64,000 bases of DNA from Polaribacter sejongensis. GTDB taxonomy: Bacteria; Bacteroidota; Bacteroidia; Flavobacteriales; Flavobacteriaceae. The stretch's first letter is position 1. The number at the start of each line of letters is the position of its first letter. The notes under the pieces were generated by a model. The model ran no database searches. It saw only the letters and a program-made list of their open reading frames with translations, and had not been told where the DNA came from. The DNA lies in NCBI RefSeq assembly GCF_038024065.1, contig NZ_CP150667.1:4099501-4163500 (forward strand), in the 5' to 3' direction. Below are positions 1 to 64,000 of the stretch, piece after piece. Both the position numbers and the translations under genes were made by a program.

Positions 1-2669
1 AATCTTCAGGAATAAAAGGTGTTATTACTGATGAAACCAATACTCCTTTAGAAATGGTTTCTGTAGCATTAATAAGCCCTAAAGATGCTTCTTTTTTAAG
101 TTATACAACTACAGATTTAAAAGGAACTTTCTTTTTAAAAGACATACCAAAAGATACCGTTATTCTTCAATTAAATTTATTGGGTTTTAAAACATTTTCT
201 AAAAAAATGATTTACAAAAAACAGTTGATAGATTTAAAAACAATTGTTTTAAAAGAAGATGTTGGACTTTTAGATGAGGTTGTTATTACCGCGGTTGTGC
301 CTATTCAAATTAAAAAAGATACGGTTAGTTTTAATGCAGATTCTTTTAAAGTTAATTTTGATGACAATATTGATGGTTTATTAAATAAGCTTCCAGGTAT
401 TGAAATGGAAGAAGGCAAAATTATTGCGCAAGGAACTACGGTTACTAAGATTTTTGTTGATGGAAAAGAATTTTTTGGAGGAGATCCATCCATCTTTTTA
501 AAAAATATTTCTGCGGATGCAATTGCCAAAATTGAGATAATCGACAAAAATAGTGATGAAGCAGAGTTAACAGGTATTAATGATGGTAATAAAGAAGTTG
601 TTATTAATTTTACATTAAAAAAGTCGAAAAAAAATAGAGGTTTTGGTAAGGTTGCAGCGGGTTTAGGTTTAGATAACCGATATTTTAGCAATCTAAATTA
701 CAATCAATTTAATTCTAAATCGCAATTGTCTGTAATTGGTAAGTTTAATAATATTAATGTTACGGGTTCTAATATTCAAGGGTTTTTAGAAAATGCAGAT
801 GGTATTGCAGATGATTCTAGTGATGATTCTGAAGACGATTTTATAAATCCTCAAAAAAGTTTAAGTGGCTTTTTAAAAACGGTAGTTACAGGTATTAATT
901 ACGGAAAAGAACTTCGAAAAAAGGAATCTTTTAACGTAGATTATTTTTATAACCTTTCTGAAAATAATGGTGTTTCAGATACAAAAAGAGTGTTCTTTTC
1001 TAATACCAATAACTTTAACTATAGTTCTAAAAACAAGTATTTGAATATTTCAGATAATCATAATTTGAACTTTAATTATGAGAATAAAGCAAATAAAACA
1101 AGTAGTTTACGTATTAAAGGAAAGTTTTTTTCAGACAAGATAAATTCTGATTTAATTAGAGAAGGTTTATTTTTTGACACAATGGATGAGTTGGTGACAA
1201 CAAATACCAATACATCATCAAACTCAAATCTTAAAAAATATGGAAATCTAAATGTAGATTTTTACCGTAAATTACCCAAAAAGGGAAGAAGTTACAGCAC
1301 AAGTTTTAAAGCTGTAATTAACAATTATACTAAAAACAATAATCAGAATACATTTATTGAAACAAACCTTAATAAAACGAATCCGTCTACCACTAATTTT
1401 GAAATTTTAAGAGATGAAGATTTGAGTTCTGCAGATATTTTAGTGAAAGTAAAATATACAGAACCTTTAGGAGGAAATCATTATTTTAATACAGAAGCAT
1501 CTTCAGAAATTTTAACAGGAACAGAAAATACCAATCAAAATAGAAAAACAATAAAAACCACTACAATAGAAGACGCTATAGAATATTATTACAAATATTC
1601 TGAAAATAGTTTTAAAACAAAATTTTCTCATAGCTATAATAAATCTGATTTAAATATATCTACAGGTTTAGAGCTACAAACATTACATCGAAGTTTTGGA
1701 GAAGTTGATGAAATTCAATTTATCAGAGAAAAATTTTATCTAAACCCATCTTTATTTTTTCAATACAAACCCAAAAGAGGTCAGAAATTTAGATTTACAT
1801 ATCGAAAATATATAAAAGCACCGAGAGCAAATCAAGCAAATCCGTTTTATAATGATATAAATCCGTATGCAATTAATACAGGAAACCCAGATTTAAAAAA
1901 CGAAAAAACAAACTCCATATCTGCCACAGCAAATGTGTATGATTTTAATTCGTCATTTAATTTTAATGGTAAAATTCAGTATTCAAATTCTACGGATGCA
2001 ATTATTAGAAATGTAACTATAGATGATGAATATATTAGAACAATTAGTTATCAAAATAGTGGTGAAAAGATTCGTTTTAATGCCTTGTTAAACATTACTA
2101 AAAAAATAAATAGTTTAGGAGTAAGGTTGAGTCTTAAAAATAAATTTTCTAATAATGCTGCAAATTCAATTGTGAATTATGAATTAAATAATGTGGTTTC
2201 TAAAGATTATTTAACAAGTTTAATCCTTCAAAATAATAGTAAAAGAAAAGTAGATTTAAAAGCAGGTGCAACGTACGTTGTTAATAATACTAGTTTTTCT
2301 ATAGAGAATAATTTAGATAGAAAATTTACCACCCAAAAATATTTTGGTATGGTAGATTTCGATTTTTCTAAAAGATTAAACGTAAACACACAATTCGATT
2401 ATTTGGTGTATACAGATAATAAGTTTTTAATACAACAAGAAATACCTATTTGGAATGCTGCAATATCATACGCTTTAACACCTAAAAACAATATTATTAA
2501 ATTGGTTTTAATAGATCTTTTAGATAAAAATATAGATGTTTATAGAAGAAGTACTTTAAATTATTTTGAAGAAACCAATTTGCAAAGCCTAGGACGTTAC
2601 GTGGTGTTAAGTTATACTTTTAAGATAAATAGTGGTAAAAAGAAGATAAATAAGAGTCTAAAAACCTAG
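1..2669 (+). CDS. Outer-membrane beta-barrel protein with carboxypeptidase-regulatory-like N-terminus (5' truncated by window)
   Basis: The frame is already open at base 3, and an Ig-like carboxypeptidase-D-regulatory segment (GVITDE...TPLE) is readable upstream of the first ATG at 54, so the true start lies outside the window. After this domain comes a TonB-receptor-like plug (LDEVVIT..., LLNKLPGIEM, IFVDGKEFFGGDP) and then about 650 residues of amphipathic strands typical of the OMP_b-brl_3 group. It resembles a TonB-dependent receptor but lacks the SusC signature and has no SusD partner. It probably sits in the outer membrane; the cargo is unknown. About 120 bp separate it from the following sulfatase, with no clear terminator seen, so membership of the PUL is uncertain. 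Confidence 0.8.
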   Translation, partial: SSGIKGVITDETNTPLEMVSVALISPKDASFLSYTTTDLKGTFFLKDIPKDTVILQLNLLGFKTFSKKMIYKKQLIDLKTIVLKEDVGLLDEVVITAVVPIQIKKDTVSFNADSFKVNFDDNIDGLLNKLPGIEMEEGKIIAQGTTVTKIFVDGKEFFGGDPSIFLKNISADAIAKIEIIDKNSDEAELTGINDGNKEVVINFTLKKSKKNRGFGKVAAGLGLDNRYFSNLNYNQFNSKSQLSVIGKFNNINVTGSNIQGFLENADGIADDSSDDSEDDFINPQKSLSGFLKTVVTGINYGKELRKKESFNVDYFYNLSENNGVSDTKRVFFSNTNNFNYSSKNKYLNISDNHNLNFNYENKANKTSSLRIKGKFFSDKINSDLIREGLFFDTMDELVTTNTNTSSNSNLKKYGNLNVDFYRKLPKKGRSYSTSFKAVINNYTKNNNQNTFIETNLNKTNPSTTNFEILRDEDLSSADILVKVKYTEPLGGNHYFNTEASSEILTGTENTNQNRKTIKTTTIEDAIEYYYKYSENSFKTKFSHSYNKSDLNISTGLELQTLHRSFGEVDEIQFIREKFYLNPSLFFQYKPKRGQKFRFTYRKYIKAPRANQANPFYNDINPYAINTGNPDLKNEKTNSISATANVYDFNSSFNFNGKIQYSNSTDAIIRNVTIDDEYIRTISYQNSGEKIRFNALLNITKKINSLGVRLSLKNKFSNNAANSIVNYELNNVVSKDYLTSLILQNNSKRKVDLKAGATYVVNNTSFSIENNLDRKFTTQKYFGMVDFDFSKRLNVNTQFDYLVYTDNKFLIQQEIPIWNAAISYALTPKNNIIKLVLIDLLDKNIDVYRRSTLNYFEETNLQSLGRYVVLSYTFKINSGKKKINKSLKT

Positions 2670-2790
2670 TTTATAGTACTTAATTTACGCTAAAATACAT
2701 TTTCTGCATCTGCAAAAACAAATGTGTTTCTTTTTTTGTTCAATTTTACATAGAAATCATAAAGTAATATTTAACACGAAAAGAATATTT

Positions 2791-4212
2791 ATGAAGTTAT
2801 TAAAATATGTAACCGTTTTGCTGGTATGCTTATGTGTATTTACAAGTTGTAATAATTTAGAAAAAAAAGAGGATACGGCCAATTTTAAAGAAAGTTATAA
2901 AGGAAAGAAACCGAATATTATTTTTCTTTTAACAGATGATTTGGGGTATGGAGAGTTAGGTTCTTTCGGACAAAAAGAAATTAGAACCCCTTTTTTAGAT
3001 TCTTTGGCTTCTGTAGGAAAACGTTTTACAGATTTTTATGCGGGTACTTCTGTTTGTTCTCCCTCTAGAGCTGTTTTAATGACTGGTTTGCATACAGGAC
3101 ACGTAAATATTCGAGGAAATAAAGGAGATGTAAATGGAAAGTGGGATCGAGTTGCTTTAAAGAAATCAGAAAAAACAATCGGAGAAATGTTGCAAAATAC
3201 AGGGTATCAAACAGCAATGATTGGTAAGTGGCATTTAGGTGTGCCAGAAGATACTTCTACCTGGGCAAAAGGACGTGGTTTTGATTATGCCGTGCAAGAA
3301 CAATGGGGAAAAGATGTTAATGGAAGAGAGATTGATGAACGCGTACATTGGGTAAACAACAATCAAGATTCTATTTTTTACAATTATAATAAACACAAAT
3401 GTTTAGATGAGTTTAGAACAAATTTTGCGTTAGATTATTTAGATAAAAAATCGAATGAGAAACCTTTTTTCTTATACATGTCTTATAGAACACCGCATGC
3501 ACATGAGTTGTTTTTAAGTGAAACAGATTTGTATGCAGATAGAATAGAAGAGTGGCCAGAAATAGAAAGAAGACATGCAGCTAGAATTACAATGTTAGAT
3601 GCACAAGTTAAAAGATTGTTCAATAAATTAAAAGCAAGTGGTGAATTAGAAAATACCTTAATTGTTTTTTCTAGTGATAATGGTCCAACAGGTGAAAATC
3701 ATCATGATTATAAATTCTTTAATAGTTCTGGAGATTTAAAAGGATATAAAAGAGATGTGTATGAAGGCGGAGTAAGAGTGCCAATGTTTGCTTATTGGAA
3801 AAATAAAATAGCAGAAGGAACAACAACAAATCATCCAGCAACTTTTTATGATATCATGCCAACATTTGCAGAAGTTGCAGAAACAACATCACCTAATAAA
3901 ACAGACGGAATTTCTATTTTACCAGAATTATTAGATCAAGGAAATCAACAAAAACATGATTTTCTGTATTTTGAAATTCAAGTAGGAAGAAGTGTAAAAG
4001 GGTTTAGACAAGCTACACGTTTTGGAAATTGGAAAGCAGTAAGAATGGGCGATAATTACCACACAGAATTATATGATTTATCCGTAGATTTATATGAAAA
4101 GAATGATGTTTCTAAACAACACCCAGAATTGGTGGAAAAAGCAAATGAAATTCTAAAAAGAGAAAGTGTAAAAAATCTACATTTCCCATATTCTGGAGGA
4201 GTATTTAAATAA
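2791..4212 (+). CDS. Family S1 sulfatase, lipoprotein
   Basis: Formylglycine-dependent sulfatase (arylsulfatase A type), about 473 residues. The start at 2791 is preferred over an upstream in-frame ATG at 2722 because it puts a lipoprotein signal peptide first (lipobox FTSC, Cys20). The FGly motif is CSPSR with Cys89; metal-binding Asp49/Asp50 lie in LLTDDLGYGE, and GKWHLG and SSDNGPTGE are present. It should remove a sulfate ester from a galactan oligosaccharide in the periplasm or at the surface; position specificity cannot be read from sequence. It heads a cluster with a second sulfatase and a GH2. It needs a maturation enzyme not encoded in this window. Confidence 0.9.
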   Translation: MKLLKYVTVLLVCLCVFTSCNNLEKKEDTANFKESYKGKKPNIIFLLTDDLGYGELGSFGQKEIRTPFLDSLASVGKRFTDFYAGTSVCSPSRAVLMTGLHTGHVNIRGNKGDVNGKWDRVALKKSEKTIGEMLQNTGYQTAMIGKWHLGVPEDTSTWAKGRGFDYAVQEQWGKDVNGREIDERVHWVNNNQDSIFYNYNKHKCLDEFRTNFALDYLDKKSNEKPFFLYMSYRTPHAHELFLSETDLYADRIEEWPEIERRHAARITMLDAQVKRLFNKLKASGELENTLIVFSSDNGPTGENHHDYKFFNSSGDLKGYKRDVYEGGVRVPMFAYWKNKIAEGTTTNHPATFYDIMPTFAEVAETTSPNKTDGISILPELLDQGNQQKHDFLYFEIQVGRSVKGFRQATRFGNWKAVRMGDNYHTELYDLSVDLYEKNDVSKQHPELVEKANEILKRESVKNLHFPYSGGVFK

Positions 4213-4301
4213 CGTAAAAATGTGTAAACGTGTAATTGTTTAACCGAGTCTAGTCAATTACACAGTTAAACTTTTAAACAATTACGCAAATAATAAAATA
4301 T
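4213..4301 (+). repeat. Intergenic inverted-repeat-like element
   Basis: The 89-bp gap between two sulfatases holds GTGTAATTGTTTAAC followed about 20 bp later by CAATTACACAGTTAAAC and then TTTAAACAATTAC. These are overlapping inverted and direct copies of a TTGTTTAA/TTAAACAA unit. It resembles the short AT-rich intergenic repeats common in Flavobacteriaceae. No promoter or terminator role is evident. Confidence 0.45.
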
Positions 4302-5819
4302 ATGAAATCAATTAAATTAATCACACTAACTACTTGTATTATTCTTACAATATCAGCATGTAAAAAGAATACAGAAAAAGTTGCTCAAGTTGAAGTGAAA
4401 AAAGAGCGACCAAATATTATTTGGATCATGGCAGAAGACATGAGTACCGATTTAGAAACGTACGGAATGCCAAATGTAAAAACGCCTCATTTAAACAAAA
4501 TGGCAAATCAAGGAATTCGTTTTGATAATGCTTTTGTAACCAACCCAATTTGCTCACCAAGTAGGTCTGCGATGATGATTGGTACACATCAAGTAAAGAC
4601 AAATTCGCACAATCACAGAAGTAACAGGGATGTTCCTTTAGATAGTCAGTTTAAGCCATTCACAAAATTATTAAAAGATGCAGGATACACTACTATTTTG
4701 GGTAATCATGCTGTAATGAAAAAAGGTAGAAAAATTGATGTAAACTTTAAACACGATCCAATTGGTAATTGGGATGGAAAAACAGAATTTGGTTTGTTTG
4801 ATAAGTATGATACTTTCGAAAAGGAAGACCAACCCTTTTTTGCGCAAATTCAGTTGGTAGTTACACACAGAGGAGATTGGTGGGATGAAGTAAGAGAAAA
4901 ATCGGAACATCCAGTAGATCCAAAAACCTTAACATTACCACCTTATATGGCAGATGATGCTGCAATTCGTTTAGATTGGGCTAAGTATTTAGACCAAATT
5001 GAGTACATGGACAATGAAGTGGGAATGATTTTTAAAGAATTGGAAGATAAGGGAATGGCAGACAATACTGTTGTTATTTTTATAGGTGATAATGGTCGTT
5101 GTAATATTAGAGGAAAAGGATATTTACAAGATCCAGGATTAAGAATTCCTTTTATTATCTATTACCCAAAACAATTTAAAGGAGGAGAAGTAAGAAAAGA
5201 TGTAGTTTCTGCAACAGATATAACGGCTTCAATTGTAGATTTTGCAGGAATCGATGTCCCAAACTACATGACAGGGAAACCAATTTTCAATAATAATTTT
5301 GATAGAAAATATGTATATGGAGCAAGAGATTTATGGGATGAAATTGAAGAAAAATCAAGAGCTGTAACTTCTGGAGATTGGTCTTATATTAGAAATGACA
5401 AACCAGAAGTTCCTTATGATGCAGAACAAGCGTATTTAGAGTTTTATAGACCGGCAGTACATATAATGAGAAAATTGTACAAAGAAGGAAAATTGAATGA
5501 AAACCAAAAACCATTTTTTGAGCCTACAAAACCAAACGAAGAATTGTACAATTTAAAAGAAGATCCATTTCAACTACATAATTTAGCTACAAACGAAAAA
5601 TATAAAGACGTATTAGAAGAATTAAGAGCAGAAACTGTTCAGTTTGATAAAGAAATGACGTTGGTAAGTGACACTTACAATCCGGTTGATGTTCCTGGAC
5701 AACCTTTTGTAAAATGGTTTCGAAAAGAACACCCAAAAGCGTATCAAGATATGCAAAATGGAGTAGAAGTTGGTTATAAAAAGTATAGCCAGTTGTATAA
5801 AAAATCATTAAAAAAATAA
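4302..5819 (+). CDS. Family S1 sulfatase, heparan N-sulfatase-like (possibly S1_8), lipoprotein
   Basis: 505 residues with a lipoprotein signal (ISAC, Cys20). FGly motif CSPSR with Cys84. The N-terminal metal site is IIWIMAEDMS rather than the usual DDLGYG, and the C-terminal half has GDNGRCNIRGKG and LRIPFIIYYP, which resemble the sulfamidase (SGSH)-like branch. I suggest S1_8 by this resemblance; this is inference, since subfamilies need a SulfAtlas comparison. Sulfatases of S1_8 occur with S1_7 and S1_19 enzymes in known carrageenan loci, which fits the neighbours here. It is 89 bp after another sulfatase and 67 bp before the GH2 gene. Confidence 0.87.
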   Translation: MKSIKLITLTTCIILTISACKKNTEKVAQVEVKKERPNIIWIMAEDMSTDLETYGMPNVKTPHLNKMANQGIRFDNAFVTNPICSPSRSAMMIGTHQVKTNSHNHRSNRDVPLDSQFKPFTKLLKDAGYTTILGNHAVMKKGRKIDVNFKHDPIGNWDGKTEFGLFDKYDTFEKEDQPFFAQIQLVVTHRGDWWDEVREKSEHPVDPKTLTLPPYMADDAAIRLDWAKYLDQIEYMDNEVGMIFKELEDKGMADNTVVIFIGDNGRCNIRGKGYLQDPGLRIPFIIYYPKQFKGGEVRKDVVSATDITASIVDFAGIDVPNYMTGKPIFNNNFDRKYVYGARDLWDEIEEKSRAVTSGDWSYIRNDKPEVPYDAEQAYLEFYRPAVHIMRKLYKEGKLNENQKPFFEPTKPNEELYNLKEDPFQLHNLATNEKYKDVLEELRAETVQFDKEMTLVSDTYNPVDVPGQPFVKWFRKEHPKAYQDMQNGVEVGYKKYSQLYKKSLKK

Positions 5820-5886
5820 GACAAAGAAGTATACTTTCTTACTGAAAAACCTTCGCGAACTTTGCGTTTAAATTAAAACAAAACCT
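5820..5886 (+). repeat. Flavobacterial intergenic repeat fragment
   Basis: The gap before the GH2 gene contains CCTTCGCGAACTTTGCG followed by TTTAAATT. I recognise this as a type of short dispersed intergenic repeat often seen in Flavobacteriaceae ('gcgaactttgcg' units). Recognition is from memory, with a single copy in this window. Confidence 0.35.
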
Positions 5887-8238
5887 ATGAAGATCAATTT
5901 TATAAACACATTAAAATATTCATTTTTACTGATCATTGCCATCAGTTTAACTTCTTGTCAAGAAGAAGCTAATTATGAAGCAAAAGTTAATTTTAATAAA
6001 GGTTGGCAGTTTACCAAATTAGCTAAAACCACCGATTCAGATGCAGCTTTTAGTCAACCAAATTTCGATGCAACTTCTTGGGAGTCGGTAAGCTTACCAC
6101 ACACAACAAACATAGAACCACAAGTTGTAAATGACCAATGGCAAGGAATTGCATGGTACAGAAAAAGTTTTAACGTTCCTGTAAATCCATCTAAAAAGAA
6201 AGTGTTTTTAGAATTGGAAGCAGCCATGAATTTTTCTAAAATTTGGATAAACGGAACTTTAGTTTCAGAACATCATGGAGGTTATTTACCTGTAAAAGTA
6301 GATATTACAAACTATGTAGAAAAAGGAAATGATAACGTAATTGCTGTAAGATTAGACAATACAGACAACGATATTACAGGACCAAAACCATTAAAAAGGT
6401 TAGATTTTAATATGTATGGTGGTTTGTATAGAAACGCTTGGTTGCATTTTTCTGATAAAGTATATATTTCAGATCCTGTTTTGGCGAATAAAGTTGCTGG
6501 AGGTGGCGTTTTTATAACCTATCCAAAAGTTTCTAAAGCGGTTTCTGAAGTTGCTATAAAAACGCATGTAATCAATGAAGAAAAAGAAGCAAAAGAAGTT
6601 AAAATTGTTCAAAGTATCTTTTACAATGGGACTTTGGTAAAAGAACAATTAACTGTAAAAAGCATAGGAGCAGAAAATGATGTAGAAGTGCAACAAATAT
6701 TTACATTAAACGATGCCAAATTATGGTCGCCCAAAGATCCTAATTTATATCAATTAGAAACGAAGATTTTTATTGATGAGAATGAAATTGATGCAGAAAT
6801 AACAAATTTCGGAATTAGAGTTTTTACGTTTGATAAAGAAAATCAATTAGAAATTAATGGTGTTAAAACATTTTTAAGAGGGGTAAATCGTCATCAAGAT
6901 TATCCGTTTATAGGATATGCTTTGTCTGATAATGCACAATATAGAGATGCTAAAAAGATTAAAGATGGTGGTTTCGATTATATCAGATTATCACATTACC
7001 CGCAATCTCCAGCTTTTTTAGATGCTTGTGACGAATTGGGTATTGTAGTGGTAGATGCCATTATGGGATGGCAATATTATAATGATACCGATGCTTTTAG
7101 AGAGTATTGCTACAGATCTGCATCAGAATTAATTAGAAGAGATAGAAACAGACCTTCTGTTTTGGCTTGGGAAGTTTCTTTAAATGAAACTAAAGAAATG
7201 ACAGTTCCTTTTATGACAGAATTAAATAGAATTACGCATGCAGAATATCCTGGAGAGAATGTGTATTCTTGTGGATGGATGGATGATGTATATGATATTT
7301 ATTTTCAAGCACGCCAACATAGAATTTTACATCCACATCCTTTAAAAGAGGGGCAGCCATACTCTGTTTCTGAGTATGGAGATTGGGAATATCATTCTAA
7401 AAATGCAGGTTTAAATCAAGATAATTTACCAAACTCTATGAGAGCCGAACTAAGTAGTCGTCAATCTAGAGCTAATGGAGAGGAAAGATTGTTAAACATG
7501 GCTTTCAATTTACAAGAATCGCATAATGACAATTTACACACGGTAGCATTTTCAGATAGTTATTGGGTAATGTATGATTATAACAGAGGATATCATCCAG
7601 ATATTGAATATTCTGGTGTAATGGATCTTTTTAGATTGCCAAAATTCGGATATTATTTTTATCAGAGTCAACAAGGTACAGATGCTGCACATATTTTAAA
7701 ATTAGCTACTTTTTGGAATGAAAAATCGCCTTTAGATGTGAGAGTATTTGCTAATGCAGATGAGGTTCAATTATTTTTGAATGATAAATTAATTGCGATA
7801 CAAAAACCAGATCAGAATAAAAATACAGACAAATTAAATCACCCTCCATTTACATTTAAAGTATCTTCTTTTGAAGCGGGAACTTTAAAAGCGGTAGGTT
7901 TTATTAACGGAAAAAAAGTATCTGAAGATAGTATTACAACTGCTAAAGAGCCAACTAAATTAAAAATTTGGATTGATGAAAGCGGAAAGCAACCACAAGC
8001 AGGAGTTAACGATGTGGTGTTTTGTTATATTGCTGCCGTTGATGAAAACGGAACAATTAACACAGATTATTCAGAAGAGATAAACGTTACTTTAACAGGT
8101 GATTTAGAAATTATGAATCCAGATGCTATTAAAGCAGAAGCAGGTATTGCAACTGCATTAATAAGAGTAGGAAATTCTTTAAACGGAACTGTTTCTGCGG
8201 AAGCAAAAGATTTAAAATCTAACAATTATAGCTTTTAA
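5887..8238 (+). CDS. Glycoside hydrolase family 2 (beta-galactosidase-like), lipoprotein
   Basis: 783 residues, lipobox LTSC (Cys24). Domain order is typical of GH2: sugar-binding jelly roll (about 35-190), Ig-like domain (about 195-315), TIM barrel (about 318-600) and a C-terminal Ig-like extension. Family motifs include RGVNRHQDYPFIGYALSD (331-348) and IRLSHYPQS. By family alignment the acid/base is Glu434 in SLNE (the usual GNE is replaced by LNE) and the nucleophile is Glu496 in SEYGDW. The likely role is exo-hydrolysis of beta-galactosyl residues after desulfation. It follows two sulfatases. The exact substrate (galactose, sulfated galactose or neocarra-type ends) is unresolved. Confidence 0.9.
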   Translation: MKINFINTLKYSFLLIIAISLTSCQEEANYEAKVNFNKGWQFTKLAKTTDSDAAFSQPNFDATSWESVSLPHTTNIEPQVVNDQWQGIAWYRKSFNVPVNPSKKKVFLELEAAMNFSKIWINGTLVSEHHGGYLPVKVDITNYVEKGNDNVIAVRLDNTDNDITGPKPLKRLDFNMYGGLYRNAWLHFSDKVYISDPVLANKVAGGGVFITYPKVSKAVSEVAIKTHVINEEKEAKEVKIVQSIFYNGTLVKEQLTVKSIGAENDVEVQQIFTLNDAKLWSPKDPNLYQLETKIFIDENEIDAEITNFGIRVFTFDKENQLEINGVKTFLRGVNRHQDYPFIGYALSDNAQYRDAKKIKDGGFDYIRLSHYPQSPAFLDACDELGIVVVDAIMGWQYYNDTDAFREYCYRSASELIRRDRNRPSVLAWEVSLNETKEMTVPFMTELNRITHAEYPGENVYSCGWMDDVYDIYFQARQHRILHPHPLKEGQPYSVSEYGDWEYHSKNAGLNQDNLPNSMRAELSSRQSRANGEERLLNMAFNLQESHNDNLHTVAFSDSYWVMYDYNRGYHPDIEYSGVMDLFRLPKFGYYFYQSQQGTDAAHILKLATFWNEKSPLDVRVFANADEVQLFLNDKLIAIQKPDQNKNTDKLNHPPFTFKVSSFEAGTLKAVGFINGKKVSEDSITTAKEPTKLKIWIDESGKQPQAGVNDVVFCYIAAVDENGTINTDYSEEINVTLTGDLEIMNPDAIKAEAGIATALIRVGNSLNGTVSAEAKDLKSNNYSF

Positions 8239-8364
8239 GGAAAGTATTCTTTTTTAAGTCAATTTACCAAAAACGGAAAAGGTGTTCTTTATAATTTAAA
8301 GGATGCCTTTTTTGTTTTATTTTTTTAATTCATCACTTAAAGATTAACTAAACTTTAATTAACG

Positions 8365-8429
8365 GATAAATTATAATCATAAGAGGGTAATTTTAAATAA
8401 AGGGTGTACGTTAATTTTATTTTTCTTTG
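8365..8429 (+). promoter_or_regulatory. Putative PUL operator and promoter, site 1 (GH16 unit)
   Basis: Half-site GATAAATTA at 8365 and half-site GGTAATTTT at 8386 form a direct repeat 21 bp apart. TTTCTTTG (5 of 6 specified bases of the TAnnTTTG -7 box) starts at 8422, 36 bp after the second half-site. The start codon is at 8471. The segment also aligns beyond the half-sites with the one upstream of susC 1 (shared TAATTAA before and AAGAGG within). Confidence 0.6.
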
Positions 8430-8470
8430 TAAGATTAAGTTTTAAAGCTTAATTTTTTAAAAAGAATAAA

Positions 8471-9478
8471 ATGATTATAAAAAGAATATTATTCCTTAGT
8501 ATCCCTCTTTTACTGCTAGCTTGTGGTAATCAAAAGAATGTTACAAAAGATGCCTCTGTTAAATCAGATACTAAAATTTTTCCTTTTTCAGACCTAACAA
8601 ATACAGGTAATTGGGTTTTAAATACGGATGCTTCTGATGAATTTGAAGATGATACAATAGACGAGGATAAATGGTACATTGTTGGGAAGTTTAAAGACGG
8701 GAAACCTTTTTACAAGCATCCAGATTTGCCAAACAAAAAAGTTTGGAAAGGGCGAGCTCCATCTCAATTTTCAGGAAGAAATTACCGTTTAGAAGATGGC
8801 AAACTAATTTTAGAAACTCGTTGGGAGCCAGATTTTCCTTTTTCTGATGATGTGCAAAAACCTTGGGGTAAAAAAGAAGGTGAAGTTGCTAAATTCGAAA
8901 ACTTAACAACAGCTTGTTTTATTGGTCGTAAATTCTTTAAATATGGCTATATGGAAATAAAAAGTAAAGCTGCAGATGCAGAAATTACAAGTGCTTTTTG
9001 GGCGATAGGAAATAAAACTGAATTAGATATTTTTGAACAATTTGGAGATCATAGACAACCTGTTAAAGAAGCAAATGGAAAAGACAGAGAGCTTTGGTGG
9101 TCTATACACGATTGGTCTAAAGAAGGGAAAGGTAAAAGTGTGTATACAGAGCATTTAGATTATGGTTTTAGAGTAGCAGATGATTTTCATGTATATGGAA
9201 TTGAATGGAATGAAAACGGACTAAAATTATATGTAGATGGAGTATACAAAACCGGCGCAACAAAAGAACAAGTAGATGCGTATGCTAAAGAAAAAGGCTA
9301 TCCTAACGGTTGGGTTATGGACGGAGCAATTTCTATTTGGTTAGATCAAGAAACGTTTCCTTGGCACGGAGTTCCAGATAGTAAAGAAGACTTAGAATTA
9401 AATAGTCCAGAGGGAGAAAAAGAGGACGGAGTTGTAGACTTCGAAATTGAGTATGTAAGAATTTGGCAAAAAAAATAA
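8471..9478 (+). CDS. GH16 family endo-galactanase-like lipoprotein
   Basis: 335 residues, lipobox LLAC (Cys18). Single GH16 beta-jelly-roll. The catalytic signature is ELDIFE, with nucleophile Glu184, assisting Asp186 and acid/base Glu189. Flanking motifs SDEFEDDTIDEDKW, WKGRAPSQF, GYMEIKSKA and FHVYGIEWNENGLKLYVDG match marine GH16 agarase/porphyranase/carrageenase-type enzymes. It should cut internal beta-1,4 galactosyl bonds of a sulfated galactan, tethered to a membrane. The GH16 subfamily (furcellaranase, kappa-carrageenase or porphyranase) cannot be fixed by eye. It heads its own unit behind operator site 1. Confidence 0.9.
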   Translation: MIIKRILFLSIPLLLLACGNQKNVTKDASVKSDTKIFPFSDLTNTGNWVLNTDASDEFEDDTIDEDKWYIVGKFKDGKPFYKHPDLPNKKVWKGRAPSQFSGRNYRLEDGKLILETRWEPDFPFSDDVQKPWGKKEGEVAKFENLTTACFIGRKFFKYGYMEIKSKAADAEITSAFWAIGNKTELDIFEQFGDHRQPVKEANGKDRELWWSIHDWSKEGKGKSVYTEHLDYGFRVADDFHVYGIEWNENGLKLYVDGVYKTGATKEQVDAYAKEKGYPNGWVMDGAISIWLDQETFPWHGVPDSKEDLELNSPEGEKEDGVVDFEIEYVRIWQKK

Positions 9479-9513
9479 TAGCAGTAATTAACCATTAACC
9501 TTAAATCAATATC

Positions 9514-9870
9514 ATGAAAAAAATCATTTTAATATTATTATTAGTAGTATCATTTTCTGCTACTTATGGGCAAAATAAATTTCAAGAAAGACAAAATAAA
9601 TACTTTGTAGAAGCAGCAGCGAAAGAATATAATTTAAACGAAGCTCAACAAAAAGAGCTTACAGAATTAAGAACAACAATGGTTGTAGCTTATGGAGAGT
9701 CTCAAAAAGAGGCAAAAGCAGGTACAATAACCAAAGAAGAAAAGAAAGCTAAAAACGGTGAAGCTAGTAAAGAATTTAACAATGGTGTTATTAAGTTAAC
9801 AGGAAAAAATTACAAAGAATTGGCTCCGTTTTTTAAGAGAATGAGAGAAGAATTAAAAGAGGTTAAATAA
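9514..9870 (+). CDS. Small secreted helical protein of unknown function (CpxP/Spy-like size)
   Basis: 118 residues with a signal peptide (to about residue 19, ATYGQ). The mature part is strongly charged and predicted helical, with Lys/Glu-rich stretches (TKEEKKAKNGEASKEF). Size and composition recall small periplasmic helical proteins of the CpxP/Spy/LTXXQ kind, but I see no diagnostic LTxxQ pair beyond LNEAQQKEL. It lies 35 bp after the GH16 gene and before a terminator hairpin, so it is probably co-transcribed with it. No function is assigned. Confidence 0.7.
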   Translation: MKKIILILLLVVSFSATYGQNKFQERQNKYFVEAAAKEYNLNEAQQKELTELRTTMVVAYGESQKEAKAGTITKEEKKAKNGEASKEFNNGVIKLTGKNYKELAPFFKRMREELKEVK

Positions 9871-9887
9871 CTTTTTTTAGAACAAAA

Positions 9888-9930
9888 AAAAGGTTGCTTT
9901 CTAATTAATGATAGAAGGCAACCTTTTCTT
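9888..9930 (+). terminator. Rho-independent terminator
   Basis: AAAAGGTTGC pairs with GCAACCTTTT, and an inner TTCTA/TAGAA extends the stem. It lies 18 bp after the small secreted protein gene. The 3' side is only moderately T-rich (TTTTCTT). Confidence 0.75.
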
Positions 9931-9969
9931 AGTTTACAGCATCAATTTTATTATTAATAATACCATCAA

Positions 9970-11460
9970 ATGAAAAAAATAGTAACTATTATTTCTGCCT
10001 TTTTTTTATTAGCAACAATTAGTTGTACTTCCACTAAAGATAAGAGCAATTCTAAAACAGTAGCAAAAACAACTTCAACTATTGAAACTCCTGCAAGACC
10101 AAACATTTTATTTATTTTATGTGATGATTTGGGATATTCAGATGTCGGTTTTAATGGATCTAAAGACATACCAACACCCAATTTAGATGCCTTGGCAAAT
10201 AACGGAACTATTTTTACTTCTGCTTATGTAGCACATCCTTTTTGTGGACCAAGTAGAGCAGCATTAATGACGGGTAGATATCCACATGAAATTGGAGCTC
10301 AATTTAACCTACCTCCAAATAGTGGAGAAACTATTAAGAAAGGAATCTCTTTAGAAGAAACTTTTATTAGTAAAGTGTTAGATGAAGCAGGTTATAATAC
10401 TGGTGCAATTGGTAAATGGCATTTAGGTTCTAATCCAGAATTTCATCCAAATGTAAGAGGTTTTGATGATTTCTTTGGTTTTTTAGGAGGAGGACATAAT
10501 TATTTTCCAGAGCAATATAGAAAAGCGTATGCACAACAAGAAGCTAATGGAAATAAATTAATTTGGGATTATTTACATCCATTAGAGCACAATGGTAAAC
10601 AAATAAAAGAAACAGAATATTTAACAGATGCCTTTTCTAGAGAAGCGGTTCGTTTTATTACAGATGCTGGTAAAAACGAAGATCCTTTTTTCTTATATCT
10701 TGCATACAATGCACCTCATACACCTTTAGAAGCAAAAGAAGAAGATCTTAAGTTGTTTTCTCATATAAAAGATAAAAAAAGAAGAACCTATGCTGCTATG
10801 GTGTATGCTGTAGATCGTGGAGTTAAAAGAATTTTACAATCATTAAAAGATTCTAATCAGTTAGAAAATACTTTAATTATCTTTTTAAGTGATAACGGAG
10901 GAAAAACGACTTCTGGAGCAACAAATTTTCCTTTAAAAGAAGGAAAAGGAAGTGCTTATGAAGGCGGTTATAGAGTTCCTATGTTTTTCAATTGGCCAAA
11001 TGTTGTGCCTGCGGGGAATACGTTTAATGCCCCAGTTTCTGCTTTAGATTTTTATCCAACTTTAGCAAAATTAGCAGGAGCAGAAATTCCTACAGGAAAA
11101 AAACTAGATGGTAAAAATATTTGGGATAATTTTTTAATGAATAAAGATTCTTATAAAGATGATAATATTTTTGTGATGCGTCACAGAAATGGTTTTAGTG
11201 ATGTTGGTGTTCGAAAAAATGATTGGAAAGCTGTAAAAGCATACAATCAAAAATGGAAATTGTTCAATATTACAAATGATATTGAAGAGAAAAATGATGT
11301 AAAAAATCAACATCCAGAAATCTTACAAGATTTAGTAAAAGATGCAGAAGATTGGAGTAAATTACATATTCAACCATTTTGGTGGCACAATGTAAAAACG
11401 GGTGTTGAATGGAAAAAAGATAATATGCCAAAGTTTGATGAAACTTTTAAATTAGATTAA
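9970..11460 (+). CDS. Family S1 sulfatase, lipoprotein (S1_19-like group)
   Basis: 496 residues, lipobox ISC (Cys19). FGly motif CGPSR with Cys92 in VAHPFCGPSRAALMTGRYPH; metal Asp52/Asp53 in CDDLGYSDVGFNG; GKWHLGSNP, FFGFLGGGHNYFP and LSDNGGKTTSGA are present. It is closely related to the sulfatases at 14854 and 33528, which share the AHPFCGPSR and GFLGGG(H/K)NYF blocks, so the three form a paralog group. Assignment to S1_19 (galactan sulfatases of carrageenan loci) is an inference from these motifs and the context. It stands alone between a terminator and the AraC gene. Confidence 0.9.
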   Translation: MKKIVTIISAFFLLATISCTSTKDKSNSKTVAKTTSTIETPARPNILFILCDDLGYSDVGFNGSKDIPTPNLDALANNGTIFTSAYVAHPFCGPSRAALMTGRYPHEIGAQFNLPPNSGETIKKGISLEETFISKVLDEAGYNTGAIGKWHLGSNPEFHPNVRGFDDFFGFLGGGHNYFPEQYRKAYAQQEANGNKLIWDYLHPLEHNGKQIKETEYLTDAFSREAVRFITDAGKNEDPFFLYLAYNAPHTPLEAKEEDLKLFSHIKDKKRRTYAAMVYAVDRGVKRILQSLKDSNQLENTLIIFLSDNGGKTTSGATNFPLKEGKGSAYEGGYRVPMFFNWPNVVPAGNTFNAPVSALDFYPTLAKLAGAEIPTGKKLDGKNIWDNFLMNKDSYKDDNIFVMRHRNGFSDVGVRKNDWKAVKAYNQKWKLFNITNDIEEKNDVKNQHPEILQDLVKDAEDWSKLHIQPFWWHNVKTGVEWKKDNMPKFDETFKLD

Positions 11461-11539
11461 AGGTTTATTTTGTTTTTTTATCAATGTTTATTGAATTAGT
11501 GAGTTAAAAATAGGAATTCAATTTCAAAAAATATTTTAT

Positions 11540-11547
11540 TATATTTG
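11540..11547 (+). promoter_or_regulatory. -7 promoter element just before the AraC-type gene
   Basis: TATATTTG is a perfect match to the Bacteroidetes -7 consensus TAnnTTTG and ends only 6 bp before the ATG at 11554. If used, the transcript would be leaderless or nearly so. No good TTG -33 box lies at the usual spacing. Confidence 0.45.
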
Positions 11548-11553
11548 TTAACA

Positions 11554-12420
11554 ATGAAACTCGTATTAAAAAAATCTGATACCCCTGTAAATAAAAAACT
11601 AGACATTTATACAAGAGATGTTCCTTGTTTAGATGCTGCGTGGCATTATCATAAAGAATTCGAATTACTGTATATTTCTAAAAGTAACGGAATTCGTTTT
11701 GTAGGTGATAGTGTTGCTCCTTTTTTTGCAGGAGATTTAGTTTTGGTTGGGTCTTATCTGCCACATTTGTGGAGGAATGATCCTTCTTATTACGAAGAAG
11801 AAAGTACCAAAGAGGTAAAGACTATTGTAACTAAATTTACAGACGATTTTTTAGGAAATGAGATTCTTCAAATGCCAGATTTTTACAACGTAAAAAAAAT
11901 ATTAGAAGAATGTAAGTTTGGTTTGTCTTTTGGAGAAAATGTGAGTAAGTTTTTACATAACGATATTATGTCACTTCCAAGATTGTCATCAACAGAAAAG
12001 CACATTAAAATTTTAAGTATTTTACATAAATTATCTTTGGTTGATAAAAAAGATAAAACAGTTTTATCATCCTCAGACATGAGGCAGACAACAACCACTG
12101 AAAGTTCTGAGCGTATAGATACGGTTTTAAAATTTATATCAGATAACTATGCTTCTAGTATTAGTTTAGACGATATTTCTAATGTTGCTTGCATGACAAC
12201 AAATTCTTTTTGTAGGTTTTTTAAAAAAATGACGAATAAATCATTTACCCAGTTTTTAAATGAAATTCGTATTCGAAATGCTTCTAGAATCTTGGTGCAA
12301 GAAAATTTACCAGTTTCAGAAATCTGTTATATTGTTGGTTTTAATTCAATTACTAATTTTAATAAACAATTTAAACAGATAATGGGTTCTACTCCAAAGA
12401 AGTTTAGAGAAGATATCTAG
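11554..12420 (+). CDS. AraC-family transcriptional regulator
   Basis: 288 residues from ATG 11554; a TTG at 11545 would add three residues and is not needed. The N-terminal half is a cupin-like sensor domain (WHYHKEFELLYISK, GDLVLVGSYLPHLWRND). The C-terminal 100 residues carry the two helix-turn-helix motifs of AraC proteins (SLDDISNVACMTTNSFCRFFKK and PVSEICYIVGFNSITNFNKQFK, ending GSTPKKFRED). It has no signal peptide or membrane segment, so it is a cytoplasmic one-component regulator. It is the only AraC-type protein in the window, lies inside the PUL, and is the best candidate to bind the 21-bp direct repeats described here. The inducer is unknown, probably a monosaccharide. Confidence 0.92.
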   Translation: MKLVLKKSDTPVNKKLDIYTRDVPCLDAAWHYHKEFELLYISKSNGIRFVGDSVAPFFAGDLVLVGSYLPHLWRNDPSYYEEESTKEVKTIVTKFTDDFLGNEILQMPDFYNVKKILEECKFGLSFGENVSKFLHNDIMSLPRLSSTEKHIKILSILHKLSLVDKKDKTVLSSSDMRQTTTTESSERIDTVLKFISDNYASSISLDDISNVACMTTNSFCRFFKKMTNKSFTQFLNEIRIRNASRILVQENLPVSEICYIVGFNSITNFNKQFKQIMGSTPKKFREDI

Positions 12421-12498
12421 TCTCTTATTTCTTTTTTATTTAAGTACAATAACAGTTTTCCTTTATTTTATAAAGAGTATATTTTTTATCAATCACAA

Positions 12499-12528
12499 AA
12501 TGGTAGCTTATGATAATAAGCTACCATT
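12499..12528 (+). terminator. Hairpin between the AraC gene and the GH16 gene
   Basis: AAATGGTAGCTTAT pairs with ATAAGCTACCATTT around a short loop. There is no long T run after it, so it is a weak or bidirectional terminator at best. The right arm contains the first half-site of operator site 2 (GATAATAAG at 12512), so hairpin and operator overlap. Confidence 0.5.
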
Positions 12529-12576
12529 TGTGGTTAATATTAGCTTAATTCTATGCTAATTTATCATGTATTTTTG
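12512..12576 (+). promoter_or_regulatory. Putative PUL operator and promoter, site 2 (T9SS GH16/sulfatase unit)
   Basis: GATAATAAG at 12512 and GTTAATAT at 12533 are 21 bp apart. TATTTTTG, a perfect TAnnTTTG box, starts at 12569, 36 bp after the second half-site. The second half-site is one base off G(G/A)TAA. The start codon at 12596 leaves a leader of only about 15 bases. I looked here because the other sites predicted it. Confidence 0.5.
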
Positions 12577-12595
12577 GCGTTAAACTAAAATATAC

Positions 12596-14842
12596 ATGTA
12601 TTTAACAAAACTGCATTTTCCGACAACTTTTAAATATAGTGTTGCTTTCATGATGATATCATTATGGGGTTTTACTATAAATGGACAAACATTGCCATTC
12701 TCTGATCCTCAAAATACAGGAGATTGGATTTTAAACACTGATATTTCAGACGAATTTGAAGCAGCTACTATAAATGAAGATCAATGGTTAATTCAGGGTA
12801 GAAATGGAAAATATCAATCTAATTTTATAGGTAGAGTTCCTGCTCAGTTTTCTACAGATAATGCAATTTTAGAAGACGGAAAGTTGAAAATTCTTACAAA
12901 ATGGGAACCAGATTATCCATTTACAAAAGATAATAGTGGCAATCAATTAGGTGTGTATAATGGAGTGTCTAAACCAATAACTACTGCGGCTGTAATTAGT
13001 AAAAAACAATTTCAATATGGATATATGGAAATTAAATCTAAAGCAGCAAATGCAGAAATAACAAGTGCTTTTTGGACTACAGGTCCAGGACCAGGAAAAC
13101 CAGGTGGAGCAGCTGAATTAGACATGTTCGAAATGTTTGGAGGTCATAAAACCAACGACGCTTGGAAAAAAAGGTTAAAGCTTAATATTATCAGTTGGGA
13201 CCCAAATAATGAAATTTTTAAAGAACAAAAAGAACTTGGTAAAATAGGTACAACACATACAAGAAATATACAAGCAGCAAATAATACAGCAGATGATTTT
13301 CATGTATATGGTTTTGAGTGGACTGCAGAATATATAAAAGTTTACATTGATGGTGTTTTACATCCAGATGGTACAATTTTAAAATCTGTTTTAACAAAAA
13401 ACGGAGCAGAACCAGATAGATGGGTAACAGATGTTCCTTCTTGGATTTGGTTTGATTCTGAAACTTTCCCTTGGTTAGGTTTGCCAGATGCTTCAGATTT
13501 GCAGACTCCAGCAGAATATCAAATAGAATATATTAGAGTTTGGCAAAAACAAACAGGTAAAATATCTATTATTGGAACTACTGATGCTATTGAAGGAACT
13601 ACTGATGGAAGTTTTAAAGTAGCATTACCAAACGGCGAGATTGCTACAGAAGATATTAATGTTACCTATTCAGTGGATGGAAGTGCAACGGAAGGAACAG
13701 ATTATACTACAATACCAAGAACAGTTACTATAGCAAGCGGAACGAATTCATCTGAAATAATTATTGACGCTGTTGAAGACGGAATTGAAGAAGATCCAGA
13801 AACAGTTACCATTACTTTACAGTCTTCTAGTTCTAAAACAGTAGATACAACTGTAGTGAGTATTTCTATATCAGATTTTGTTGCATCTACAACGTTAACG
13901 GCTGGAGACATTGCAATAGTAGGTTGGAAATCTGTAAGCGGAAAGCTTGCGTTTATGCTTTTAAAAGATATTAGTGCAACAACAAAATTATCAATTTCTA
14001 ATAGGTCTTGGAGCAATGCTTCTAATGGATTTATAGGAGATTTTACGGTTGATGATATTTGGACTTGGACTGCAGGAAGTGAGTATAAAACTGGAGATAT
14101 TTTGATGTTAGATTCAGACGGACAAATTAAACAAGTTGTTGGTAATACTGAAGTTGTCGTAGGTACAACTGCTCATGATTATACAGGGAAAGTAGATCAA
14201 ACAAGTGATGGCGATTTTGATATCTCGGTAAACGGAGAAGGAATCTTGATTTTTCAGGCAGATCCTTTTGCATTACCAACAAACGGAAATTCGACAGCGT
14301 GGATAGCGGGTATAAATACTTCTCAAGGTTGGGGAGTTGGTGGAGGGAATTCCTATAGCGAATTACCATTTGCCTTAACAAACGGCATAAATGCAAATAG
14401 TGTTGGAGAGAAACACGATTTTGGCGTTTATAAAGGTGCTTTATCTGGCACACCTACGCAATTAAGAGCAAGTATTAATAATGCAAGTAATTGGATTTTC
14501 TCTGAAGATACAACCTACAATTTGTGGTCATTCAATAAAACGATTAATGATACTGCAGGAGATATTGGTATTGCTGGTACTTTGCTTGTATCAACGCAAT
14601 CTAAAGGTCAATTTACTATTTTTCCTAACCCAGCAAATGAGGAACTTTCTATTAATTTTGGAGAGGCACAACAGACTTTAGAAATAGAGATTTTTGCGGC
14701 CTTAGGGAAATCAGTAAAAAAAGTAAAGGAAAGTAATGTTCTTAACTCTAAGTTAAGTGTTTCTAACCTATCATCAGGAACCTACATTCTATCAATTATA
14801 TCAGAAAATACGAAACAAACTAAAAGAATCATTATTAAATAG
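12596..14842 (+). CDS. Secreted multidomain GH16 with Calx-beta, repeat module and T9SS sorting domain
   Basis: 748 residues. A signal peptide (residues 1-30, ending GFTINGQ) is followed by a GH16 catalytic domain (about 34-320) with ELDMFE (Glu174, Asp176, Glu179). Next come a Calx-beta domain (about 325-430; EGTDYTT, IIIDAVEDGIEEDPETVTI), a module of about 200 residues (432-650) almost shared with the next gene, and a C-terminal T9SS sorting domain (FPNPANEELSINF...GTYILSI...KRIIIK). It is expected at the cell surface or in the medium, making the first cuts in the galactan. It is the only GH16 in the window with T9SS export. The next gene starts 12 bp later. Confidence 0.9.
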   Translation: MYLTKLHFPTTFKYSVAFMMISLWGFTINGQTLPFSDPQNTGDWILNTDISDEFEAATINEDQWLIQGRNGKYQSNFIGRVPAQFSTDNAILEDGKLKILTKWEPDYPFTKDNSGNQLGVYNGVSKPITTAAVISKKQFQYGYMEIKSKAANAEITSAFWTTGPGPGKPGGAAELDMFEMFGGHKTNDAWKKRLKLNIISWDPNNEIFKEQKELGKIGTTHTRNIQAANNTADDFHVYGFEWTAEYIKVYIDGVLHPDGTILKSVLTKNGAEPDRWVTDVPSWIWFDSETFPWLGLPDASDLQTPAEYQIEYIRVWQKQTGKISIIGTTDAIEGTTDGSFKVALPNGEIATEDINVTYSVDGSATEGTDYTTIPRTVTIASGTNSSEIIIDAVEDGIEEDPETVTITLQSSSSKTVDTTVVSISISDFVASTTLTAGDIAIVGWKSVSGKLAFMLLKDISATTKLSISNRSWSNASNGFIGDFTVDDIWTWTAGSEYKTGDILMLDSDGQIKQVVGNTEVVVGTTAHDYTGKVDQTSDGDFDISVNGEGILIFQADPFALPTNGNSTAWIAGINTSQGWGVGGGNSYSELPFALTNGINANSVGEKHDFGVYKGALSGTPTQLRASINNASNWIFSEDTTYNLWSFNKTINDTAGDIGIAGTLLVSTQSKGQFTIFPNPANEELSINFGEAQQTLEIEIFAALGKSVKKVKESNVLNSKLSVSNLSSGTYILSIISENTKQTKRIIIK

Positions 14843-14853
14843 AAACTGAAACT

Positions 14854-17820
14854 ATGAAAAACAATTACTTTAAATATTATATATTCTTTTTTACAATCCT
14901 AATTTCGGGGAGTAACTATGCGCAAACGCAAGGAACAAAACCAAACATCATAGTAATTTTAGCGGATGATTTAGGCTATGGAGATGTAGGTTTTAACAGA
15001 GATGGAAGTTTTCCTGAAGACAGAGGAGTGATTCCAACACCCAATATAGATGCTTTGGCAAATAACGGAGTTGTTTTAAAAAATGCACACGTTGCCCATC
15101 CATTTTGTGGACCAAGTAGGGTTGCCATCTTAACAGGTATGATGCCTCACAGAATTGGCGCACAATATAATTTACCTAATGATATTACATCTACTTTAGG
15201 TGTGCCCACTAATGAAACTTATTTTTCTACAGTACTTAAAACTGCTAATTACAACACAGCTGCTTTTGGTAAATGGCATTTAGGTTTTAAAGATGGAGCT
15301 TATCAGCCTTTAGATAGAGGATTTGATTATTTCTTTGGTTTCTTAGGAGGTGGAAAAAATTACTTCGAAAGTGTTTATGAAGATGGTTTTTATAACAGAT
15401 TAGGAGGTAGCAATCCTGTTACAAACGAATATCAAGATCCAATTTGGAGAGATAGAGGTTATGTTGCAGAAAGTGAATTTAGTGATGCTGAAAATGAAGA
15501 TTACTTAACAGATTTGCTTACAGATGAAGCAATTCAGTATCAAAATAGTGTGAGTGGTTCTACAGAACCGTATTTTATGTATTTATCTTACAATGCACCA
15601 CACACTCCTTTACAAGCTCCGGCCGCAGAAGAATCTCAGTTTAAATTAGACAATCCTAATTTTGAAAGCTTAATTAGAAATAGTCCATACATTACAGAAT
15701 CTAACCCTGTAAATAAGGAATCTGATCCTGTTAAGAAAGCAGAATTGATAGAAAAGTTTGTGCAAGCTCGTATTACCTATGCTACAATGGTAACCAATAT
15801 GGATACCAATATAGGAAAACTTGTTACAGAACTTAAAAAAGACATGACTAAATTTAACAATACGGTTATTATATTTTTAAGTGATAATGGTGGTTATACA
15901 CACAGTAAAGGTGCTGTAAACTGGCCCTTAGATGCAGGAAAAGGAAGTGTAAAAGAAGGTGGACATAAAGTACCAATGTTTGTGCATTGGCCAGATAAAA
16001 TTACAGGTGGTGCTACGTATAATCATCAAATTAGCTCTTTAGATTTGTATCCAACTTTAGTTGGTTTAGCAGGAGCAACTGTACCTACAGAAAAAACTAT
16101 TGATGGGGTAGATTTTATGGATAAGTTAATTGCAGGACAAGATGCAAGACCAGATGATGGTATATTGTTGATGAGACCACAAAATGGGTTCCATAATGGC
16201 GGAATTGCTTATGACAAATGGAAAATTGTAAAAACAGCAAATGGTGGTCAGTGGAATTTATTTGACATTTCTACAGATCCGGGAGAAGAAACTAACGTTA
16301 GAAATAGCGAGCCAAATGGAGATGAAATTGTGCAAACTATTTTAGACAATGCAATTGCAAAAGTGGTTGATTTTAAAGATGTAAAACCTGCCTGGTATGA
16401 TAATGATAATGAAGACGTAGATGGAGATGGAGTAGGAGACGGTCATGTACATAGTTTTCTTTGGGAAGACGGAACTTTACCTGGTTATGACAGACTTTTT
16501 GAAACTCCATTATTAAAACTAGAAGGAGAATTGAGTGAAATTACAATAGCTAAAACTACAGATGCTATAGAAGGAGGAGTAAATGGTGTTTTTACAATTA
16601 GTTTACCAGAAGGGGTAAATGCTACCGAAAATATAGACATTACGTATACTGTAAGTGGCGTTGCAACTGACGGTACAGACTACACATCATTATCTGGAAC
16701 AACTACTATTTCTAATGGAACAAACGCTGCTCAAATAATTATTGATGCTGCAGAAGATGGATTAGAAGAAATAAGTGAAACGGTTATTATTACATTAACA
16801 GCAACAACTTTTGGTAGTATAAAGAATGCAACTGCAGAAATTAATATTTTTGATGTTATTGCGTCTACAACTTTAACTGCAGGAGATATTGCAATTGTAG
16901 GTTGGAAATCTGGTAAAGGGAAATTGGCATTTATGCTTTTAAAAGACATTAGCGCAACAACCAAGCTATCTATTTCTAATAGAACTTGGAACAATGCTTC
17001 AAATGAATTTACAGGAGATTATAGCGTAGATGATATTTGGACTTGGGCTGCAGGTGCAGCTTTTAATACAGGAGATCTTTTTATTTTAGATGATGATGGC
17101 CTGGTTAAACATGTAGTAAATAATGCAGAAGAGGTGGTAGGTACAACTACTCATGATTATACAGGGAAAGTTGCGGAAGCAAGTGATGGAGATTTCGATT
17201 TTTCTGTAAATGGAGAAGGTATCTTAATTTTTCAAGCAGATCCATTTGCGCTTCCAGCGGATGCAAATTCAACTGTATGGATAACAGGAATAAATACTGC
17301 TCTAGGATGGGGTAACGGAGGCGGAAACTCTGCTTGTGAATTACCAACAGCTTTAACCAATGGAGTAAATGCTAATACTGTAGGTAAAAAACATGATTTC
17401 GGAGTTTATACAGGTGCTTTATCGGGTACGTCATCGCAATTAAGAGCAAGTATTAATAATGTTAATAACTGGTCGTTTTCTGAAGATACAGCATACAACT
17501 TGTGGAGTTTTGATAAAACCTCTAGCAATACTTCAGGTAATATTGGTACAGCAGGTACTTTAAGTACGACAGATCAACTTTTAAAAAAATTAAGTATTTT
17601 TCCAAATCCTTCTGGCAATTTTTTAAACGTAAATTATAGCGGAACTTTAAGTGAATTAGAAGTCGAGATTTTTACAGCGTCTGGTAAGTCGGTTAAAAAA
17701 GTAAAAGAAACCAATGCAAATAACCCAAGAATAGATGTTTCTAATTTATCGTCTGGAATCTATATTATAAAAATTAAAACAGACGAAAACCTTCTCATTA
17801 AAAAGATCATTAAATTATAA
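14854..17820 (+). CDS. Secreted multidomain S1 sulfatase with Calx-beta, repeat module and T9SS sorting domain
   Basis: 988 residues, about twice the size of a plain sulfatase. Signal peptide (ends NYAQ, about 24), sulfatase domain (about 28-530) with FGly motif CGPSR (Cys85) and metal Asp38/Asp39, Calx-beta domain (about 545-660), a module of about 200 residues starting TTLTAGDIAIVGWKSG that closely matches the preceding GH16, and a T9SS C-terminal domain (IFPNPSGNFLNV...IYIIKIK). It should work outside the cell on the intact polymer. It is 12 bp downstream of the GH16, so both are co-expressed and co-exported. An aspartate-rich segment (DNDNEDVDGDGVGDG) near residue 525 looks like a calcium-binding linker. 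Confidence 0.9.
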   Translation: MKNNYFKYYIFFFTILISGSNYAQTQGTKPNIIVILADDLGYGDVGFNRDGSFPEDRGVIPTPNIDALANNGVVLKNAHVAHPFCGPSRVAILTGMMPHRIGAQYNLPNDITSTLGVPTNETYFSTVLKTANYNTAAFGKWHLGFKDGAYQPLDRGFDYFFGFLGGGKNYFESVYEDGFYNRLGGSNPVTNEYQDPIWRDRGYVAESEFSDAENEDYLTDLLTDEAIQYQNSVSGSTEPYFMYLSYNAPHTPLQAPAAEESQFKLDNPNFESLIRNSPYITESNPVNKESDPVKKAELIEKFVQARITYATMVTNMDTNIGKLVTELKKDMTKFNNTVIIFLSDNGGYTHSKGAVNWPLDAGKGSVKEGGHKVPMFVHWPDKITGGATYNHQISSLDLYPTLVGLAGATVPTEKTIDGVDFMDKLIAGQDARPDDGILLMRPQNGFHNGGIAYDKWKIVKTANGGQWNLFDISTDPGEETNVRNSEPNGDEIVQTILDNAIAKVVDFKDVKPAWYDNDNEDVDGDGVGDGHVHSFLWEDGTLPGYDRLFETPLLKLEGELSEITIAKTTDAIEGGVNGVFTISLPEGVNATENIDITYTVSGVATDGTDYTSLSGTTTISNGTNAAQIIIDAAEDGLEEISETVIITLTATTFGSIKNATAEINIFDVIASTTLTAGDIAIVGWKSGKGKLAFMLLKDISATTKLSISNRTWNNASNEFTGDYSVDDIWTWAAGAAFNTGDLFILDDDGLVKHVVNNAEEVVGTTTHDYTGKVAEASDGDFDFSVNGEGILIFQADPFALPADANSTVWITGINTALGWGNGGGNSACELPTALTNGVNANTVGKKHDFGVYTGALSGTSSQLRASINNVNNWSFSEDTAYNLWSFDKTSSNTSGNIGTAGTLSTTDQLLKKLSIFPNPSGNFLNVNYSGTLSELEVEIFTASGKSVKKVKETNANNPRIDVSNLSSGIYIIKIKTDENLLIKKIIKL

Positions 17821-17846
17821 TTAAGAGATTTTTTTTTCAACTAAGG

Positions 17847-17875
17847 ACTCGCAATATTTATTGCGAGTTTTTTTG
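17847..17875 (+). terminator. Rho-independent terminator
   Basis: ACTCGCAATA and TATTGCGAGT form a perfect stem with a short loop, followed by a run of seven T. It closes the GH16/sulfatase unit. Confidence 0.85.
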
Positions 17876-17950
17876 TAAATAAACCTTGTATCAACTTGTA
17901 GTTGTAAAAATAAAACAAGTTTTTATGTGGTTAATTTAACATATAATTAA

Positions 17951-18015
17951 GGTAAATTAGTGTCAACAAGAGGTAAGATTCATAAAAATAAGGTGGTTTA
18001 TTTTTTGGAAATTTG
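17951..18015 (+). promoter_or_regulatory. Putative PUL operator and promoter, site 3 (susC 1)
   Basis: GGTAAATTAG at 17951 and GGTAAGATT at 17972 are direct repeats 21 bp apart. GAAATTTG (5 of 6 bases of the -7 box) starts at 18008, 36 bp later. The 13-mer TTAATTTAACATA about 20 bp upstream recurs at the same relative place before the second susC. The start codon is at 18077. Confidence 0.65.
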
Positions 18016-18076
18016 AATAATGAATTGATTTTTTATCAAATTCATAATTTATAATAATTCAAAAAACCAAATAATT

Positions 18077-21000
18077 ATGAGAAAAAAACTATTTTTTGAT
18101 AATGGTTCTTATCTATCCTTAATACAACAATTTAGGGTAATCGGGCTATTACAAATTTGTTTAATCACCTTTCCAATGTTTGCCAACGCAAGTTCATTTG
18201 AAATTAGTGAAAACAATGTAAATGACGTAACGTTTCAGCAAAACATTACTGGAACAGTTTCAGACGAAAGCGGACCAATACCAGGAGTGAGTGTTCAGGT
18301 AAAAGGAAGTTCTAAAGGTACTGTAACCGATTTTGATGGTAATTATTCTTTATCAGTAGAGGATGCAAATGCTATTTTAATATTTTCTTACATAGGTTAT
18401 AAAACACAAGAAGTACCTGCAAATGGTAAGGCTACTTTAGATATAACTTTAGTTGCAGATGTGGCAAATTTAGATGAAGTAGTTATTGTTGGTTATACCT
18501 CTAAAAAACGAGGAGAATTAACAGGTTCTGTAAGTACTTTAAAAGCTGCAGATATAGAAAATACTTCTAATAGAGAGGTTGCTAAATCTCTTTCGGGTAA
18601 AGTAACGGGTGTAATTATATCAGATAGAGGTGGTTATCCTGGTTCAGATGGAGATGTTTCTTTATTGATTAGAGGACAATCTACATTAAACAACAACGCA
18701 CCTTTAATTTTAATTGATGGTGTACAAACTGGTATTGGTACATTTAATCAATTAGCACCACAAGACATTGCTAATTTAAGTGTTTTAAAAGATGGAGCAG
18801 CAGCTATTTATGGTAATAGAGCAGCAAATGGTGTAATTATAGTAACTACAAAAAGAGGAACGTCTGGTAAGCCAAAAGTAAAATTATCTACCTCTTATAG
18901 TGTTTCTTCATTTTCAGCATTTCCAGACTTAATGTCTTCAGAACAATATGCAATTTATGAAAATGAAATTGCAGAAAGAAAAGGATTAGCATTACCTAAT
19001 TCACAAGCAGATATAGATAAATATGCAGCAGGGAATGATCTGCTAAATTACCCAAATACAAACTGGGCAGATTTAACATTTGCAAAAACAGCTCCAGAAA
19101 CTAGAAATTCTATTTCTATTTCAGGTGGAAGTGAAAATGTAAAATATTTTGTAAGTGGAGATTTAATGAGTAGAGAAGGGATGTTTGCTTCTGGAGATTT
19201 AGATTTTAATCAGAGTCAATTGCGTTCTAATTTAGATATTAAATTAACAGACGATATCAAATTAAGTGTAGATGTATCAGGTCGTTTTTCAGAAAACAAC
19301 CAACCTGGTGTAAATGCAGGTTTTATTTACAAGCACATATATGCAAACTTACCTACAGAAGTAGGTGTGTATCCAAACGGTTTACCTGCTTGGGGAGGAG
19401 AAAATGGAGCAAATCCATTAGTTATGTCTAGCAATCAATCTGGTTTTACAAAACAAAATAATAACGATTTAAGAGGTCGTTTTGCCATCGATTGGAAATT
19501 AGATAAAATAACTAAAGGCTTAAGTTTTAATAGTTATGTAGGGGTTAGAAAAATGAATTACGATCAGAAGTCATTTTATACTCCATGGACAATCTATAAA
19601 CTAGACCAAACTAGTGGAGACTATAACCCAGAAACAGGTTTTTCTCAAGACGGACAACAAAATATATTAAGAGATACTTTTTGGAAATTTGAAGAAACGT
19701 TATTCAATGCTACTATTAGATATAGTACTACTATAAATGATGTACACTCTTTAAATGGTTTTATAGGATATGAGCAACAGACATCAGAAACCAATAGTTT
19801 TTTTGGACAGAGTGGTAATCTACCATCAACAGACCTTCCTTATTTATTTGCAGGAGATCCGAGCAATCAACTTACAAACGGATCTGCAAGTGAAGATGCT
19901 TCTTTAAGTTATCTAGGTTCTTTGTCTTATGATTATGATAAAAAATATTTTATAGACGCAACTTTACGTAGAGATGGTTCTAGTAGATTTAGTTCAGACA
20001 ATAGATTTGGTACTTTTTATAGTGTTGGAGGTTCTTGGGCTATAGGAAAAGAAAAATTTTTAGAAAATGTTTCTTGGTTAAACGCTCTTAATTTAAGAAG
20101 TAGTTATGCCGTAATGGGAAATGATAGAATAGGGGGGTTCCAATACTTATCTCAATATTCTTATGGAGGAGATTTTAGTAATAATAATACCAATGTAAGA
20201 CCAAATTATTATGCTTTTGGAGAAAATGGAGTAGTTGCAAATGGTTATAGAACTGGTGTTGCGCCAAACCCTAATGTAACTTGGGAAACTGCTATTATGA
20301 AAAACTTTGCCGTAACATTTCAAATGTTTGACAGCAGATTGTCTGGAGAAGTAAATTATTTTTATCAAAACAGAAAAGATATTTTAGTAGACAATGGTGG
20401 TGAAGTTCCAGAATTTACAGGAGTACAATTACCAGATGAAAATTTAGGACAAGTAGATAGTTATGGTGTAGAGGTTACTTTAGGTTGGGCAGATAAAATA
20501 GGAGAAGTAGGTTATAACCTAGGTTTTAATTTAACGCAAGCTAAAAATGAAGTAATTTATTTACCACAACCAGTAAACACTCCAGCTGCTTTAAGACAAG
20601 AAGGGATGCCAATTGGTTCTTATGTCGTAGCGCCAACAGCAGGAATTTTTAGAGATCAGGCACAAGTAGATGCAACTGCTGTTAAAAAAGCAGGAACGGT
20701 AGAAGGTGAACCAATTTATTTAGATACCAATGAAGATGGTAAAATAGATGATGGAGATTTTATTAGAATAAGTAGTTCTAACGTACCAGAAATACAATAC
20801 GGTATTACGGGTGGGGTAAATTATAAAGATTTTAGTTTAAGTTTTTTATTACAAGGACAGGCAAAAGCAAAAGCATTGGTGTTTTTCGACCAAGACGGAG
20901 GTAAACCTAGTCATGTTTTTAATGACAGATGGACGCCAGACAATAGAGATGCAAGATACCCAAGAGCTTTTGGTTTAAATGATGAATACAGTAGTATTCA

Positions 21001-21277
21001 AAACGGACAACCAGATAATTTTATTGGTGCAGATTTGTGGTTACATGATGCTTCTTTTTTAAGATTAAAAGAAGTGGAATTAGCATATACAATAACAAAA
21101 GAAAAAGCAAAGTTTGCAGACATTAGAGTCTTTGCAAGAGGTTTTAACCTGTTAACAATGTTTTCAGATATTGAAAAGTTAGGTTTAGATCCAGAAGCTG
21201 CTGGGTATAATAACTTTAGAGGATCTACATATCCTTCTTTAACGATGTACACAGTTGGTTTAAATTTTACTTTTTAA
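18077..21277 (+). CDS. susC: SusC-type TonB-dependent outer-membrane transporter 1
   Basis: 1066 residues. A long N-terminal signal region (to about residue 38) precedes a carboxypeptidase-D-regulatory domain (ITGTVSDESGPIPGVSVQVKG), the SusC signature around LDEVVIVGYTSKKRGELTGS, a plug with VIIVTTKRG, and a 22-strand-type barrel ending in GLNFTF. It imports oligosaccharides across the outer membrane with the SusD lid encoded 16 bp downstream. The specific glycan is not readable, but the context says sulfated galactan. It is preceded by a 256-bp gap with a terminator and operator site 3. Confidence 0.93.
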   Translation: MRKKLFFDNGSYLSLIQQFRVIGLLQICLITFPMFANASSFEISENNVNDVTFQQNITGTVSDESGPIPGVSVQVKGSSKGTVTDFDGNYSLSVEDANAILIFSYIGYKTQEVPANGKATLDITLVADVANLDEVVIVGYTSKKRGELTGSVSTLKAADIENTSNREVAKSLSGKVTGVIISDRGGYPGSDGDVSLLIRGQSTLNNNAPLILIDGVQTGIGTFNQLAPQDIANLSVLKDGAAAIYGNRAANGVIIVTTKRGTSGKPKVKLSTSYSVSSFSAFPDLMSSEQYAIYENEIAERKGLALPNSQADIDKYAAGNDLLNYPNTNWADLTFAKTAPETRNSISISGGSENVKYFVSGDLMSREGMFASGDLDFNQSQLRSNLDIKLTDDIKLSVDVSGRFSENNQPGVNAGFIYKHIYANLPTEVGVYPNGLPAWGGENGANPLVMSSNQSGFTKQNNNDLRGRFAIDWKLDKITKGLSFNSYVGVRKMNYDQKSFYTPWTIYKLDQTSGDYNPETGFSQDGQQNILRDTFWKFEETLFNATIRYSTTINDVHSLNGFIGYEQQTSETNSFFGQSGNLPSTDLPYLFAGDPSNQLTNGSASEDASLSYLGSLSYDYDKKYFIDATLRRDGSSRFSSDNRFGTFYSVGGSWAIGKEKFLENVSWLNALNLRSSYAVMGNDRIGGFQYLSQYSYGGDFSNNNTNVRPNYYAFGENGVVANGYRTGVAPNPNVTWETAIMKNFAVTFQMFDSRLSGEVNYFYQNRKDILVDNGGEVPEFTGVQLPDENLGQVDSYGVEVTLGWADKIGEVGYNLGFNLTQAKNEVIYLPQPVNTPAALRQEGMPIGSYVVAPTAGIFRDQAQVDATAVKKAGTVEGEPIYLDTNEDGKIDDGDFIRISSSNVPEIQYGITGGVNYKDFSLSFLLQGQAKAKALVFFDQDGGKPSHVFNDRWTPDNRDARYPRAFGLNDEYSSIQNGQPDNFIGADLWLHDASFLRLKEVELAYTITKEKAKFADIRVFARGFNLLTMFSDIEKLGLDPEAAGYNNFRGSTYPSLTMYTVGLNFTF

Positions 21278-21293
21278 TATAAAAATAGAAATA

Positions 21294-23024
21294 ATGAAAA
21301 AAATAAAATTAATATACTTATTTGCAGCAATCGGGTTTTTCTCAATGACGAGTTGTGAAGATGTTTTAGATACAGATTCTTTAGGTTCATACCCTAATGA
21401 TTTAATTTTTAGTGATCCGGCACAGTTAGAAAAGGTAGTGTATTCTGCTTATAATAGTACTGAAAGTTGGGGTTTAAATAAATCTATTTGGTGGGCGAGA
21501 AGGTTTAATGTTGAAGTGGGGTCTTTTGAAGCTAAATTTAATTTTAATGATTTAGATAGACTTAGAATTAGAGGAAATGGATGGACTGCTCTAAATCCAG
21601 GAGATTTTAATAATAAATGGAGAGACTATTTTTTGTTTATCAATGAAATTAATCAATTTTTAGACAATGTAGATGAAAGTGAAGCAATGAAAACAGATGC
21701 AGATCAGGTAAATATTTTAAAAGCTGAAATGCAATTTTTAAGAGCGAATCTTTATGCGAAGATGATTAAGATGTTTGGTAGCTTACCTATTTTTGATACG
21801 GCTTTTGGCTTAGGTTCAGAATTTAATCTGCCAAGAAATTCTTATGAAGAATGTGTTGCTTTTATTGTTAAGGAATTAGATGAAGCAGCAGCTGTTTTAC
21901 CTGTAACAAGACCGGCGTCAGAATTTGGTAGAGCTACAAAATTAGCAGCATTAGCAGTAAAGTCTCGTACTTTATTATTTGCAGCTAGTAAGTTACACGA
22001 TCCTGCTACATTGCCTAACGGTCCGTTTTACGACTATGCAAAAGCAACAAAATGGCAGGATGCAGCCGATGCAGCCAAAGCTGTAATTGACTTAGTTGGT
22101 GGTAGAGATTTAATTGCGACTCCAGATGCAGAAGCGTATCAAAAATTGTTTTTATCTGCAAACCAAGACATTCTTTTTGCTAGACCTTACGGAGAAACTT
22201 TATATGATTTTGGTTTAGATGTAAACTCATTACCAGATCAAACACAATCGCCAAGTGGTTATGGAGGATGGGGTTTATCGTCTCCAACACACAATTTTGC
22301 TTTAGAGTTTAATATGGCAGATGGTTCTACTACAAGTGGTGTTTCTTTTGATGCTGCAGATCCAAATGCAAATAGAGAAATGAGATATTATGCAGACTTA
22401 AATTATCAAGGAGCTACGTTTAGAGGTAGAACTGTAGATTATTCATTGTCAGATTCTATAGGGGTTGCACCTAATAGAGTACCAGCCTTTCCTCATGGAT
22501 TGGATTCTTCAGAAGGATTAGGGAATGTCCGTCATTCTTCAAAAACGGGATACAATATTAGGAAATTTCAAGATGAGAGTCTTGTGACAACAACAGATGT
22601 ATCTGCAGGTCGTCCTTATATATTATACCGTTTGGCAGAAGTGTACTTAAATTATGCAGAAGCACAAGCAGAATTAAACAATGATTCAGAAGCGAAAATT
22701 TACTTAAACAAAGTTTCTACACGAGCATTACAGCCTGAAATTACAGTAACGGGAGATGCACTAAAGGAAGCTATCAAAAGAGAAAGACGTATAGAACTAG
22801 CTTTTGAAGGTCATAATTTTTGGGATGAAAGAAGATGGATGAATCCTGATAATTTAGGTTTCGATATTAAAGGATTAAAATGGAAAAAGGAGGTTAGTGG
22901 AGTTTTAACGCATACAGAATATAGTGTTGTTACTAGACCTTGGTTTGATAAGCAATATTATTTACCAATTCCTAATCAAGAAATACAAAAAGCACCTGCA
23001 TTGCTTCAAAATGACGGGTATTAA
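21294..23024 (+). CDS. susD: SusD-type surface glycan-binding lipoprotein 1
   Basis: 576 residues, lipobox MTSC (about Cys21). It has SusD/RagB features: N-terminal helical repeats (LEKVVYSAYN, FLRANLYAKMIKMFGSLPIFD), a long loop-rich middle, and the C-terminal region YRLAEVYLNYAEAQAELNND ... RRIELAFEGHNFWDERRW. It should cap the SusC partner encoded 16 bp upstream and bind the oligosaccharide at the surface. Followed by a terminator. Confidence 0.93.
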   Translation: MKKIKLIYLFAAIGFFSMTSCEDVLDTDSLGSYPNDLIFSDPAQLEKVVYSAYNSTESWGLNKSIWWARRFNVEVGSFEAKFNFNDLDRLRIRGNGWTALNPGDFNNKWRDYFLFINEINQFLDNVDESEAMKTDADQVNILKAEMQFLRANLYAKMIKMFGSLPIFDTAFGLGSEFNLPRNSYEECVAFIVKELDEAAAVLPVTRPASEFGRATKLAALAVKSRTLLFAASKLHDPATLPNGPFYDYAKATKWQDAADAAKAVIDLVGGRDLIATPDAEAYQKLFLSANQDILFARPYGETLYDFGLDVNSLPDQTQSPSGYGGWGLSSPTHNFALEFNMADGSTTSGVSFDAADPNANREMRYYADLNYQGATFRGRTVDYSLSDSIGVAPNRVPAFPHGLDSSEGLGNVRHSSKTGYNIRKFQDESLVTTTDVSAGRPYILYRLAEVYLNYAEAQAELNNDSEAKIYLNKVSTRALQPEITVTGDALKEAIKRERRIELAFEGHNFWDERRWMNPDNLGFDIKGLKWKKEVSGVLTHTEYSVVTRPWFDKQYYLPIPNQEIQKAPALLQNDGY

Positions 23025-23070
23025 AACTTATTTTAGTGTAAGCTAGAATAATTTGAATTTGATTTGAGAA

Positions 23071-23103
23071 AATGCTGAAGATAACTCTTCAGCATTTTTA
23101 TTA
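23071..23103 (+). terminator. Rho-independent terminator
   Basis: AATGCTGAAGA and TCTTCAGCATT form a perfect stem, followed by TTTATTAT. It lies about 47 bp after susD 1 and separates it from the MFS operon. Confidence 0.85.
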
Positions 23104-23135
23104 TAAACAATTTTTTTATAAATAGAAACCCGTAA

Positions 23136-23200
23136 GGTAAAATAGGGTTAAGAGTTGGTAAATTTAATTAACAGCTTCTTTCTAAATTATACTTACTTTG
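23136..23200 (+). promoter_or_regulatory. Putative PUL operator and promoter, site 4 (MFS operon)
   Basis: GGTAAAATAG at 23136 and GGTAAATTT at 23157 are direct repeats 21 bp apart. TTACTTTG (5 of 6 of the -7 box, and the same octamer as at site 7) starts at 23193, 36 bp later. The start codon is at 23271. Confidence 0.65.
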
Positions 23201-23270
23201 TTTGCTAGCAATATTACTGTTTATAGTATCTTACTATTCAGGGAATAATTAACTAAACGAATTAACTAAT

Positions 23271-24836
23271 ATGAGCAATTTTAAAAAAAATGCCTTTTTA
23301 TATTCTACAATTGTAGCCTTAGGAGGTTTTGTATTTGGACTTGATGCGGCCCTAATATCAGGAGCCTTTAAATTTATCACAGCAGAGTTTAATTTAAATG
23401 AATGGCAAGTAGGGTCTTTAGGTTTTGGACCTGGAATTGGAGTTTTAATTGCATTGCCATTAGCAGCTTGGTCTAGTAATAAATACGGACGAAAAGCGAC
23501 CTTAAAAGTTATTGCAGCAATGTATTTAATATCTGCTTTAGGTTCTGCATTTGCACCTACTTTTATTACGTTGTTTTTAGCTCGTTTATTAGGTGGTTTG
23601 GCATTTAGCTCAATTACTTTAGCAGCAATGTATATTGGCGAAATTGCTCCAGCAGAAGGAAGAGGTAAGCTCGTTTCTATGACACAGATTAACATAGTTG
23701 TAGGTTTAACAGCTGCTTATTTTATTAACTATTGGTTACTGCAAGCAACTACTTCAGATGCAGAATGGGTTACAACTTTAGGACTTAAAGAATATACTTG
23801 GAGATGGATGTTAGGAATAGAGATTTTACCAGCTTTAATATGGTTTGGATTATTGTATATGGTTCCAAGAAGTCCTGCGTGGTTAATTTACCAAGGTAAA
23901 GAAGATGAAGCGAAACGTACTTTGTCTAAGGTAATTCCTGAAATTGAAATAGACGCTCACATTACAGAAATGAAAGTAAGTGTGGCAGAAAGTAATCAAG
24001 ATAGATCTGTTGGATCTCAAATGAAGGAGATTTTTAGTGAAAAAATGACTATTGTTACCATTATAGCTTTTACAATGGCAATTGTACAGCAATCTACAGG
24101 TATTAATGCTGTTTTAACGTATGCGCCAACAGTAATGGAGCAATTAGGTTTAGGGGAACAAGCAGCTTTTCAACAAGCAATTTGGATTGGATTGGTAAGT
24201 ATTGTTTTTACTGTTTTGTCATTGGTTTTAATTGATAAATTAGGAAGACGTCCAATGATGATTTGGGGCTTGGTTTGGGTAATTTTAAGTTTAGGTATTT
24301 GTGCGTATGGTTTTGGTTCGGCAAAATATGAGGTTACAAACAAAGCTATTTCAGAAATGGCTCATATTCCTAATATTAATAAGTTATCATCTCTAGTTGG
24401 GGAAACATATCCTACAGATATCGCGTTTAAAGAAGCCGTAAAAAGTGTAATGGGAGACGTTTCTGCAAGAGATAATTCTAGTGAGTTTTTACAGAAATCT
24501 GCAGTGTTAAATGCTACTTTAATTTTATTAGGTATTTTAAGTTTTATTGCAGCTTTCCATTTTTCTGTTGGTCCAATTATGTGGGTGTTACTTTCAGAGA
24601 TTTTTCCAATATCAGTAAGAGGAATTGCAATTCCGTTTTTTGCACTTTTATCTAGTACAATTAGTGCCTTAACACAATTTTTATTTCCATGGCAACTTGC
24701 TAATATGGGAGCCAGTACCATCTTCATGTTTTACGGAGCAATCGTTTTTGTCGGGTTATTAGTATTGTATAAATTCTTACCTGAAACAAAAGGGTTAACG
24801 ATTGAAGAAATTCAAGCGAAGCTTCAAAGGAAATAA
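23271..24836 (+). CDS. MFS sugar:proton symporter (sugar porter family)
   Basis: 521 residues with about 12 membrane segments. Sugar-porter signatures are present: KYGRKATLK after TM2, PRSPAWLI before the central loop, LGRRPMM, and the C-terminal FLPETKGLTIEEIQ. An extra hydrophilic stretch (about residues 355-405, EVTNKAISEMAHIP...SARDNSSEF) is inserted between later helices, as in several Bacteroidetes XylE/GalP-like proteins. It lies in the inner membrane and would bring a monosaccharide, such as galactose or anhydrogalactose, into the cytoplasm. It leads a five-gene unit with GH16, sulfatase, GH16 and GH127 (gaps of 18 to 44 bp). Confidence 0.92.
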   Translation: MSNFKKNAFLYSTIVALGGFVFGLDAALISGAFKFITAEFNLNEWQVGSLGFGPGIGVLIALPLAAWSSNKYGRKATLKVIAAMYLISALGSAFAPTFITLFLARLLGGLAFSSITLAAMYIGEIAPAEGRGKLVSMTQINIVVGLTAAYFINYWLLQATTSDAEWVTTLGLKEYTWRWMLGIEILPALIWFGLLYMVPRSPAWLIYQGKEDEAKRTLSKVIPEIEIDAHITEMKVSVAESNQDRSVGSQMKEIFSEKMTIVTIIAFTMAIVQQSTGINAVLTYAPTVMEQLGLGEQAAFQQAIWIGLVSIVFTVLSLVLIDKLGRRPMMIWGLVWVILSLGICAYGFGSAKYEVTNKAISEMAHIPNINKLSSLVGETYPTDIAFKEAVKSVMGDVSARDNSSEFLQKSAVLNATLILLGILSFIAAFHFSVGPIMWVLLSEIFPISVRGIAIPFFALLSSTISALTQFLFPWQLANMGASTIFMFYGAIVFVGLLVLYKFLPETKGLTIEEIQAKLQRK

Positions 24837-24870
24837 TAAAAAAGTAGGTTAACTAAAAACAAAATTATAC

Positions 24871-26364
24871 ATGAAATATCAAAAAATATATTTATCAGCT
24901 TTTCTTTTAGGGACATTCACTTTTCTAAGTGTTGGATGTGAATCACCTAAAAAATCAACAGAAACAAAAGAAACTACAGTTGTAACTCAAAGATTTTTAC
25001 CTTTTTCTGATCAAGAAAATAAAGGCGGATGGATTTTAAACGAAGAAATAAGTGATGAATTTGAAGGCACTGAAATTGATACTACAAAGTGGTTTGTAGA
25101 AGGACAAAATGGCGATTATTATATTTGGAAAGGTAGAGCTCCGTCTCAATACGCACCACATAACGTAGTTGTAGAAAACGGGAATTTAATCTTAAAAACA
25201 CAATGGGAACCAGATTATAACTTTGCTAAAGAAACTTATGCTGATGGCGCAAATAAAGATACGTATGGAATTCACGAAGGAAAACCTTTACCAGTTACAA
25301 CAGCAGCAATTGTTAGTAAAAAGAGATTTTTAAATGGGTATATGGAAATAAAATCGAAAGCGCCACATGCAGCAATGACAGCGGCATTTTGGGCTATTGG
25401 TTTTGAGCAAGAATTAGATATGTACGAGCAATTGGCAGTACCAAAAATAGCTAAAGAAGGTTCTATAGATAAGCATATGAATAGAACTGCAATTCATGAT
25501 TGGAGTCCACCGTCTACCAGACCAACAAAAGCTTTTGGTTTTGATGAAAAACTAAATTATGTAACATCAGAAGGGTTTCATGTATATGGCGTAGAATGGG
25601 GAGAAGATTATTTGAATATTTATAGAGATGGTAAATTTATTCATGGGTTTACTCAAGATGAATTAGGTACAGATTGGGTATTGAATAATCCGATGGAAAT
25701 TTGGGTAGATTCAGAAATTTTTAAATGGTTGGGTGTTCCTCATAAAGAAGAATTACCAGCAACTTTTGAAGCTGAATATGTAAGAGTTTGGCAAAAAGAA
25801 TCAGATAATTTATTGGCAAAAGACAGAGCTTTTTATGGTTTTGAAGGTCCTATTTTATTTGAAGAAAATCCAAAGCCATTAAAGATGGTTCCAGAAGATG
25901 CAACTGCAAATGAATATCAAAATTTTTGGCTTTTTAGTGAAGGGGCAGAAAGATATTTAAAAATTACAGAAGGACATTATGCAAGTGGTGTAGAAGCATT
26001 ACAGTTTTTTGGATATGGTAAAAATGATTCATTGAATGTAGAAAAAGTAATAGCAAAAACACCAGAAGGTTCTTTAAAACTTCCTGTAGGAGATTATAAT
26101 TTATCAATGAAGGTTTGGTTAGATCAAGGTAGAATTACAGATTCTATCCATGTTACTTTAATGAATCCAAAAATGGAACTAACTTTTTCTGGTTTAAAAA
26201 AACTAGAGAGAAAACAATGGGTTACGGTAGAAAAGAAAGTTTCAAGACAAGCAGCATCCGCAGTTAATGATGGAATGATTATAGAAATTAGAAAAGAAGA
26301 TTTACCTGCAACAAAAGCAGCTAAATTATACATAGACGATATTGAAATTAAAAAAGCTAATTAA
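24871..26364 (+). CDS. GH16 lipoprotein with C-terminal beta-sandwich module
   Basis: 497 residues, lipobox SVGC (Cys23). The GH16 domain spans about residues 43-312 with ELDMYE (Glu181, Asp183, Glu186), WKGRAPSQY, NGYMEIKSK and FHVYGVEWGEDYLNIYRDG. It is followed by about 180 residues (FYGFEGPILFEENPKPL ... KLYIDDIEIKK) that look like a carbohydrate-binding-type beta-sandwich, shared with the GH16 at 27836. Endo-acting galactanase on a membrane anchor; substrate subfamily unresolved. It sits between the MFS gene and a sulfatase in one operon. Confidence 0.9.
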   Translation: MKYQKIYLSAFLLGTFTFLSVGCESPKKSTETKETTVVTQRFLPFSDQENKGGWILNEEISDEFEGTEIDTTKWFVEGQNGDYYIWKGRAPSQYAPHNVVVENGNLILKTQWEPDYNFAKETYADGANKDTYGIHEGKPLPVTTAAIVSKKRFLNGYMEIKSKAPHAAMTAAFWAIGFEQELDMYEQLAVPKIAKEGSIDKHMNRTAIHDWSPPSTRPTKAFGFDEKLNYVTSEGFHVYGVEWGEDYLNIYRDGKFIHGFTQDELGTDWVLNNPMEIWVDSEIFKWLGVPHKEELPATFEAEYVRVWQKESDNLLAKDRAFYGFEGPILFEENPKPLKMVPEDATANEYQNFWLFSEGAERYLKITEGHYASGVEALQFFGYGKNDSLNVEKVIAKTPEGSLKLPVGDYNLSMKVWLDQGRITDSIHVTLMNPKMELTFSGLKKLERKQWVTVEKKVSRQAASAVNDGMIIEIRKEDLPATKAAKLYIDDIEIKKAN

Positions 26365-26401
26365 GAATCTATATTTTTAGATTCAACGAATTCAATTTAA
26401 G

Positions 26402-27817
26402 ATGAAAAAAAGTATTCTATTTATTTGTATGGCAATGGCAATGGCTAGTTGTGCTCAAAAAAAGCCAAACATTATTTTCTTGTTTTCTGATGATGCAGGG
26501 TATGCCGATTTTGGTTTTCAAGGAAGTGACGTAATGATAACACCTAATTTAGATAAGCTTTCTAAAGAAGGCGTAAAGTTTACGCAGGGTTATGTAACAG
26601 ATGCTACTTGTGGACCTTCTAGAGCAGGATTAATTACAGGGAAATATCAACAAAAATTTGGGTATGGAGAAATAAATGTCCCTGGTTATATGAGTGAAAA
26701 CTCAAAGTTTTTAGGAGATGATATGGGATTGCCTTTAGACCAAAAAACAATCGCAGATTATTTAAAAGAATTAGGATATACAAGTGCTGCCTACGGAAAA
26801 TGGCATTTAGGTAATGCAGATCGTTTTCATCCTTTAAAAAGAGGATTTGATGAGTTTTATGGTTTTAGAGGTGGTGCAAGAAGTTTTTTTCCAATCAAAA
26901 ATTTTAAAGGCATTCATCATGACAATAAAATGGAAAGAAATTTTGGTCATTTTGAAGAACCAAAAGGATATGCTACAGATGTTTTTGCCGACGAAGCAAT
27001 TTCTTTTATCGAAAGAAATAAAGACAAACCATTTTTTATCTATTTAGCCTTTAACGCAGTGCACACGCCTATGGAAGCTACTCCAGAAGATATGGCAAAG
27101 TTTCCTAATTTAAAAGGAAAGCGTCAACAAGTGGCAGCAATGACATTGGCATTAGATCGTGCTTCAGGTAAGGTTTTAGATAAGTTAAAAGAACTAGGTT
27201 TAGATGATAATACAATTATTGTTTTTTCTAATGATAATGGAGGCCCAACAGATAAAAATGCCTCTTTAAACCTGCCTTTAAGTGGAACAAAATCGAATCA
27301 TTTAGAAGGAGGATTAAGAGTTCCTTTTTTAATAAAATGGCCTAAAAAATTAAAATCAAATCAGGTGTATAATTACCCAGTAAGTACGTTTGATTTATTA
27401 CCAACATTTTATGCTGCTGGAGGTGGTGATGTTGCAGATTTAGATGCGGTAGATGGTGTAGATTTAATGCCTTTTATTAGTGGATCTGACAGTGCAAGAC
27501 CACACGAAGATTTATTTTGGAAAAAAGAAACGCGTGCTGTTTATAGACATAATGATTGGAAATTAATCCGTTTTGCAGATAGACCAGCAGAATTATATGA
27601 TGTTTCTAAAGATTTAACAGAGCAAAGAGATTTAGCTTCAGCAGAACCAGAACGTTTAAAAAGCATGTTTAAAAAGTTATTTGAATGGGAATTGACCCTA
27701 GAGCGTCCGATGTGGATGTTAAAACAAACTTTTGAAAAATATGACATTGATAGAATGGATCGTTATAGAACTCCGGAGTTGGTAAAAGAGGAAATGAAAA
27801 AATATAATAAAAACTAA
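26402..27817 (+). CDS. Family S1 sulfatase, lipoprotein
   Basis: 471 residues, lipobox MASC (Cys17). FGly motif CGPSR with Cys70 in [21 protein letters not shown]; metal Asp30/Asp31 in [46 protein letters not shown] and [12 protein letters not shown] are present. It differs from the AHPFCGPSR group and is probably a distinct subfamily. It lies between two GH16 genes in the MFS operon, so it likely acts on the same oligosaccharides. Positional specificity unknown. Confidence 0.9.
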
Positions 27818-27835
27818 ATACAAAAATATAATAGA

Positions 27836-29320
27836 ATGATACAATTTAAGAAGTATACATTTATCGCTTTATTCGGTTTGTTAGTGCTTGCAAATGTTAG
27901 TTGTGCGCAAAATAAATCAGCAGTAAAAGTTAAAACAGAAATAACCTCTCCAATGCCATTTTCTGACCAACAAAATGAAGGAGGTTGGGTTTTAAATGAA
28001 GCGTTAAGCGATGAGTTTAAAGGAACAGAAATAGATACGGTAAAGTGGTTTGTAGAAGGTTTAAATGATAAATATTATATTTGGAAAGGACGAGCTCCTT
28101 CTCAATTTGTTGCTAAAAACGTTATTGTAGAAAATGATAAATTGAAGTTAAGAACTGCTTGGGAACCAGATTATCCATTTATTAAAGAAAGCTACGCAGA
28201 TGGTAACATGGGGTCATCTCAATATGGTATTTATAAAGATGGAACACCAATGCCAGTTACTACAGCAGGTGTTTTAACCAATAAACGTTTTTTATACGGT
28301 TATATGGAGGTGAAATCTAAGGTTGGTAACGCAGCTATTACAGGTGCATTTTGGGCAATTGGACATGAGCAAGAATTGGATATTTATGAGTTAATGGGAA
28401 ATCCTAAAAACAAAAAAGGAAATATTAGAGAAGATTCTTATTTAGCAACAGCGCATGATTGGAGTCCACCAGCTCAACGTCCTACTAAGATTTTTAATCA
28501 CGAATTGGATTTAGGTTTCCGCACAGCGGATGATTTTCATGTGTACGGAGCAGAATGGGGTGAAGATTATTTAAAATTATTTATTGATGGAAAAATGATT
28601 CGTCATTTTACACAAGATGAATTAGGAACTTCTTTTGTTTTAAACAACCCAATGGAAATTTGGTTAGATTCAGAGATTTTCTTTTGGTTAGGCTTGCCTC
28701 ATAAAGAAGAATTACCAGTAGATTTCGAAATAGAATACATGAGAGTTTGGCAAAAACCATCTGATAATTTATTAGCGGAAGACGCAGCTTTTTATGGTTT
28801 TGAAGGACCAATTTTGTTTGAAGAAAACGGAAGACCTTTAACTTTATTACCAGAAAGTTCTGTCCCAGATGAGTATCAGAAATTTTGGACAATAGATGGT
28901 GGTTCAGAAAAATATTTATCAATTGCTTATGGCGATTATTACAAAGGTGTAAATAGTTTAGAGTTTGCAGGATTTAGTAAAACTGAAAGTTTAGAAGTGA
29001 AAAAAGCAGTTGCTATGGCTCCTGAAGGTTCATTGGAATTAGAAGCTGGTGAGTTTACAATTTCGGCAAAAGTTTGGTTAGATCAAGGTGTTATTGCAGA
29101 TAAAATTCACTTGGTTTTACAAGATCCAGAATTAGAAGTAACTTTTGGAGATCTTAGAAAACTTCCAAGACGTGAATGGATTACGGTAGAAAGCACTATT
29201 TCTAGAACAGTTGCATCCGGAGAAAAAGATGCCATTGCTATTGAAATTAGAAAAGAAGATTTGCCGAAGACAAGAGCTGCAAAACTTTTGATAGACAATA
29301 TTGTTATCAAGAAAAAATAA
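27836..29320 (+). CDS. GH16 lipoprotein with C-terminal beta-sandwich module (paralog)
   Basis: 494 residues, lipobox NVSC (Cys23). The GH16 signature is ELDIYE (Glu180, Asp182, Glu185); WKGRAPSQF, YGYMEVKSK and FHVYGAEWGEDYLKLFIDG match the GH16 two genes upstream, as does the whole C-terminal module (SDNLLAEDAAFYGFEGPI ... LIDNIVIKKK). The two are clearly a duplication around a sulfatase gene. They may differ in tolerance for sulfate or anhydro groups. It starts 18 bp after the sulfatase; the next gene begins 44 bp later. Confidence 0.9.
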   Translation: MIQFKKYTFIALFGLLVLANVSCAQNKSAVKVKTEITSPMPFSDQQNEGGWVLNEALSDEFKGTEIDTVKWFVEGLNDKYYIWKGRAPSQFVAKNVIVENDKLKLRTAWEPDYPFIKESYADGNMGSSQYGIYKDGTPMPVTTAGVLTNKRFLYGYMEVKSKVGNAAITGAFWAIGHEQELDIYELMGNPKNKKGNIREDSYLATAHDWSPPAQRPTKIFNHELDLGFRTADDFHVYGAEWGEDYLKLFIDGKMIRHFTQDELGTSFVLNNPMEIWLDSEIFFWLGLPHKEELPVDFEIEYMRVWQKPSDNLLAEDAAFYGFEGPILFEENGRPLTLLPESSVPDEYQKFWTIDGGSEKYLSIAYGDYYKGVNSLEFAGFSKTESLEVKKAVAMAPEGSLELEAGEFTISAKVWLDQGVIADKIHLVLQDPELEVTFGDLRKLPRREWITVESTISRTVASGEKDAIAIEIRKEDLPKTRAAKLLIDNIVIKKK

Positions 29321-29364
29321 TTAAAAATCAACAGTAAGAAAACTTACTTCAAAAAATATATTAC

Positions 29365-31356
29365 ATGAGTACTACTTCAAACCTTCATAAAAACGCTATT
29401 ACAAACACTTCAGAAAGTCCGTTTGTAAAGTTAAAGAGCATCAATTTTGGTGACTGTAAATGGAATGCTGGCTTTTGGTCAGACAAAGTAAAAACGGCAG
29501 AAAATAAGATGTTACCTTACATGGGAGATCTTTTATGTGGAGATATTGGTCATGGATTAAATAACTTTAAAATCGCAGCAGGTTTAAAAGAAGGAGAGCA
29601 TAAAGGTTTTTACTGGCATGATGGAGATTTCTTTAAATTCATGGAAGCTAAAATGTATATCTATGCGCAAACTAAAGATGAATCTTTATTAAAGGAATTA
29701 GATGAATATATCGATATTATTGGGCAAGCTCAAGAAGAAGATGGGTATATACATACGCATGTTCAAATAACAGAAGGTGTAGATCGTTTTGAAAATAGAA
29801 AGTACCATGAAATGTACAATTTCGGACATTTATTTATTGCGGGTTCTGTTCATTTTAGATTAACAGGTCAACGTAATTTCTTGGATATCGCGGTTAAAAT
29901 GGCAGATTTATTACATGCTTATTTTATGCCAGACACTAAGCATTATCAACGTTTTGGATTCAATCAAACTCAAATTATGGGCTTGGTAGAATTGTACAGA
30001 ACTACTAGAGATAAAAGGTATTTAAAATTAGCAGAGAAGTTTATCAACCGAAGAGGAACTTACGAAATAGAGCACGATTCTACTACAGTTGGTTACCCGA
30101 TTGGAGATATGGTGCAAGAAAGAACGCCTTTTAGAGAATCTGAAGAAGCGGTTGGTCATGCTGTTTTAGCTTTGTATTATTATGCAGGAGCAGCAGATGT
30201 GTATGCCGAAACTGGTGAAAAAGCTTTATTGACTTCTTTAGATAAATTATGGGAAAATGTTACAGGCAAAAAAATGTATGTAACCGGAGCTGTTGGGCAA
30301 GCGCATTATGGTGCATCAACGAGTTTAGATATGATTGAAGAAGGTTTCATAGATGCGTATATGATGCCAAATATGACAGCATATAACGAAACGTGCGCAA
30401 ACTTATGTAACGCCATGTTTAGTCATAGAATGATGGGGATTAATGGCGAATCTAGATATGCTGATATTATAGAATTAGTATTATATAACTCTGGTTTATC
30501 AGGAATTAGTATTGAAGGGAAAGATTATTTCTATTCAAACCCTTTAAGAATGGTCAACAATTCTAGAAATTACGATTCGCATGACGACGTAACTGAAAGT
30601 CCTGTAAGACAACCTTATTTAGAGTGTTTCTGTTGTCCTCCAAACTTGGTAAGAACAATTTGTAAAACATCTGGATGGGCATATAATTTATCAGAAAATG
30701 GTGTTTCTGTTGTTTTATTCGGTGGAAATAATTTAGACACAAAAATGTTAGATGGTTCTGCATTAAAATTATCTCAAGATACAGAGTATCCTTGGAAAGG
30801 TTTGGTAAAAATAACTGTTGATGAATGTAAAAGTGAAGCTTTTGATATTCAAGTTAGAATACCAAAATGGGCAGTTGGTAGTACTTTAAAAGTAAATGGA
30901 GAAGATGCAGGAGTTGAAATTAACCCAGGGAATTTTGCAAACATCAATAGAACTTGGAAAGCAGGTGATGTGATTGTTTTAGACATGCCAATGGAACCAA
31001 CTTTTATTGAAGGACATAATAGAATTGAAGAAGTTAGAAATCAATTAGCAGTAAAAAGAGGTCCAATTGTATATACCATTGAAACCCCAGATTTACCAGA
31101 AGGAGCAGCTATTTTAGATGTGTATTTAAAAGGAGACGCTCCTTTAAATGCTGTACATAAACCAGAATTTTTAGGAGGAGTTACGGTAATAGAAACAGAA
31201 CTTTTACTAAGAGAAGGTAAATCGGATGACATGTATCAAACTGTTACAAAACCGGTCTTTAAGTCTTTTAAAACGCAATTAGTGCCTTATTACGCTTGGA
31301 GTAATAGAGGGCAAGCAGAAATGACCGTGTTTATGCCGGTTGTTTGGAATAATTAA
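29365..31356 (+). CDS. GH127 family glycosidase without signal peptide
   Basis: 663 residues. It has the GH127 (DUF1680) barrel with the zinc/cysteine centre: YNETCANLC (Glu342, Cys344) and CFCCPPNLVRT (Cys423, Cys424), plus the candidate acid/base Glu326. The nucleophile is Cys423 by alignment to the family's founding beta-L-arabinofuranosidase. The N-terminus (MSTTSNLHKN) has no signal and the gap upstream is too short for one, so it appears cytoplasmic. Some GH127 members in marine carrageenan loci release 3,6-anhydro-D-galactose, which fits here. The last gene of the MFS operon. Confidence 0.9.
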   Translation: MSTTSNLHKNAITNTSESPFVKLKSINFGDCKWNAGFWSDKVKTAENKMLPYMGDLLCGDIGHGLNNFKIAAGLKEGEHKGFYWHDGDFFKFMEAKMYIYAQTKDESLLKELDEYIDIIGQAQEEDGYIHTHVQITEGVDRFENRKYHEMYNFGHLFIAGSVHFRLTGQRNFLDIAVKMADLLHAYFMPDTKHYQRFGFNQTQIMGLVELYRTTRDKRYLKLAEKFINRRGTYEIEHDSTTVGYPIGDMVQERTPFRESEEAVGHAVLALYYYAGAADVYAETGEKALLTSLDKLWENVTGKKMYVTGAVGQAHYGASTSLDMIEEGFIDAYMMPNMTAYNETCANLCNAMFSHRMMGINGESRYADIIELVLYNSGLSGISIEGKDYFYSNPLRMVNNSRNYDSHDDVTESPVRQPYLECFCCPPNLVRTICKTSGWAYNLSENGVSVVLFGGNNLDTKMLDGSALKLSQDTEYPWKGLVKITVDECKSEAFDIQVRIPKWAVGSTLKVNGEDAGVEINPGNFANINRTWKAGDVIVLDMPMEPTFIEGHNRIEEVRNQLAVKRGPIVYTIETPDLPEGAAILDVYLKGDAPLNAVHKPEFLGGVTVIETELLLREGKSDDMYQTVTKPVFKSFKTQLVPYYAWSNRGQAEMTVFMPVVWNN

Positions 31357-31363
31357 ATAACAC

Positions 31364-31381
31364 AAGGGGCTTAAGTCCCTT
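31364..31381 (+). terminator. Short hairpin after the GH127 gene
   Basis: AAGGGGC and GTCCCTT pair around TTAA, about 8 bp after the GH127 stop. An AT-rich stretch with a T run follows. It could be a first terminator, with a stronger one just downstream. Confidence 0.5.
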
Positions 31382-31403
31382 ATTAATAAATTTTTTATTG
31401 ATA

Positions 31404-31456
31404 AAACAGCTTATTCAATTCAGGAAACTGAAAAGAGTAAGCTGTTTCTTTTTTTG
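31404..31456 (+). terminator. Rho-independent terminator
   Basis: AAACAGCTTA pairs with TAAGCTGTTT across a 24-nt loop and is followed by CTTTTTTT. It ends the MFS operon, immediately before operator site 5. Confidence 0.75.
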
Positions 31457-31467
31457 TAATAAACTAT

Positions 31468-31531
31468 GGTAAAATAGGAATATGATAAGGTACAATAAAG
31501 GAACTATTTCTACATTTTATTTCGGTTCTTG
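31468..31531 (+). promoter_or_regulatory. Putative PUL operator and promoter, site 5 (VCBS/sulfatase unit)
   Basis: GGTAAAATAGG at 31468 and GGTACAAT at 31489 are 21 bp apart. A weak -7-like GGTTCTTG starts at 31524, 35 bp later. The first half-site is identical to that of site 4 for ten bases. The start codon is at 31585. Confidence 0.55.
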
Positions 31532-31584
31532 AAGCCAGAAAATAAAATATAATTAGATTTAAACATCACACGAAATATACAATT

Positions 31585-33456
31585 ATGAATAGAAGAAAAT
31601 TCAACATTAAAAACTTATTGATACTTGGTGCAATTGCCTCTTTTATTGGCGTAAATTCTTCAAATGCACAAAACGGTTCTTTTAAAGAAGTTTCTAAAGA
31701 ATTTCCGAGGCAAGAAAAGAATTTAAGAAAATGGGATTCTCCAGTGGTGGCCGATTTAGACAAAGATGGATATCCAGATTTGTTGATAAATGACCATGGT
31801 TATGCAATTCAAGTACAATGGAATAATAAAGGGAAGTTTGCAAAACCTTTTGATATTATTATGGGAGATTTACACGGAGTTTCTGTGGGCGATTTTGATA
31901 ATGATGGAAACTTAGAAATTATTATGTCACGTGGTGGAGGTTCTGGTAGTAATGCTAGAAACTCTAAAATGTACAAAGTAAATGGAAGAGAGTTTATTCC
32001 GATGACAGATTTTGAAGTGCCCTTAGCATTAATGCGTGGAAGAACTGTAAAATTTGTTGATTTAGATAATGATGGCGATTTAGATTTGTTAAATTTTGCG
32101 TTTCCTGATGGCGCTAAAAAAGGAGCAAGTGAAAATTATGTATATGAAAACAATGGTGCTGGAGAATTAATTTTACATTCAACTTTGCCAGCAAGTAAAG
32201 TAAACGGACAAAAAACTTTGATTACAGATATTAATAATGATAACATTATTGATATTATTTTATATGGTGATAAAAATGTGATCGTATATCAAGGAAATGG
32301 AGATTTAACTTTTACAGATGTTACAAAAAAAGTATTGCCTTATGATATTGATGAAGTAACTGCAGTTGCAGAAATAGATTACGATAATGATGGTGATATG
32401 GATTTGTTTTTCACCAGAGGATTAGAGTTTACTAAAGGAGAAACATTCTATAATAAAGAAACGCAAGACTTAGGTTTTTTCTCTAAAAGAGGAGAATTAG
32501 AAATAGATGATTTTGTTTCAGGTGAAGTTTTAAAATTGGAAAACTTTCAATCTCAATGGCCAAATAATGATACCTATTATATTGGAGAAGCATCTTACGA
32601 TTATGTTTTTGATGGAGAAACACATTCTGGAAAAGATATTAATTTGGTAATGAGTGATGCTTTAGGTTTCCCTGATAATGCAGATTTTAGTGCTAAAAAA
32701 GGATGGTATATTGGATATGTTGGAAACCAGAAATGGAGAATTGCAGGATATCTTTGGGCACCAGCAACAGGCGTTGTTCATAATGTAAAAAACTATACAG
32801 AATCTAAACATCCAGCAGGATTAAATGATATTTTATTAGAAAACAAAGGGTCTAAGTTTGTAGATGTTACTAAAAAAGCAAACGTATTTTTAGAAGAACA
32901 CACCATGGCTGTTACCGTTGCAGATTATGATAACAATGGTTTCGATGATCTTTTGGTTATTAGAAGAGGGAAGTTGGTCTATGAAAACCAATCGATCTTG
33001 TATTTAAACAATGGTAAATCTGGGTTTAAGGCTAAAGAAGGTCATAATATTATTACCAAAGATTTAGGTGGAATAGGAATGACAGTAGAAAGTATTGACT
33101 ACAATAAAGACGGAAGTGTAGATGTTGTAATTGGTGATGAAAGAGCGAAATGGCATTTGTTTAAAAACGAAATGGCAGATGGAAACAAGTCATTAACTGT
33201 GGAAGTGAAAAATTCTAAAAAAGGAAATATTTCTCCATTAGGTGCTTTGGTAACTATTTCTTCTTGCGGAAATAATCAAATACAAAGAGTAGGTACTTCG
33301 GCTTCTCAATATTCTTTAAACCACAACACTTTTGTCCATTTTGGATTAGGGGATTGTAGTAAATCTGTGAAAGTAAAAGTGACCTATTCTAATGGTGAGG
33401 TTTTAGAACAAACAGTAAAAGCAAGCAGCAAGGAGATTGTTATAGGGAAAAAGTAA
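31585..33456 (+). CDS. Secreted FG-GAP/VCBS repeat protein with ASPIC/UnbV-like C-terminus
   Basis: 623 residues with a signal peptide ending about SSNAQ (residue 29). It has repeated calcium-binding beta-propeller motifs of the DLDKDGYPDLL, DFDNDGNLEII, DLDNDGDLDLL and DYDNDGDMDLFF type, ending with an ASPIC/UnbV-like domain (SPLGALVTISSCG...FVHFGLGDC). No catalytic residues are recognised. Such proteins are often exported and may bind glycan or act as adhesion or presentation factors. It pairs with a sulfatase 71 bp downstream; a paralog sits at 48238 next to another sulfatase. Confidence 0.85.
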   Translation: MNRRKFNIKNLLILGAIASFIGVNSSNAQNGSFKEVSKEFPRQEKNLRKWDSPVVADLDKDGYPDLLINDHGYAIQVQWNNKGKFAKPFDIIMGDLHGVSVGDFDNDGNLEIIMSRGGGSGSNARNSKMYKVNGREFIPMTDFEVPLALMRGRTVKFVDLDNDGDLDLLNFAFPDGAKKGASENYVYENNGAGELILHSTLPASKVNGQKTLITDINNDNIIDIILYGDKNVIVYQGNGDLTFTDVTKKVLPYDIDEVTAVAEIDYDNDGDMDLFFTRGLEFTKGETFYNKETQDLGFFSKRGELEIDDFVSGEVLKLENFQSQWPNNDTYYIGEASYDYVFDGETHSGKDINLVMSDALGFPDNADFSAKKGWYIGYVGNQKWRIAGYLWAPATGVVHNVKNYTESKHPAGLNDILLENKGSKFVDVTKKANVFLEEHTMAVTVADYDNNGFDDLLVIRRGKLVYENQSILYLNNGKSGFKAKEGHNIITKDLGGIGMTVESIDYNKDGSVDVVIGDERAKWHLFKNEMADGNKSLTVEVKNSKKGNISPLGALVTISSCGNNQIQRVGTSASQYSLNHNTFVHFGLGDCSKSVKVKVTYSNGEVLEQTVKASSKEIVIGKK

Positions 33457-33527
33457 TTTTCTTATTACGATCTAAAAAGTTAAAATAAATAAGAATTCGT
33501 TAAATATCATTTTAAAATTAAAGTATT

Positions 33528-35006
33528 ATGAAACAAATTTCAAATCAACTAAAACTATTGTTTTTCGGAACATTTATAACCATAATGGGATGTACAGCGC
33601 AAGAAGAGCGTCCAAATATTTTATTCGTCTTGTGTGATGATCTTGGGTATAATGATGTTGGTTTTAATGGATCTACAGATATTATTACACCAGAATTAGA
33701 TAAGTTAGCCAAAGACGGAACCATATTTACTTCGGCGTATGTAGCGCATCCTTTTTGCGGACCAAGTAGGGCTTCTATATTAACAGGTCGTTACCCGCAA
33801 CAAATGGGTACAGCTTTTAATCTTCATAGCAATTCTAGTATGAATGATGCCGACAATATGGGGATTCCTACACAAGAAACCTATATGTCTAAAGTATTAC
33901 AAGATGCGGGTTATTATACAAGTGCTTTGGGGAAATGGCATTTAGGAAGTGCTCCAAAATTTCATCCGAATGAAAGAGGTTTCGATAATTTTTATGGTTT
34001 TCTTGGTGGAGGGCATAATTATTTTCCTGCAAAATATCAGAAAGATTATCAGAAACAAGTAAAAGCAGGAAATAAGGAAATTCGCGATTATATTCTTCCT
34101 TTAGAGCATAACGGTAAAGAAGTTAAAGAAACCGAATATGTTACAGATGCATTGTCTAGAGAAGCAATTAAAGATATTAAATTAGCTTCTACTAAAAAAG
34201 AGCCTTTCTTTATCTATTTAGCGTACAATGCACCACATGTTCCTTTAGAGGCGAAAGAGGAAGATTTAAAGGTTTTTAGTAGTATTAAAGACAAGGATAG
34301 AAGAACGTACGCTGCAATGGTATATGCGGTAGATAGAGGTGTTGGAAAAATTGTAAAAGCGTTAAAAGAAACCAATCAATATGATAATACGTTAATTGTA
34401 TTTTTGAGTGATAATGGTGGTAATTTTGATCACGGAGCTAATAACTATCCATTGAAAGGTAGTAAAGGAGATGCTTGGGAAGGCGGTTATAGAGTACCAA
34501 TGTTTTTTCATTATCCGAATAAAATAGCGAAAGGTCAGCAATTTGATTTTCCTGTTTCTTCTTTAGATTTATATCCTACGTTTGCCAAATTAGCGAATGC
34601 TAAAATTCCGAATGACAAAAAAATAGCAGGTAAAGACATTATGGAATCGGTGATAAATAAAACAGATGCGCATAAAGAAGATATGATTTACTGTTTAAGA
34701 TATCGTCATGGTTTTAGTGATGTGGGAGCAAGATTAGGAGATTGGAAAATTACACGTATGGGTAATGAACCTTGGAGATTGACAAATATTACAGAAGATA
34801 TTCATGAAAAGAAAAATATGGCAGGTAGATATCCAGAACGTCTTAAAAAAATGGTCGCAGAAACTCAAAAATGGACAGAAGGTTTTGCGCAACCTTTATG
34901 GTATTATTCTGCAAAAGATGAAGAATTATGGAAAGATGGTAGAATGCCACAATACAACGAAACTTTTGAGGTAGATATGTTAACGGATCTTCCTACTAAA
35001 AAATAG
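33528..35006 (+). CDS. Family S1 sulfatase, lipoprotein (S1_19-like group)
   Basis: 492 residues, lipobox IMGC (Cys22). FGly motif CGPSR with Cys77 in VAHPFCGPSRASILTGRYPQQMG; CDDLGYNDVGFNG, GKWHLGSAPKFHPNERGF, FYGFLGGGHNYFP and LSDNGGNFDHGANNYPL are present. Very similar to the sulfatase at 9970 along its whole length and to the catalytic part of 14854. It lacks the extra C-terminal modules of the latter. It is probably co-transcribed with the VCBS protein. Position specificity unknown; S1_19 is inference. Confidence 0.9.
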   Translation: MKQISNQLKLLFFGTFITIMGCTAQEERPNILFVLCDDLGYNDVGFNGSTDIITPELDKLAKDGTIFTSAYVAHPFCGPSRASILTGRYPQQMGTAFNLHSNSSMNDADNMGIPTQETYMSKVLQDAGYYTSALGKWHLGSAPKFHPNERGFDNFYGFLGGGHNYFPAKYQKDYQKQVKAGNKEIRDYILPLEHNGKEVKETEYVTDALSREAIKDIKLASTKKEPFFIYLAYNAPHVPLEAKEEDLKVFSSIKDKDRRTYAAMVYAVDRGVGKIVKALKETNQYDNTLIVFLSDNGGNFDHGANNYPLKGSKGDAWEGGYRVPMFFHYPNKIAKGQQFDFPVSSLDLYPTFAKLANAKIPNDKKIAGKDIMESVINKTDAHKEDMIYCLRYRHGFSDVGARLGDWKITRMGNEPWRLTNITEDIHEKKNMAGRYPERLKKMVAETQKWTEGFAQPLWYYSAKDEELWKDGRMPQYNETFEVDMLTDLPTKK

Positions 35007-35029
35007 ACTAAATAAATACGAGATTGTAT

Positions 35030-36637
35030 TTATATAGAAGTAATGAAACTGGTGAGATTTTGATGTCTTTCCAGTTTCATTTTTTTACGCAATCTGTGTC
35101 TTGCAACGTGCACGCTACCTAAAGAAATTCCTAAAAGGTGTGCCATTTCTTTGCCTGAAAAGTTAAGTTTTATCAGTGCACAAAGCTTTCTGTCTGCTCT
35201 ACTTAAATCGGGTACTTTTTCTTGTAAACGATCATAAAAACCCTTGTTAAGTTGATTAAATCTTCTATTAAAAGAATCCCATAAACTGGTAGAGCTTCTT
35301 TCGATCGTTTTTAAAATTATTTTTGATTTGTTTCCCGGATTTGCTTCTTTAATAAAATCGCTTAACTGTTTTATTACTTGTTCTTTTTCTATTAATTGAA
35401 GCGTGTTTGTGGTGAGTTCCTTATTCTTAACGTCTAATAATTCTTTAGAGTTTTGCTGCTTTTTTTCAAACTTTAAATTTTTAATTCTTTGTCTAAAAAT
35501 TAAGGTTAAAATAATTACTAAAAATAGGATGATAAACAGCGTAATTCTAAAATTAAGAAGGGCTTCTTTCTCCTTAGCCAATTCTAAGTTTTTAATATTT
35601 AATTGCTCTCTTTTTTTTATAAGTTCTTCTTTGTAATAGTTTTTAATGGTTAAAAAACCTTTGTTTTTTTCGTTTCTAGGGTTTAGTAAAGCGTTGCTGA
35701 TATCATTAGATTTTTTTTCATATTCATAGGCTAGTGAAAATAAATTTAGTTCTTTTAAAACTTCCGCATAGCGTGAGTATAAAAACGATTTATAGAAGGT
35801 TGTTTCTCCTAAATCTCCCTTTATTTTAGCGAATTTTTCAAAATAAAATTTGGCTTTATTAAGGTCTTTCTTTTTATGATAGATGATTGCTATTCTGCCA
35901 TAAATAATTAGCAAAAACTTCCTGTCCTTGTTTTTTAATCCAGAATTTGGTGCACTGTTTTCTAATTGCTGTGCTGCATTTTTTAGTAGTTTTAACGCTT
36001 CATCTGGAGCATTATTCCACTCACTAATGCTTGCTTTTTTTTCGTCAAGAAAAATAGAATAGATAGGAGGTAGTTTCGTTTTTTTTGAAAGAACAATACA
36101 ACTATCAATATAAGATTGTAGGTTTTCTTTGTCTGTAATACGTTGATAATGTAAAACTAAATTATAATATGATTTGTAAATTTCTGATACGTCAATTTTG
36201 TGATGCTTATATAGTTTTCTATATAGTTCATGGGCTTTAATGAAATAGCTTTCAGATTCTTCGTTTTGTTTATATAAATAGGTTAAAACACCTAATTCTT
36301 CATTGGCTTTTGCTATTAAAAGTTGGTTCTTATATTCTTCGGATATAAAAAGGGCTTCACCAGCAAAACTAAACGCTTCTAGGTAATTTAATTTAAATCT
36401 ATTAAACCTACTTTGAGTAATAAGGGTGTTAATTAACAAAGTGCTGTCTTTTTTTATGAGCGCTTGTTTTTTTGTTTTAGTTAAAAAAATAGAAATAGAA
36501 TCAAAAGGCATATTTAAAGGAATTATATGCTCTTTAAAATGAGTTTTTAATTGCTGTCCTTGTAAACACTGTAAAACACTAATGTTAAGTATAATTATAA
36601 GGTAAAAATTTTTTTGTAAGTTATTTAATGTTTTCAT
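35030..36637 (-). CDS. Membrane-anchored TPR sensor with C-terminal LuxR-type HTH
   Basis: 535 residues. A signal sequence or first membrane segment (about 11-27) precedes a periplasmic tetratricopeptide-type helical region (about 60-330). A single membrane helix follows (ITLFIILFLVIILTLIF), then a coiled-coil linker, and a cytoplasmic helix-turn-helix of the LuxR/GerE kind near the C-terminus (DLSRADRKLCALIKLNFSGKEMAHLLGISLGSVHVARHRLRKKM). This is a one-protein transmembrane regulator common in Bacteroidetes. It is the only well-supported complete minus-strand gene and lies in the middle of the locus, so it may regulate part of it. Ligand and target are unknown. Confidence 0.88.
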   Translation of the reverse strand: MKTLNNLQKNFYLIIILNISVLQCLQGQQLKTHFKEHIIPLNMPFDSISIFLTKTKKQALIKKDSTLLINTLITQSRFNRFKLNYLEAFSFAGEALFISEEYKNQLLIAKANEELGVLTYLYKQNEESESYFIKAHELYRKLYKHHKIDVSEIYKSYYNLVLHYQRITDKENLQSYIDSCIVLSKKTKLPPIYSIFLDEKKASISEWNNAPDEALKLLKNAAQQLENSAPNSGLKNKDRKFLLIIYGRIAIIYHKKKDLNKAKFYFEKFAKIKGDLGETTFYKSFLYSRYAEVLKELNLFSLAYEYEKKSNDISNALLNPRNEKNKGFLTIKNYYKEELIKKREQLNIKNLELAKEKEALLNFRITLFIILFLVIILTLIFRQRIKNLKFEKKQQNSKELLDVKNKELTTNTLQLIEKEQVIKQLSDFIKEANPGNKSKIILKTIERSSTSLWDSFNRRFNQLNKGFYDRLQEKVPDLSRADRKLCALIKLNFSGKEMAHLLGISLGSVHVARHRLRKKMKLERHQNLTSFITSI

Positions 36638-36662
36638 ATACAGTATTATATGGTGTTATTTT

Positions 36663-36670
36663 CAAATATA
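36663..36670 (-). promoter_or_regulatory. -7 element for the TPR-LuxR regulator
   Basis: On the minus strand this reads TATATTTG, a perfect TAnnTTTG box, 25 bp before the start codon. No clear TTG -33 box at the usual spacing. Confidence 0.45.
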
Positions 36671-36764
36671 AACAATTATTTTTATTAAGTTGTTTAAATA
36701 AAAAGAATAGTGAATGTTAAGTTTTTGTAATTGGTTTTTTAGAGTGATTTTTAATATGATTCCA

Positions 36765-36772
36765 TAGTTTTG
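36765..36772 (+). promoter_or_regulatory. -7 element for the sulfatase/GH127 unit
   Basis: TAGTTTTG matches TAnnTTTG at all specified positions, 18 bp before the chosen ATG at 36791. No convincing 21-bp direct repeat is found upstream, so this unit may be controlled differently. Confidence 0.4.
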
Positions 36773-36790
36773 GTTAAAAATAAACTCACG

Positions 36791-38359
36791 ATGAATTACA
36801 GATTTTTAAGAATGTTTTGTACTGTTTTTTTAGTAAGCTTCTTATTAAATGGTTATGCTCAAAGTAAAAATCCAAATATTCTTCTAATTGTAGTAGATGA
36901 TTTAAAAGATTATACTGGATTTTTAGGGGGACATCCACAAGTGAAAACTCCAAATATGGATGCATTAGCAGAAGAAGGAACTGTATTTACAAATGCACAC
37001 ACCAATACACCTATTTGTGCGCCATCAAGAGCAAGTTTTTTAACAGGAATTTATCCGCATGTTTCACATAATTTTTGGTTTGATGATTGGACAACCAACA
37101 ACGTTTTAAGTAATAGTAAATCCATCGGCCAATTTATGGGAGATAATGGATATAAAACATATGCAACCGGTAAATTAATGCATCACAGAGTAGAATCTGA
37201 ATGGAATGAATATGGAATAGAAAATGATTTTGGACCTTATGCTTTTAATGGTAAAAAGGTAGTTCAACATCCATTAATGCCAAAAGAATATTCTACAGAT
37301 AAAAATGATGGATTATTTATGTCTTTAGCAAAGGTGCCAAATGTAAAAGCAACAGATAAAACACCAGGATATAATGGTTGGTATGATGCAAAAAATAGAA
37401 AGGCATTTAAATATATAAATGATGATGATCGAGATTTAATGAACGATGAATTAAGTGCGAATTGGGCAGTTGAGAAATTAAAAGGATTAGACAAATCTGA
37501 TGCGGATAAACCATTTTTTATGGCTGTAGGTTTTGTGAGACCTCACACTCCTTTGGTGGCTCCACAAAAGTATTTTGATATGTATCCTTTAGAAACATTA
37601 AAGATTCCGGTGATAAAAAAGAATGATAACGATGATACTTATTACCGCTCAACTTTTAAATGGGCGATGCCTTGGACGCAGCATTATCAGGAATTAAAAG
37701 CTTCTTACAATGATATAGATGATGGTTTACGTAAATATTTACAAGCATATTTGGCTTGTGTAAGTTTTACTGATGATCAAATAGGGAAGGTTTTAAAAAG
37801 TTTAAAAGAAAGTCGTTTTGATAAAAATACGGTGGTAATTCTAGTAAGTGATCATGGGTATAATATCGGTGAAAAAGATTTTTTATATAAGAATAACCTT
37901 TGGGAAGAAAGTACAAGAATACCAATGATTATTAGAGATCCTAGTAGTAAAGGAAGTAAGGGGCAACGTGTAAATCACCCAGTATCATTAATTGATTTGT
38001 ATCCAACAATTGCAGACTTTGCCAATATAAAAGCAAGCAATACTAAAAATGAATTAGGAAAACCGTTAAGTGGGTTTAGTTTAAAGCCATTTTTAGAAAA
38101 TCCTAAAAATCCACAATGGAAAGGACCAAATATAGCTTTAACGGTGGTAAGAGGAAATCCGAAAAGTAGTGATCCTAAAGAGCAAAGTTATTCAGTAAGA
38201 TCAGAAAAATACAGATATATTTTATATGTAAATGGTAAAGAAGAATTGTACGATCATACAAAAGATGGGTATGAATGGACCAATTTGGCAATGGATAAAA
38301 AATACAAAAAGATAAAACAAAATTTAAAAGTACAATTGAAAGAATTGCTTCTAAAATAA
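36791..38359 (+). CDS. Family S1 sulfatase, secreted (iduronate-2-sulfatase-like)
   Basis: 522 residues from the ATG at 36791; an upstream TTG at 36770 is less likely. The signal peptide ends NGYAQ (24), without a lipobox. FGly motif CAPSR with Cys76; metal Asp36/Asp37 in IVVDDLKDYTGFLGG; GKLMHH, FMAVGFVRPHTPLVAP and VSDHGYNIGEKDFLYKNNLWEE are typical of the iduronate-2-sulfatase-like branch (S1_7-type). It starts divergently from the TPR-LuxR gene. A GH127 lipoprotein follows after 20 bp. Confidence 0.9.
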   Translation: MNYRFLRMFCTVFLVSFLLNGYAQSKNPNILLIVVDDLKDYTGFLGGHPQVKTPNMDALAEEGTVFTNAHTNTPICAPSRASFLTGIYPHVSHNFWFDDWTTNNVLSNSKSIGQFMGDNGYKTYATGKLMHHRVESEWNEYGIENDFGPYAFNGKKVVQHPLMPKEYSTDKNDGLFMSLAKVPNVKATDKTPGYNGWYDAKNRKAFKYINDDDRDLMNDELSANWAVEKLKGLDKSDADKPFFMAVGFVRPHTPLVAPQKYFDMYPLETLKIPVIKKNDNDDTYYRSTFKWAMPWTQHYQELKASYNDIDDGLRKYLQAYLACVSFTDDQIGKVLKSLKESRFDKNTVVILVSDHGYNIGEKDFLYKNNLWEESTRIPMIIRDPSSKGSKGQRVNHPVSLIDLYPTIADFANIKASNTKNELGKPLSGFSLKPFLENPKNPQWKGPNIALTVVRGNPKSSDPKEQSYSVRSEKYRYILYVNGKEELYDHTKDGYEWTNLAMDKKYKKIKQNLKVQLKELLLK

Positions 38360-38379
38360 TAATATTCAAATTAAATAAA

Positions 38380-40452
38380 ATGAAAATACTACCTATTATC
38401 TTATTTTCTTTATTGCTGATTATAGCGTGTAAGGAATCTAAAGAGGCTCCGAAACAGTTAGCAATTAGCACCAGTAAAACAAATGTTTTAGATTTAGATA
38501 ACAGTAAAGGAATTATTAATTATACCAACAGTCCGTATGTTAAATTAAAAAGTTTAAATATTGGCGATTGTGAATGGACAGATGGTTTTTGGGCCGATAA
38601 GTTTAAAGTCGCAGAAGAAGTAATGGTTCCTTATATGGGAGAGGTTTTAAAAGGTGATGTGGGACATGCTTTAAATAATTTTAAAATTGCGGCAGGATTA
38701 AAAGAAGGCAAGCATAAAGGTTTTTTCTGGCATGATGGCGATTTTTATAAATGGATGGAAGCTGCAACTTACATATATGCAATTAATAAGGATCCTAAAA
38801 TTATTGAGGAGTTAGATGATTTAATTGAAATTATAGGAAAAGCACAACTAGAAAATGGGTATTTACAAACACAGATAACCACCAATAAAAATAGAAAACC
38901 ATTTTCCGAAAGAAAGTATCATGAAATGTACAATAGTGGTCATTTATATATTGCTGCTTGTATTTATTATAGAGTTACGGGGAAAACTAATTTTTTAGAT
39001 ATCGCAATTAAAAACGCAAATAATTTATACGATGTTTTTCAACCTCAATCTGCAGAATTAGCACGTATGGGGTTTAATCAAGTCCAAATTATGGGATTGG
39101 TAGAGTTGTATAGAACCACAAAAGATAAAAAATATTTAGAGTTGGCAGAAATTTTCATCAATATGAGAGGGAAGTCGAAAGTAAAAACGCATCCATCAGT
39201 TAGATATAACAATATTGGTGATATGACACAAGAGAGAACTCCGTTAAGAGAAGAAGATGAAGCTGTTGGTCATGCTGTATTAGCCTTGTATTATTATGCA
39301 GGAGCAGCAGATGTGTATGCAGAAACTGGAGAAAAAGCTTTAATTGATGCCTTAGATAGAATTTGGGGGAATATTGTAGATAAAAAAATGTTTGTTACTG
39401 GAGCTTGCGGTCAAAAACATGATGGAGGTTCATCGAATAGAGATTTTGTACATGAAGCATTTACTATAGATTATGAAATGCACAATGCACATGCTTATAA
39501 TGAAACCTGTGCAAACTTGTGTAACGCCATGTTTAATTATAGAATGTTGAATATAAAAGGAGAGTCGAAGCATGCAGATGTTATGGAATTGGTTTTGTAC
39601 AATAGTGCGCTTTCTGGTATCAGCTTAAAAGGAGATTCGTATTTCTATACAAATCCGCTAAGAAGAACTGCGAATCATAAAATGGGTGGTACAGATTATC
39701 CCGATAGAGTTGAATATATTCCTTGTTTTTGTTGTCCACCAAACTTAGTAAGAACCATTGCTAAATCTTCTGCTTGGGCTTATAGTTTGTCAGAAAACGG
39801 AATTGCTACAAACTTATATGGAGCAAATAAATTAGACACAAAATTACAAGATGGATCTGTCATAAAATTAAGACAAGAAACTCAATATCCTTGGGATGGA
39901 AACATAAAAATTACAATTGATGAATGTAAAAATGATGCTTTTGATGTACTATTAAGAATCCCTGATTGGGCAACTAGTTTTAAAATTTCTGTAAATGGAA
40001 AAACTCAAAATACAGCAGGGAAACCAGGAACTTTTGCAAATTTAAATAGACAGTGGAAAAAAGGAGATGTTATTACTTTAAATCTTCCTATGGATATTAA
40101 ATTGTTAGAAGGGAATCCATTAATAGAAGAAGTAAGAAATCAAGCAGCTATAAAAAGAGGTCCAGTTGTGTATTGCGTAGAAACGCCAGATTTACCAAAA
40201 GGAACTGATATTTTAGATGTGTATTTACCAATAAAATCAAAATTAACAGCAACTTATAAACCGGAATTATTAAATGGAGTTGCTACTATTTCAGGAAATA
40301 TTAAAATTAGAAAAGATAAAAAAGAAGGAATGTACAGAACATTATCAAATCCAAAATTTGAGAATTATAATGTACAATTCGTTCCTTATTTTGCCTGGTC
40401 GAATAGAGGTGTTTCAGAAATGAGTGTTTGGTTGCCTTTGGCGATAGATTAA
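38380..40452 (+). CDS. GH127 family glycosidase, lipoprotein
   Basis: 690 residues, lipobox IIAC (Cys17). It has the same fold and active-site set as the GH127 at 29365: candidate acid/base Glu359, YNETCANLC (Glu375, Cys377) and CFCCPPNLVRT (Cys451, Cys452, with Cys451 the expected nucleophile). The conserved stretch HDGDFYKWMEA and the block AVGHAVLALYYYAGAADVYAETGEKA are nearly identical in both. Unlike its paralog it is exported, so it would act on oligosaccharides in the periplasm or at the surface. Probable activity is alpha-3,6-anhydro-galactosidase, by analogy with carrageenan loci. It follows a sulfatase after 20 bp. Confidence 0.9.
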   Translation: MKILPIILFSLLLIIACKESKEAPKQLAISTSKTNVLDLDNSKGIINYTNSPYVKLKSLNIGDCEWTDGFWADKFKVAEEVMVPYMGEVLKGDVGHALNNFKIAAGLKEGKHKGFFWHDGDFYKWMEAATYIYAINKDPKIIEELDDLIEIIGKAQLENGYLQTQITTNKNRKPFSERKYHEMYNSGHLYIAACIYYRVTGKTNFLDIAIKNANNLYDVFQPQSAELARMGFNQVQIMGLVELYRTTKDKKYLELAEIFINMRGKSKVKTHPSVRYNNIGDMTQERTPLREEDEAVGHAVLALYYYAGAADVYAETGEKALIDALDRIWGNIVDKKMFVTGACGQKHDGGSSNRDFVHEAFTIDYEMHNAHAYNETCANLCNAMFNYRMLNIKGESKHADVMELVLYNSALSGISLKGDSYFYTNPLRRTANHKMGGTDYPDRVEYIPCFCCPPNLVRTIAKSSAWAYSLSENGIATNLYGANKLDTKLQDGSVIKLRQETQYPWDGNIKITIDECKNDAFDVLLRIPDWATSFKISVNGKTQNTAGKPGTFANLNRQWKKGDVITLNLPMDIKLLEGNPLIEEVRNQAAIKRGPVVYCVETPDLPKGTDILDVYLPIKSKLTATYKPELLNGVATISGNIKIRKDKKEGMYRTLSNPKFENYNVQFVPYFAWSNRGVSEMSVWLPLAID

Positions 40453-40633
40453 TATTATTCTGCTCCTGCAAGGTCTTATTTTAACCTTGTAAGTTTAGTA
40501 AATAAACTAATTTATTTTCAAATTTTATGCCTACAAGGTTTTTGAAACCATTCAGGATAAAAAAACAACATTAATTAACAATATTAGAGCTGAGAATTAA
40601 CAAAAATTCATTGATAACCAAAAAAAATATAAA
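40453..40633 (+). repeat. Intergenic palindromic repeat fragments
   Basis: This gap holds two degenerate copies of a CAAGGTTTT/AAACCTTG palindrome (GCAAGGTCTTATTTTAACCTTG near 40470, and ACAAGGTTTTTGAAACC near 40534). They resemble the perfect palindrome at 45265 and the short dispersed intergenic repeats of Flavobacteriaceae. No open frame or clear promoter. Confidence 0.45.
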
Positions 40634-41533
40634 ATGTCTAGACTAATTTTAATACTGCTTTTGTGTCTTGGTAATGCTACTGTTTCCCAAGAGAAAACCA
40701 AATTTAACGATACACAGTTTGTAGATTTTCTTCAGAATTCCTTGAAAAAAGAGGTGGTAACTGATGCCGTTAGAAATTCTTTTTATAAAGAATCTAGAAC
40801 ATATTGGAAGGATCATAAATTAGATTATAATTTACATCCAGAAAAGTATAAAAAGGCGATGTCTTTGTTTCATAAGAATCAAGATAAATTTAGAAAAACT
40901 AGTAATACTATCAGCATAAAAAGGAACGATAGAATTGAAAAAGCAGTTGCTAATTTTCAGAATTTTGATGATAAGAATTCATTTCCAGAAAATTCAATTT
41001 TATTTGTTGGAAGTTCTAGTATTGCTGGTTGGAAAACATCTATTTCATTTCCAAATTTTTCTGTTATTAATAGAGGAATTGGAGGTATGAATATGCATGA
41101 AATTATATTTCATTACAACGCACTTATAAAAAAATACAATCCTTCAATTATCGCCATTTATTGTGATATTGATATTGAGCAAGGAAAAGCGCCAGAAGAA
41201 GCTGTAGTTGTGTTTAAGAAACTGGTAGAGAAGATTAAAGCTGATTTTCCTAAAACACCTATTTTACTACTTTCTATGAAACCTGTAATGGTAGATGATT
41301 TTATAGGGAAAGATATCCGCAAGAACAAAGCGATTGCCAATAAAGAGCTTTTGGATTTTAGTAAAAAAGAAAAAAATGTTTATTTTATTGATTTAGCCAC
41401 TCTGATGTTGCATGCAGATGGAACATTGAAAACGGATATTTTTATTCAGGATGGGATGCATTTAAATAAATTGGGATATGAAATCTGGAATCCAATAATG
41501 AGAAAAAAGATTTTAGAGTTAACAAATAAATAA
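40634..41533 (+). CDS. Secreted SGNH/GDSL-like hydrolase
   Basis: 299 residues with a signal peptide (to about 20). An N-terminal region of about 105 residues of unknown fold (with YNLHPEKYKKAM) precedes an SGNH domain: block I FVGSSSI (catalytic Ser), block II RGIGGMN, and block V DGMHLNKLGYEIW (catalytic Asp/His). Block III, normally YAGxND, reads YCDIDI, so the oxyanion-hole Asn is missing. It may be an esterase (deacetylase) with altered chemistry or a non-catalytic relative. It lies 20 bp before an S1 sulfatase and is probably co-transcribed. Confidence 0.8.
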   Translation: MSRLILILLLCLGNATVSQEKTKFNDTQFVDFLQNSLKKEVVTDAVRNSFYKESRTYWKDHKLDYNLHPEKYKKAMSLFHKNQDKFRKTSNTISIKRNDRIEKAVANFQNFDDKNSFPENSILFVGSSSIAGWKTSISFPNFSVINRGIGGMNMHEIIFHYNALIKKYNPSIIAIYCDIDIEQGKAPEEAVVVFKKLVEKIKADFPKTPILLLSMKPVMVDDFIGKDIRKNKAIANKELLDFSKKEKNVYFIDLATLMLHADGTLKTDIFIQDGMHLNKLGYEIWNPIMRKKILELTNK

Positions 41534-41553
41534 TAAAAGTAATTTTTTAGCAC

Positions 41554-43200
41554 ATGAAAATAGTTCAATTAATTTTGATTTTAACACTTGCTTTTGGTTG
41601 TAAATCGAAAGTTGAAAATCAACAAGAAAAAATTAAGAAAAGACCTAATATCCTCTTTATAGGTATTGATGATTTACGTCCAGAATTAGGGTGTTACGGA
41701 TCTGATATTGCTGTAAGTCCTAATTTAGATAAACTAGCAACACAAGGATTGTTGTTTGAAAACGCGTATTGTCAGCAAGCCATTTGCGGACCATCAAGAG
41801 CAAGCTTGTTAACAGGGATTCGTCCAGAAACAAGTGGGGTTTTTCATAATTATATCAAATTTAGAGAAGTAAATCCAGATGTGGTTACACTTCCACAACA
41901 TTTTAAAAATAACGGATATGAAACTGTGTATACCGGTAAAATTTTTCATCATGGCGATTTAGACGACGAAAAATCATGGAGTAGATTACCCGCTTTAGAT
42001 AGTATGAAAGGTGTTAAAAAACCAGTAGGATTTGCATTAAAAAAGAACAATGAAGATCGTGTAAAAACAAAAAAAGAAATGGTTGCTAAATATGGTGCTG
42101 TAGCCAAGTATGGTTTAGCTTCTGGTGTTGCTTATGAATCTGCGGATGTTTCTGATAATGTCTATTCTGATGGTTATAATACTGAATTGGCAATTGCAAC
42201 AATGAAAGAAATGAATGCTAAAAGTGACAAGCCTTTTTTCTTAGGATTAGGATTTAACAAGCCACATTTAAACTGGGTAGCACCAAAGAAATATTGGGAT
42301 TTATACGACAGAGACAACATTGAACTATCAACCCAAGTGGAAAGTCCAAAAAACGGAGCAACCATGGGTTTACATCCTTCTTTTGAGCTAAGAGTTAGAA
42401 GTGGAATTCCTAAAAAAGGCCCTATTGATAAAGAGTTAGCAATTACCTTAAAACATGCATATTTAGCGTGTGTAAGTTATGTGGATGCTCAAATTGGTAA
42501 AATGATTACGGCTTTAGAAAAAGAAGGTCTAAGAGAAAACACAATTATAATTGTTTGGAGTGATCACGGTTGGCATTTAGGAGATATGGGCATTTGGGGA
42601 AAAGCAACGAATTATGAGATTGCTACAAGAGTTCCATTATTAATTTGGACTCCAGACATGCCAAAAGGAAGTCAAGGAAAAACAACAGATGCCTTGGTAG
42701 AACTGGTAGATATGTACCCTACGTTAGCAGAACTAGCAGGTTTAGAAATTCCAAAACATGTGGAAGGCACAAGTTTTAAACCTTTATTGTCTAATCCTGA
42801 AACACCATGGAAAACAGCTGCTTTTAGTCAGTTTCCATCATCAGCTTTAAGAGAATGGGGCGCTTTTCCAATACGACAAGCTATGAGAGAAACCTATTTT
42901 GGTCCATTGTTAAAGGAAGTTGAAGAGAAAATAAAACTTCAACAAAAAGATAAATGGGACAGAGATTTGTTTGAAAACAACTTAATGGGCTATGCAATGA
43001 GAACAGCTCAATACCGATTTATCGTATGGAAAGACAGAGAAAATAAACAAAAAGCACCCGTTTTTATTGAGTTGTATGATCATCAAAAAGATCCATTAGA
43101 AACGAAGAATATCGCGAATGAAAACTCCGAATTAGTAGATGAGCTTATGATACAATTTAATAAAGGTTGGGAAGGAAATACTCCAAAGAAAGCCATATAA
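41554..43200 (+). CDS. Family S1 sulfatase, iduronate-2-sulfatase-like (S1_7-type), lipoprotein
   Basis: 548 residues, lipobox AFGC (Cys16). FGly motif CGPSR with Cys78 in YCQQAICGPSRASLLTG; metal Asp39/Asp40 in GIDDLRPELGCYG; FKNNGYETVYTGKIFHHG, LGFNKPHLNWVAPKKYWDLY and WSDHGWHLGDMGIWGKATNYE are hallmarks of the iduronate-2-sulfatase-like S1_7 group. Very similar to the sulfatase at 46574. Pairs of S1_7 sulfatases are known in the Zobellia carrageenan system. It follows the SGNH hydrolase. Confidence 0.92.
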   Translation: MKIVQLILILTLAFGCKSKVENQQEKIKKRPNILFIGIDDLRPELGCYGSDIAVSPNLDKLATQGLLFENAYCQQAICGPSRASLLTGIRPETSGVFHNYIKFREVNPDVVTLPQHFKNNGYETVYTGKIFHHGDLDDEKSWSRLPALDSMKGVKKPVGFALKKNNEDRVKTKKEMVAKYGAVAKYGLASGVAYESADVSDNVYSDGYNTELAIATMKEMNAKSDKPFFLGLGFNKPHLNWVAPKKYWDLYDRDNIELSTQVESPKNGATMGLHPSFELRVRSGIPKKGPIDKELAITLKHAYLACVSYVDAQIGKMITALEKEGLRENTIIIVWSDHGWHLGDMGIWGKATNYEIATRVPLLIWTPDMPKGSQGKTTDALVELVDMYPTLAELAGLEIPKHVEGTSFKPLLSNPETPWKTAAFSQFPSSALREWGAFPIRQAMRETYFGPLLKEVEEKIKLQQKDKWDRDLFENNLMGYAMRTAQYRFIVWKDRENKQKAPVFIELYDHQKDPLETKNIANENSELVDELMIQFNKGWEGNTPKKAI

Positions 43201-43334
43201 AAAATATCTGCGCTAATCAGCGAAATCTTTGGGAGATTTAATAATCGTGTAAAAAATGTCCCGCGGATTTCACAGATTTCTGTTGAAAAGTTAAAAATAT
43301 ATTTGTAAGAAATAACATATAAAACATCATTATA
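43201..43334 (+). repeat. Intergenic region with flavobacterial dispersed repeat and -7 box
   Basis: ATCTGCGCTAATCAGCGAAATC and CCCGCGGATTTCACAGATT match the style of the dispersed 'cgcagattt' intergenic repeats of Flavobacteriaceae. A perfect -7 box TATATTTG lies at 43298-43305, 30 bp before the FAD oxidoreductase gene. No 21-bp direct repeat was seen. Confidence 0.45.
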
Positions 43335-45257
43335 ATGAGAAGAAGAGATTTTTTTAAAAAAGGAGCAACAGCAGCAATAGCAGTTGGAGCCATACCTATG
43401 ATAGCAACATCATGTGCAAGTACAAATGATATGGTGTATGATAGAGAAAATGATAAATGGTATCATTTAGGAACCGGTAAATCAGGTGTGAATTCAAGAA
43501 AAAAAACAGATGGATATGATGTTGCCGTAATTGGTGGAGGAGCAGCAGGAATTTGCGCAGCTGTTGCATCTGCAAGAAATGGCGATAAAACAGTATTAAT
43601 TCAAGACAGACCTGTTTTAGGAGGAAATGCTTCAAGTGAAATGCGCGTGCATTTAAACGGAGTAAACAATATAAAAGGAAAAGCAGAACGAGAAACAGGC
43701 ATCATTGAAGAAATTTTATTACACAATCGTTTTGATAATGAGCAAGAGGCTTTTCCTGTTTTCGATCATGTTTTATATGATTTTGTAGTGAGAGAACCCA
43801 ACTTAACGTTGATGTTAAATACCCAAGCGGTAGATGCAGTGATGGATGGAGATCAAATAAAATCTGCAATGTGTTGGCAAGCAACTACAGAAATAATGTT
43901 TACTATAAATGCTCCTATTTTTATAGATTGTTCTGGTGATGGATTGTTAGCTGCAACTTCTGGCGCGGAATATAGAACAGGTAGAGAAGGAAAGGCAGAG
44001 TTTAATGAAAAATATGCACCAGACGAGCCAGATGGTTGGCAAATGGGGGCAACTTTATTAATGTCTTCTAAAGATATGGGGAAACCGATGAAATATTCTC
44101 CTCCTTCTTATGCTATTAAATACACGCATGAAGGTGCAAGTGAAAGGAGGAAATTTGCAGGTTTTCATGAAGGAATTTGGTGGATAGAAGTTGGGAGTGA
44201 AGATGATATTATTGCGGAAGCAGAAGTGAATAGACATAAATTAATGGGCTATTTACATGGGGTTTGGGATTATATTAAAAATTCAGGAAAATTTCCGGAA
44301 GCGGAAAATTTAGCCTTAGATTGGGTAGGTTCTTTACCCGGAAGAAGAGAATCTCGTCGTTTTGTAGGAGATCATATTTTGTCTGAAAAAGACATGACAG
44401 AGCACAAACATTTTGAAGATGCGGTTGCTTTTGGAGGTTGGTCTTTAGATGAGCACAATCCTGGTGGAATTGAGAATATTTCCGAGCCACCAAGTTATTT
44501 TCATTATCATTTTAAAGAAGTATATCAATTTCCATTTAGAAGTTTGTATTCTAAAAATGTGTCTAATTTAATGTTTGCTGGTAGAAATGTAAGTCAGACG
44601 CATATTGCACTTTCTTCTAGTAGAATTATGGCTACCTGTGCTTTGCAGGGTCAGGCGGTTGGTACCGCAGCTACAATTTGTAATAAATATGATGTTTTGC
44701 CAAGAGAAGTTGGTCAAAAGCATATTAATGAATTACAAGAGCAATTAATGAGAGATGATGTTTTTATTCCGAAGAGAAATGCAAACGACCCAAAAGATTT
44801 GGCTAAAAAAGCAAGTACCATTTTTGGTTCATCTACTTCTTCTGGTGATGCTAAAAATTTAACAAACGGAATTTCGAGAGATATTTACGGAGAAATTAAT
44901 CACTGGCAATCAGATGGACTTTCAGCTGAAATTCAGGCTGAATGGGAATCTCCAATTACATTATCATCTATAGAAATTAAGTGTGATACCAATGTAAAAC
45001 GCAATATTATGATGCGTAAAGACAGTAAAAACGACGATTTATATGGAAATACAGTTCCTAAAGAAATGTTGAAAGCTTTAAGTTTTGAAGCAAGAGTTAA
45101 CGGGGGATGGGTAGCATTAGGTGCTATTACGGACAATCGAACACGTTTGATTAAAATGAAGTTTAGCAGCGTAAAAACGACCGCTATTAGAGTAAAAATG
45201 ACAGAAACTTATGGTGCAGAAAACGTGAAGTTGTTCGAATTGCGTTGTTATGCATAA
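43335..45257 (+). CDS. FAD-dependent oxidoreductase with Tat-type signal and discoidin-like C-terminus
   Basis: 640 residues. The N-terminus MRRRDFFKKGATAAIAVGAIP is a twin-arginine signal, with a lipobox-like TSC at Cys27, so the protein is probably exported folded with its flavin. The FAD-binding Rossmann motif GGGAAG lies at 67-72 (VAVIGGGAAGICAAVASARNG), followed by LGGNASSEMRVHLNG, typical of the FAD_oxidored (PF12831) family. A C-terminal F5/8-type (discoidin) beta-sandwich occupies about 500-640. Such proteins recur in algal-glycan PULs but the reaction is not established; oxidation or dehydration of a sugar is possible. It has its own -7 box and is followed by a strong palindrome. Confidence 0.85.
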   Translation: MRRRDFFKKGATAAIAVGAIPMIATSCASTNDMVYDRENDKWYHLGTGKSGVNSRKKTDGYDVAVIGGGAAGICAAVASARNGDKTVLIQDRPVLGGNASSEMRVHLNGVNNIKGKAERETGIIEEILLHNRFDNEQEAFPVFDHVLYDFVVREPNLTLMLNTQAVDAVMDGDQIKSAMCWQATTEIMFTINAPIFIDCSGDGLLAATSGAEYRTGREGKAEFNEKYAPDEPDGWQMGATLLMSSKDMGKPMKYSPPSYAIKYTHEGASERRKFAGFHEGIWWIEVGSEDDIIAEAEVNRHKLMGYLHGVWDYIKNSGKFPEAENLALDWVGSLPGRRESRRFVGDHILSEKDMTEHKHFEDAVAFGGWSLDEHNPGGIENISEPPSYFHYHFKEVYQFPFRSLYSKNVSNLMFAGRNVSQTHIALSSSRIMATCALQGQAVGTAATICNKYDVLPREVGQKHINELQEQLMRDDVFIPKRNANDPKDLAKKASTIFGSSTSSGDAKNLTNGISRDIYGEINHWQSDGLSAEIQAEWESPITLSSIEIKCDTNVKRNIMMRKDSKNDDLYGNTVPKEMLKALSFEARVNGGWVALGAITDNRTRLIKMKFSSVKTTAIRVKMTETYGAENVKLFELRCYA

Positions 45258-45264
45258 TAATTAA

Positions 45265-45298
45265 AGACCTCACAGGTTTTTAAAACCTGTGAGGTCTA
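45265..45298 (+). repeat. Perfect palindromic intergenic repeat (terminator-like)
   Basis: AGACCTCACAGGTTTT and its exact complement AAAACCTGTGAGGTCT form a 16-bp stem with almost no loop. It lies just after the FAD oxidoreductase gene. It can act as a bidirectional terminator, and its sequence type recurs as a dispersed repeat in Flavobacteriaceae. Confidence 0.75.
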
Positions 45299-45324
45299 AA
45301 AACACTAACTTTTTTTAGTATTTG

Positions 45325-46440
45325 ATGATAAACTTTGTAAAAACATATTTATGGATATTGCTTCCACTTTTTTTGATTAGTGGCGCTGAGGTTCCTTTAA
45401 ATTCAACTAAACCCATTCAGCATAAAATCGTTGTAAATCATCCTGGGGAAAAGGAGTCTTTAACTATTATTCTGAATCAGAATGTTGATGAAAACGGACT
45501 TCCCACAGAATATTATATGGATGTACAATCTGTAATTTGTTTAGAGCAAGTTTGCAAAGTTATTCCCGTAAGAATATTTTGGAATAATTTAGGTGAATAC
45601 CAACGTTATAAATTAGAAAATGGAGCAACACTAGAAAAATATGAAGATGCTATATTTGATCCGGAAGATTATCCGAAATTACATAGCATTCTAGCAAATA
45701 TAGCATCTCCTTTTAAAGATGTTTATATTGATGAAATATTAACGGTTGTTGATGATGAATCTGATGCTATTTCTGGAGCAACAGCTCTTGAGTTAGATGA
45801 AGAAGATACCGTTCCTGGAGCCGCTTTAACATGTTATACTTTATGGCATTGGGCAAACGGAGAAATTGTTCAGAAAATTAAAGAGATTACAGGAAAGTCC
45901 GTTTCTGAGCAACAATTAAAGGTTTTTTTAGGTGATGAAAATCAGGCTTATTTTAATATTGCTTTAGGTGATTTAGAACGAAGAAAAAATTACAAAACAC
46001 CTTTTATCAATAGGATAACCGAAAGAGTTTTAGAAGAAAAGTCTTTATTAAAATCAACTTTTGATTATTTAGAAAAGTCTCCTTCAAGCATTTATTTTTC
46101 TGCCACCAAAGAGGTGTTTGTAAAGGGAGAAACGGCTCATAAATTAGCGGCAATTAGATCTTTAAAATCAATAAGTTATAAGACAGATAATTCTTATTTA
46201 GATATTTTAAGTAATGAATTTTCTAAGTTAAAAACCTATCAAGAGGTTTCCTTTATGCTGGATTTAATGCAATCTAAAAATCCGAATTCTAAAAAAGTGG
46301 TAGAAAACGTTTTTCCTTTATTGAAAGCAGATTTTATCAAAGCTAGAAGAGGGTATTGGTTTTTGAAGAATCAAAATTTATCAGCAGAACAAAACGAAAT
46401 TTTAAATAGTTTCAAGAGAAGTAATAAATCTTTGTTGTAA
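45325..46440 (+). CDS. Exported protein of unknown function with FMN-binding-like SGAT motif
   Basis: 371 residues from ATG 45325 (a TTG at 45322 precedes it). Probable signal peptide or membrane anchor (FVKTYLWILLPLFLISGAE). Residues 145-180 contain DAISGATALEL...VPGAALTCYTLWHW. The DxxSGAT motif resembles the flavin-attachment site of FMN_bind proteins (RnfG/NqrC type). The C-terminal half is helical (HEAT-like appearance) and unassigned. It follows an FAD oxidoreductase, so a joint redox role is conceivable. I do not recognise a named family; the flavin link is inference. Confidence 0.75.
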   Translation: MINFVKTYLWILLPLFLISGAEVPLNSTKPIQHKIVVNHPGEKESLTIILNQNVDENGLPTEYYMDVQSVICLEQVCKVIPVRIFWNNLGEYQRYKLENGATLEKYEDAIFDPEDYPKLHSILANIASPFKDVYIDEILTVVDDESDAISGATALELDEEDTVPGAALTCYTLWHWANGEIVQKIKEITGKSVSEQQLKVFLGDENQAYFNIALGDLERRKNYKTPFINRITERVLEEKSLLKSTFDYLEKSPSSIYFSATKEVFVKGETAHKLAAIRSLKSISYKTDNSYLDILSNEFSKLKTYQEVSFMLDLMQSKNPNSKKVVENVFPLLKADFIKARRGYWFLKNQNLSAEQNEILNSFKRSNKSLL

Positions 46441-46472
46441 TCCTCATTTATCTCTTTATTTTTTATAAGTAT

Positions 46473-46536
46473 GGTAATTTTGATATGTTAAAAGATACAA
46501 TTCAGCAATTTCATATGAAAATAGCGCTGTAATTTG
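46473..46536 (+). promoter_or_regulatory. Putative PUL operator and promoter, site 6 (sulfatase/VCBS unit)
   Basis: GGTAATTTTG at 46473 and GATACAAT at 46494 are 21 bp apart. TAATTTG (a -7-like box one base short) is within GTAATTTG at 46529-46536, 35 bp later. The flank TATGGTAA and the end TACAAT are shared with site 5. The start codon is at 46574. Confidence 0.55.
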
Positions 46537-46573
46537 CGCTATATTATTAATTGATACATCAAAAAATTATATA

Positions 46574-48226
46574 ATGAGATTCATTCAACTATTTTTAGTG
46601 CTAGCTATTGCATTTGGTTGCAAGTCTAAGGCCGAAGAAAAAACCGAAATTAAAAAGAAACCAAATATTCTTTTTTTAGCTATTGATGATTTACGTCCAG
46701 AATTGGGTGTTTACGGATCAGAAATTTCAATTACGCCAAACTTAGATGCATTGGCAGGAGATGGCTTAATGTTTAATAAAGCATATTGTCAGCAAGCAAT
46801 TTGTAGTCCTTCTAGAGCAAGTTTAATGACTGGAGCAAGACCAGAAACGATTAAGGTAATCGAAAATTTCACGTATTTTAGAGATGCAAATCCAGATATT
46901 ATTACCATTCCGCAGCATTTTAAAAATAACGGATACGAAACTACGTATACTGGTAAAATTTATCATAAAACAGCATTTGCAGATTTAGGAATGTCTTGGA
47001 GTAGAGAACCTGCTTATGATAAAATGACCATTAAAAAAAGCAATACTCCGGGTGGTTTCGCAAATCCAGAAAGTCAGGCCATGTTTAAAAAGAACCAGGC
47101 AGATATGATTGCTAAGTATGGTAAAGATGCGCCAAGAAATGGTTTAGGAAAAGGACCTGCTTATGAAAATGCAGATGTGCCAGATACTTTTTACGAGGAT
47201 GGTTACAATGCAGAATTGGCAATTGTAACGATGAAAGATATGTTGGAGAAAAATCCTGACAAGCCTTTTTTCTTAGGAATGGGAATGAAAAAGCCACATT
47301 TAGATTGGTTAGCTCCTAAAAAGTATTGGGATTTATACAACCCTGAAGATATTAAATTAACGGATCAAAAAAATGCGCCAGAAGGTGGTGCAGCAATGGG
47401 ATTACACCCTTCGTTTGAGTTGCGTGCTAGATACGGAATCCCTAAAAAAGGGCCTATTAGTGATGAACAAGCAAGAGTTCTAAAGCATGCATATTTAGCG
47501 TGTGTTAGTTATGTAGATGCTCAAATTGGTAAAATGATTAACGCTTTAGATGAAGCTGGTTTAAGAGATAATACCATTATTATTGTTTGGTCTGATCATG
47601 GTTGGCATTTAGGTGAAATGGGTATTTGGGGTAAAGCAACCAATTATGAAATTGGTACAAGAGTGCCTTTAATTATTTGGACTCCAGATATGAAAAAAGA
47701 AGTAAGAGGTTCTAGTACTGATGCCTTGGTAGAGTTGGTAGATATGTATCCTACATTATCAGAATTGGCAGGTTTAGAATTGCCAGAACATTTAGAAGGA
47801 CAAAGTTTTGTGCCTTTATTATCAGATCCAAAACAAGAATGGAAAACGGCTGTTTTTAGTCAATTTCCAAATCCAGCTTTAAGAGAATGGGCTGCAAATC
47901 CGTTGTCTAAAGGAATGCGTGAAACCTATTTTGGTCCTTTAATTGAAGAACAAGAAGCAAAAATTAAAAAGCAAGTAGGTTCTAAGTGGGACAGACAAAT
48001 GTTTGAAAATAACTTAATGGGTTATGGAATGAGAACAGCAAATTATAGATTGATTGTTTGGAAAGATTATACAAAACCAGAAAGTGAGCCTTTGTTTGTA
48101 GAATTATATGACCATGTTAAAGACCCTACAGAAACTAAAAATGTTGCGGATGAAAATCCAGAATTGATAAAGCAATTATTAGTACAGTTTAACAAAGGTT
48201 GGAAAGGTAATTTAGCAAAAAATTAA
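46574..48226 (+). CDS. Family S1 sulfatase, iduronate-2-sulfatase-like (S1_7-type), lipoprotein
   Basis: 550 residues, lipobox AFGC (Cys16). FGly motif CSPSR with Cys77 in YCQQAICSPSRASLMTG; metal Asp38/Asp39 in AIDDLRPELGVYG; FKNNGYETTYTGKIYHK and WSDHGWHLGEMGIWGKATNYE are present. It is highly similar to the sulfatase at 41554, with shared blocks over its whole length, so one arose from the other by duplication. The FGly context differs by one residue (Ser versus Gly after Cys). A VCBS lipoprotein gene starts 11 bp after its stop. Confidence 0.92.
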   Translation: MRFIQLFLVLAIAFGCKSKAEEKTEIKKKPNILFLAIDDLRPELGVYGSEISITPNLDALAGDGLMFNKAYCQQAICSPSRASLMTGARPETIKVIENFTYFRDANPDIITIPQHFKNNGYETTYTGKIYHKTAFADLGMSWSREPAYDKMTIKKSNTPGGFANPESQAMFKKNQADMIAKYGKDAPRNGLGKGPAYENADVPDTFYEDGYNAELAIVTMKDMLEKNPDKPFFLGMGMKKPHLDWLAPKKYWDLYNPEDIKLTDQKNAPEGGAAMGLHPSFELRARYGIPKKGPISDEQARVLKHAYLACVSYVDAQIGKMINALDEAGLRDNTIIIVWSDHGWHLGEMGIWGKATNYEIGTRVPLIIWTPDMKKEVRGSSTDALVELVDMYPTLSELAGLELPEHLEGQSFVPLLSDPKQEWKTAVFSQFPNPALREWAANPLSKGMRETYFGPLIEEQEAKIKKQVGSKWDRQMFENNLMGYGMRTANYRLIVWKDYTKPESEPLFVELYDHVKDPTETKNVADENPELIKQLLVQFNKGWKGNLAKN

Positions 48227-48237
48227 AGGAAACGTAA

Positions 48238-50151
48238 ATGATCAATAAAAAAAAGATATTTCAAGTATTAATACTAGCTTTAAGTGTTTTTGCAGTTGGA
48301 TGTGTTACACAGTCAAAATCTACTGTAAATAATACAGTGTCTTCAACTTCAAAAGAAAATAATGCACTTACTTTTTCTGAAAAGAGTGGGATTATTCCTT
48401 TAGAAGATAGAAATAGAAGAAAGTTTGACAATGCAGTAATTGCAGACTTAGACCAAGATGGGTTTTTAGATTTATTATTGACAGAACATTCTAGAAGAGT
48501 AGAAATATATTGGAATAATAAAGGTGTTTTTGAATTAGGAGATCCTTTTATTTTTGGGGATACGCATGGAATAGCTATTAGTGATTATGATTTTGACGGA
48601 CGCGTAGATATTATTGTGCAACCTGGTGGAGGAGATGGCAAAAATCCGAGAAAACCAAGATATTATCATGTCAATAAAGATAGAAGTATAGAAGAAGGTG
48701 GGGAGTTTAAACATTTTGAAAAAGGAAGAGGAAGAGCTGCAAAATTTGTAGATCTTAAAAAAGATGGGAAATTAGATTTAGTAACTTCTGCTTTTCCTAC
48801 GTTGAAGGCCTTAAAGAAAGGAAATATTTTATATACAAATGATGCTAAATCAACCTTTAAATTTAACAGTTACATAGCCAACGCAGACAGAATGGGGATG
48901 CGCACTACTTTATTAGATTATAATAATGATGGTATTACAGACATACTTTTTCACGGAGGACGAGAATTGGTGTTGGTTAAAGGTTTAGTTGATGGTTTTG
49001 TAGAAGTAACCAAAGAGGTTTTGGGAAGTTTAGCTAATACAAATTTAGTAAACAGTGTTTCGCAAATAGATTATGATAATGATGGTGATTTCGATTTATT
49101 TCTAACTCGTTCTAAACATCCTTTTGATGCAGAAAGCGATTATGATGCTTTAAACAAACGTTTTTATTTTTTTGCAAGAAGAACAAAGTTTGATTATACT
49201 AATATTAAAGTTGAAGGAGATTTAAAAATAGAAAACCTGCAAATGGCGTTTCCTAATTTTGATGTTTTTTTAGGCGAAAATAAGAAACTTTGGAAACGTA
49301 CGAAAGATAATCACGGACATCAAGATTTAACAGTGACAAGAAAAGAGGCTGCAGGATACCCAACAGATACCAAAAAGAAAGCCTTGTATATAGGCTATTT
49401 AGGTGATGGAATGTGGAGAATTGGCGGACATATAAATTCACCAACTTCTGCTGTTTTGCACAATGTTTTAACTTCACCAGAAATAATCAAGCTAAAAGAT
49501 TTACCTGTAAAATTGTTAGAAAATAAGGATGGTAAATTTACAGAAGTAACCAAAATTTTAGGAATTAATATTACGGAACAAACAAGCAGTACTGCAATTG
49601 CTGATTTTAATAATGATGGTTGGTCAGATATTTTTGTGTTGCGTTATGGAGAATCATCAAAAGAAACAAAACAGATTTTATATTTAAATCAAGAAGGAAA
49701 ATCATTTAAACGTGATGAAAATCACGGAATTATCACCAAAGAATTAGGATCTACTGGTATGGGAGCAGATGCTTTTGATTATGATAATGATGGCGATTTA
49801 GATCTTATAGTTTCTAATGAAAGAGGAAAATGGCATTTATTTACAAATAATTTTAAATCTTCTTCAAATAAATTTGTAACGGTTAAAGTTGGGTATTCTC
49901 CTTCTGGTACCGCAACAGCAACAAGTGCCGTTTTAACCATTAAATCTTGTGGAAAGGTCTACAAAAGAGTTGTTGGTGAAACGTCTTCTTCTTTTTCGCA
50001 TCCTTTTAATACCTATTTACATGTAGGTTTAGGAACTTGTAATAAAATTGATGCTGCCGAAGTTGTTTGGACAAACGGTGAGAAAGCTACTGTTTCTATA
50101 AAAGACTTAAATACAATTTATGAAGTAGGAAGTAAAAGTCCTACAAGATAA
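48238..50151 (+). CDS. FG-GAP/VCBS repeat lipoprotein with ASPIC/UnbV-like C-terminus
   Basis: 637 residues, lipobox VGC (Cys21). Repeated calcium-binding propeller motifs DLDQDGFLDLL, DYDFDGRVDIIV, DYNNDGITDIL, DYDNDGDFDLFL, DFNNDGWSDIF and DYDNDGDLDLI, and an ASPIC/UnbV-like end (VLTIKSCGKVYKRVVGET...YLHVGLGTC). Clear paralog of the protein at 31585, but lipid-anchored. It starts 11 bp after the sulfatase, the mirror image of the gene order at 31585-35006. Function unknown; glycan or surface binding is a guess. Confidence 0.85.
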   Translation: MINKKKIFQVLILALSVFAVGCVTQSKSTVNNTVSSTSKENNALTFSEKSGIIPLEDRNRRKFDNAVIADLDQDGFLDLLLTEHSRRVEIYWNNKGVFELGDPFIFGDTHGIAISDYDFDGRVDIIVQPGGGDGKNPRKPRYYHVNKDRSIEEGGEFKHFEKGRGRAAKFVDLKKDGKLDLVTSAFPTLKALKKGNILYTNDAKSTFKFNSYIANADRMGMRTTLLDYNNDGITDILFHGGRELVLVKGLVDGFVEVTKEVLGSLANTNLVNSVSQIDYDNDGDFDLFLTRSKHPFDAESDYDALNKRFYFFARRTKFDYTNIKVEGDLKIENLQMAFPNFDVFLGENKKLWKRTKDNHGHQDLTVTRKEAAGYPTDTKKKALYIGYLGDGMWRIGGHINSPTSAVLHNVLTSPEIIKLKDLPVKLLENKDGKFTEVTKILGINITEQTSSTAIADFNNDGWSDIFVLRYGESSKETKQILYLNQEGKSFKRDENHGIITKELGSTGMGADAFDYDNDGDLDLIVSNERGKWHLFTNNFKSSSNKFVTVKVGYSPSGTATATSAVLTIKSCGKVYKRVVGETSSSFSHPFNTYLHVGLGTCNKIDAAEVVWTNGEKATVSIKDLNTIYEVGSKSPTR

Positions 50152-50177
50152 TATTTTTCATAAAACTTCAATTTAGG

Positions 50178-50203
50178 AAGCCTCATTTTTTGAGGCTTTT
50201 TTT
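50178..50203 (+). terminator. Rho-independent terminator
   Basis: AAGCCTCA and TGAGGCTT pair around TTTTT, followed by a T run. It ends the sulfatase/VCBS unit. Confidence 0.85.
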
Positions 50204-50232
50204 ATAATCATTAAACTTTAAAAAAAAATACT

Positions 50233-51684
50233 ATGAAAAAAATAACACTGTACTTATTGGTACTGGTAAGTATCTCTAGTTTTTCTCAGCAAGAAAAAAC
50301 AATATCCATAGAAAAAAATTACAACAATTGGGGATGGGAAAATGTATATGTTGCTAAAAACAAATACATCAGTTTGGTAGTTGTGCCAGAAGCGGCTGGT
50401 AGAATTTTAGAGTATAATTTAGGAGATGTTCCGTCTTTATGGGTAAATCCAAAATTATTAGGGAAGTCTTTTGGAACTTCAGATGAGGTAAAAATGAACG
50501 AGTGGAGAAACTTTGGTGGTTATCGATTAGTGCCTTTGCCTATCGAAAACTCATCCATCGATAAAAATGGAAATAAAAGCAATCGTTGGCCGCCACCGGT
50601 TGTAATTGGTGATGCTCCTTATCAGGTTTCTGTCGGAGAGAACTCCGAAGGAAAGAAAACCATAGAAGTACAATCTGGAGTGCAAGAATTACCAGTTCCT
50701 TTTTATTACGGAAAAGAAAAGAAATTTTTATATCCAGATAAAATAGAAGAGGAAATTCAATATGCTAGAAGTTTGTATATAGAACCCAATTCTAGTTTGG
50801 TGTATATCAATCATACCTTAAAAAATGTTGGAGAAGAAACCATAAAAAAAGGGTTGATGATTTCTAGTCAGCATGTTTCTTGGAGCGATTCTAAACTACA
50901 AGACGGACATAATTTTAGTGCTTTTATTCCTTTTTCTGAAGATTTAAAATTACCAAGTGGAGAACAATTTGAAATTTCTGCAACACCACAACAACGTTGG
51001 AATTACATTGACAGAAATCGTTTTAAGATTGATAAAAACAATCCGGAACACATTAAAAAATACTTTAATATAGGAGATAATTGGAAAGGAGAAGTAGCAC
51101 CTGGAATTTATGAAGTTGAGTATGAATATAACACTATGGCTGGTTTACATATTATATCATCCAAATCTTGGATTTGCTATGTAAACAAAATTACAAACAC
51201 CGCTTTTGTGAAAATTATGGAACCTTATGATGCTGCTAAAGAATATGATCACGGAATAAATATGGCTATTTTTTGTAGCGGTTTAGAAACAGGATATATA
51301 GAAACGGAAGTGAAAACACCTTTATATACACTTCAATCAAAAGAAAGTTTTACATATAAAGAAATACAAGGAGCTGCAAAAATTGAAACTTCACCTGTTT
51401 TAGATGTAAACCTTACTGGCGTTATTACTAAAAAATTACATTTTAATAAAGAAACGAAAAGTTTAGAAGGCTCTTATGGTGTTTTTATAGAAGGACAAGC
51501 TGTATTGATTCTTAAAAACAGTAATGGTAAAATTGTAGAAGAGGTAATATTAGAAGAAGTTAATCCATTAAAAGTGCTACAGCTTCGTCAAAAAATATCG
51601 GTAGATAAATCAGTAAAGGTAATCGATATTGTAGTAAGAGGTTCTAAATCAGAGAACCATGTTTTAGATTCCTTAAAAATATAA
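50233..51684 (+). CDS. Secreted DUF4380-like (galactose-mutarotase-fold) protein
   Basis: 483 residues with a signal peptide (to about SSFSQ, 19). The middle holds the pattern VVVPEAAGRILEYNLGDVPSLWVNP and WRNFGGYRLVPLP, typical of DUF4380/aldose-epimerase-like beta-supersandwich proteins. No mutarotase catalytic pair was confirmed. It probably binds or processes sugars outside the cytoplasm. It stands alone between a terminator and the second susC. Confidence 0.65.
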   Translation: MKKITLYLLVLVSISSFSQQEKTISIEKNYNNWGWENVYVAKNKYISLVVVPEAAGRILEYNLGDVPSLWVNPKLLGKSFGTSDEVKMNEWRNFGGYRLVPLPIENSSIDKNGNKSNRWPPPVVIGDAPYQVSVGENSEGKKTIEVQSGVQELPVPFYYGKEKKFLYPDKIEEEIQYARSLYIEPNSSLVYINHTLKNVGEETIKKGLMISSQHVSWSDSKLQDGHNFSAFIPFSEDLKLPSGEQFEISATPQQRWNYIDRNRFKIDKNNPEHIKKYFNIGDNWKGEVAPGIYEVEYEYNTMAGLHIISSKSWICYVNKITNTAFVKIMEPYDAAKEYDHGINMAIFCSGLETGYIETEVKTPLYTLQSKESFTYKEIQGAAKIETSPVLDVNLTGVITKKLHFNKETKSLEGSYGVFIEGQAVLILKNSNGKIVEEVILEEVNPLKVLQLRQKISVDKSVKVIDIVVRGSKSENHVLDSLKI

Positions 51685-51748
51685 TTTTCAATAGTATTTT
51701 ACCATTAGTATAAAATTACCTTTTTATATTAATTTAACATACATTAAG

Positions 51749-51813
51749 GATAAAATACAGTAATGATAAGATAATTGCCACATATACATAATTCCGATTA
51801 TACTGTTACTTTG
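51749..51813 (+). promoter_or_regulatory. Putative PUL operator and promoter, site 7 (susC 2)
   Basis: GATAAAATA at 51749 and GATAATTG at 51770 are 21 bp apart. TTACTTTG, the same -7-like octamer as at site 4, starts at 51806, 36 bp later. The 13-mer TTAATTTAACATA just upstream also occurs at site 3. The start codon is at 51920. Confidence 0.65.
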
Positions 51814-51919
51814 TAGCTGTAATTTTATGTTAAAAAAAGAAAGACTATAAATTAGCAATTGTTTTTTGCCATAAGATTACAGAATCAATCAAGTTCAATT
51901 AAGTTCAAAAATTAAATAG

Positions 51920-54900
51920 ATGAAAATTTTAAATTTATTATTGAGGAAAGCTAAAGCAGGTAGTTTCTTGCTTTTACTCTTCGCCTTGTTGTGTCAGTTT
52001 AGCACTAATGCACAATCAATTAAGGTATCTGGAACTGTAACTAGTTCAGAGGATCAGGGGCCAATTCCTGGTGTAAGTGTAATTGTTAAGGGAACTCAAA
52101 ATGGGGTTTCAACAGATTTTGATGGACTTTTCTCTATCAAAGCTAATGTTGGAGATATTTTAGAGTTTAGTTACATTGGTATGATACAGAAAAATCTTAA
52201 GGTTAAAAATGCAACCATGAGTGTTGTTTTAGACCCTTCTGTAGAAAGCTTAGAAGAAATAGTAGTAATTGGTTATGGTACAGTAAAAAAGAAAGAAATT
52301 ACTGGGGCAGTTGTTCAAGTAAAAGCAGAAGATCTAGAGAGTATTGTTAGTTCAGATTTAGGAGCTGCTTTACAAGGGCAAGTATCTGGGGTAAACATTG
52401 TTTCTTCTTCAGAACCAGGAGGAACATCAGAAATATTAATTAGAGGTGTTACTTCATTATCTGGAGACAATACACCTTTATATGTTGTTGATGGTGTAAT
52501 ACAAGATGGAGATCCAGGAATTCCACCTTCAGATGTAGAAACTATTAACGTATTAAAAGATGCTGCTTCTACTGCAATTTATGGGGTTCGTGGAGCTACT
52601 GGTGTAATTTTAATTACTACTAAACAAGGTAAACCAGGTTCTTTACAAGTTAGAGTTAATGCTAGTTATGCTATTCAGCATAGAAGAGCAGCTGTGCCTT
52701 TAATGAATTCTGTAGAACAAACTTATTTTGATGTTGTACAGAGTAGAAATGTAAACGGGAGTTATGATGACCAGGTTAGTTTACAGATTTTACAGCAGCC
52801 AAGATCCTTTTTAAATGAAACGAATTTAAGCGATTTAATCTTTACGAATAATGTACCAACACAAGACTATAATATAAATGTTTCTGGAGGTACAGAAGAT
52901 ATTACGTATAATGTTTCTACAGGATTTTTTAGTCAAGAAGGATTACAAATTAATTCAGCATATAACCGTTTTAATATTAGAGCAAGTACAGTTTACGAAA
53001 AAAATAAACTAAGAATTCAGTCTAGTGTTTCTATGAATAAAGATACTAGAGATATTCCTCAGGGAAATCTTTTATCACAATCTATTGTGTATAGACCAAC
53101 TCAAAACGGACTTAATTTAGATAATTTAGATGAATTGTCTCAAGGTGGAGATGATGTAAATAGATTAGGTTGGGTTATTGAGAGTTTAAGAACAACCAAT
53201 GTATATAAAACTACAAGAGCTGCAGCAACACTTAATTTAAAATATCAAGCTACAGAACATTTAAGCCTTTCTAGTAATTTAGGTTTAACATCTATAAATA
53301 GTATTGGTAAAATTTACAGACCTTATCAAGAGATTTATAATAACCAAACACCACCGGTTTTACAAAGTCAACCAGAAGATAGTTTTGTTTCTAACAGAAC
53401 TCGATTTACAACGAATACGATAGCAGATTTTGGAGCTACTTATAGCAGAGTATTTGATGAAAAGCATGATGTAACACTTACAGCTTTTATAAATGGAGAA
53501 AAAAATGAAAGTGAAGCTTTTACAGCAACAAGAAATGGAGCCACTAATGATGATGTTCAGGTTTTAAATGGAGCAACTGGTACTCAGTTTGTTTCTTCTG
53601 GAAATGATTATGAGCAAACAAGAATAGGTTTAATAGGAAGACTTCAGTATAGTTATAAAGGAAAATATATTTTAAGTTCTAGTTTACGTAGAGATGGTTC
53701 TTCTAAATTTCCGGTAGATAATAGATGGGGAACTTTTCCTTCAATCGCATTAGCTTGGAATGTTTCTGATGAACCTTTCTGGGATAAATACAAAAATGCA
53801 GTTAATAACTTTAGACTTAGATTAAGTCAGGGTACTGTTGGTGTAGATAGAATTGGAGATTATTTATATTCTGCAGGTATTTCTCAAGATATTAATTACG
53901 CAACTTCTAACGGTTCTGTAAGTTTAGGAGCTACTCAAGAAAACTTTGTAAACAGAGTTTTAAAATGGGAAGAAACAACACAACAAAACATTGGTTTCGA
54001 TTTTGGGTTCTTAAGAAACAGATTAACGCTTTCAGCGGAATATTATCACTCAGATAAATCGAACATGTTATTTCCAGTTTTTATTCCTAATTCAGCAGGT
54101 GGTGGTAACAATGCAACTGTAGTTTTAAATGTTGGAGATATGGTTAATTCTGGATTAGAATTAGCGTTAGGTTTTAGAGGGAATATTGGTAATGTTAGAT
54201 ATAGAATGAATGGTACATTCTCTACAAACCAGAATGAAGTTACAAAAATTAGTGGAGATACTAAATTTCAATTAACTACAGACAGTGGTTTAGTAGGTAG
54301 AGCACCACAACAATCTAGAGTTACTGCATTGGCAGTTGGTCGTGAGGCAGCAGCTTTTTTCTTATGGAGAACAGACGGAATTTTAGATACAGAAGTAAAA
54401 CTTGCAGAATACCAAAACAATATTGATAGAAATGCAAGAATGGGAGATACGAAGTTTATAGATCAAAATAATGATGGTGTTTTAGATGAATCAGACAGGG
54501 TTTATAGTGGTAGTGGATTACCAGAATATGAATTAGGATATACTTTTAACGCAAACTATAAAAATTGGGATTTTTCAATGAACTGGTATGCTGCATTAGG
54601 GCAAGAGATAATGAATGGTTTTGATGCTTGGGCATATGGTTTTGGTAGACATAAAGATCAAATTTATCAATGGTCTCCACAAAATCAAAACTCTACAGTA
54701 CCAACTTATAGAAACGATGTTACAAGACATAACAACTATTTAGGGTATAGTGATCTTTGGTTAGAAGATGGTTCTTATTTAAGATTAAGACAAGTTTCTA
54801 TGGGATATAGTTTTCCTAAAAATACCTTAGACAAAATGGGACTTAGCAGATTGCGTTTTTATGTAAGAGCTCAAAACCCATTAACTATTACTAAATACTC

Positions 54901-55006
54901 TGGTTACAATCCAGAAGTAGGTGGGGGAATACAAGCAAGAGGTTTAGATAAAAATACTGGACCAATATCCTCACAATATATGTTAGGAGTAAACATTAAT
55001 TTTTAA
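51920..55006 (+). CDS. susC: SusC-type TonB-dependent outer-membrane transporter 2
   Basis: 1028 residues. Signal peptide (ends STNAQ, about 32), carboxypeptidase-D-regulatory domain (KVSGTVTSSEDQGPIPGVSVIVKG), the SusC signature around LEEIVVIGYGTVKKKEITGAV, a plug with GVILITTKQG, and a barrel ending in GVNINF. It differs enough from SusC 1 to suggest a different oligosaccharide or size range. It is followed 21 bp later by susD 2 and then a surface glycan-binding lipoprotein, the classic surface complex order. Confidence 0.93.
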   Translation: MKILNLLLRKAKAGSFLLLLFALLCQFSTNAQSIKVSGTVTSSEDQGPIPGVSVIVKGTQNGVSTDFDGLFSIKANVGDILEFSYIGMIQKNLKVKNATMSVVLDPSVESLEEIVVIGYGTVKKKEITGAVVQVKAEDLESIVSSDLGAALQGQVSGVNIVSSSEPGGTSEILIRGVTSLSGDNTPLYVVDGVIQDGDPGIPPSDVETINVLKDAASTAIYGVRGATGVILITTKQGKPGSLQVRVNASYAIQHRRAAVPLMNSVEQTYFDVVQSRNVNGSYDDQVSLQILQQPRSFLNETNLSDLIFTNNVPTQDYNINVSGGTEDITYNVSTGFFSQEGLQINSAYNRFNIRASTVYEKNKLRIQSSVSMNKDTRDIPQGNLLSQSIVYRPTQNGLNLDNLDELSQGGDDVNRLGWVIESLRTTNVYKTTRAAATLNLKYQATEHLSLSSNLGLTSINSIGKIYRPYQEIYNNQTPPVLQSQPEDSFVSNRTRFTTNTIADFGATYSRVFDEKHDVTLTAFINGEKNESEAFTATRNGATNDDVQVLNGATGTQFVSSGNDYEQTRIGLIGRLQYSYKGKYILSSSLRRDGSSKFPVDNRWGTFPSIALAWNVSDEPFWDKYKNAVNNFRLRLSQGTVGVDRIGDYLYSAGISQDINYATSNGSVSLGATQENFVNRVLKWEETTQQNIGFDFGFLRNRLTLSAEYYHSDKSNMLFPVFIPNSAGGGNNATVVLNVGDMVNSGLELALGFRGNIGNVRYRMNGTFSTNQNEVTKISGDTKFQLTTDSGLVGRAPQQSRVTALAVGREAAAFFLWRTDGILDTEVKLAEYQNNIDRNARMGDTKFIDQNNDGVLDESDRVYSGSGLPEYELGYTFNANYKNWDFSMNWYAALGQEIMNGFDAWAYGFGRHKDQIYQWSPQNQNSTVPTYRNDVTRHNNYLGYSDLWLEDGSYLRLRQVSMGYSFPKNTLDKMGLSRLRFYVRAQNPLTITKYSGYNPEVGGGIQARGLDKNTGPISSQYMLGVNINF

Positions 55007-55027
55007 TTTAATATAAACTTATTTGTG

Positions 55028-56812
55028 ATGAAACAATTAATTTTTAAATATTTTATATTCATTTTTACTTTAGGAGTGTTAAGCTCTTGTGATGCAGATG
55101 AATTTTTAGAACAAAAGAACCCAAACTTAATATCTACAGATAATTATTGGAGAAATTTAGCGGAAACTCAAACAGGTTTAAATGCTGTTTATCAAACACT
55201 ACATAAACCAGCTATTTTAAATAAGTTTGAAGAAATGTTACGTTCAGATATGGGATATCCTGGTTATGGTCGCCCAAATCCAAACAATACAGAAGATTTC
55301 TATTTACACTTATATAATGGAAGTAGTTTGGCAATCTTAAATAAATGGCAAGATTCTTATTTAGGTATTTTTAGAGCAAACCAAGTAATTGAAGCTTTAA
55401 ATAATATAAAAGAGACAGCAACAGATGAAGCAGAATGGACTTCGCAAATGGCGCAAGCACGTTTCTTTAGAGGGTTATTTCACTTTTATTTACACACCAC
55501 TTTTAATAATGGAAGTATTATTATAAGAGATGCGGTACCTGCTACCAATGAAGATTTTTCAAAAGCATTATCTCCTGCGTCGGATGTAATTAGTTTTGTT
55601 AGAGAAGATTTAGAATATGCGTATGCTAACTTGTATAAAAATGGAGAATACCCAGACAATGATTTGGCTAAAGTTACTTCTGGTGCAGCTGCAACAATTT
55701 TAGGTACTAGCTATTTATACGAATTAGACTATAGTAAAGCAATGGTTTATTTTGATGATGTAATTAATAATCATGGTTATTCTTTAGAAACAGATTTAAC
55801 TAAGATGTTTACAACTGCTGGTGAATTTAATAGAGAATCTATTTTAGAAATTAATTTTTCTGAAGAAAACACAAGATTAGATTTACCACCTTGGGATGGA
55901 GATTCAGGAACAAACTGGATAAACGTTCGTACAGCACAAACACGTTCTGCAACTGGACCAGCATGGATTGTAAATGCATACAAAACAGAACCTATGGATC
56001 CTTTAGATTCTAGAAATTACTATACAGATCCTAACACATCTAGCGTTAGTTTAAGAAGCGTACCATTAAGAAACTCTTCTATGATGGCGGTTGTAGACGA
56101 CAATGAAACAACGTATTACTTAACAGGAACTACTAGTGAATACGGTAGATTTGGAGGAGCCAATTGGGGCTTCGGTTGGTGGAAAAAGTACACCAATGAT
56201 GATATTGTTTCTACAGAAAGTCAACTTCCTGGTGGACAAGCATATTCTACTAAAAATGTAACTCTTAATAGATTGGCAGATGTTTTATTAATGCAAGCAG
56301 AATGTAAAATAAAAACAGGTGATGTAGAAGGAGCAATCAAATTAATAAACCAGATTAGAAAAAGATGGGGATTGGTGCTTTTAGGAAGACCAAATGGAGA
56401 TACTACTCGTACGTATGACAAAGAAGATACTGATGCAGAATACACGGCAGATGAATTGATGCAACGTTTAATGAGAGTTGAAAAACCTTTAGAAATGGGA
56501 GTAGAAGGTCATAACATAAGATTTTTAGATTTCCAAAGATGGAAAAAATCTGATAACTATGGTTTTAAAGACCGATTAAAAGAATTGTCTGAAGAAGTAT
56601 ATTACGGAGTAGACTTTTCATATACAAAAAGAAGTAATAACCAAACGGTTACAAGAGGTAATTTTCCTTCATTAGTAAACGAATTACCAACAGTAAATTC
56701 TACTGCTGTAGATTATGAATATGATACACCATATTTAAATTATGATGAAGCTAAAAATGGTACGTATCCTATTCCTTTTGCAGAGGTAAATTCTAACCCA
56801 AACATAAATTAA
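55028..56812 (+). CDS. susD: SusD-type surface glycan-binding lipoprotein 2
   Basis: 594 residues from ATG 55028; a GTG one codon earlier is not preferred. Lipobox LSSC (about Cys21). SusD/RagB features: LNAVYQTLHK, ARFFRGLFHFYLHTTFNNG, NRLADVLLMQAECKIKTGDVEGAIKLINQIRKRWG and a C-terminal LEMGVEGHNIRFLDFQRW. It would form the lid on SusC 2. The next gene follows after 10 bp. Confidence 0.92.
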   Translation: MKQLIFKYFIFIFTLGVLSSCDADEFLEQKNPNLISTDNYWRNLAETQTGLNAVYQTLHKPAILNKFEEMLRSDMGYPGYGRPNPNNTEDFYLHLYNGSSLAILNKWQDSYLGIFRANQVIEALNNIKETATDEAEWTSQMAQARFFRGLFHFYLHTTFNNGSIIIRDAVPATNEDFSKALSPASDVISFVREDLEYAYANLYKNGEYPDNDLAKVTSGAAATILGTSYLYELDYSKAMVYFDDVINNHGYSLETDLTKMFTTAGEFNRESILEINFSEENTRLDLPPWDGDSGTNWINVRTAQTRSATGPAWIVNAYKTEPMDPLDSRNYYTDPNTSSVSLRSVPLRNSSMMAVVDDNETTYYLTGTTSEYGRFGGANWGFGWWKKYTNDDIVSTESQLPGGQAYSTKNVTLNRLADVLLMQAECKIKTGDVEGAIKLINQIRKRWGLVLLGRPNGDTTRTYDKEDTDAEYTADELMQRLMRVEKPLEMGVEGHNIRFLDFQRWKKSDNYGFKDRLKELSEEVYYGVDFSYTKRSNNQTVTRGNFPSLVNELPTVNSTAVDYEYDTPYLNYDEAKNGTYPIPFAEVNSNPNIN

Positions 56813-56822
56813 AAGATATATC

Positions 56823-58604
56823 ATGAAAAATATAAAAAATTATATACTTTTCTTCAGTTTACTGGCCTTGCTAAGTTGTGAAGAAGATTCTTATAAAGGG
56901 TACACAGCACCAGATGATTTGTCTGATGTTTCATGGCTTATTGGTTTAGATCCAAATAGACCAAATATAGATGCAAAGTTTAAAGTAAATATAGATACTT
57001 ATATTTCTTTTTTCGATTTATCTCAAGGAGCAACAAGTCACGAATGGATTTTAGAGGATGGAGATCATTTTCTAAAAGATGGTTTCACTTCTAGCGATAC
57101 TTTATCAAAATTTATTAATGAAGACGTTGGTTTGTCTAGTTCAGAAAGTAAGGCACATGTTTTATTTGGTAAAAGTGGTTTAACTAAAATTAGATTACGA
57201 AATAAATTTACTGAAGAAGTAAGTCCTAATGTTTCGGAGGATAGAGCAGCGTATGTTATAGCAAATTCATCAACAGAAGGAGATGAACATATAATGGACG
57301 TAGAGTTTTTGTTTGATGTTTATGCAAATATTTTACCTGCTTTTTCAGTTTTAAAAGACGGTGCAGAAGTATTAAATGTTACAGAAACAGATATTCCTGA
57401 TATTAAAGATGAAAGTACTTGGCCAGTTATAGAAGTAGAGGCAGCAACCGGATTAACTTTTGTAGATAAATCTACTACCGGAAGACCTAACAGAGTAACG
57501 TGGTTAATTCCAGATGGAGTACCTAGTCAGGCAGGTACTTTGGCAGAATTATCTCAAGATGTAAAGTTTTATAAATTGGGTACCTATAATGCAGGAACTA
57601 TAAGATCTTTAAGACAAGTACAAACTGTAGATGGAGTAGAAGATAATGCACCAGTGGCTTCAGCTGAAAAAATTATACCTTTAAAAGTGAAAGTAATTCA
57701 GTCTTCACAACCTTTTGTTTTTGACAAAGCATTAACAGAAAATGAAAATGAAGTAATAGAGTTTAGAGTAACTGGAGAGTTAAAAGCATTTTCTGGAGAA
57801 GAAGCTAATTTTACTGTGAATGTAAAAAACGCTGCTAAAGGATTAGATGAAGATTTCACTGTGCAAACAGCTAGAGTAAAAGAAGGTAATGCCACTTTTA
57901 TTGAGTTAATATTATCCGCACCAATTTATAATTCTGATGTAATTACGGTTTCTTATAATGGTACAACTATTCTTTCTGCAGACGAAAGAGTGTTAGCTCC
58001 TTTTGCAAATCAAAAAGTACAAATGCATTTTGATAATAATGTTTTACCATCAAATTCTTGGGGTAGTTTTGAGCCTGAAGGAGGTGGTGTAAATAATGCT
58101 TTTGCAACAGGTAAGTTTTTTATTCCTGGAGGAAATGGAAATGGTCAGTTTGGAGCTGGAGAAGAAATTTGGGCACGTAGCACAGATCAAGCTTACGCAG
58201 GTGGTGCTAGTATGAGATATAAACTGCCAAATGTTGCTATACCTACTGTAAACCTTTTTGGTTTTGGTTTAGCAGATGGTCCAAATGGTATGCCAGCAGG
58301 AACTTACCAAGTGTCTTATTGGGTGTATGTAGAGCCTGGTACAACCTTAACTACTTTTAGAATGGAATTTGGTAATCCTGTTTTAGATTATTTACATTTT
58401 GATATCTCAAGTATCGAAAAAGGTAAATGGGTGCGTGTATTCGCAGATGCACCTGCTGTTATTCCGGCAGATTTAACAAGCAGTGATGCAAAAAGAAGAA
58501 CTACATTAAGAGTTTTAGCAGAAGATAATGTTGGAATTACTACTGCAGAACAGTTGATGTATTTAGATGAGTTAACACTTATTAAATTAGAAGATAGACC
58601 ATAA
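56823..58604 (+). CDS. Surface glycan-binding-like lipoprotein (SGBP/SusE-F position)
   Basis: 593 residues, lipobox LLSC (Cys19). It has two PKD-like beta-sandwich segments (ATSHEWILEDGDHFLKDG; LTFVDKSTTGRPNRVTWLIPDG) and a C-terminal jelly-roll-like region (about 400-590; NNAFATGKFF, ASMRYKLPN, YQVSYWVYVEPG) resembling carbohydrate-binding modules. No catalytic residues are seen. Directly after susD 2 in the same operon, it fits a surface glycan-binding protein that traps polymer for the SusCD pair. Confidence 0.8.
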   Translation: MKNIKNYILFFSLLALLSCEEDSYKGYTAPDDLSDVSWLIGLDPNRPNIDAKFKVNIDTYISFFDLSQGATSHEWILEDGDHFLKDGFTSSDTLSKFINEDVGLSSSESKAHVLFGKSGLTKIRLRNKFTEEVSPNVSEDRAAYVIANSSTEGDEHIMDVEFLFDVYANILPAFSVLKDGAEVLNVTETDIPDIKDESTWPVIEVEAATGLTFVDKSTTGRPNRVTWLIPDGVPSQAGTLAELSQDVKFYKLGTYNAGTIRSLRQVQTVDGVEDNAPVASAEKIIPLKVKVIQSSQPFVFDKALTENENEVIEFRVTGELKAFSGEEANFTVNVKNAAKGLDEDFTVQTARVKEGNATFIELILSAPIYNSDVITVSYNGTTILSADERVLAPFANQKVQMHFDNNVLPSNSWGSFEPEGGGVNNAFATGKFFIPGGNGNGQFGAGEEIWARSTDQAYAGGASMRYKLPNVAIPTVNLFGFGLADGPNGMPAGTYQVSYWVYVEPGTTLTTFRMEFGNPVLDYLHFDISSIEKGKWVRVFADAPAVIPADLTSSDAKRRTTLRVLAEDNVGITTAEQLMYLDELTLIKLEDRP

Positions 58605-58619
58605 TTTAAATTAGAAATA

Positions 58620-59024
58620 ATGATGAAAAATATAATAAAATATATTGCCGTTTTTGCAATCGTTTTGGCATTCACTTCTTGTGACGAAGAAAGCAATTTT
58701 GAAGAGTCTAGGACAGCTTTAACACCAGTATATACCATTACAGACATTACAGGTAATAATGCCGCTTTTAAAATTAATATATACAAAGAAGTAAGTGTAA
58801 TTGTAGAATATTCTACAGAAGTAAATTTAGAATCTTACACATCTTCTGGTTTTACAGACTCTTCTACAGAGACTAATTTTGAAGTAGAAGTAAATAAGTT
58901 AGACGATGAAGCAACTGTAAATTATATTTTATCTGCGGATAAAACAACAGGAGAAGGAACGCTAACTGTAGACGGAACGACTGTTTTTAATGTAAAAGTT
59001 TCTGAAGAAGAAGTTTATAATTAA
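58620..59024 (+). CDS. Small lipoprotein of unknown function
   Basis: 134 residues, lipobox FTSC (about Cys21; a second ATG at 58623 is equally possible). The mature part is acidic and beta-rich (Ig-like in appearance), with many Thr/Ser. It is the last gene of the second susCD operon, 15 bp after the glycan-binding lipoprotein, and is followed by a terminator. No family recognised; an accessory surface protein is plausible. Confidence 0.7.
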   Translation: MMKNIIKYIAVFAIVLAFTSCDEESNFEESRTALTPVYTITDITGNNAAFKINIYKEVSVIVEYSTEVNLESYTSSGFTDSSTETNFEVEVNKLDDEATVNYILSADKTTGEGTLTVDGTTVFNVKVSEEEVYN

Positions 59025-59046
59025 TATTATTTTTTTAATTAATAAG

Positions 59047-59078
59047 AAAGGCTACAGATATCTGTAGCCTTTTTTTGT
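59047..59078 (+). terminator. Rho-independent terminator
   Basis: AGGCTACAGAT and ATCTGTAGCCT form a perfect 11-bp palindrome stem followed by seven T. It ends the susCD 2 operon. Confidence 0.88.
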
Positions 59079-59189
59079 TTTTAACTAAATTATGTTTTTT
59101 ATTTATCTAAATGATATAAAAGTTATCTTACAAGTATTAAAAATAATTTTTTAAACTTTCTTTATTTACCTTTTAAGTAGGAATTAAAA

Positions 59190-59254
59190 GGTAATATATG
59201 ATTTGTTTTAGATAAAAATGAAGCCTACCAAAAACAGCTTATTATTTACTTTTA
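59190..59254 (+). promoter_or_regulatory. Putative PUL operator and promoter, site 8 (catabolic operon)
   Basis: GGTAATATATG at 59190 and GATAAAAATG at 59211 are 21 bp apart. TACTTTTA (5 of 6 bases of the -7 box) starts at 59247, 36 bp later. The start codon is at 59319. A separate palindrome CCTTTTAA/TTAAAAGG overlaps the first half-site. Confidence 0.55.
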
Positions 59255-59318
59255 ACATCTAGCATAATTACAGATTTGTAATTTATAATTGCTAAAGAGT
59301 CAACTAAATAACTAAACA

Positions 59319-60491
59319 ATGACAATAGAAAAAATAGAAGCGTTTGTTCTTAAAGATACTTTATCTAAAAGTTTTTTCTTTTCACAATGGGAATATGCAG
59401 AACGTTGTATCTGTGTTGTTAAAGTAACAGCCTCTAACGGTCAACACGGTTGGGGAGAGGCTTATGGTCCTGCTACAATGGTAGAAGCAGGTATAAAATT
59501 ATTAGAATCAACTGTGGTAGGAGAAAATCCTTTAGAAAATGAAGTAATTTGGAACAAAATGTACCGAAAGACGTTAGATTTTTCTAGAAGAGGTGTTTAT
59601 ATGGCATCAGTTAGTGCTATAGATATTGCTATCTGGGATTTAAAAGGTAAAATTTTAGGATTACCAGTTTCAACATTATTAGGAGGTGCACATAGAAAGA
59701 AAATACAACCATATGCAACAGGTTTATACTTTACAAATCACGATAATTTTTCTGATGGTTTTGTAGAAGAAGCTAAATTATACGTTTCTCAAGGTTTTAA
59801 AGCCATGAAAATGAAAGTTGGTTTAGGCATCAAAGAAGATGTAGCTAATGTAAAATTAATTAGAGAAACTATTGGACCAGACATCGCTTTAATGGTAGAT
59901 TCTAATCATGCCTATACTTTTAGAGAAGCAGTTGAGCTTTCTAGGAAAATAGAAAAATACGATATTGGTTGGTTTGAAGAACCAATTTCACCAGAGTTTT
60001 ATGAACAGTATAGCGAGTTAAGAGAAAAGACGACGATTCCTATTGCAGGTGGAGAATGTGAATATTTACGATTTGGATTTAATGAATTAATCAAAAATAA
60101 ATCTGTAGATATTTTGCAACCAGATGTTTGTGCAAGTGGAGGTTTAACAGAAGCAAAAAGAATTGCTGCTTTGGCAAGTGCAAATGGTATCGATTTAATT
60201 CCACATACTTGGGGGACTTCTATTGGTTTACATGTTGGTTTGCATTTTATAGCGAACTTAGAGGCGATTCCTGGAAGAATGTATCAAGCAGATTACCTAA
60301 TAGAGTTTGATCAAACAGAAAACGGATTAAGAGACAACTTAACATTTCCTAAATTAGAAATGAAAGATGGTATGTTAGAAGTGCCCAATAGGCCCGGTTT
60401 AGGGATTGATGTAGATGAAGATGTTTTACGTAAGTATTGTATCAGTAGTACTACCAATGAAATAGAAGTTGAAAAATTATTAAATAAATAA
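59319..60491 (+). CDS. Enolase-superfamily enzyme (mandelate racemase group), candidate 3,6-anhydrogalactonate cycloisomerase
   Basis: 390 residues, no signal peptide. N-terminal capping domain, then a TIM barrel with KMK (Lys164, Lys166), metal ligands Asp194 (DSNHAY), Glu220 (FEEP) and Glu246 (GGECEY), and the Asp269/His296 dyad (QPDVCAS...PHTWGT). Such enzymes remove a proton alpha to a carboxylate and act as dehydratases or cycloisomerases of sugar acids. Next to an aldehyde dehydrogenase and an aldolase in an anhydrogalactose-type PUL, ring opening of 3,6-anhydrogalactonate to 2-keto-3-deoxy-galactonate is the best guess. A sugar-acid dehydratase is the alternative. First gene of a three-gene operon. 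Confidence 0.85.
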   Translation: MTIEKIEAFVLKDTLSKSFFFSQWEYAERCICVVKVTASNGQHGWGEAYGPATMVEAGIKLLESTVVGENPLENEVIWNKMYRKTLDFSRRGVYMASVSAIDIAIWDLKGKILGLPVSTLLGGAHRKKIQPYATGLYFTNHDNFSDGFVEEAKLYVSQGFKAMKMKVGLGIKEDVANVKLIRETIGPDIALMVDSNHAYTFREAVELSRKIEKYDIGWFEEPISPEFYEQYSELREKTTIPIAGGECEYLRFGFNELIKNKSVDILQPDVCASGGLTEAKRIAALASANGIDLIPHTWGTSIGLHVGLHFIANLEAIPGRMYQADYLIEFDQTENGLRDNLTFPKLEMKDGMLEVPNRPGLGIDVDEDVLRKYCISSTTNEIEVEKLLNK

Positions 60492-60499
60492 ACAAGCAT

Positions 60500-61954
60500 A
60501 TGAAGACTCAAAACTTCGGATATAAAAAATTATACATTGATGGTCAGTTAGTAGATGCTGTTAGTGGAGAAAGAGAAGATGTTATTTGCCCAGCAACAGG
60601 AGAAGTAATTGCTCAGGTTGCAAAAGCAGGAAAAGCAGATGCAGAAAAAGCATTGATCTCATCACAAAAAGGTTTTAAATATTGGTCTAAACTTTCTTTA
60701 ATAGAAAGAACCGTTTGGATGTTAAAATTGCGTGATGCAATTTTAGAAAAATCAGATGAGTTAAGAAATGCAATGGTGCATGAAATGGGGAAAACCTATG
60801 CAGGTTCTGAAGAAGATATATTAAGACTTACAGAGTCATTAGAATGGTACCCAAATGCCATGAAAAATTTAAGAGAAGAGCAAATTCCTGATTATGATGG
60901 TACGCATACTCATAAAATGATTTCGAAACCAGCGGGAGTTGCTATTGCTTATTTAGCATGGAATTTTCCGTTATTAAATGTTGGGTATAAAATAGGGCCA
61001 GCATTGGCTTCTGGATGTTCTTTAATTATTAAACCATCAACACTATCACCTTTATCTGCATATATGGTAGGTGAAATTTTAGAAAGTATCAATTTTCCAG
61101 CCGGTGTGGTTACCATCTTAGCAGGTTCTAGTAGCGAAGTGGCAACACCAATGACAACTAGTAAAATTCCTGCAGTAATTACCATGATTGGTTCTACGCA
61201 AACAGGACAAAGAATTATTGCTGATAGTACAACTTCTATCAAAAAATTAGGAATGGAATTAGGAGGAAATGCTCCTTTTATTGTTTTTGAAGATGCCGAT
61301 TTAGAGTTGGCTTTAGATTTAGCAATCGGATTAAAATTTGGAAATACAGGTCAGATTTGTGTGGCTGCAAACAGAATTTTCGTTCATAAAAATATCTATG
61401 ACAAATTCTTAAAGGAATATGTAAAAAGAGCATCAGCATTAAAAATAGGTTTTGGAACTAAAGAAAATCCAGATGTATTTATGGGCCCTTTGGCTTCTAG
61501 GGGATCTAGAGACAGAATGTTTGAGTTAATTGAAGATGCTGTAAGTAAAGGAGCAAAATTAGAATATGGAGGAAGTATTCCTGAAGATTTACCTGAAGGA
61601 GGAAACTGGATGCAACCAACCATTATTTCTGGTACTACAACAGAAATGAAATTGTTTAGAGAAGAAACTTTTGGTCCTATTGCAGGTGTAATGTCTTTTG
61701 ATACTGATGATGAAGTTTTAGAATTAGCAAACGATACAGAATTTGGTTTAGCTTCTTATATTTTTACAAACAATAACAAGAGAATAGAAAGATTTACAGA
61801 AGATTTAGAGTTTGGAGAAATTCAAATTAATGGTGTAAAATATGCTATTTATTTACCTCACGGTGGATTTAAAAATAGTGGAATTGGACACGATTGTTCA
61901 CACCTAGCTTTAGATGATTATTTAGTTAAGAAACGTATTACATCAGCACTATAA
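60500..61954 (+). CDS. NAD(P)-dependent aldehyde dehydrogenase, candidate 3,6-anhydrogalactose dehydrogenase
   Basis: 484 residues, cytoplasmic. The ALDH fold has all key residues: Asn155 (AWNFPLLN, with Ala replacing the usual Pro), Lys178 (IIKPS), Glu254 (MELGGNAP) and nucleophile Cys287 (NTGQICVAANR), then EETFGP. It resembles the succinate-semialdehyde dehydrogenase-like branch, which also includes anhydrogalactose dehydrogenases. It would oxidise the aldehyde of anhydrogalactose to the acid, the substrate of the upstream cycloisomerase. It starts 8 bp after the upstream gene and ends 2 bp before the aldolase gene. Confidence 0.88.
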   Translation: MKTQNFGYKKLYIDGQLVDAVSGEREDVICPATGEVIAQVAKAGKADAEKALISSQKGFKYWSKLSLIERTVWMLKLRDAILEKSDELRNAMVHEMGKTYAGSEEDILRLTESLEWYPNAMKNLREEQIPDYDGTHTHKMISKPAGVAIAYLAWNFPLLNVGYKIGPALASGCSLIIKPSTLSPLSAYMVGEILESINFPAGVVTILAGSSSEVATPMTTSKIPAVITMIGSTQTGQRIIADSTTSIKKLGMELGGNAPFIVFEDADLELALDLAIGLKFGNTGQICVAANRIFVHKNIYDKFLKEYVKRASALKIGFGTKENPDVFMGPLASRGSRDRMFELIEDAVSKGAKLEYGGSIPEDLPEGGNWMQPTIISGTTTEMKLFREETFGPIAGVMSFDTDDEVLELANDTEFGLASYIFTNNNKRIERFTEDLEFGEIQINGVKYAIYLPHGGFKNSGIGHDCSHLALDDYLVKKRITSAL

Positions 61955-61956
61955 TT

Positions 61957-62721
61957 ATGACGAAAAATTTATTACAAGCTAGTTTAAAGGAGGGTAAAAC
62001 ACTTTACGGTCCTTTTTGTAAAGTACAAGACCCTGCAATGGTAGAAATTGCTGCTTTAGGAGGTTTCGATTTTGTTATTATAGACATGGAGCATGGTCCT
62101 TACAGCATAGAATCTACTCAGAATATGATTAGAGCTGCAGAGGCTAGAGGAATTACACCTGTTGTAAGAGTTACAGAAAATTCTGAAACTTTAATTCTAA
62201 GAACTTTAGATATTGGAGTTAAATGCATTCAGGTTCCGCAAATATGTACCAAAGCAGATGCGGAAAGATTAGTAAAATCTACCAAGTTTTATCCGAAAGG
62301 AGAAAGAGGTATGTGCAGATATGTAAGAGCAGCAGAGTATACAAATATTAGTGCAGCTGATCATTTTGGAAAAGCAAATAATGATATTACAACCATTATT
62401 CACATAGAAGGAATGGAAGGTATTAATAACTTAGAAGAAATTGTACAAGTAGATGGTATTGATGTGATCTTTTTAGGTCCTTATGATTTATCTCAATCTT
62501 GTGGTGTTCCTGGTTTGGTTAATGATCCTAAAGTAGTCGATGCTATGAAAGGTGCTGTAGAAACTGCTAAAAAATACGGTAAGTTTGTAGGTACTTTTAC
62601 AGAGACTCCAGAGAAAGCAAAAATGTGGAAAGACATTGGTGTACAATATATTTCTTATGCGGTAGATGTTGGTTTAGTTATGAATTCTTTTAAAGAAATT
62701 ACTGCACAACTTAAAGCTTAA
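61957..62721 (+). CDS. HpcH/HpaI-family class II 2-keto-3-deoxy-sugar-acid aldolase
   Basis: 254 residues, cytoplasmic, typical length. Family motifs: IIDMEHGPYS (base His46), VVRVTEN (Arg71), IIHIEGMEG (metal Glu151) and FLGPYDLS (metal Asp177). Members cleave 2-keto-3-deoxy acids or related substrates to pyruvate and an aldehyde without prior phosphorylation. Here it would split 2-keto-3-deoxy-galactonate to pyruvate and glyceraldehyde; this is inference from the two upstream genes. Starts 2 bp after the dehydrogenase stop, so tightly co-translated. Confidence 0.88.
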   Translation: MTKNLLQASLKEGKTLYGPFCKVQDPAMVEIAALGGFDFVIIDMEHGPYSIESTQNMIRAAEARGITPVVRVTENSETLILRTLDIGVKCIQVPQICTKADAERLVKSTKFYPKGERGMCRYVRAAEYTNISAADHFGKANNDITTIIHIEGMEGINNLEEIVQVDGIDVIFLGPYDLSQSCGVPGLVNDPKVVDAMKGAVETAKKYGKFVGTFTETPEKAKMWKDIGVQYISYAVDVGLVMNSFKEITAQLKA

Positions 62722-62743
62722 GCATAAAATACTATAAATAATG

Positions 62744-62775
62744 AAACCCTATAACTGAGAAGTTATAGGGTTTTC
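62744..62775 (+). terminator. Rho-independent terminator
   Basis: AAACCCTATAACT and AGTTATAGGGTTT form a perfect stem around a GAGA loop, followed by TCATTT. It ends the catabolic operon and marks a likely right edge of the PUL. Confidence 0.88.
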
Positions 62776-63123
62776 ATTTACCTTAAAATTAATGAATCAA
62801 TGTAAACCTGTCTCTTTGACTTTTTTTATGTGTAGTTGTATAAAGAGTATAAGTACAATATGAGTATTATGATGTGATTTTTTTTAGAGACTTTCAATCA
62901 AAATATATTTTGATTTCAGAAGTGTTCGAAATAACAAAATTGTGAGGTACTTTATTGGTAATAGAGCGGTCACTTTTATCTTTTTTGGAGGCGTTACATA
63001 GAGAAGTTAACACAACATGAGTAATACTATATGGTTTCCTCCATTAAGTAACAAACAATAAAAGCTAGCAATTTTAAATTGCTAGCTTTTATAAAGTACG
63101 TAATTTGTGGAAAATAATTACAT
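62776..63123. other. Intergenic region without recognised gene
   Basis: About 350 bp between the catabolic operon and a convergent gene. AT-rich, with no open frame of note in either strand and no direct-repeat operator. The only structure seen is the hairpin at 63060-63090 near its right end. Confidence 0.5.
63060..63090 (-). terminator. Terminator for the minus-strand T9SS cargo gene
   Basis: AAAAGCTAGCAATTT and AAATTGCTAGCTTTT pair almost without mismatch, 33 bp beyond the stop codon of the minus-strand gene. The minus-strand 3' side is T-rich (CTTTTATTG). It may also act on the plus strand. Confidence 0.8.
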
Positions 63124-64000
63124 TTAGTTTTTAACTAATTTCTTTGTAGAGATTCCTTTGTCTGAAGATATTTTAACTAAATAAACAGATTTAGTTAAAG
63201 AAGAAACATCTATCGATTTTGTTTTGGTAGTAGAAAGTACTTTTTTTCCTAACAGATTAAAGATTTCAACTTTATTAAGCGTTTCTTTAGAGTTAATATT
63301 TAAAAGGTTATTTGCAGGATTAGGAGACATAGAAAATTCAAAATTATTGAAAGTTGGAGTAGATAATACAGCATCGTTTTTAGTAATAGTTAAACTATTT
63401 ACGTAGATGGCATTAATAGTACTATCCTCTTTTTGATAAAAATTTAAAGCCCAATTAAAATAATAAGCTCCAGCACCAGTAATGGCAGTATAAATTTCAC
63501 CTCTTAATTTATTAGACTTTGAAGAAACAGAAGATTCACCAGAACTAACATTTGTGATACGAACAGTTTTACTAGATTCATCTGCAGATGCACCTATCGT
63601 ATATTCAACTATAACTTCATAAGCTGCTTTATCTGCTTGACTAATTTCTGCACCAGTAAAAGGACCAGAACTACCCGCATTTGTTAATCTTAATTTACCT
63701 CCATCTGCAGGATCTGCTTGAATTAGAACACCTTCTCTTTTTTGTCCAGCTTCTTTGTTCTCATTTGAGTTTTCTGGAGTGTTATCTGGTAATAAACCAA
63801 GTAAGATAAGGTTGTTGAGAGAACCTGTTGTTGCAAAAATTTGTGGGTTATTCCCTAATTGAACAATTGTTTTTACAGTAATAACATCGCCATCTACACC
63901 GGTTATTGCAGAAGTAGTACTTGTTAATGAAGAATAAGAAAAGTTAGCTCCAACTTGAATTAAATCGCTATCTCCATTAGCTCTCCAAGAATTAGCATTA
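63124..64000 (-). CDS. C-terminal part of a T9SS-secreted protein (5' end beyond window)
   Basis: On the minus strand the frame is open from the window end to the stop at 63124, about 292 codons. The apparent start at 63330 (MSPNPANN) is inside the protein, since the frame reads on without a stop. The visible part begins NANSWRANGDSDLIQVG and is beta-rich (Ser/Thr-rich, with GVLIQADPADGGKLRLTNAG and AYYFNWALNFYQKED), resembling a lectin- or lyase-like beta-sandwich. It ends with a T9SS sorting domain (MSPNPANNLLNI...KSVYLVKISSDKG...KKLVKN). Likely an extracellular enzyme or binding protein; family not recognised. Confidence 0.85.
   Translation of the reverse strand, partial: NANSWRANGDSDLIQVGANFSYSSLTSTTSAITGVDGDVITVKTIVQLGNNPQIFATTGSLNNLILLGLLPDNTPENSNENKEAGQKREGVLIQADPADGGKLRLTNAGSSGPFTGAEISQADKAAYEVIVEYTIGASADESSKTVRITNVSSGESSVSSKSNKLRGEIYTAITGAGAYYFNWALNFYQKEDSTINAIYVNSLTITKNDAVLSTPTFNNFEFSMSPNPANNLLNINSKETLNKVEIFNLLGKKVLSTTKTKSIDVSSLTKSVYLVKISSDKGISTKKLVKN

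Follow-up and report, generated by a model that had tools for sequence, protein, structure and literature searches.

Genes of the locus and the paired elements in front of them

The window analysed here, a stretch of 64,000 nucleotides from the genome of Polaribacter sejongensis, contains according to Pfam sulfatases, four GH16, two GH127 and a GH2, two SusC/SusD pairs and an MFS sugar transporter, and one of its operons combines an enolase-superfamily enzyme with an aldehyde dehydrogenase and a HpcH/HpaI aldolase. The enolase-superfamily (dauB-like) enzyme matches PDB entry 5olc at 3e-146 and one GH127 matches 5mqo at 7e-151; the names dauA and dauB are taken from the Zobellia pathway in PMC5698469. 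Judged by this Pfam content, the window carries a predicted sulfated-galactan locus. Linked to its dauA/dauB and GH127 genes is the gene of an AraC-family regulator with a double helix-turn-helix domain of AraC type. The model of this protein resembles the AraC regulatory domain in its N-terminal part and AraC-type DNA-binding domains in the remainder, and neither a kinase nor a receiver domain was found in it (by Pfam, and for the N-terminal part by the model).

Eight promoters of the locus had been described by eye in the initial annotation as sharing two half-sites 21 bp apart, followed at a constant distance by a −7 octamer (Table 1). All eight coordinates proved right when the window was re-checked, and seven of the eight pairs are canonical GRTAM/GRTAM at exactly 21 bp. 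An off-consensus half-site had been warned of at the second site, and 12512/12533 does read GATAA/GTTAA. The octamers stand at the positions given for them, but their wording as TAnnTTTG failed, since it is exact at 12569 alone (one site of eight), and TWANTTTG, derived from relatives, was put in its place. The fifth and sixth sites are as weak as had been cautioned: the box of site 31468 contributes −0.3 to the score, and that of site 46473 lies one base closer to the pair.

Table 1. Paired elements with their −7 boxes, the regulator gene and the gene at the window end
Feature	Positions	Strand	Box (first position)	Score	Following gene or remark
Candidate GATAA/GATAA pair, missed in the initial annotation	2624..2688	+		19.0	one higher background match
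GATAA/GGTAA pair and box	8365..8429	+	TTTCTTTG (8422)	31.2	GH16 gene 8471; above all background
AraC-family regulator, 291 aa	11545..12420	+			Pfam HTH_18/HTH_AraC; proposed reader of the operator
Non-canonical GATAA/GTTAA pair and box	12512..12576	+	TATTTTTG (12569)	13.3	GH16-T9SS gene 12596
Pair and box	17951..18015	+	GAAATTTG (18008)	32.7	SusC/SusD operon 18077; conserved in L082
Pair and box	23136..23200	+	TTACTTTG (23193)	41.5	MFS/GH16/sulfatase/GH16/GH127 operon 23271; best of the region
GGTAA/GGTAC pair, weak box	31468..31531	+	GGTTCTTG (31524)	16.1	VCBS/sulfatase unit 31585
GGTAA/GATAC pair, box one base closer	46473..46536	+	GTAATTTG (46529)	18.3	sulfatase/VCBS unit 46574
Pair and box	51749..51813	+	TTACTTTG (51806)	33.2	SusC/SusD operon 51920
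Pair and box	59190..59254	+	TACTTTTA (59247)	23.7	dauB-like/aldehyde dehydrogenase/aldolase operon 59319
Secreted-type protein gene, 3' part	63124..64000	−			operator in the promoter just past the window end

On the plus strand, 29 GRTAM starts lie outside the listed genes, seven of them after position 62721. They form seven pairs at 21 bp and at most two at every other spacing between 5 and 60 bp; on the minus strand the non-coding DNA of the window has no GRTAM pair at 21 bp. This “non-coding” set took in 62722–64000, a stretch that holds part of a minus-strand gene and contains no 21-bp pair. As a control, 23 upstream regions (3003 bp) were shuffled 2000 times with dinucleotides preserved, which gave on average 0.025 pairs at 21 bp and never more than two, against the seven observed. 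Pairs with TTTG at +39/+40 were observed five times, and no shuffle had more than one. The pattern thus withstood the comparison with shuffled DNA that had been proposed for it, and its reality as a repeated promoter element is confirmed.

For scoring, a matrix was built from the sites of relatives alone, and a 400 kb sample served as background. Five of the eight sites, together with one located just past the window end, outscore everything in this sample. The site at 8365 could be aligned with those of two related loci (L082 and L083), while single higher-scoring background matches exist for 12512, 31468 and 46473. The first half-site of 12512 also overlaps the loop of a hairpin (−24.8 kcal/mol), and because of this hairpin and the GTTAA half the element had been rejected outright; the rejection was withdrawn, since GRTAM-21-GTTAA recurs in relatives (nine occurrences, six of them with TTTG at +40) and L082, the nearest relative, retains the element. 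Nine such combinations at 21 bp are nevertheless no excess, as other spacings reach ten in the same relatives. Two further elements had been missed. The site past the window end, at a position equivalent to 64260 (L029:260), lies on the minus strand, scores 31.5 and has the box TAATTTTA at +36. The pair of the candidate at 2624 falls into the last codons of the ORF 54–2669, and its box into the gap before the sulfatase gene 2722. With these elements the predicted regulon takes in one further promoter and probably a second.

Context of the pairs in the genome and around AraC orthologs

Genome-wide, the pair itself shows no enrichment. GRTAA-N16-GRTAA occurs 201 times, against 206 for the reversed control, and a pair of longer half-sites without the box 11 times, against 12. 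The signal resides in the position and context of the pairs: five of these 11 longer matches fall within the window, which makes up 1.4% of the genome, and all five are intergenic, whereas only one of the remaining six is intergenic and the other five lie within coding sequence. Once TTTG of the −7 box is added, there are 16 matches against five in the reversed control, five of the 16 being in the window. The pair with its box is in excess, and the pair alone stays at control level. No pair precedes the two susCD operons (by Pfam) situated just upstream of the window.

All relatives were fetched using their AraC gene as an anchor. Besides the genome of the window itself, orthologs of the regulator were found in 11 of 299 genomes of the family, with 60–76% identity; one of them has an additional copy of 55% identity, and the next AraC relatives in the 299 genomes reach at most 43%. 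Within 20 kb to either side of these genes, or less where the contig ended sooner, there are 50 pairs at 21 bp (four at the next most frequent spacing), with at least three per genome, and TTTG begins 40 bp after the start of the second half-site in 27 of the 50, the next offset being represented by five. When named genomes were scanned, 58 loci were obtained, 55 of them with at least 50% identity to the AraC protein, and in these 55 loci 156 pairs at 21 bp were registered versus no more than eight at any other spacing. The pair is present in 54 of the 55, the only locus without it being a contig of 8 kb, and the carriers include Saprospiraceae bins, Labilibaculum, Draconibacterium, Dyadobacter and Algoriphagus. 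Ten of the 55 duplicate the 11 genomes and were left out of the matrix, as were three non-orthologs (L135, L138 and L139, 27–32% identity); the protein alignment A1 is without L136, the range of which gave no translation. After removal of duplicates 56 other sources with at least 50% identity remained, of which 55 have the pair, with 173 sites in total. TTTG is at +40 in 99 of these sites, and another 12 have it one base to either side, at +39 or +41; the next offset, +7, accounts for 18. The half-site consensus is approximately RGRTAAAATA, the box is TWANTTTG, and no conserved −33 element was found at the sites of the relatives.

Genes standing first behind the sites are also alike: 140 of 173 match a protein of the window locus, SusC (43) and the dauB-like enzyme (23) as well as sulfatases, GH16 and GH127 being among them, and the secreted protein with the promoter past the window end is the first gene seven times. 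Six of the 33 unmatched first genes were examined by Pfam and gave 2-keto-3-deoxygalactonokinase twice, KDPG aldolase, GntP permease, one protein without a match and, below the cut-off, GH129. These unmatched genes would, by their Pfam assignments, be further steps of an anhydrogalactose pathway. The idea of a locus-wide regulon is thus supported by the comparison, as the same pair and box distance recur before like genes in the neighbourhood of the AraC ortholog in 55 of the 56 sources.

The paralog control comprised 21 loci chosen from a longer list of relatives. Eleven lower-scoring AraC paralog loci (35–39% identity) have no pair at 21 bp, and neither have L135, L138 and L139; ten higher-scoring ones (36–43%) have five pairs in four loci, all five with TTTG at +40. 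When the pair and box were required in strict form, they were found in all 12 ortholog genomes, with 39 matches, 31 of which are no more than 60 kb away from the AraC gene. Of the 287 genomes without an ortholog, 53 have them as well (Fisher p 5e-9 for the difference); in some of these 53 the matches precede other AraC paralogs. Since the reversed control is present in five of the 12 ortholog genomes (eight matches) and in 43 of the 287 others, the excess is confined to ortholog genomes and elsewhere is near chance. One may suppose that the pattern is only an extended ordinary sigma promoter or a coincidence in AT-rich DNA, with no regulator site in it, as the GC content of the window is 32% and the genome as a whole shows no excess of the bare pair. 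Against this stand the shuffles with their two pairs at most, the neighbouring susCD operons and the 11 lower-scoring paralog loci that lack the pattern, and its occurrence in ortholog loci of 44–52% GC, so that such an explanation is hardly credible.

Candidate regulator and its counterparts in Zobellia-type loci

The AraC protein encoded at 11545–12420 is the likely reader of the predicted operator. Some other regulator conserved with the locus could be considered instead, either a 535-aa protein (35030–36637, minus strand), which has weak regulator-type matches, or an unlinked hybrid two-component system (HTCS), as direct repeats, on average 21 bp apart, serve the HTCS regulators of Bacteroides as well (PMC3878776). 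However, the 535-aa protein was matched in only 10 of the 56 sources (10–20 kb on each side), in seven of them over about 150 residues only, whereas the sites are present in 55, and no fusion of a histidine kinase with AraC was seen in the Pfam matches of the 36 window proteins scanned. We therefore regard this alternative as unlikely. The identity of the AraC protein itself as a hybrid two-component system was rejected: it has 291 amino acids, an AraC DNA-binding domain as the only Pfam assignment and an N-terminal part that is AraC-like by the model.

From the geometry of operator and promoter we infer that this AraC protein is an activator. The sign of regulation cannot be read from sequence alone, and some AraC-type regulators repress; the protein might then occupy the operator in the absence of a ligand and be released by the sugar. 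But the half-sites lie upstream of the −7 box and the start rather than over them, and the lack of a conserved −33 element suits activation. In Zobellia, moreover, deletion of cgrA impairs growth on carrageenan (PMC5698469). Repression thus appears quite improbable.

CgrA (ZGAL_3159), of the carrageenan regulon of Zobellia galactanivorans, is likewise an AraC-family regulator encoded beside dauAB, GH127 and sulfatase genes (PMC5698469); the excerpt of that paper available to us gives no operator sequence for it. Two of the genomes analysed, G001 and G236, have a locus in the order of ZGAL_3145–3159. The AraC protein in the place of cgrA is 38–39% identical to that of the window, the comparison being with these two proteins. 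Relative to the Zobellia system, the window locus has in addition two susCD pairs and four genes that Pfam assigns to GH16. In both genomes the predicted operator of the window stands before matching units: the symporter-dauBA unit (RhaT by Pfam in G001), two GH127 genes, a distal susC (53–57% identity) and, in G001 only, a GntP permease gene. With one mismatch allowed, five of 14 matches in G001 and four of nine in G236 belong to the expected units; the others (9/14 and 5/9) are elsewhere, some of them before other AraC-linked genes.

In Zobellia, 3,6-anhydro-D-galactose (D-AnG) induces ZGAL_3155–3158, 3145–3150 and 3580–3581, as well as ZGAL_181, but not ZGAL_3151–3154 (PMC5698469). None of the 23 matches in G001 and G236 precedes the place of ZGAL_3151–3154. 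Units were matched to those of Zobellia by gene order, from which we infer their correspondence; the comparison covered the equivalents of ZGAL_3145–3158 and 3580–3581. For the units found, the predicted sites in G001 and G236 would then stand before those of the kind that D-AnG induces in Zobellia.

Proposed operator layout and its implications

Taken together, these data make it very probable that the pairs are the predicted operator of one soluble AraC-family class II activator, the protein encoded at 11545–12420, and that they define an anhydrogalactose regulon. Two AraC subunits would occupy the two direct half-sites, two helical turns apart. The promoter-proximal half-site would extend to about −33, upstream of the fixed −7 box (TWANTTTG), and AraC would in this way replace the missing −33 element, as in class II activation. 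3,6-Anhydrogalactose or a close product of its breakdown may serve as the ligand and would then turn on transport, depolymerisation, desulfation and sugar catabolism jointly.

In the seven canonical window pairs and 173 sites of relatives the layout is that of class II: the direct half-sites are separated by roughly two helical turns, the proximal one adjoins the promoter, and the box has a fixed offset. At araI1-araI2 E. coli AraC also uses direct half-sites 21 bp apart, the proximal one of which reaches the −35 region. The folds of the N-terminal and DNA-binding domains match those of E. coli AraC in the model, whereas the sigma factor, the −7 box and the half-site sequence differ. HTCS operators of Bacteroides share the AraC-type DNA-binding domain and the direct repeat of about 21 bp, or two turns, upstream of PUL operons (PMC3878776), and for BT0366 predicted sites and −7 boxes are marked on the same promoters in a figure legend of PMC5061871. 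Unlike HTCS, the regulator of the window is a soluble protein of 291 amino acids in which neither kinase nor receiver was detected, and the fixed distance to the −7 box, measured here, is not stated for HTCS in the excerpt of PMC3878776. The direct repeats of SusR are spaced by 67 or 77 bp (PMC3878776), and an operator of this type was ruled out by the 21-bp spacing. For a Vibrio regulator direct repeats are the only relevant likeness (PMC12125979).

Since the 21-bp repeats of HTCS were already described (PMC3878776), the kind of operator is known. As far as we have seen, what is new is the regulon together with its candidate regulator, and also the constant arrangement of the promoters, which extends to distant ortholog loci; among the open-access titles listed, none concerned an operator of CgrA or of an anhydrogalactose AraC regulator, and absence from print is not claimed. 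We give about even chances to a broader proposal, by which a single promoter grammar is common to the soluble AraC regulators of Bacteroidota: half-sites starting near −69 and −48 and a −7 box that spans −12 to −5, with the −33 element lacking. This would be the geometry of E. coli araBAD on a different sigma factor. The layout fits in a second group of paralogs, beside dihydrodipicolinate-synthase-like genes, in seven of 397 genomes, the spacing having been prescribed by the search pattern. If the proposal is true, the regulons of many AraC paralogs would become readable from sequence.

Marine Bacteroidota recycle the galactans of red algae, and to our knowledge little is known about how their galactan utilisation loci are switched. 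The pattern provides a specific predicted operator, a candidate regulator and a defined set of promoters, including those missed by eye, and its layout rule was found around ortholog genes in a range of bacteria that extends from the Flavobacteriaceae to the Saprospiraceae and Labilibaculum. It may explain why only part of the carrageenan locus of Zobellia responds to 3,6-anhydro-D-galactose, and it would allow a set of genes for the digestion of algae to be read as a single switchable unit.

Possible regulatory features inside the locus

At the 12512 promoter, the first half-site and the terminator-like hairpin folded downstream of the gene for the AraC-family protein, the proposed reader of the operator, overlap. 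The only gene on the minus strand within the locus encodes a 535-aa protein, for which a Pfam scan gave no match and NCBIfam gave weak regulator-type matches; it is possibly a second regulator.

Coordinates of the features described
Feature	Position	Strand	Basis	Remark
SusC/SusD pair	L028:5008-9555		Pfam	directly upstream of the window
SusC/SusD pair	L028:9693-14572		Pfam	directly upstream of the window
Terminator-like hairpin	window 9871-9969		by eye	3' of 118-aa ORF
Terminator-like hairpin	window 12486-12535		folded	3' of AraC gene
535-aa protein	window 35030-36637	-	NCBIfam (weak)	regulator-type matches

DNA upstream of the window

The operator (two half-sites 21 bp apart and a -7 box) is absent at both SusC/SusD pairs of L028, and therefore these are probably governed by some other control. 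An intergenic GATAA/GATAA pair with 21-bp spacing, at which no obvious -7 box was found, was registered roughly 24 kb before the start of the window (L006, genome position 4075789, +).

AraC relatives and their promoters in other DNA

In Flavobacterium algicola the AraC relative, 50% identical, was placed at L136:10001-10846, a stretch without a single open frame from end to end. Another AraC-linked promoter class with the layout of the window operator was observed in L227-L233, L205 and L214. It combines a GGATAATATAGTA-type half-site, repeated at 21 bp (a spacing prescribed by the search pattern), with TTTG at the operator's offset. These promoters adjoin the gene of an AraC paralog (25–34% identity) and precede dihydrodipicolinate-synthase-like genes, assigned by Pfam in L205 only and by eye in the rest.

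Two further AraC paralogs, at L211 (G001:C10:178294) and at G184:C1:1750437, apparently have a 21-bp pair and box of their own immediately 5' of the gene, which suggests their autoregulation within another regulon.
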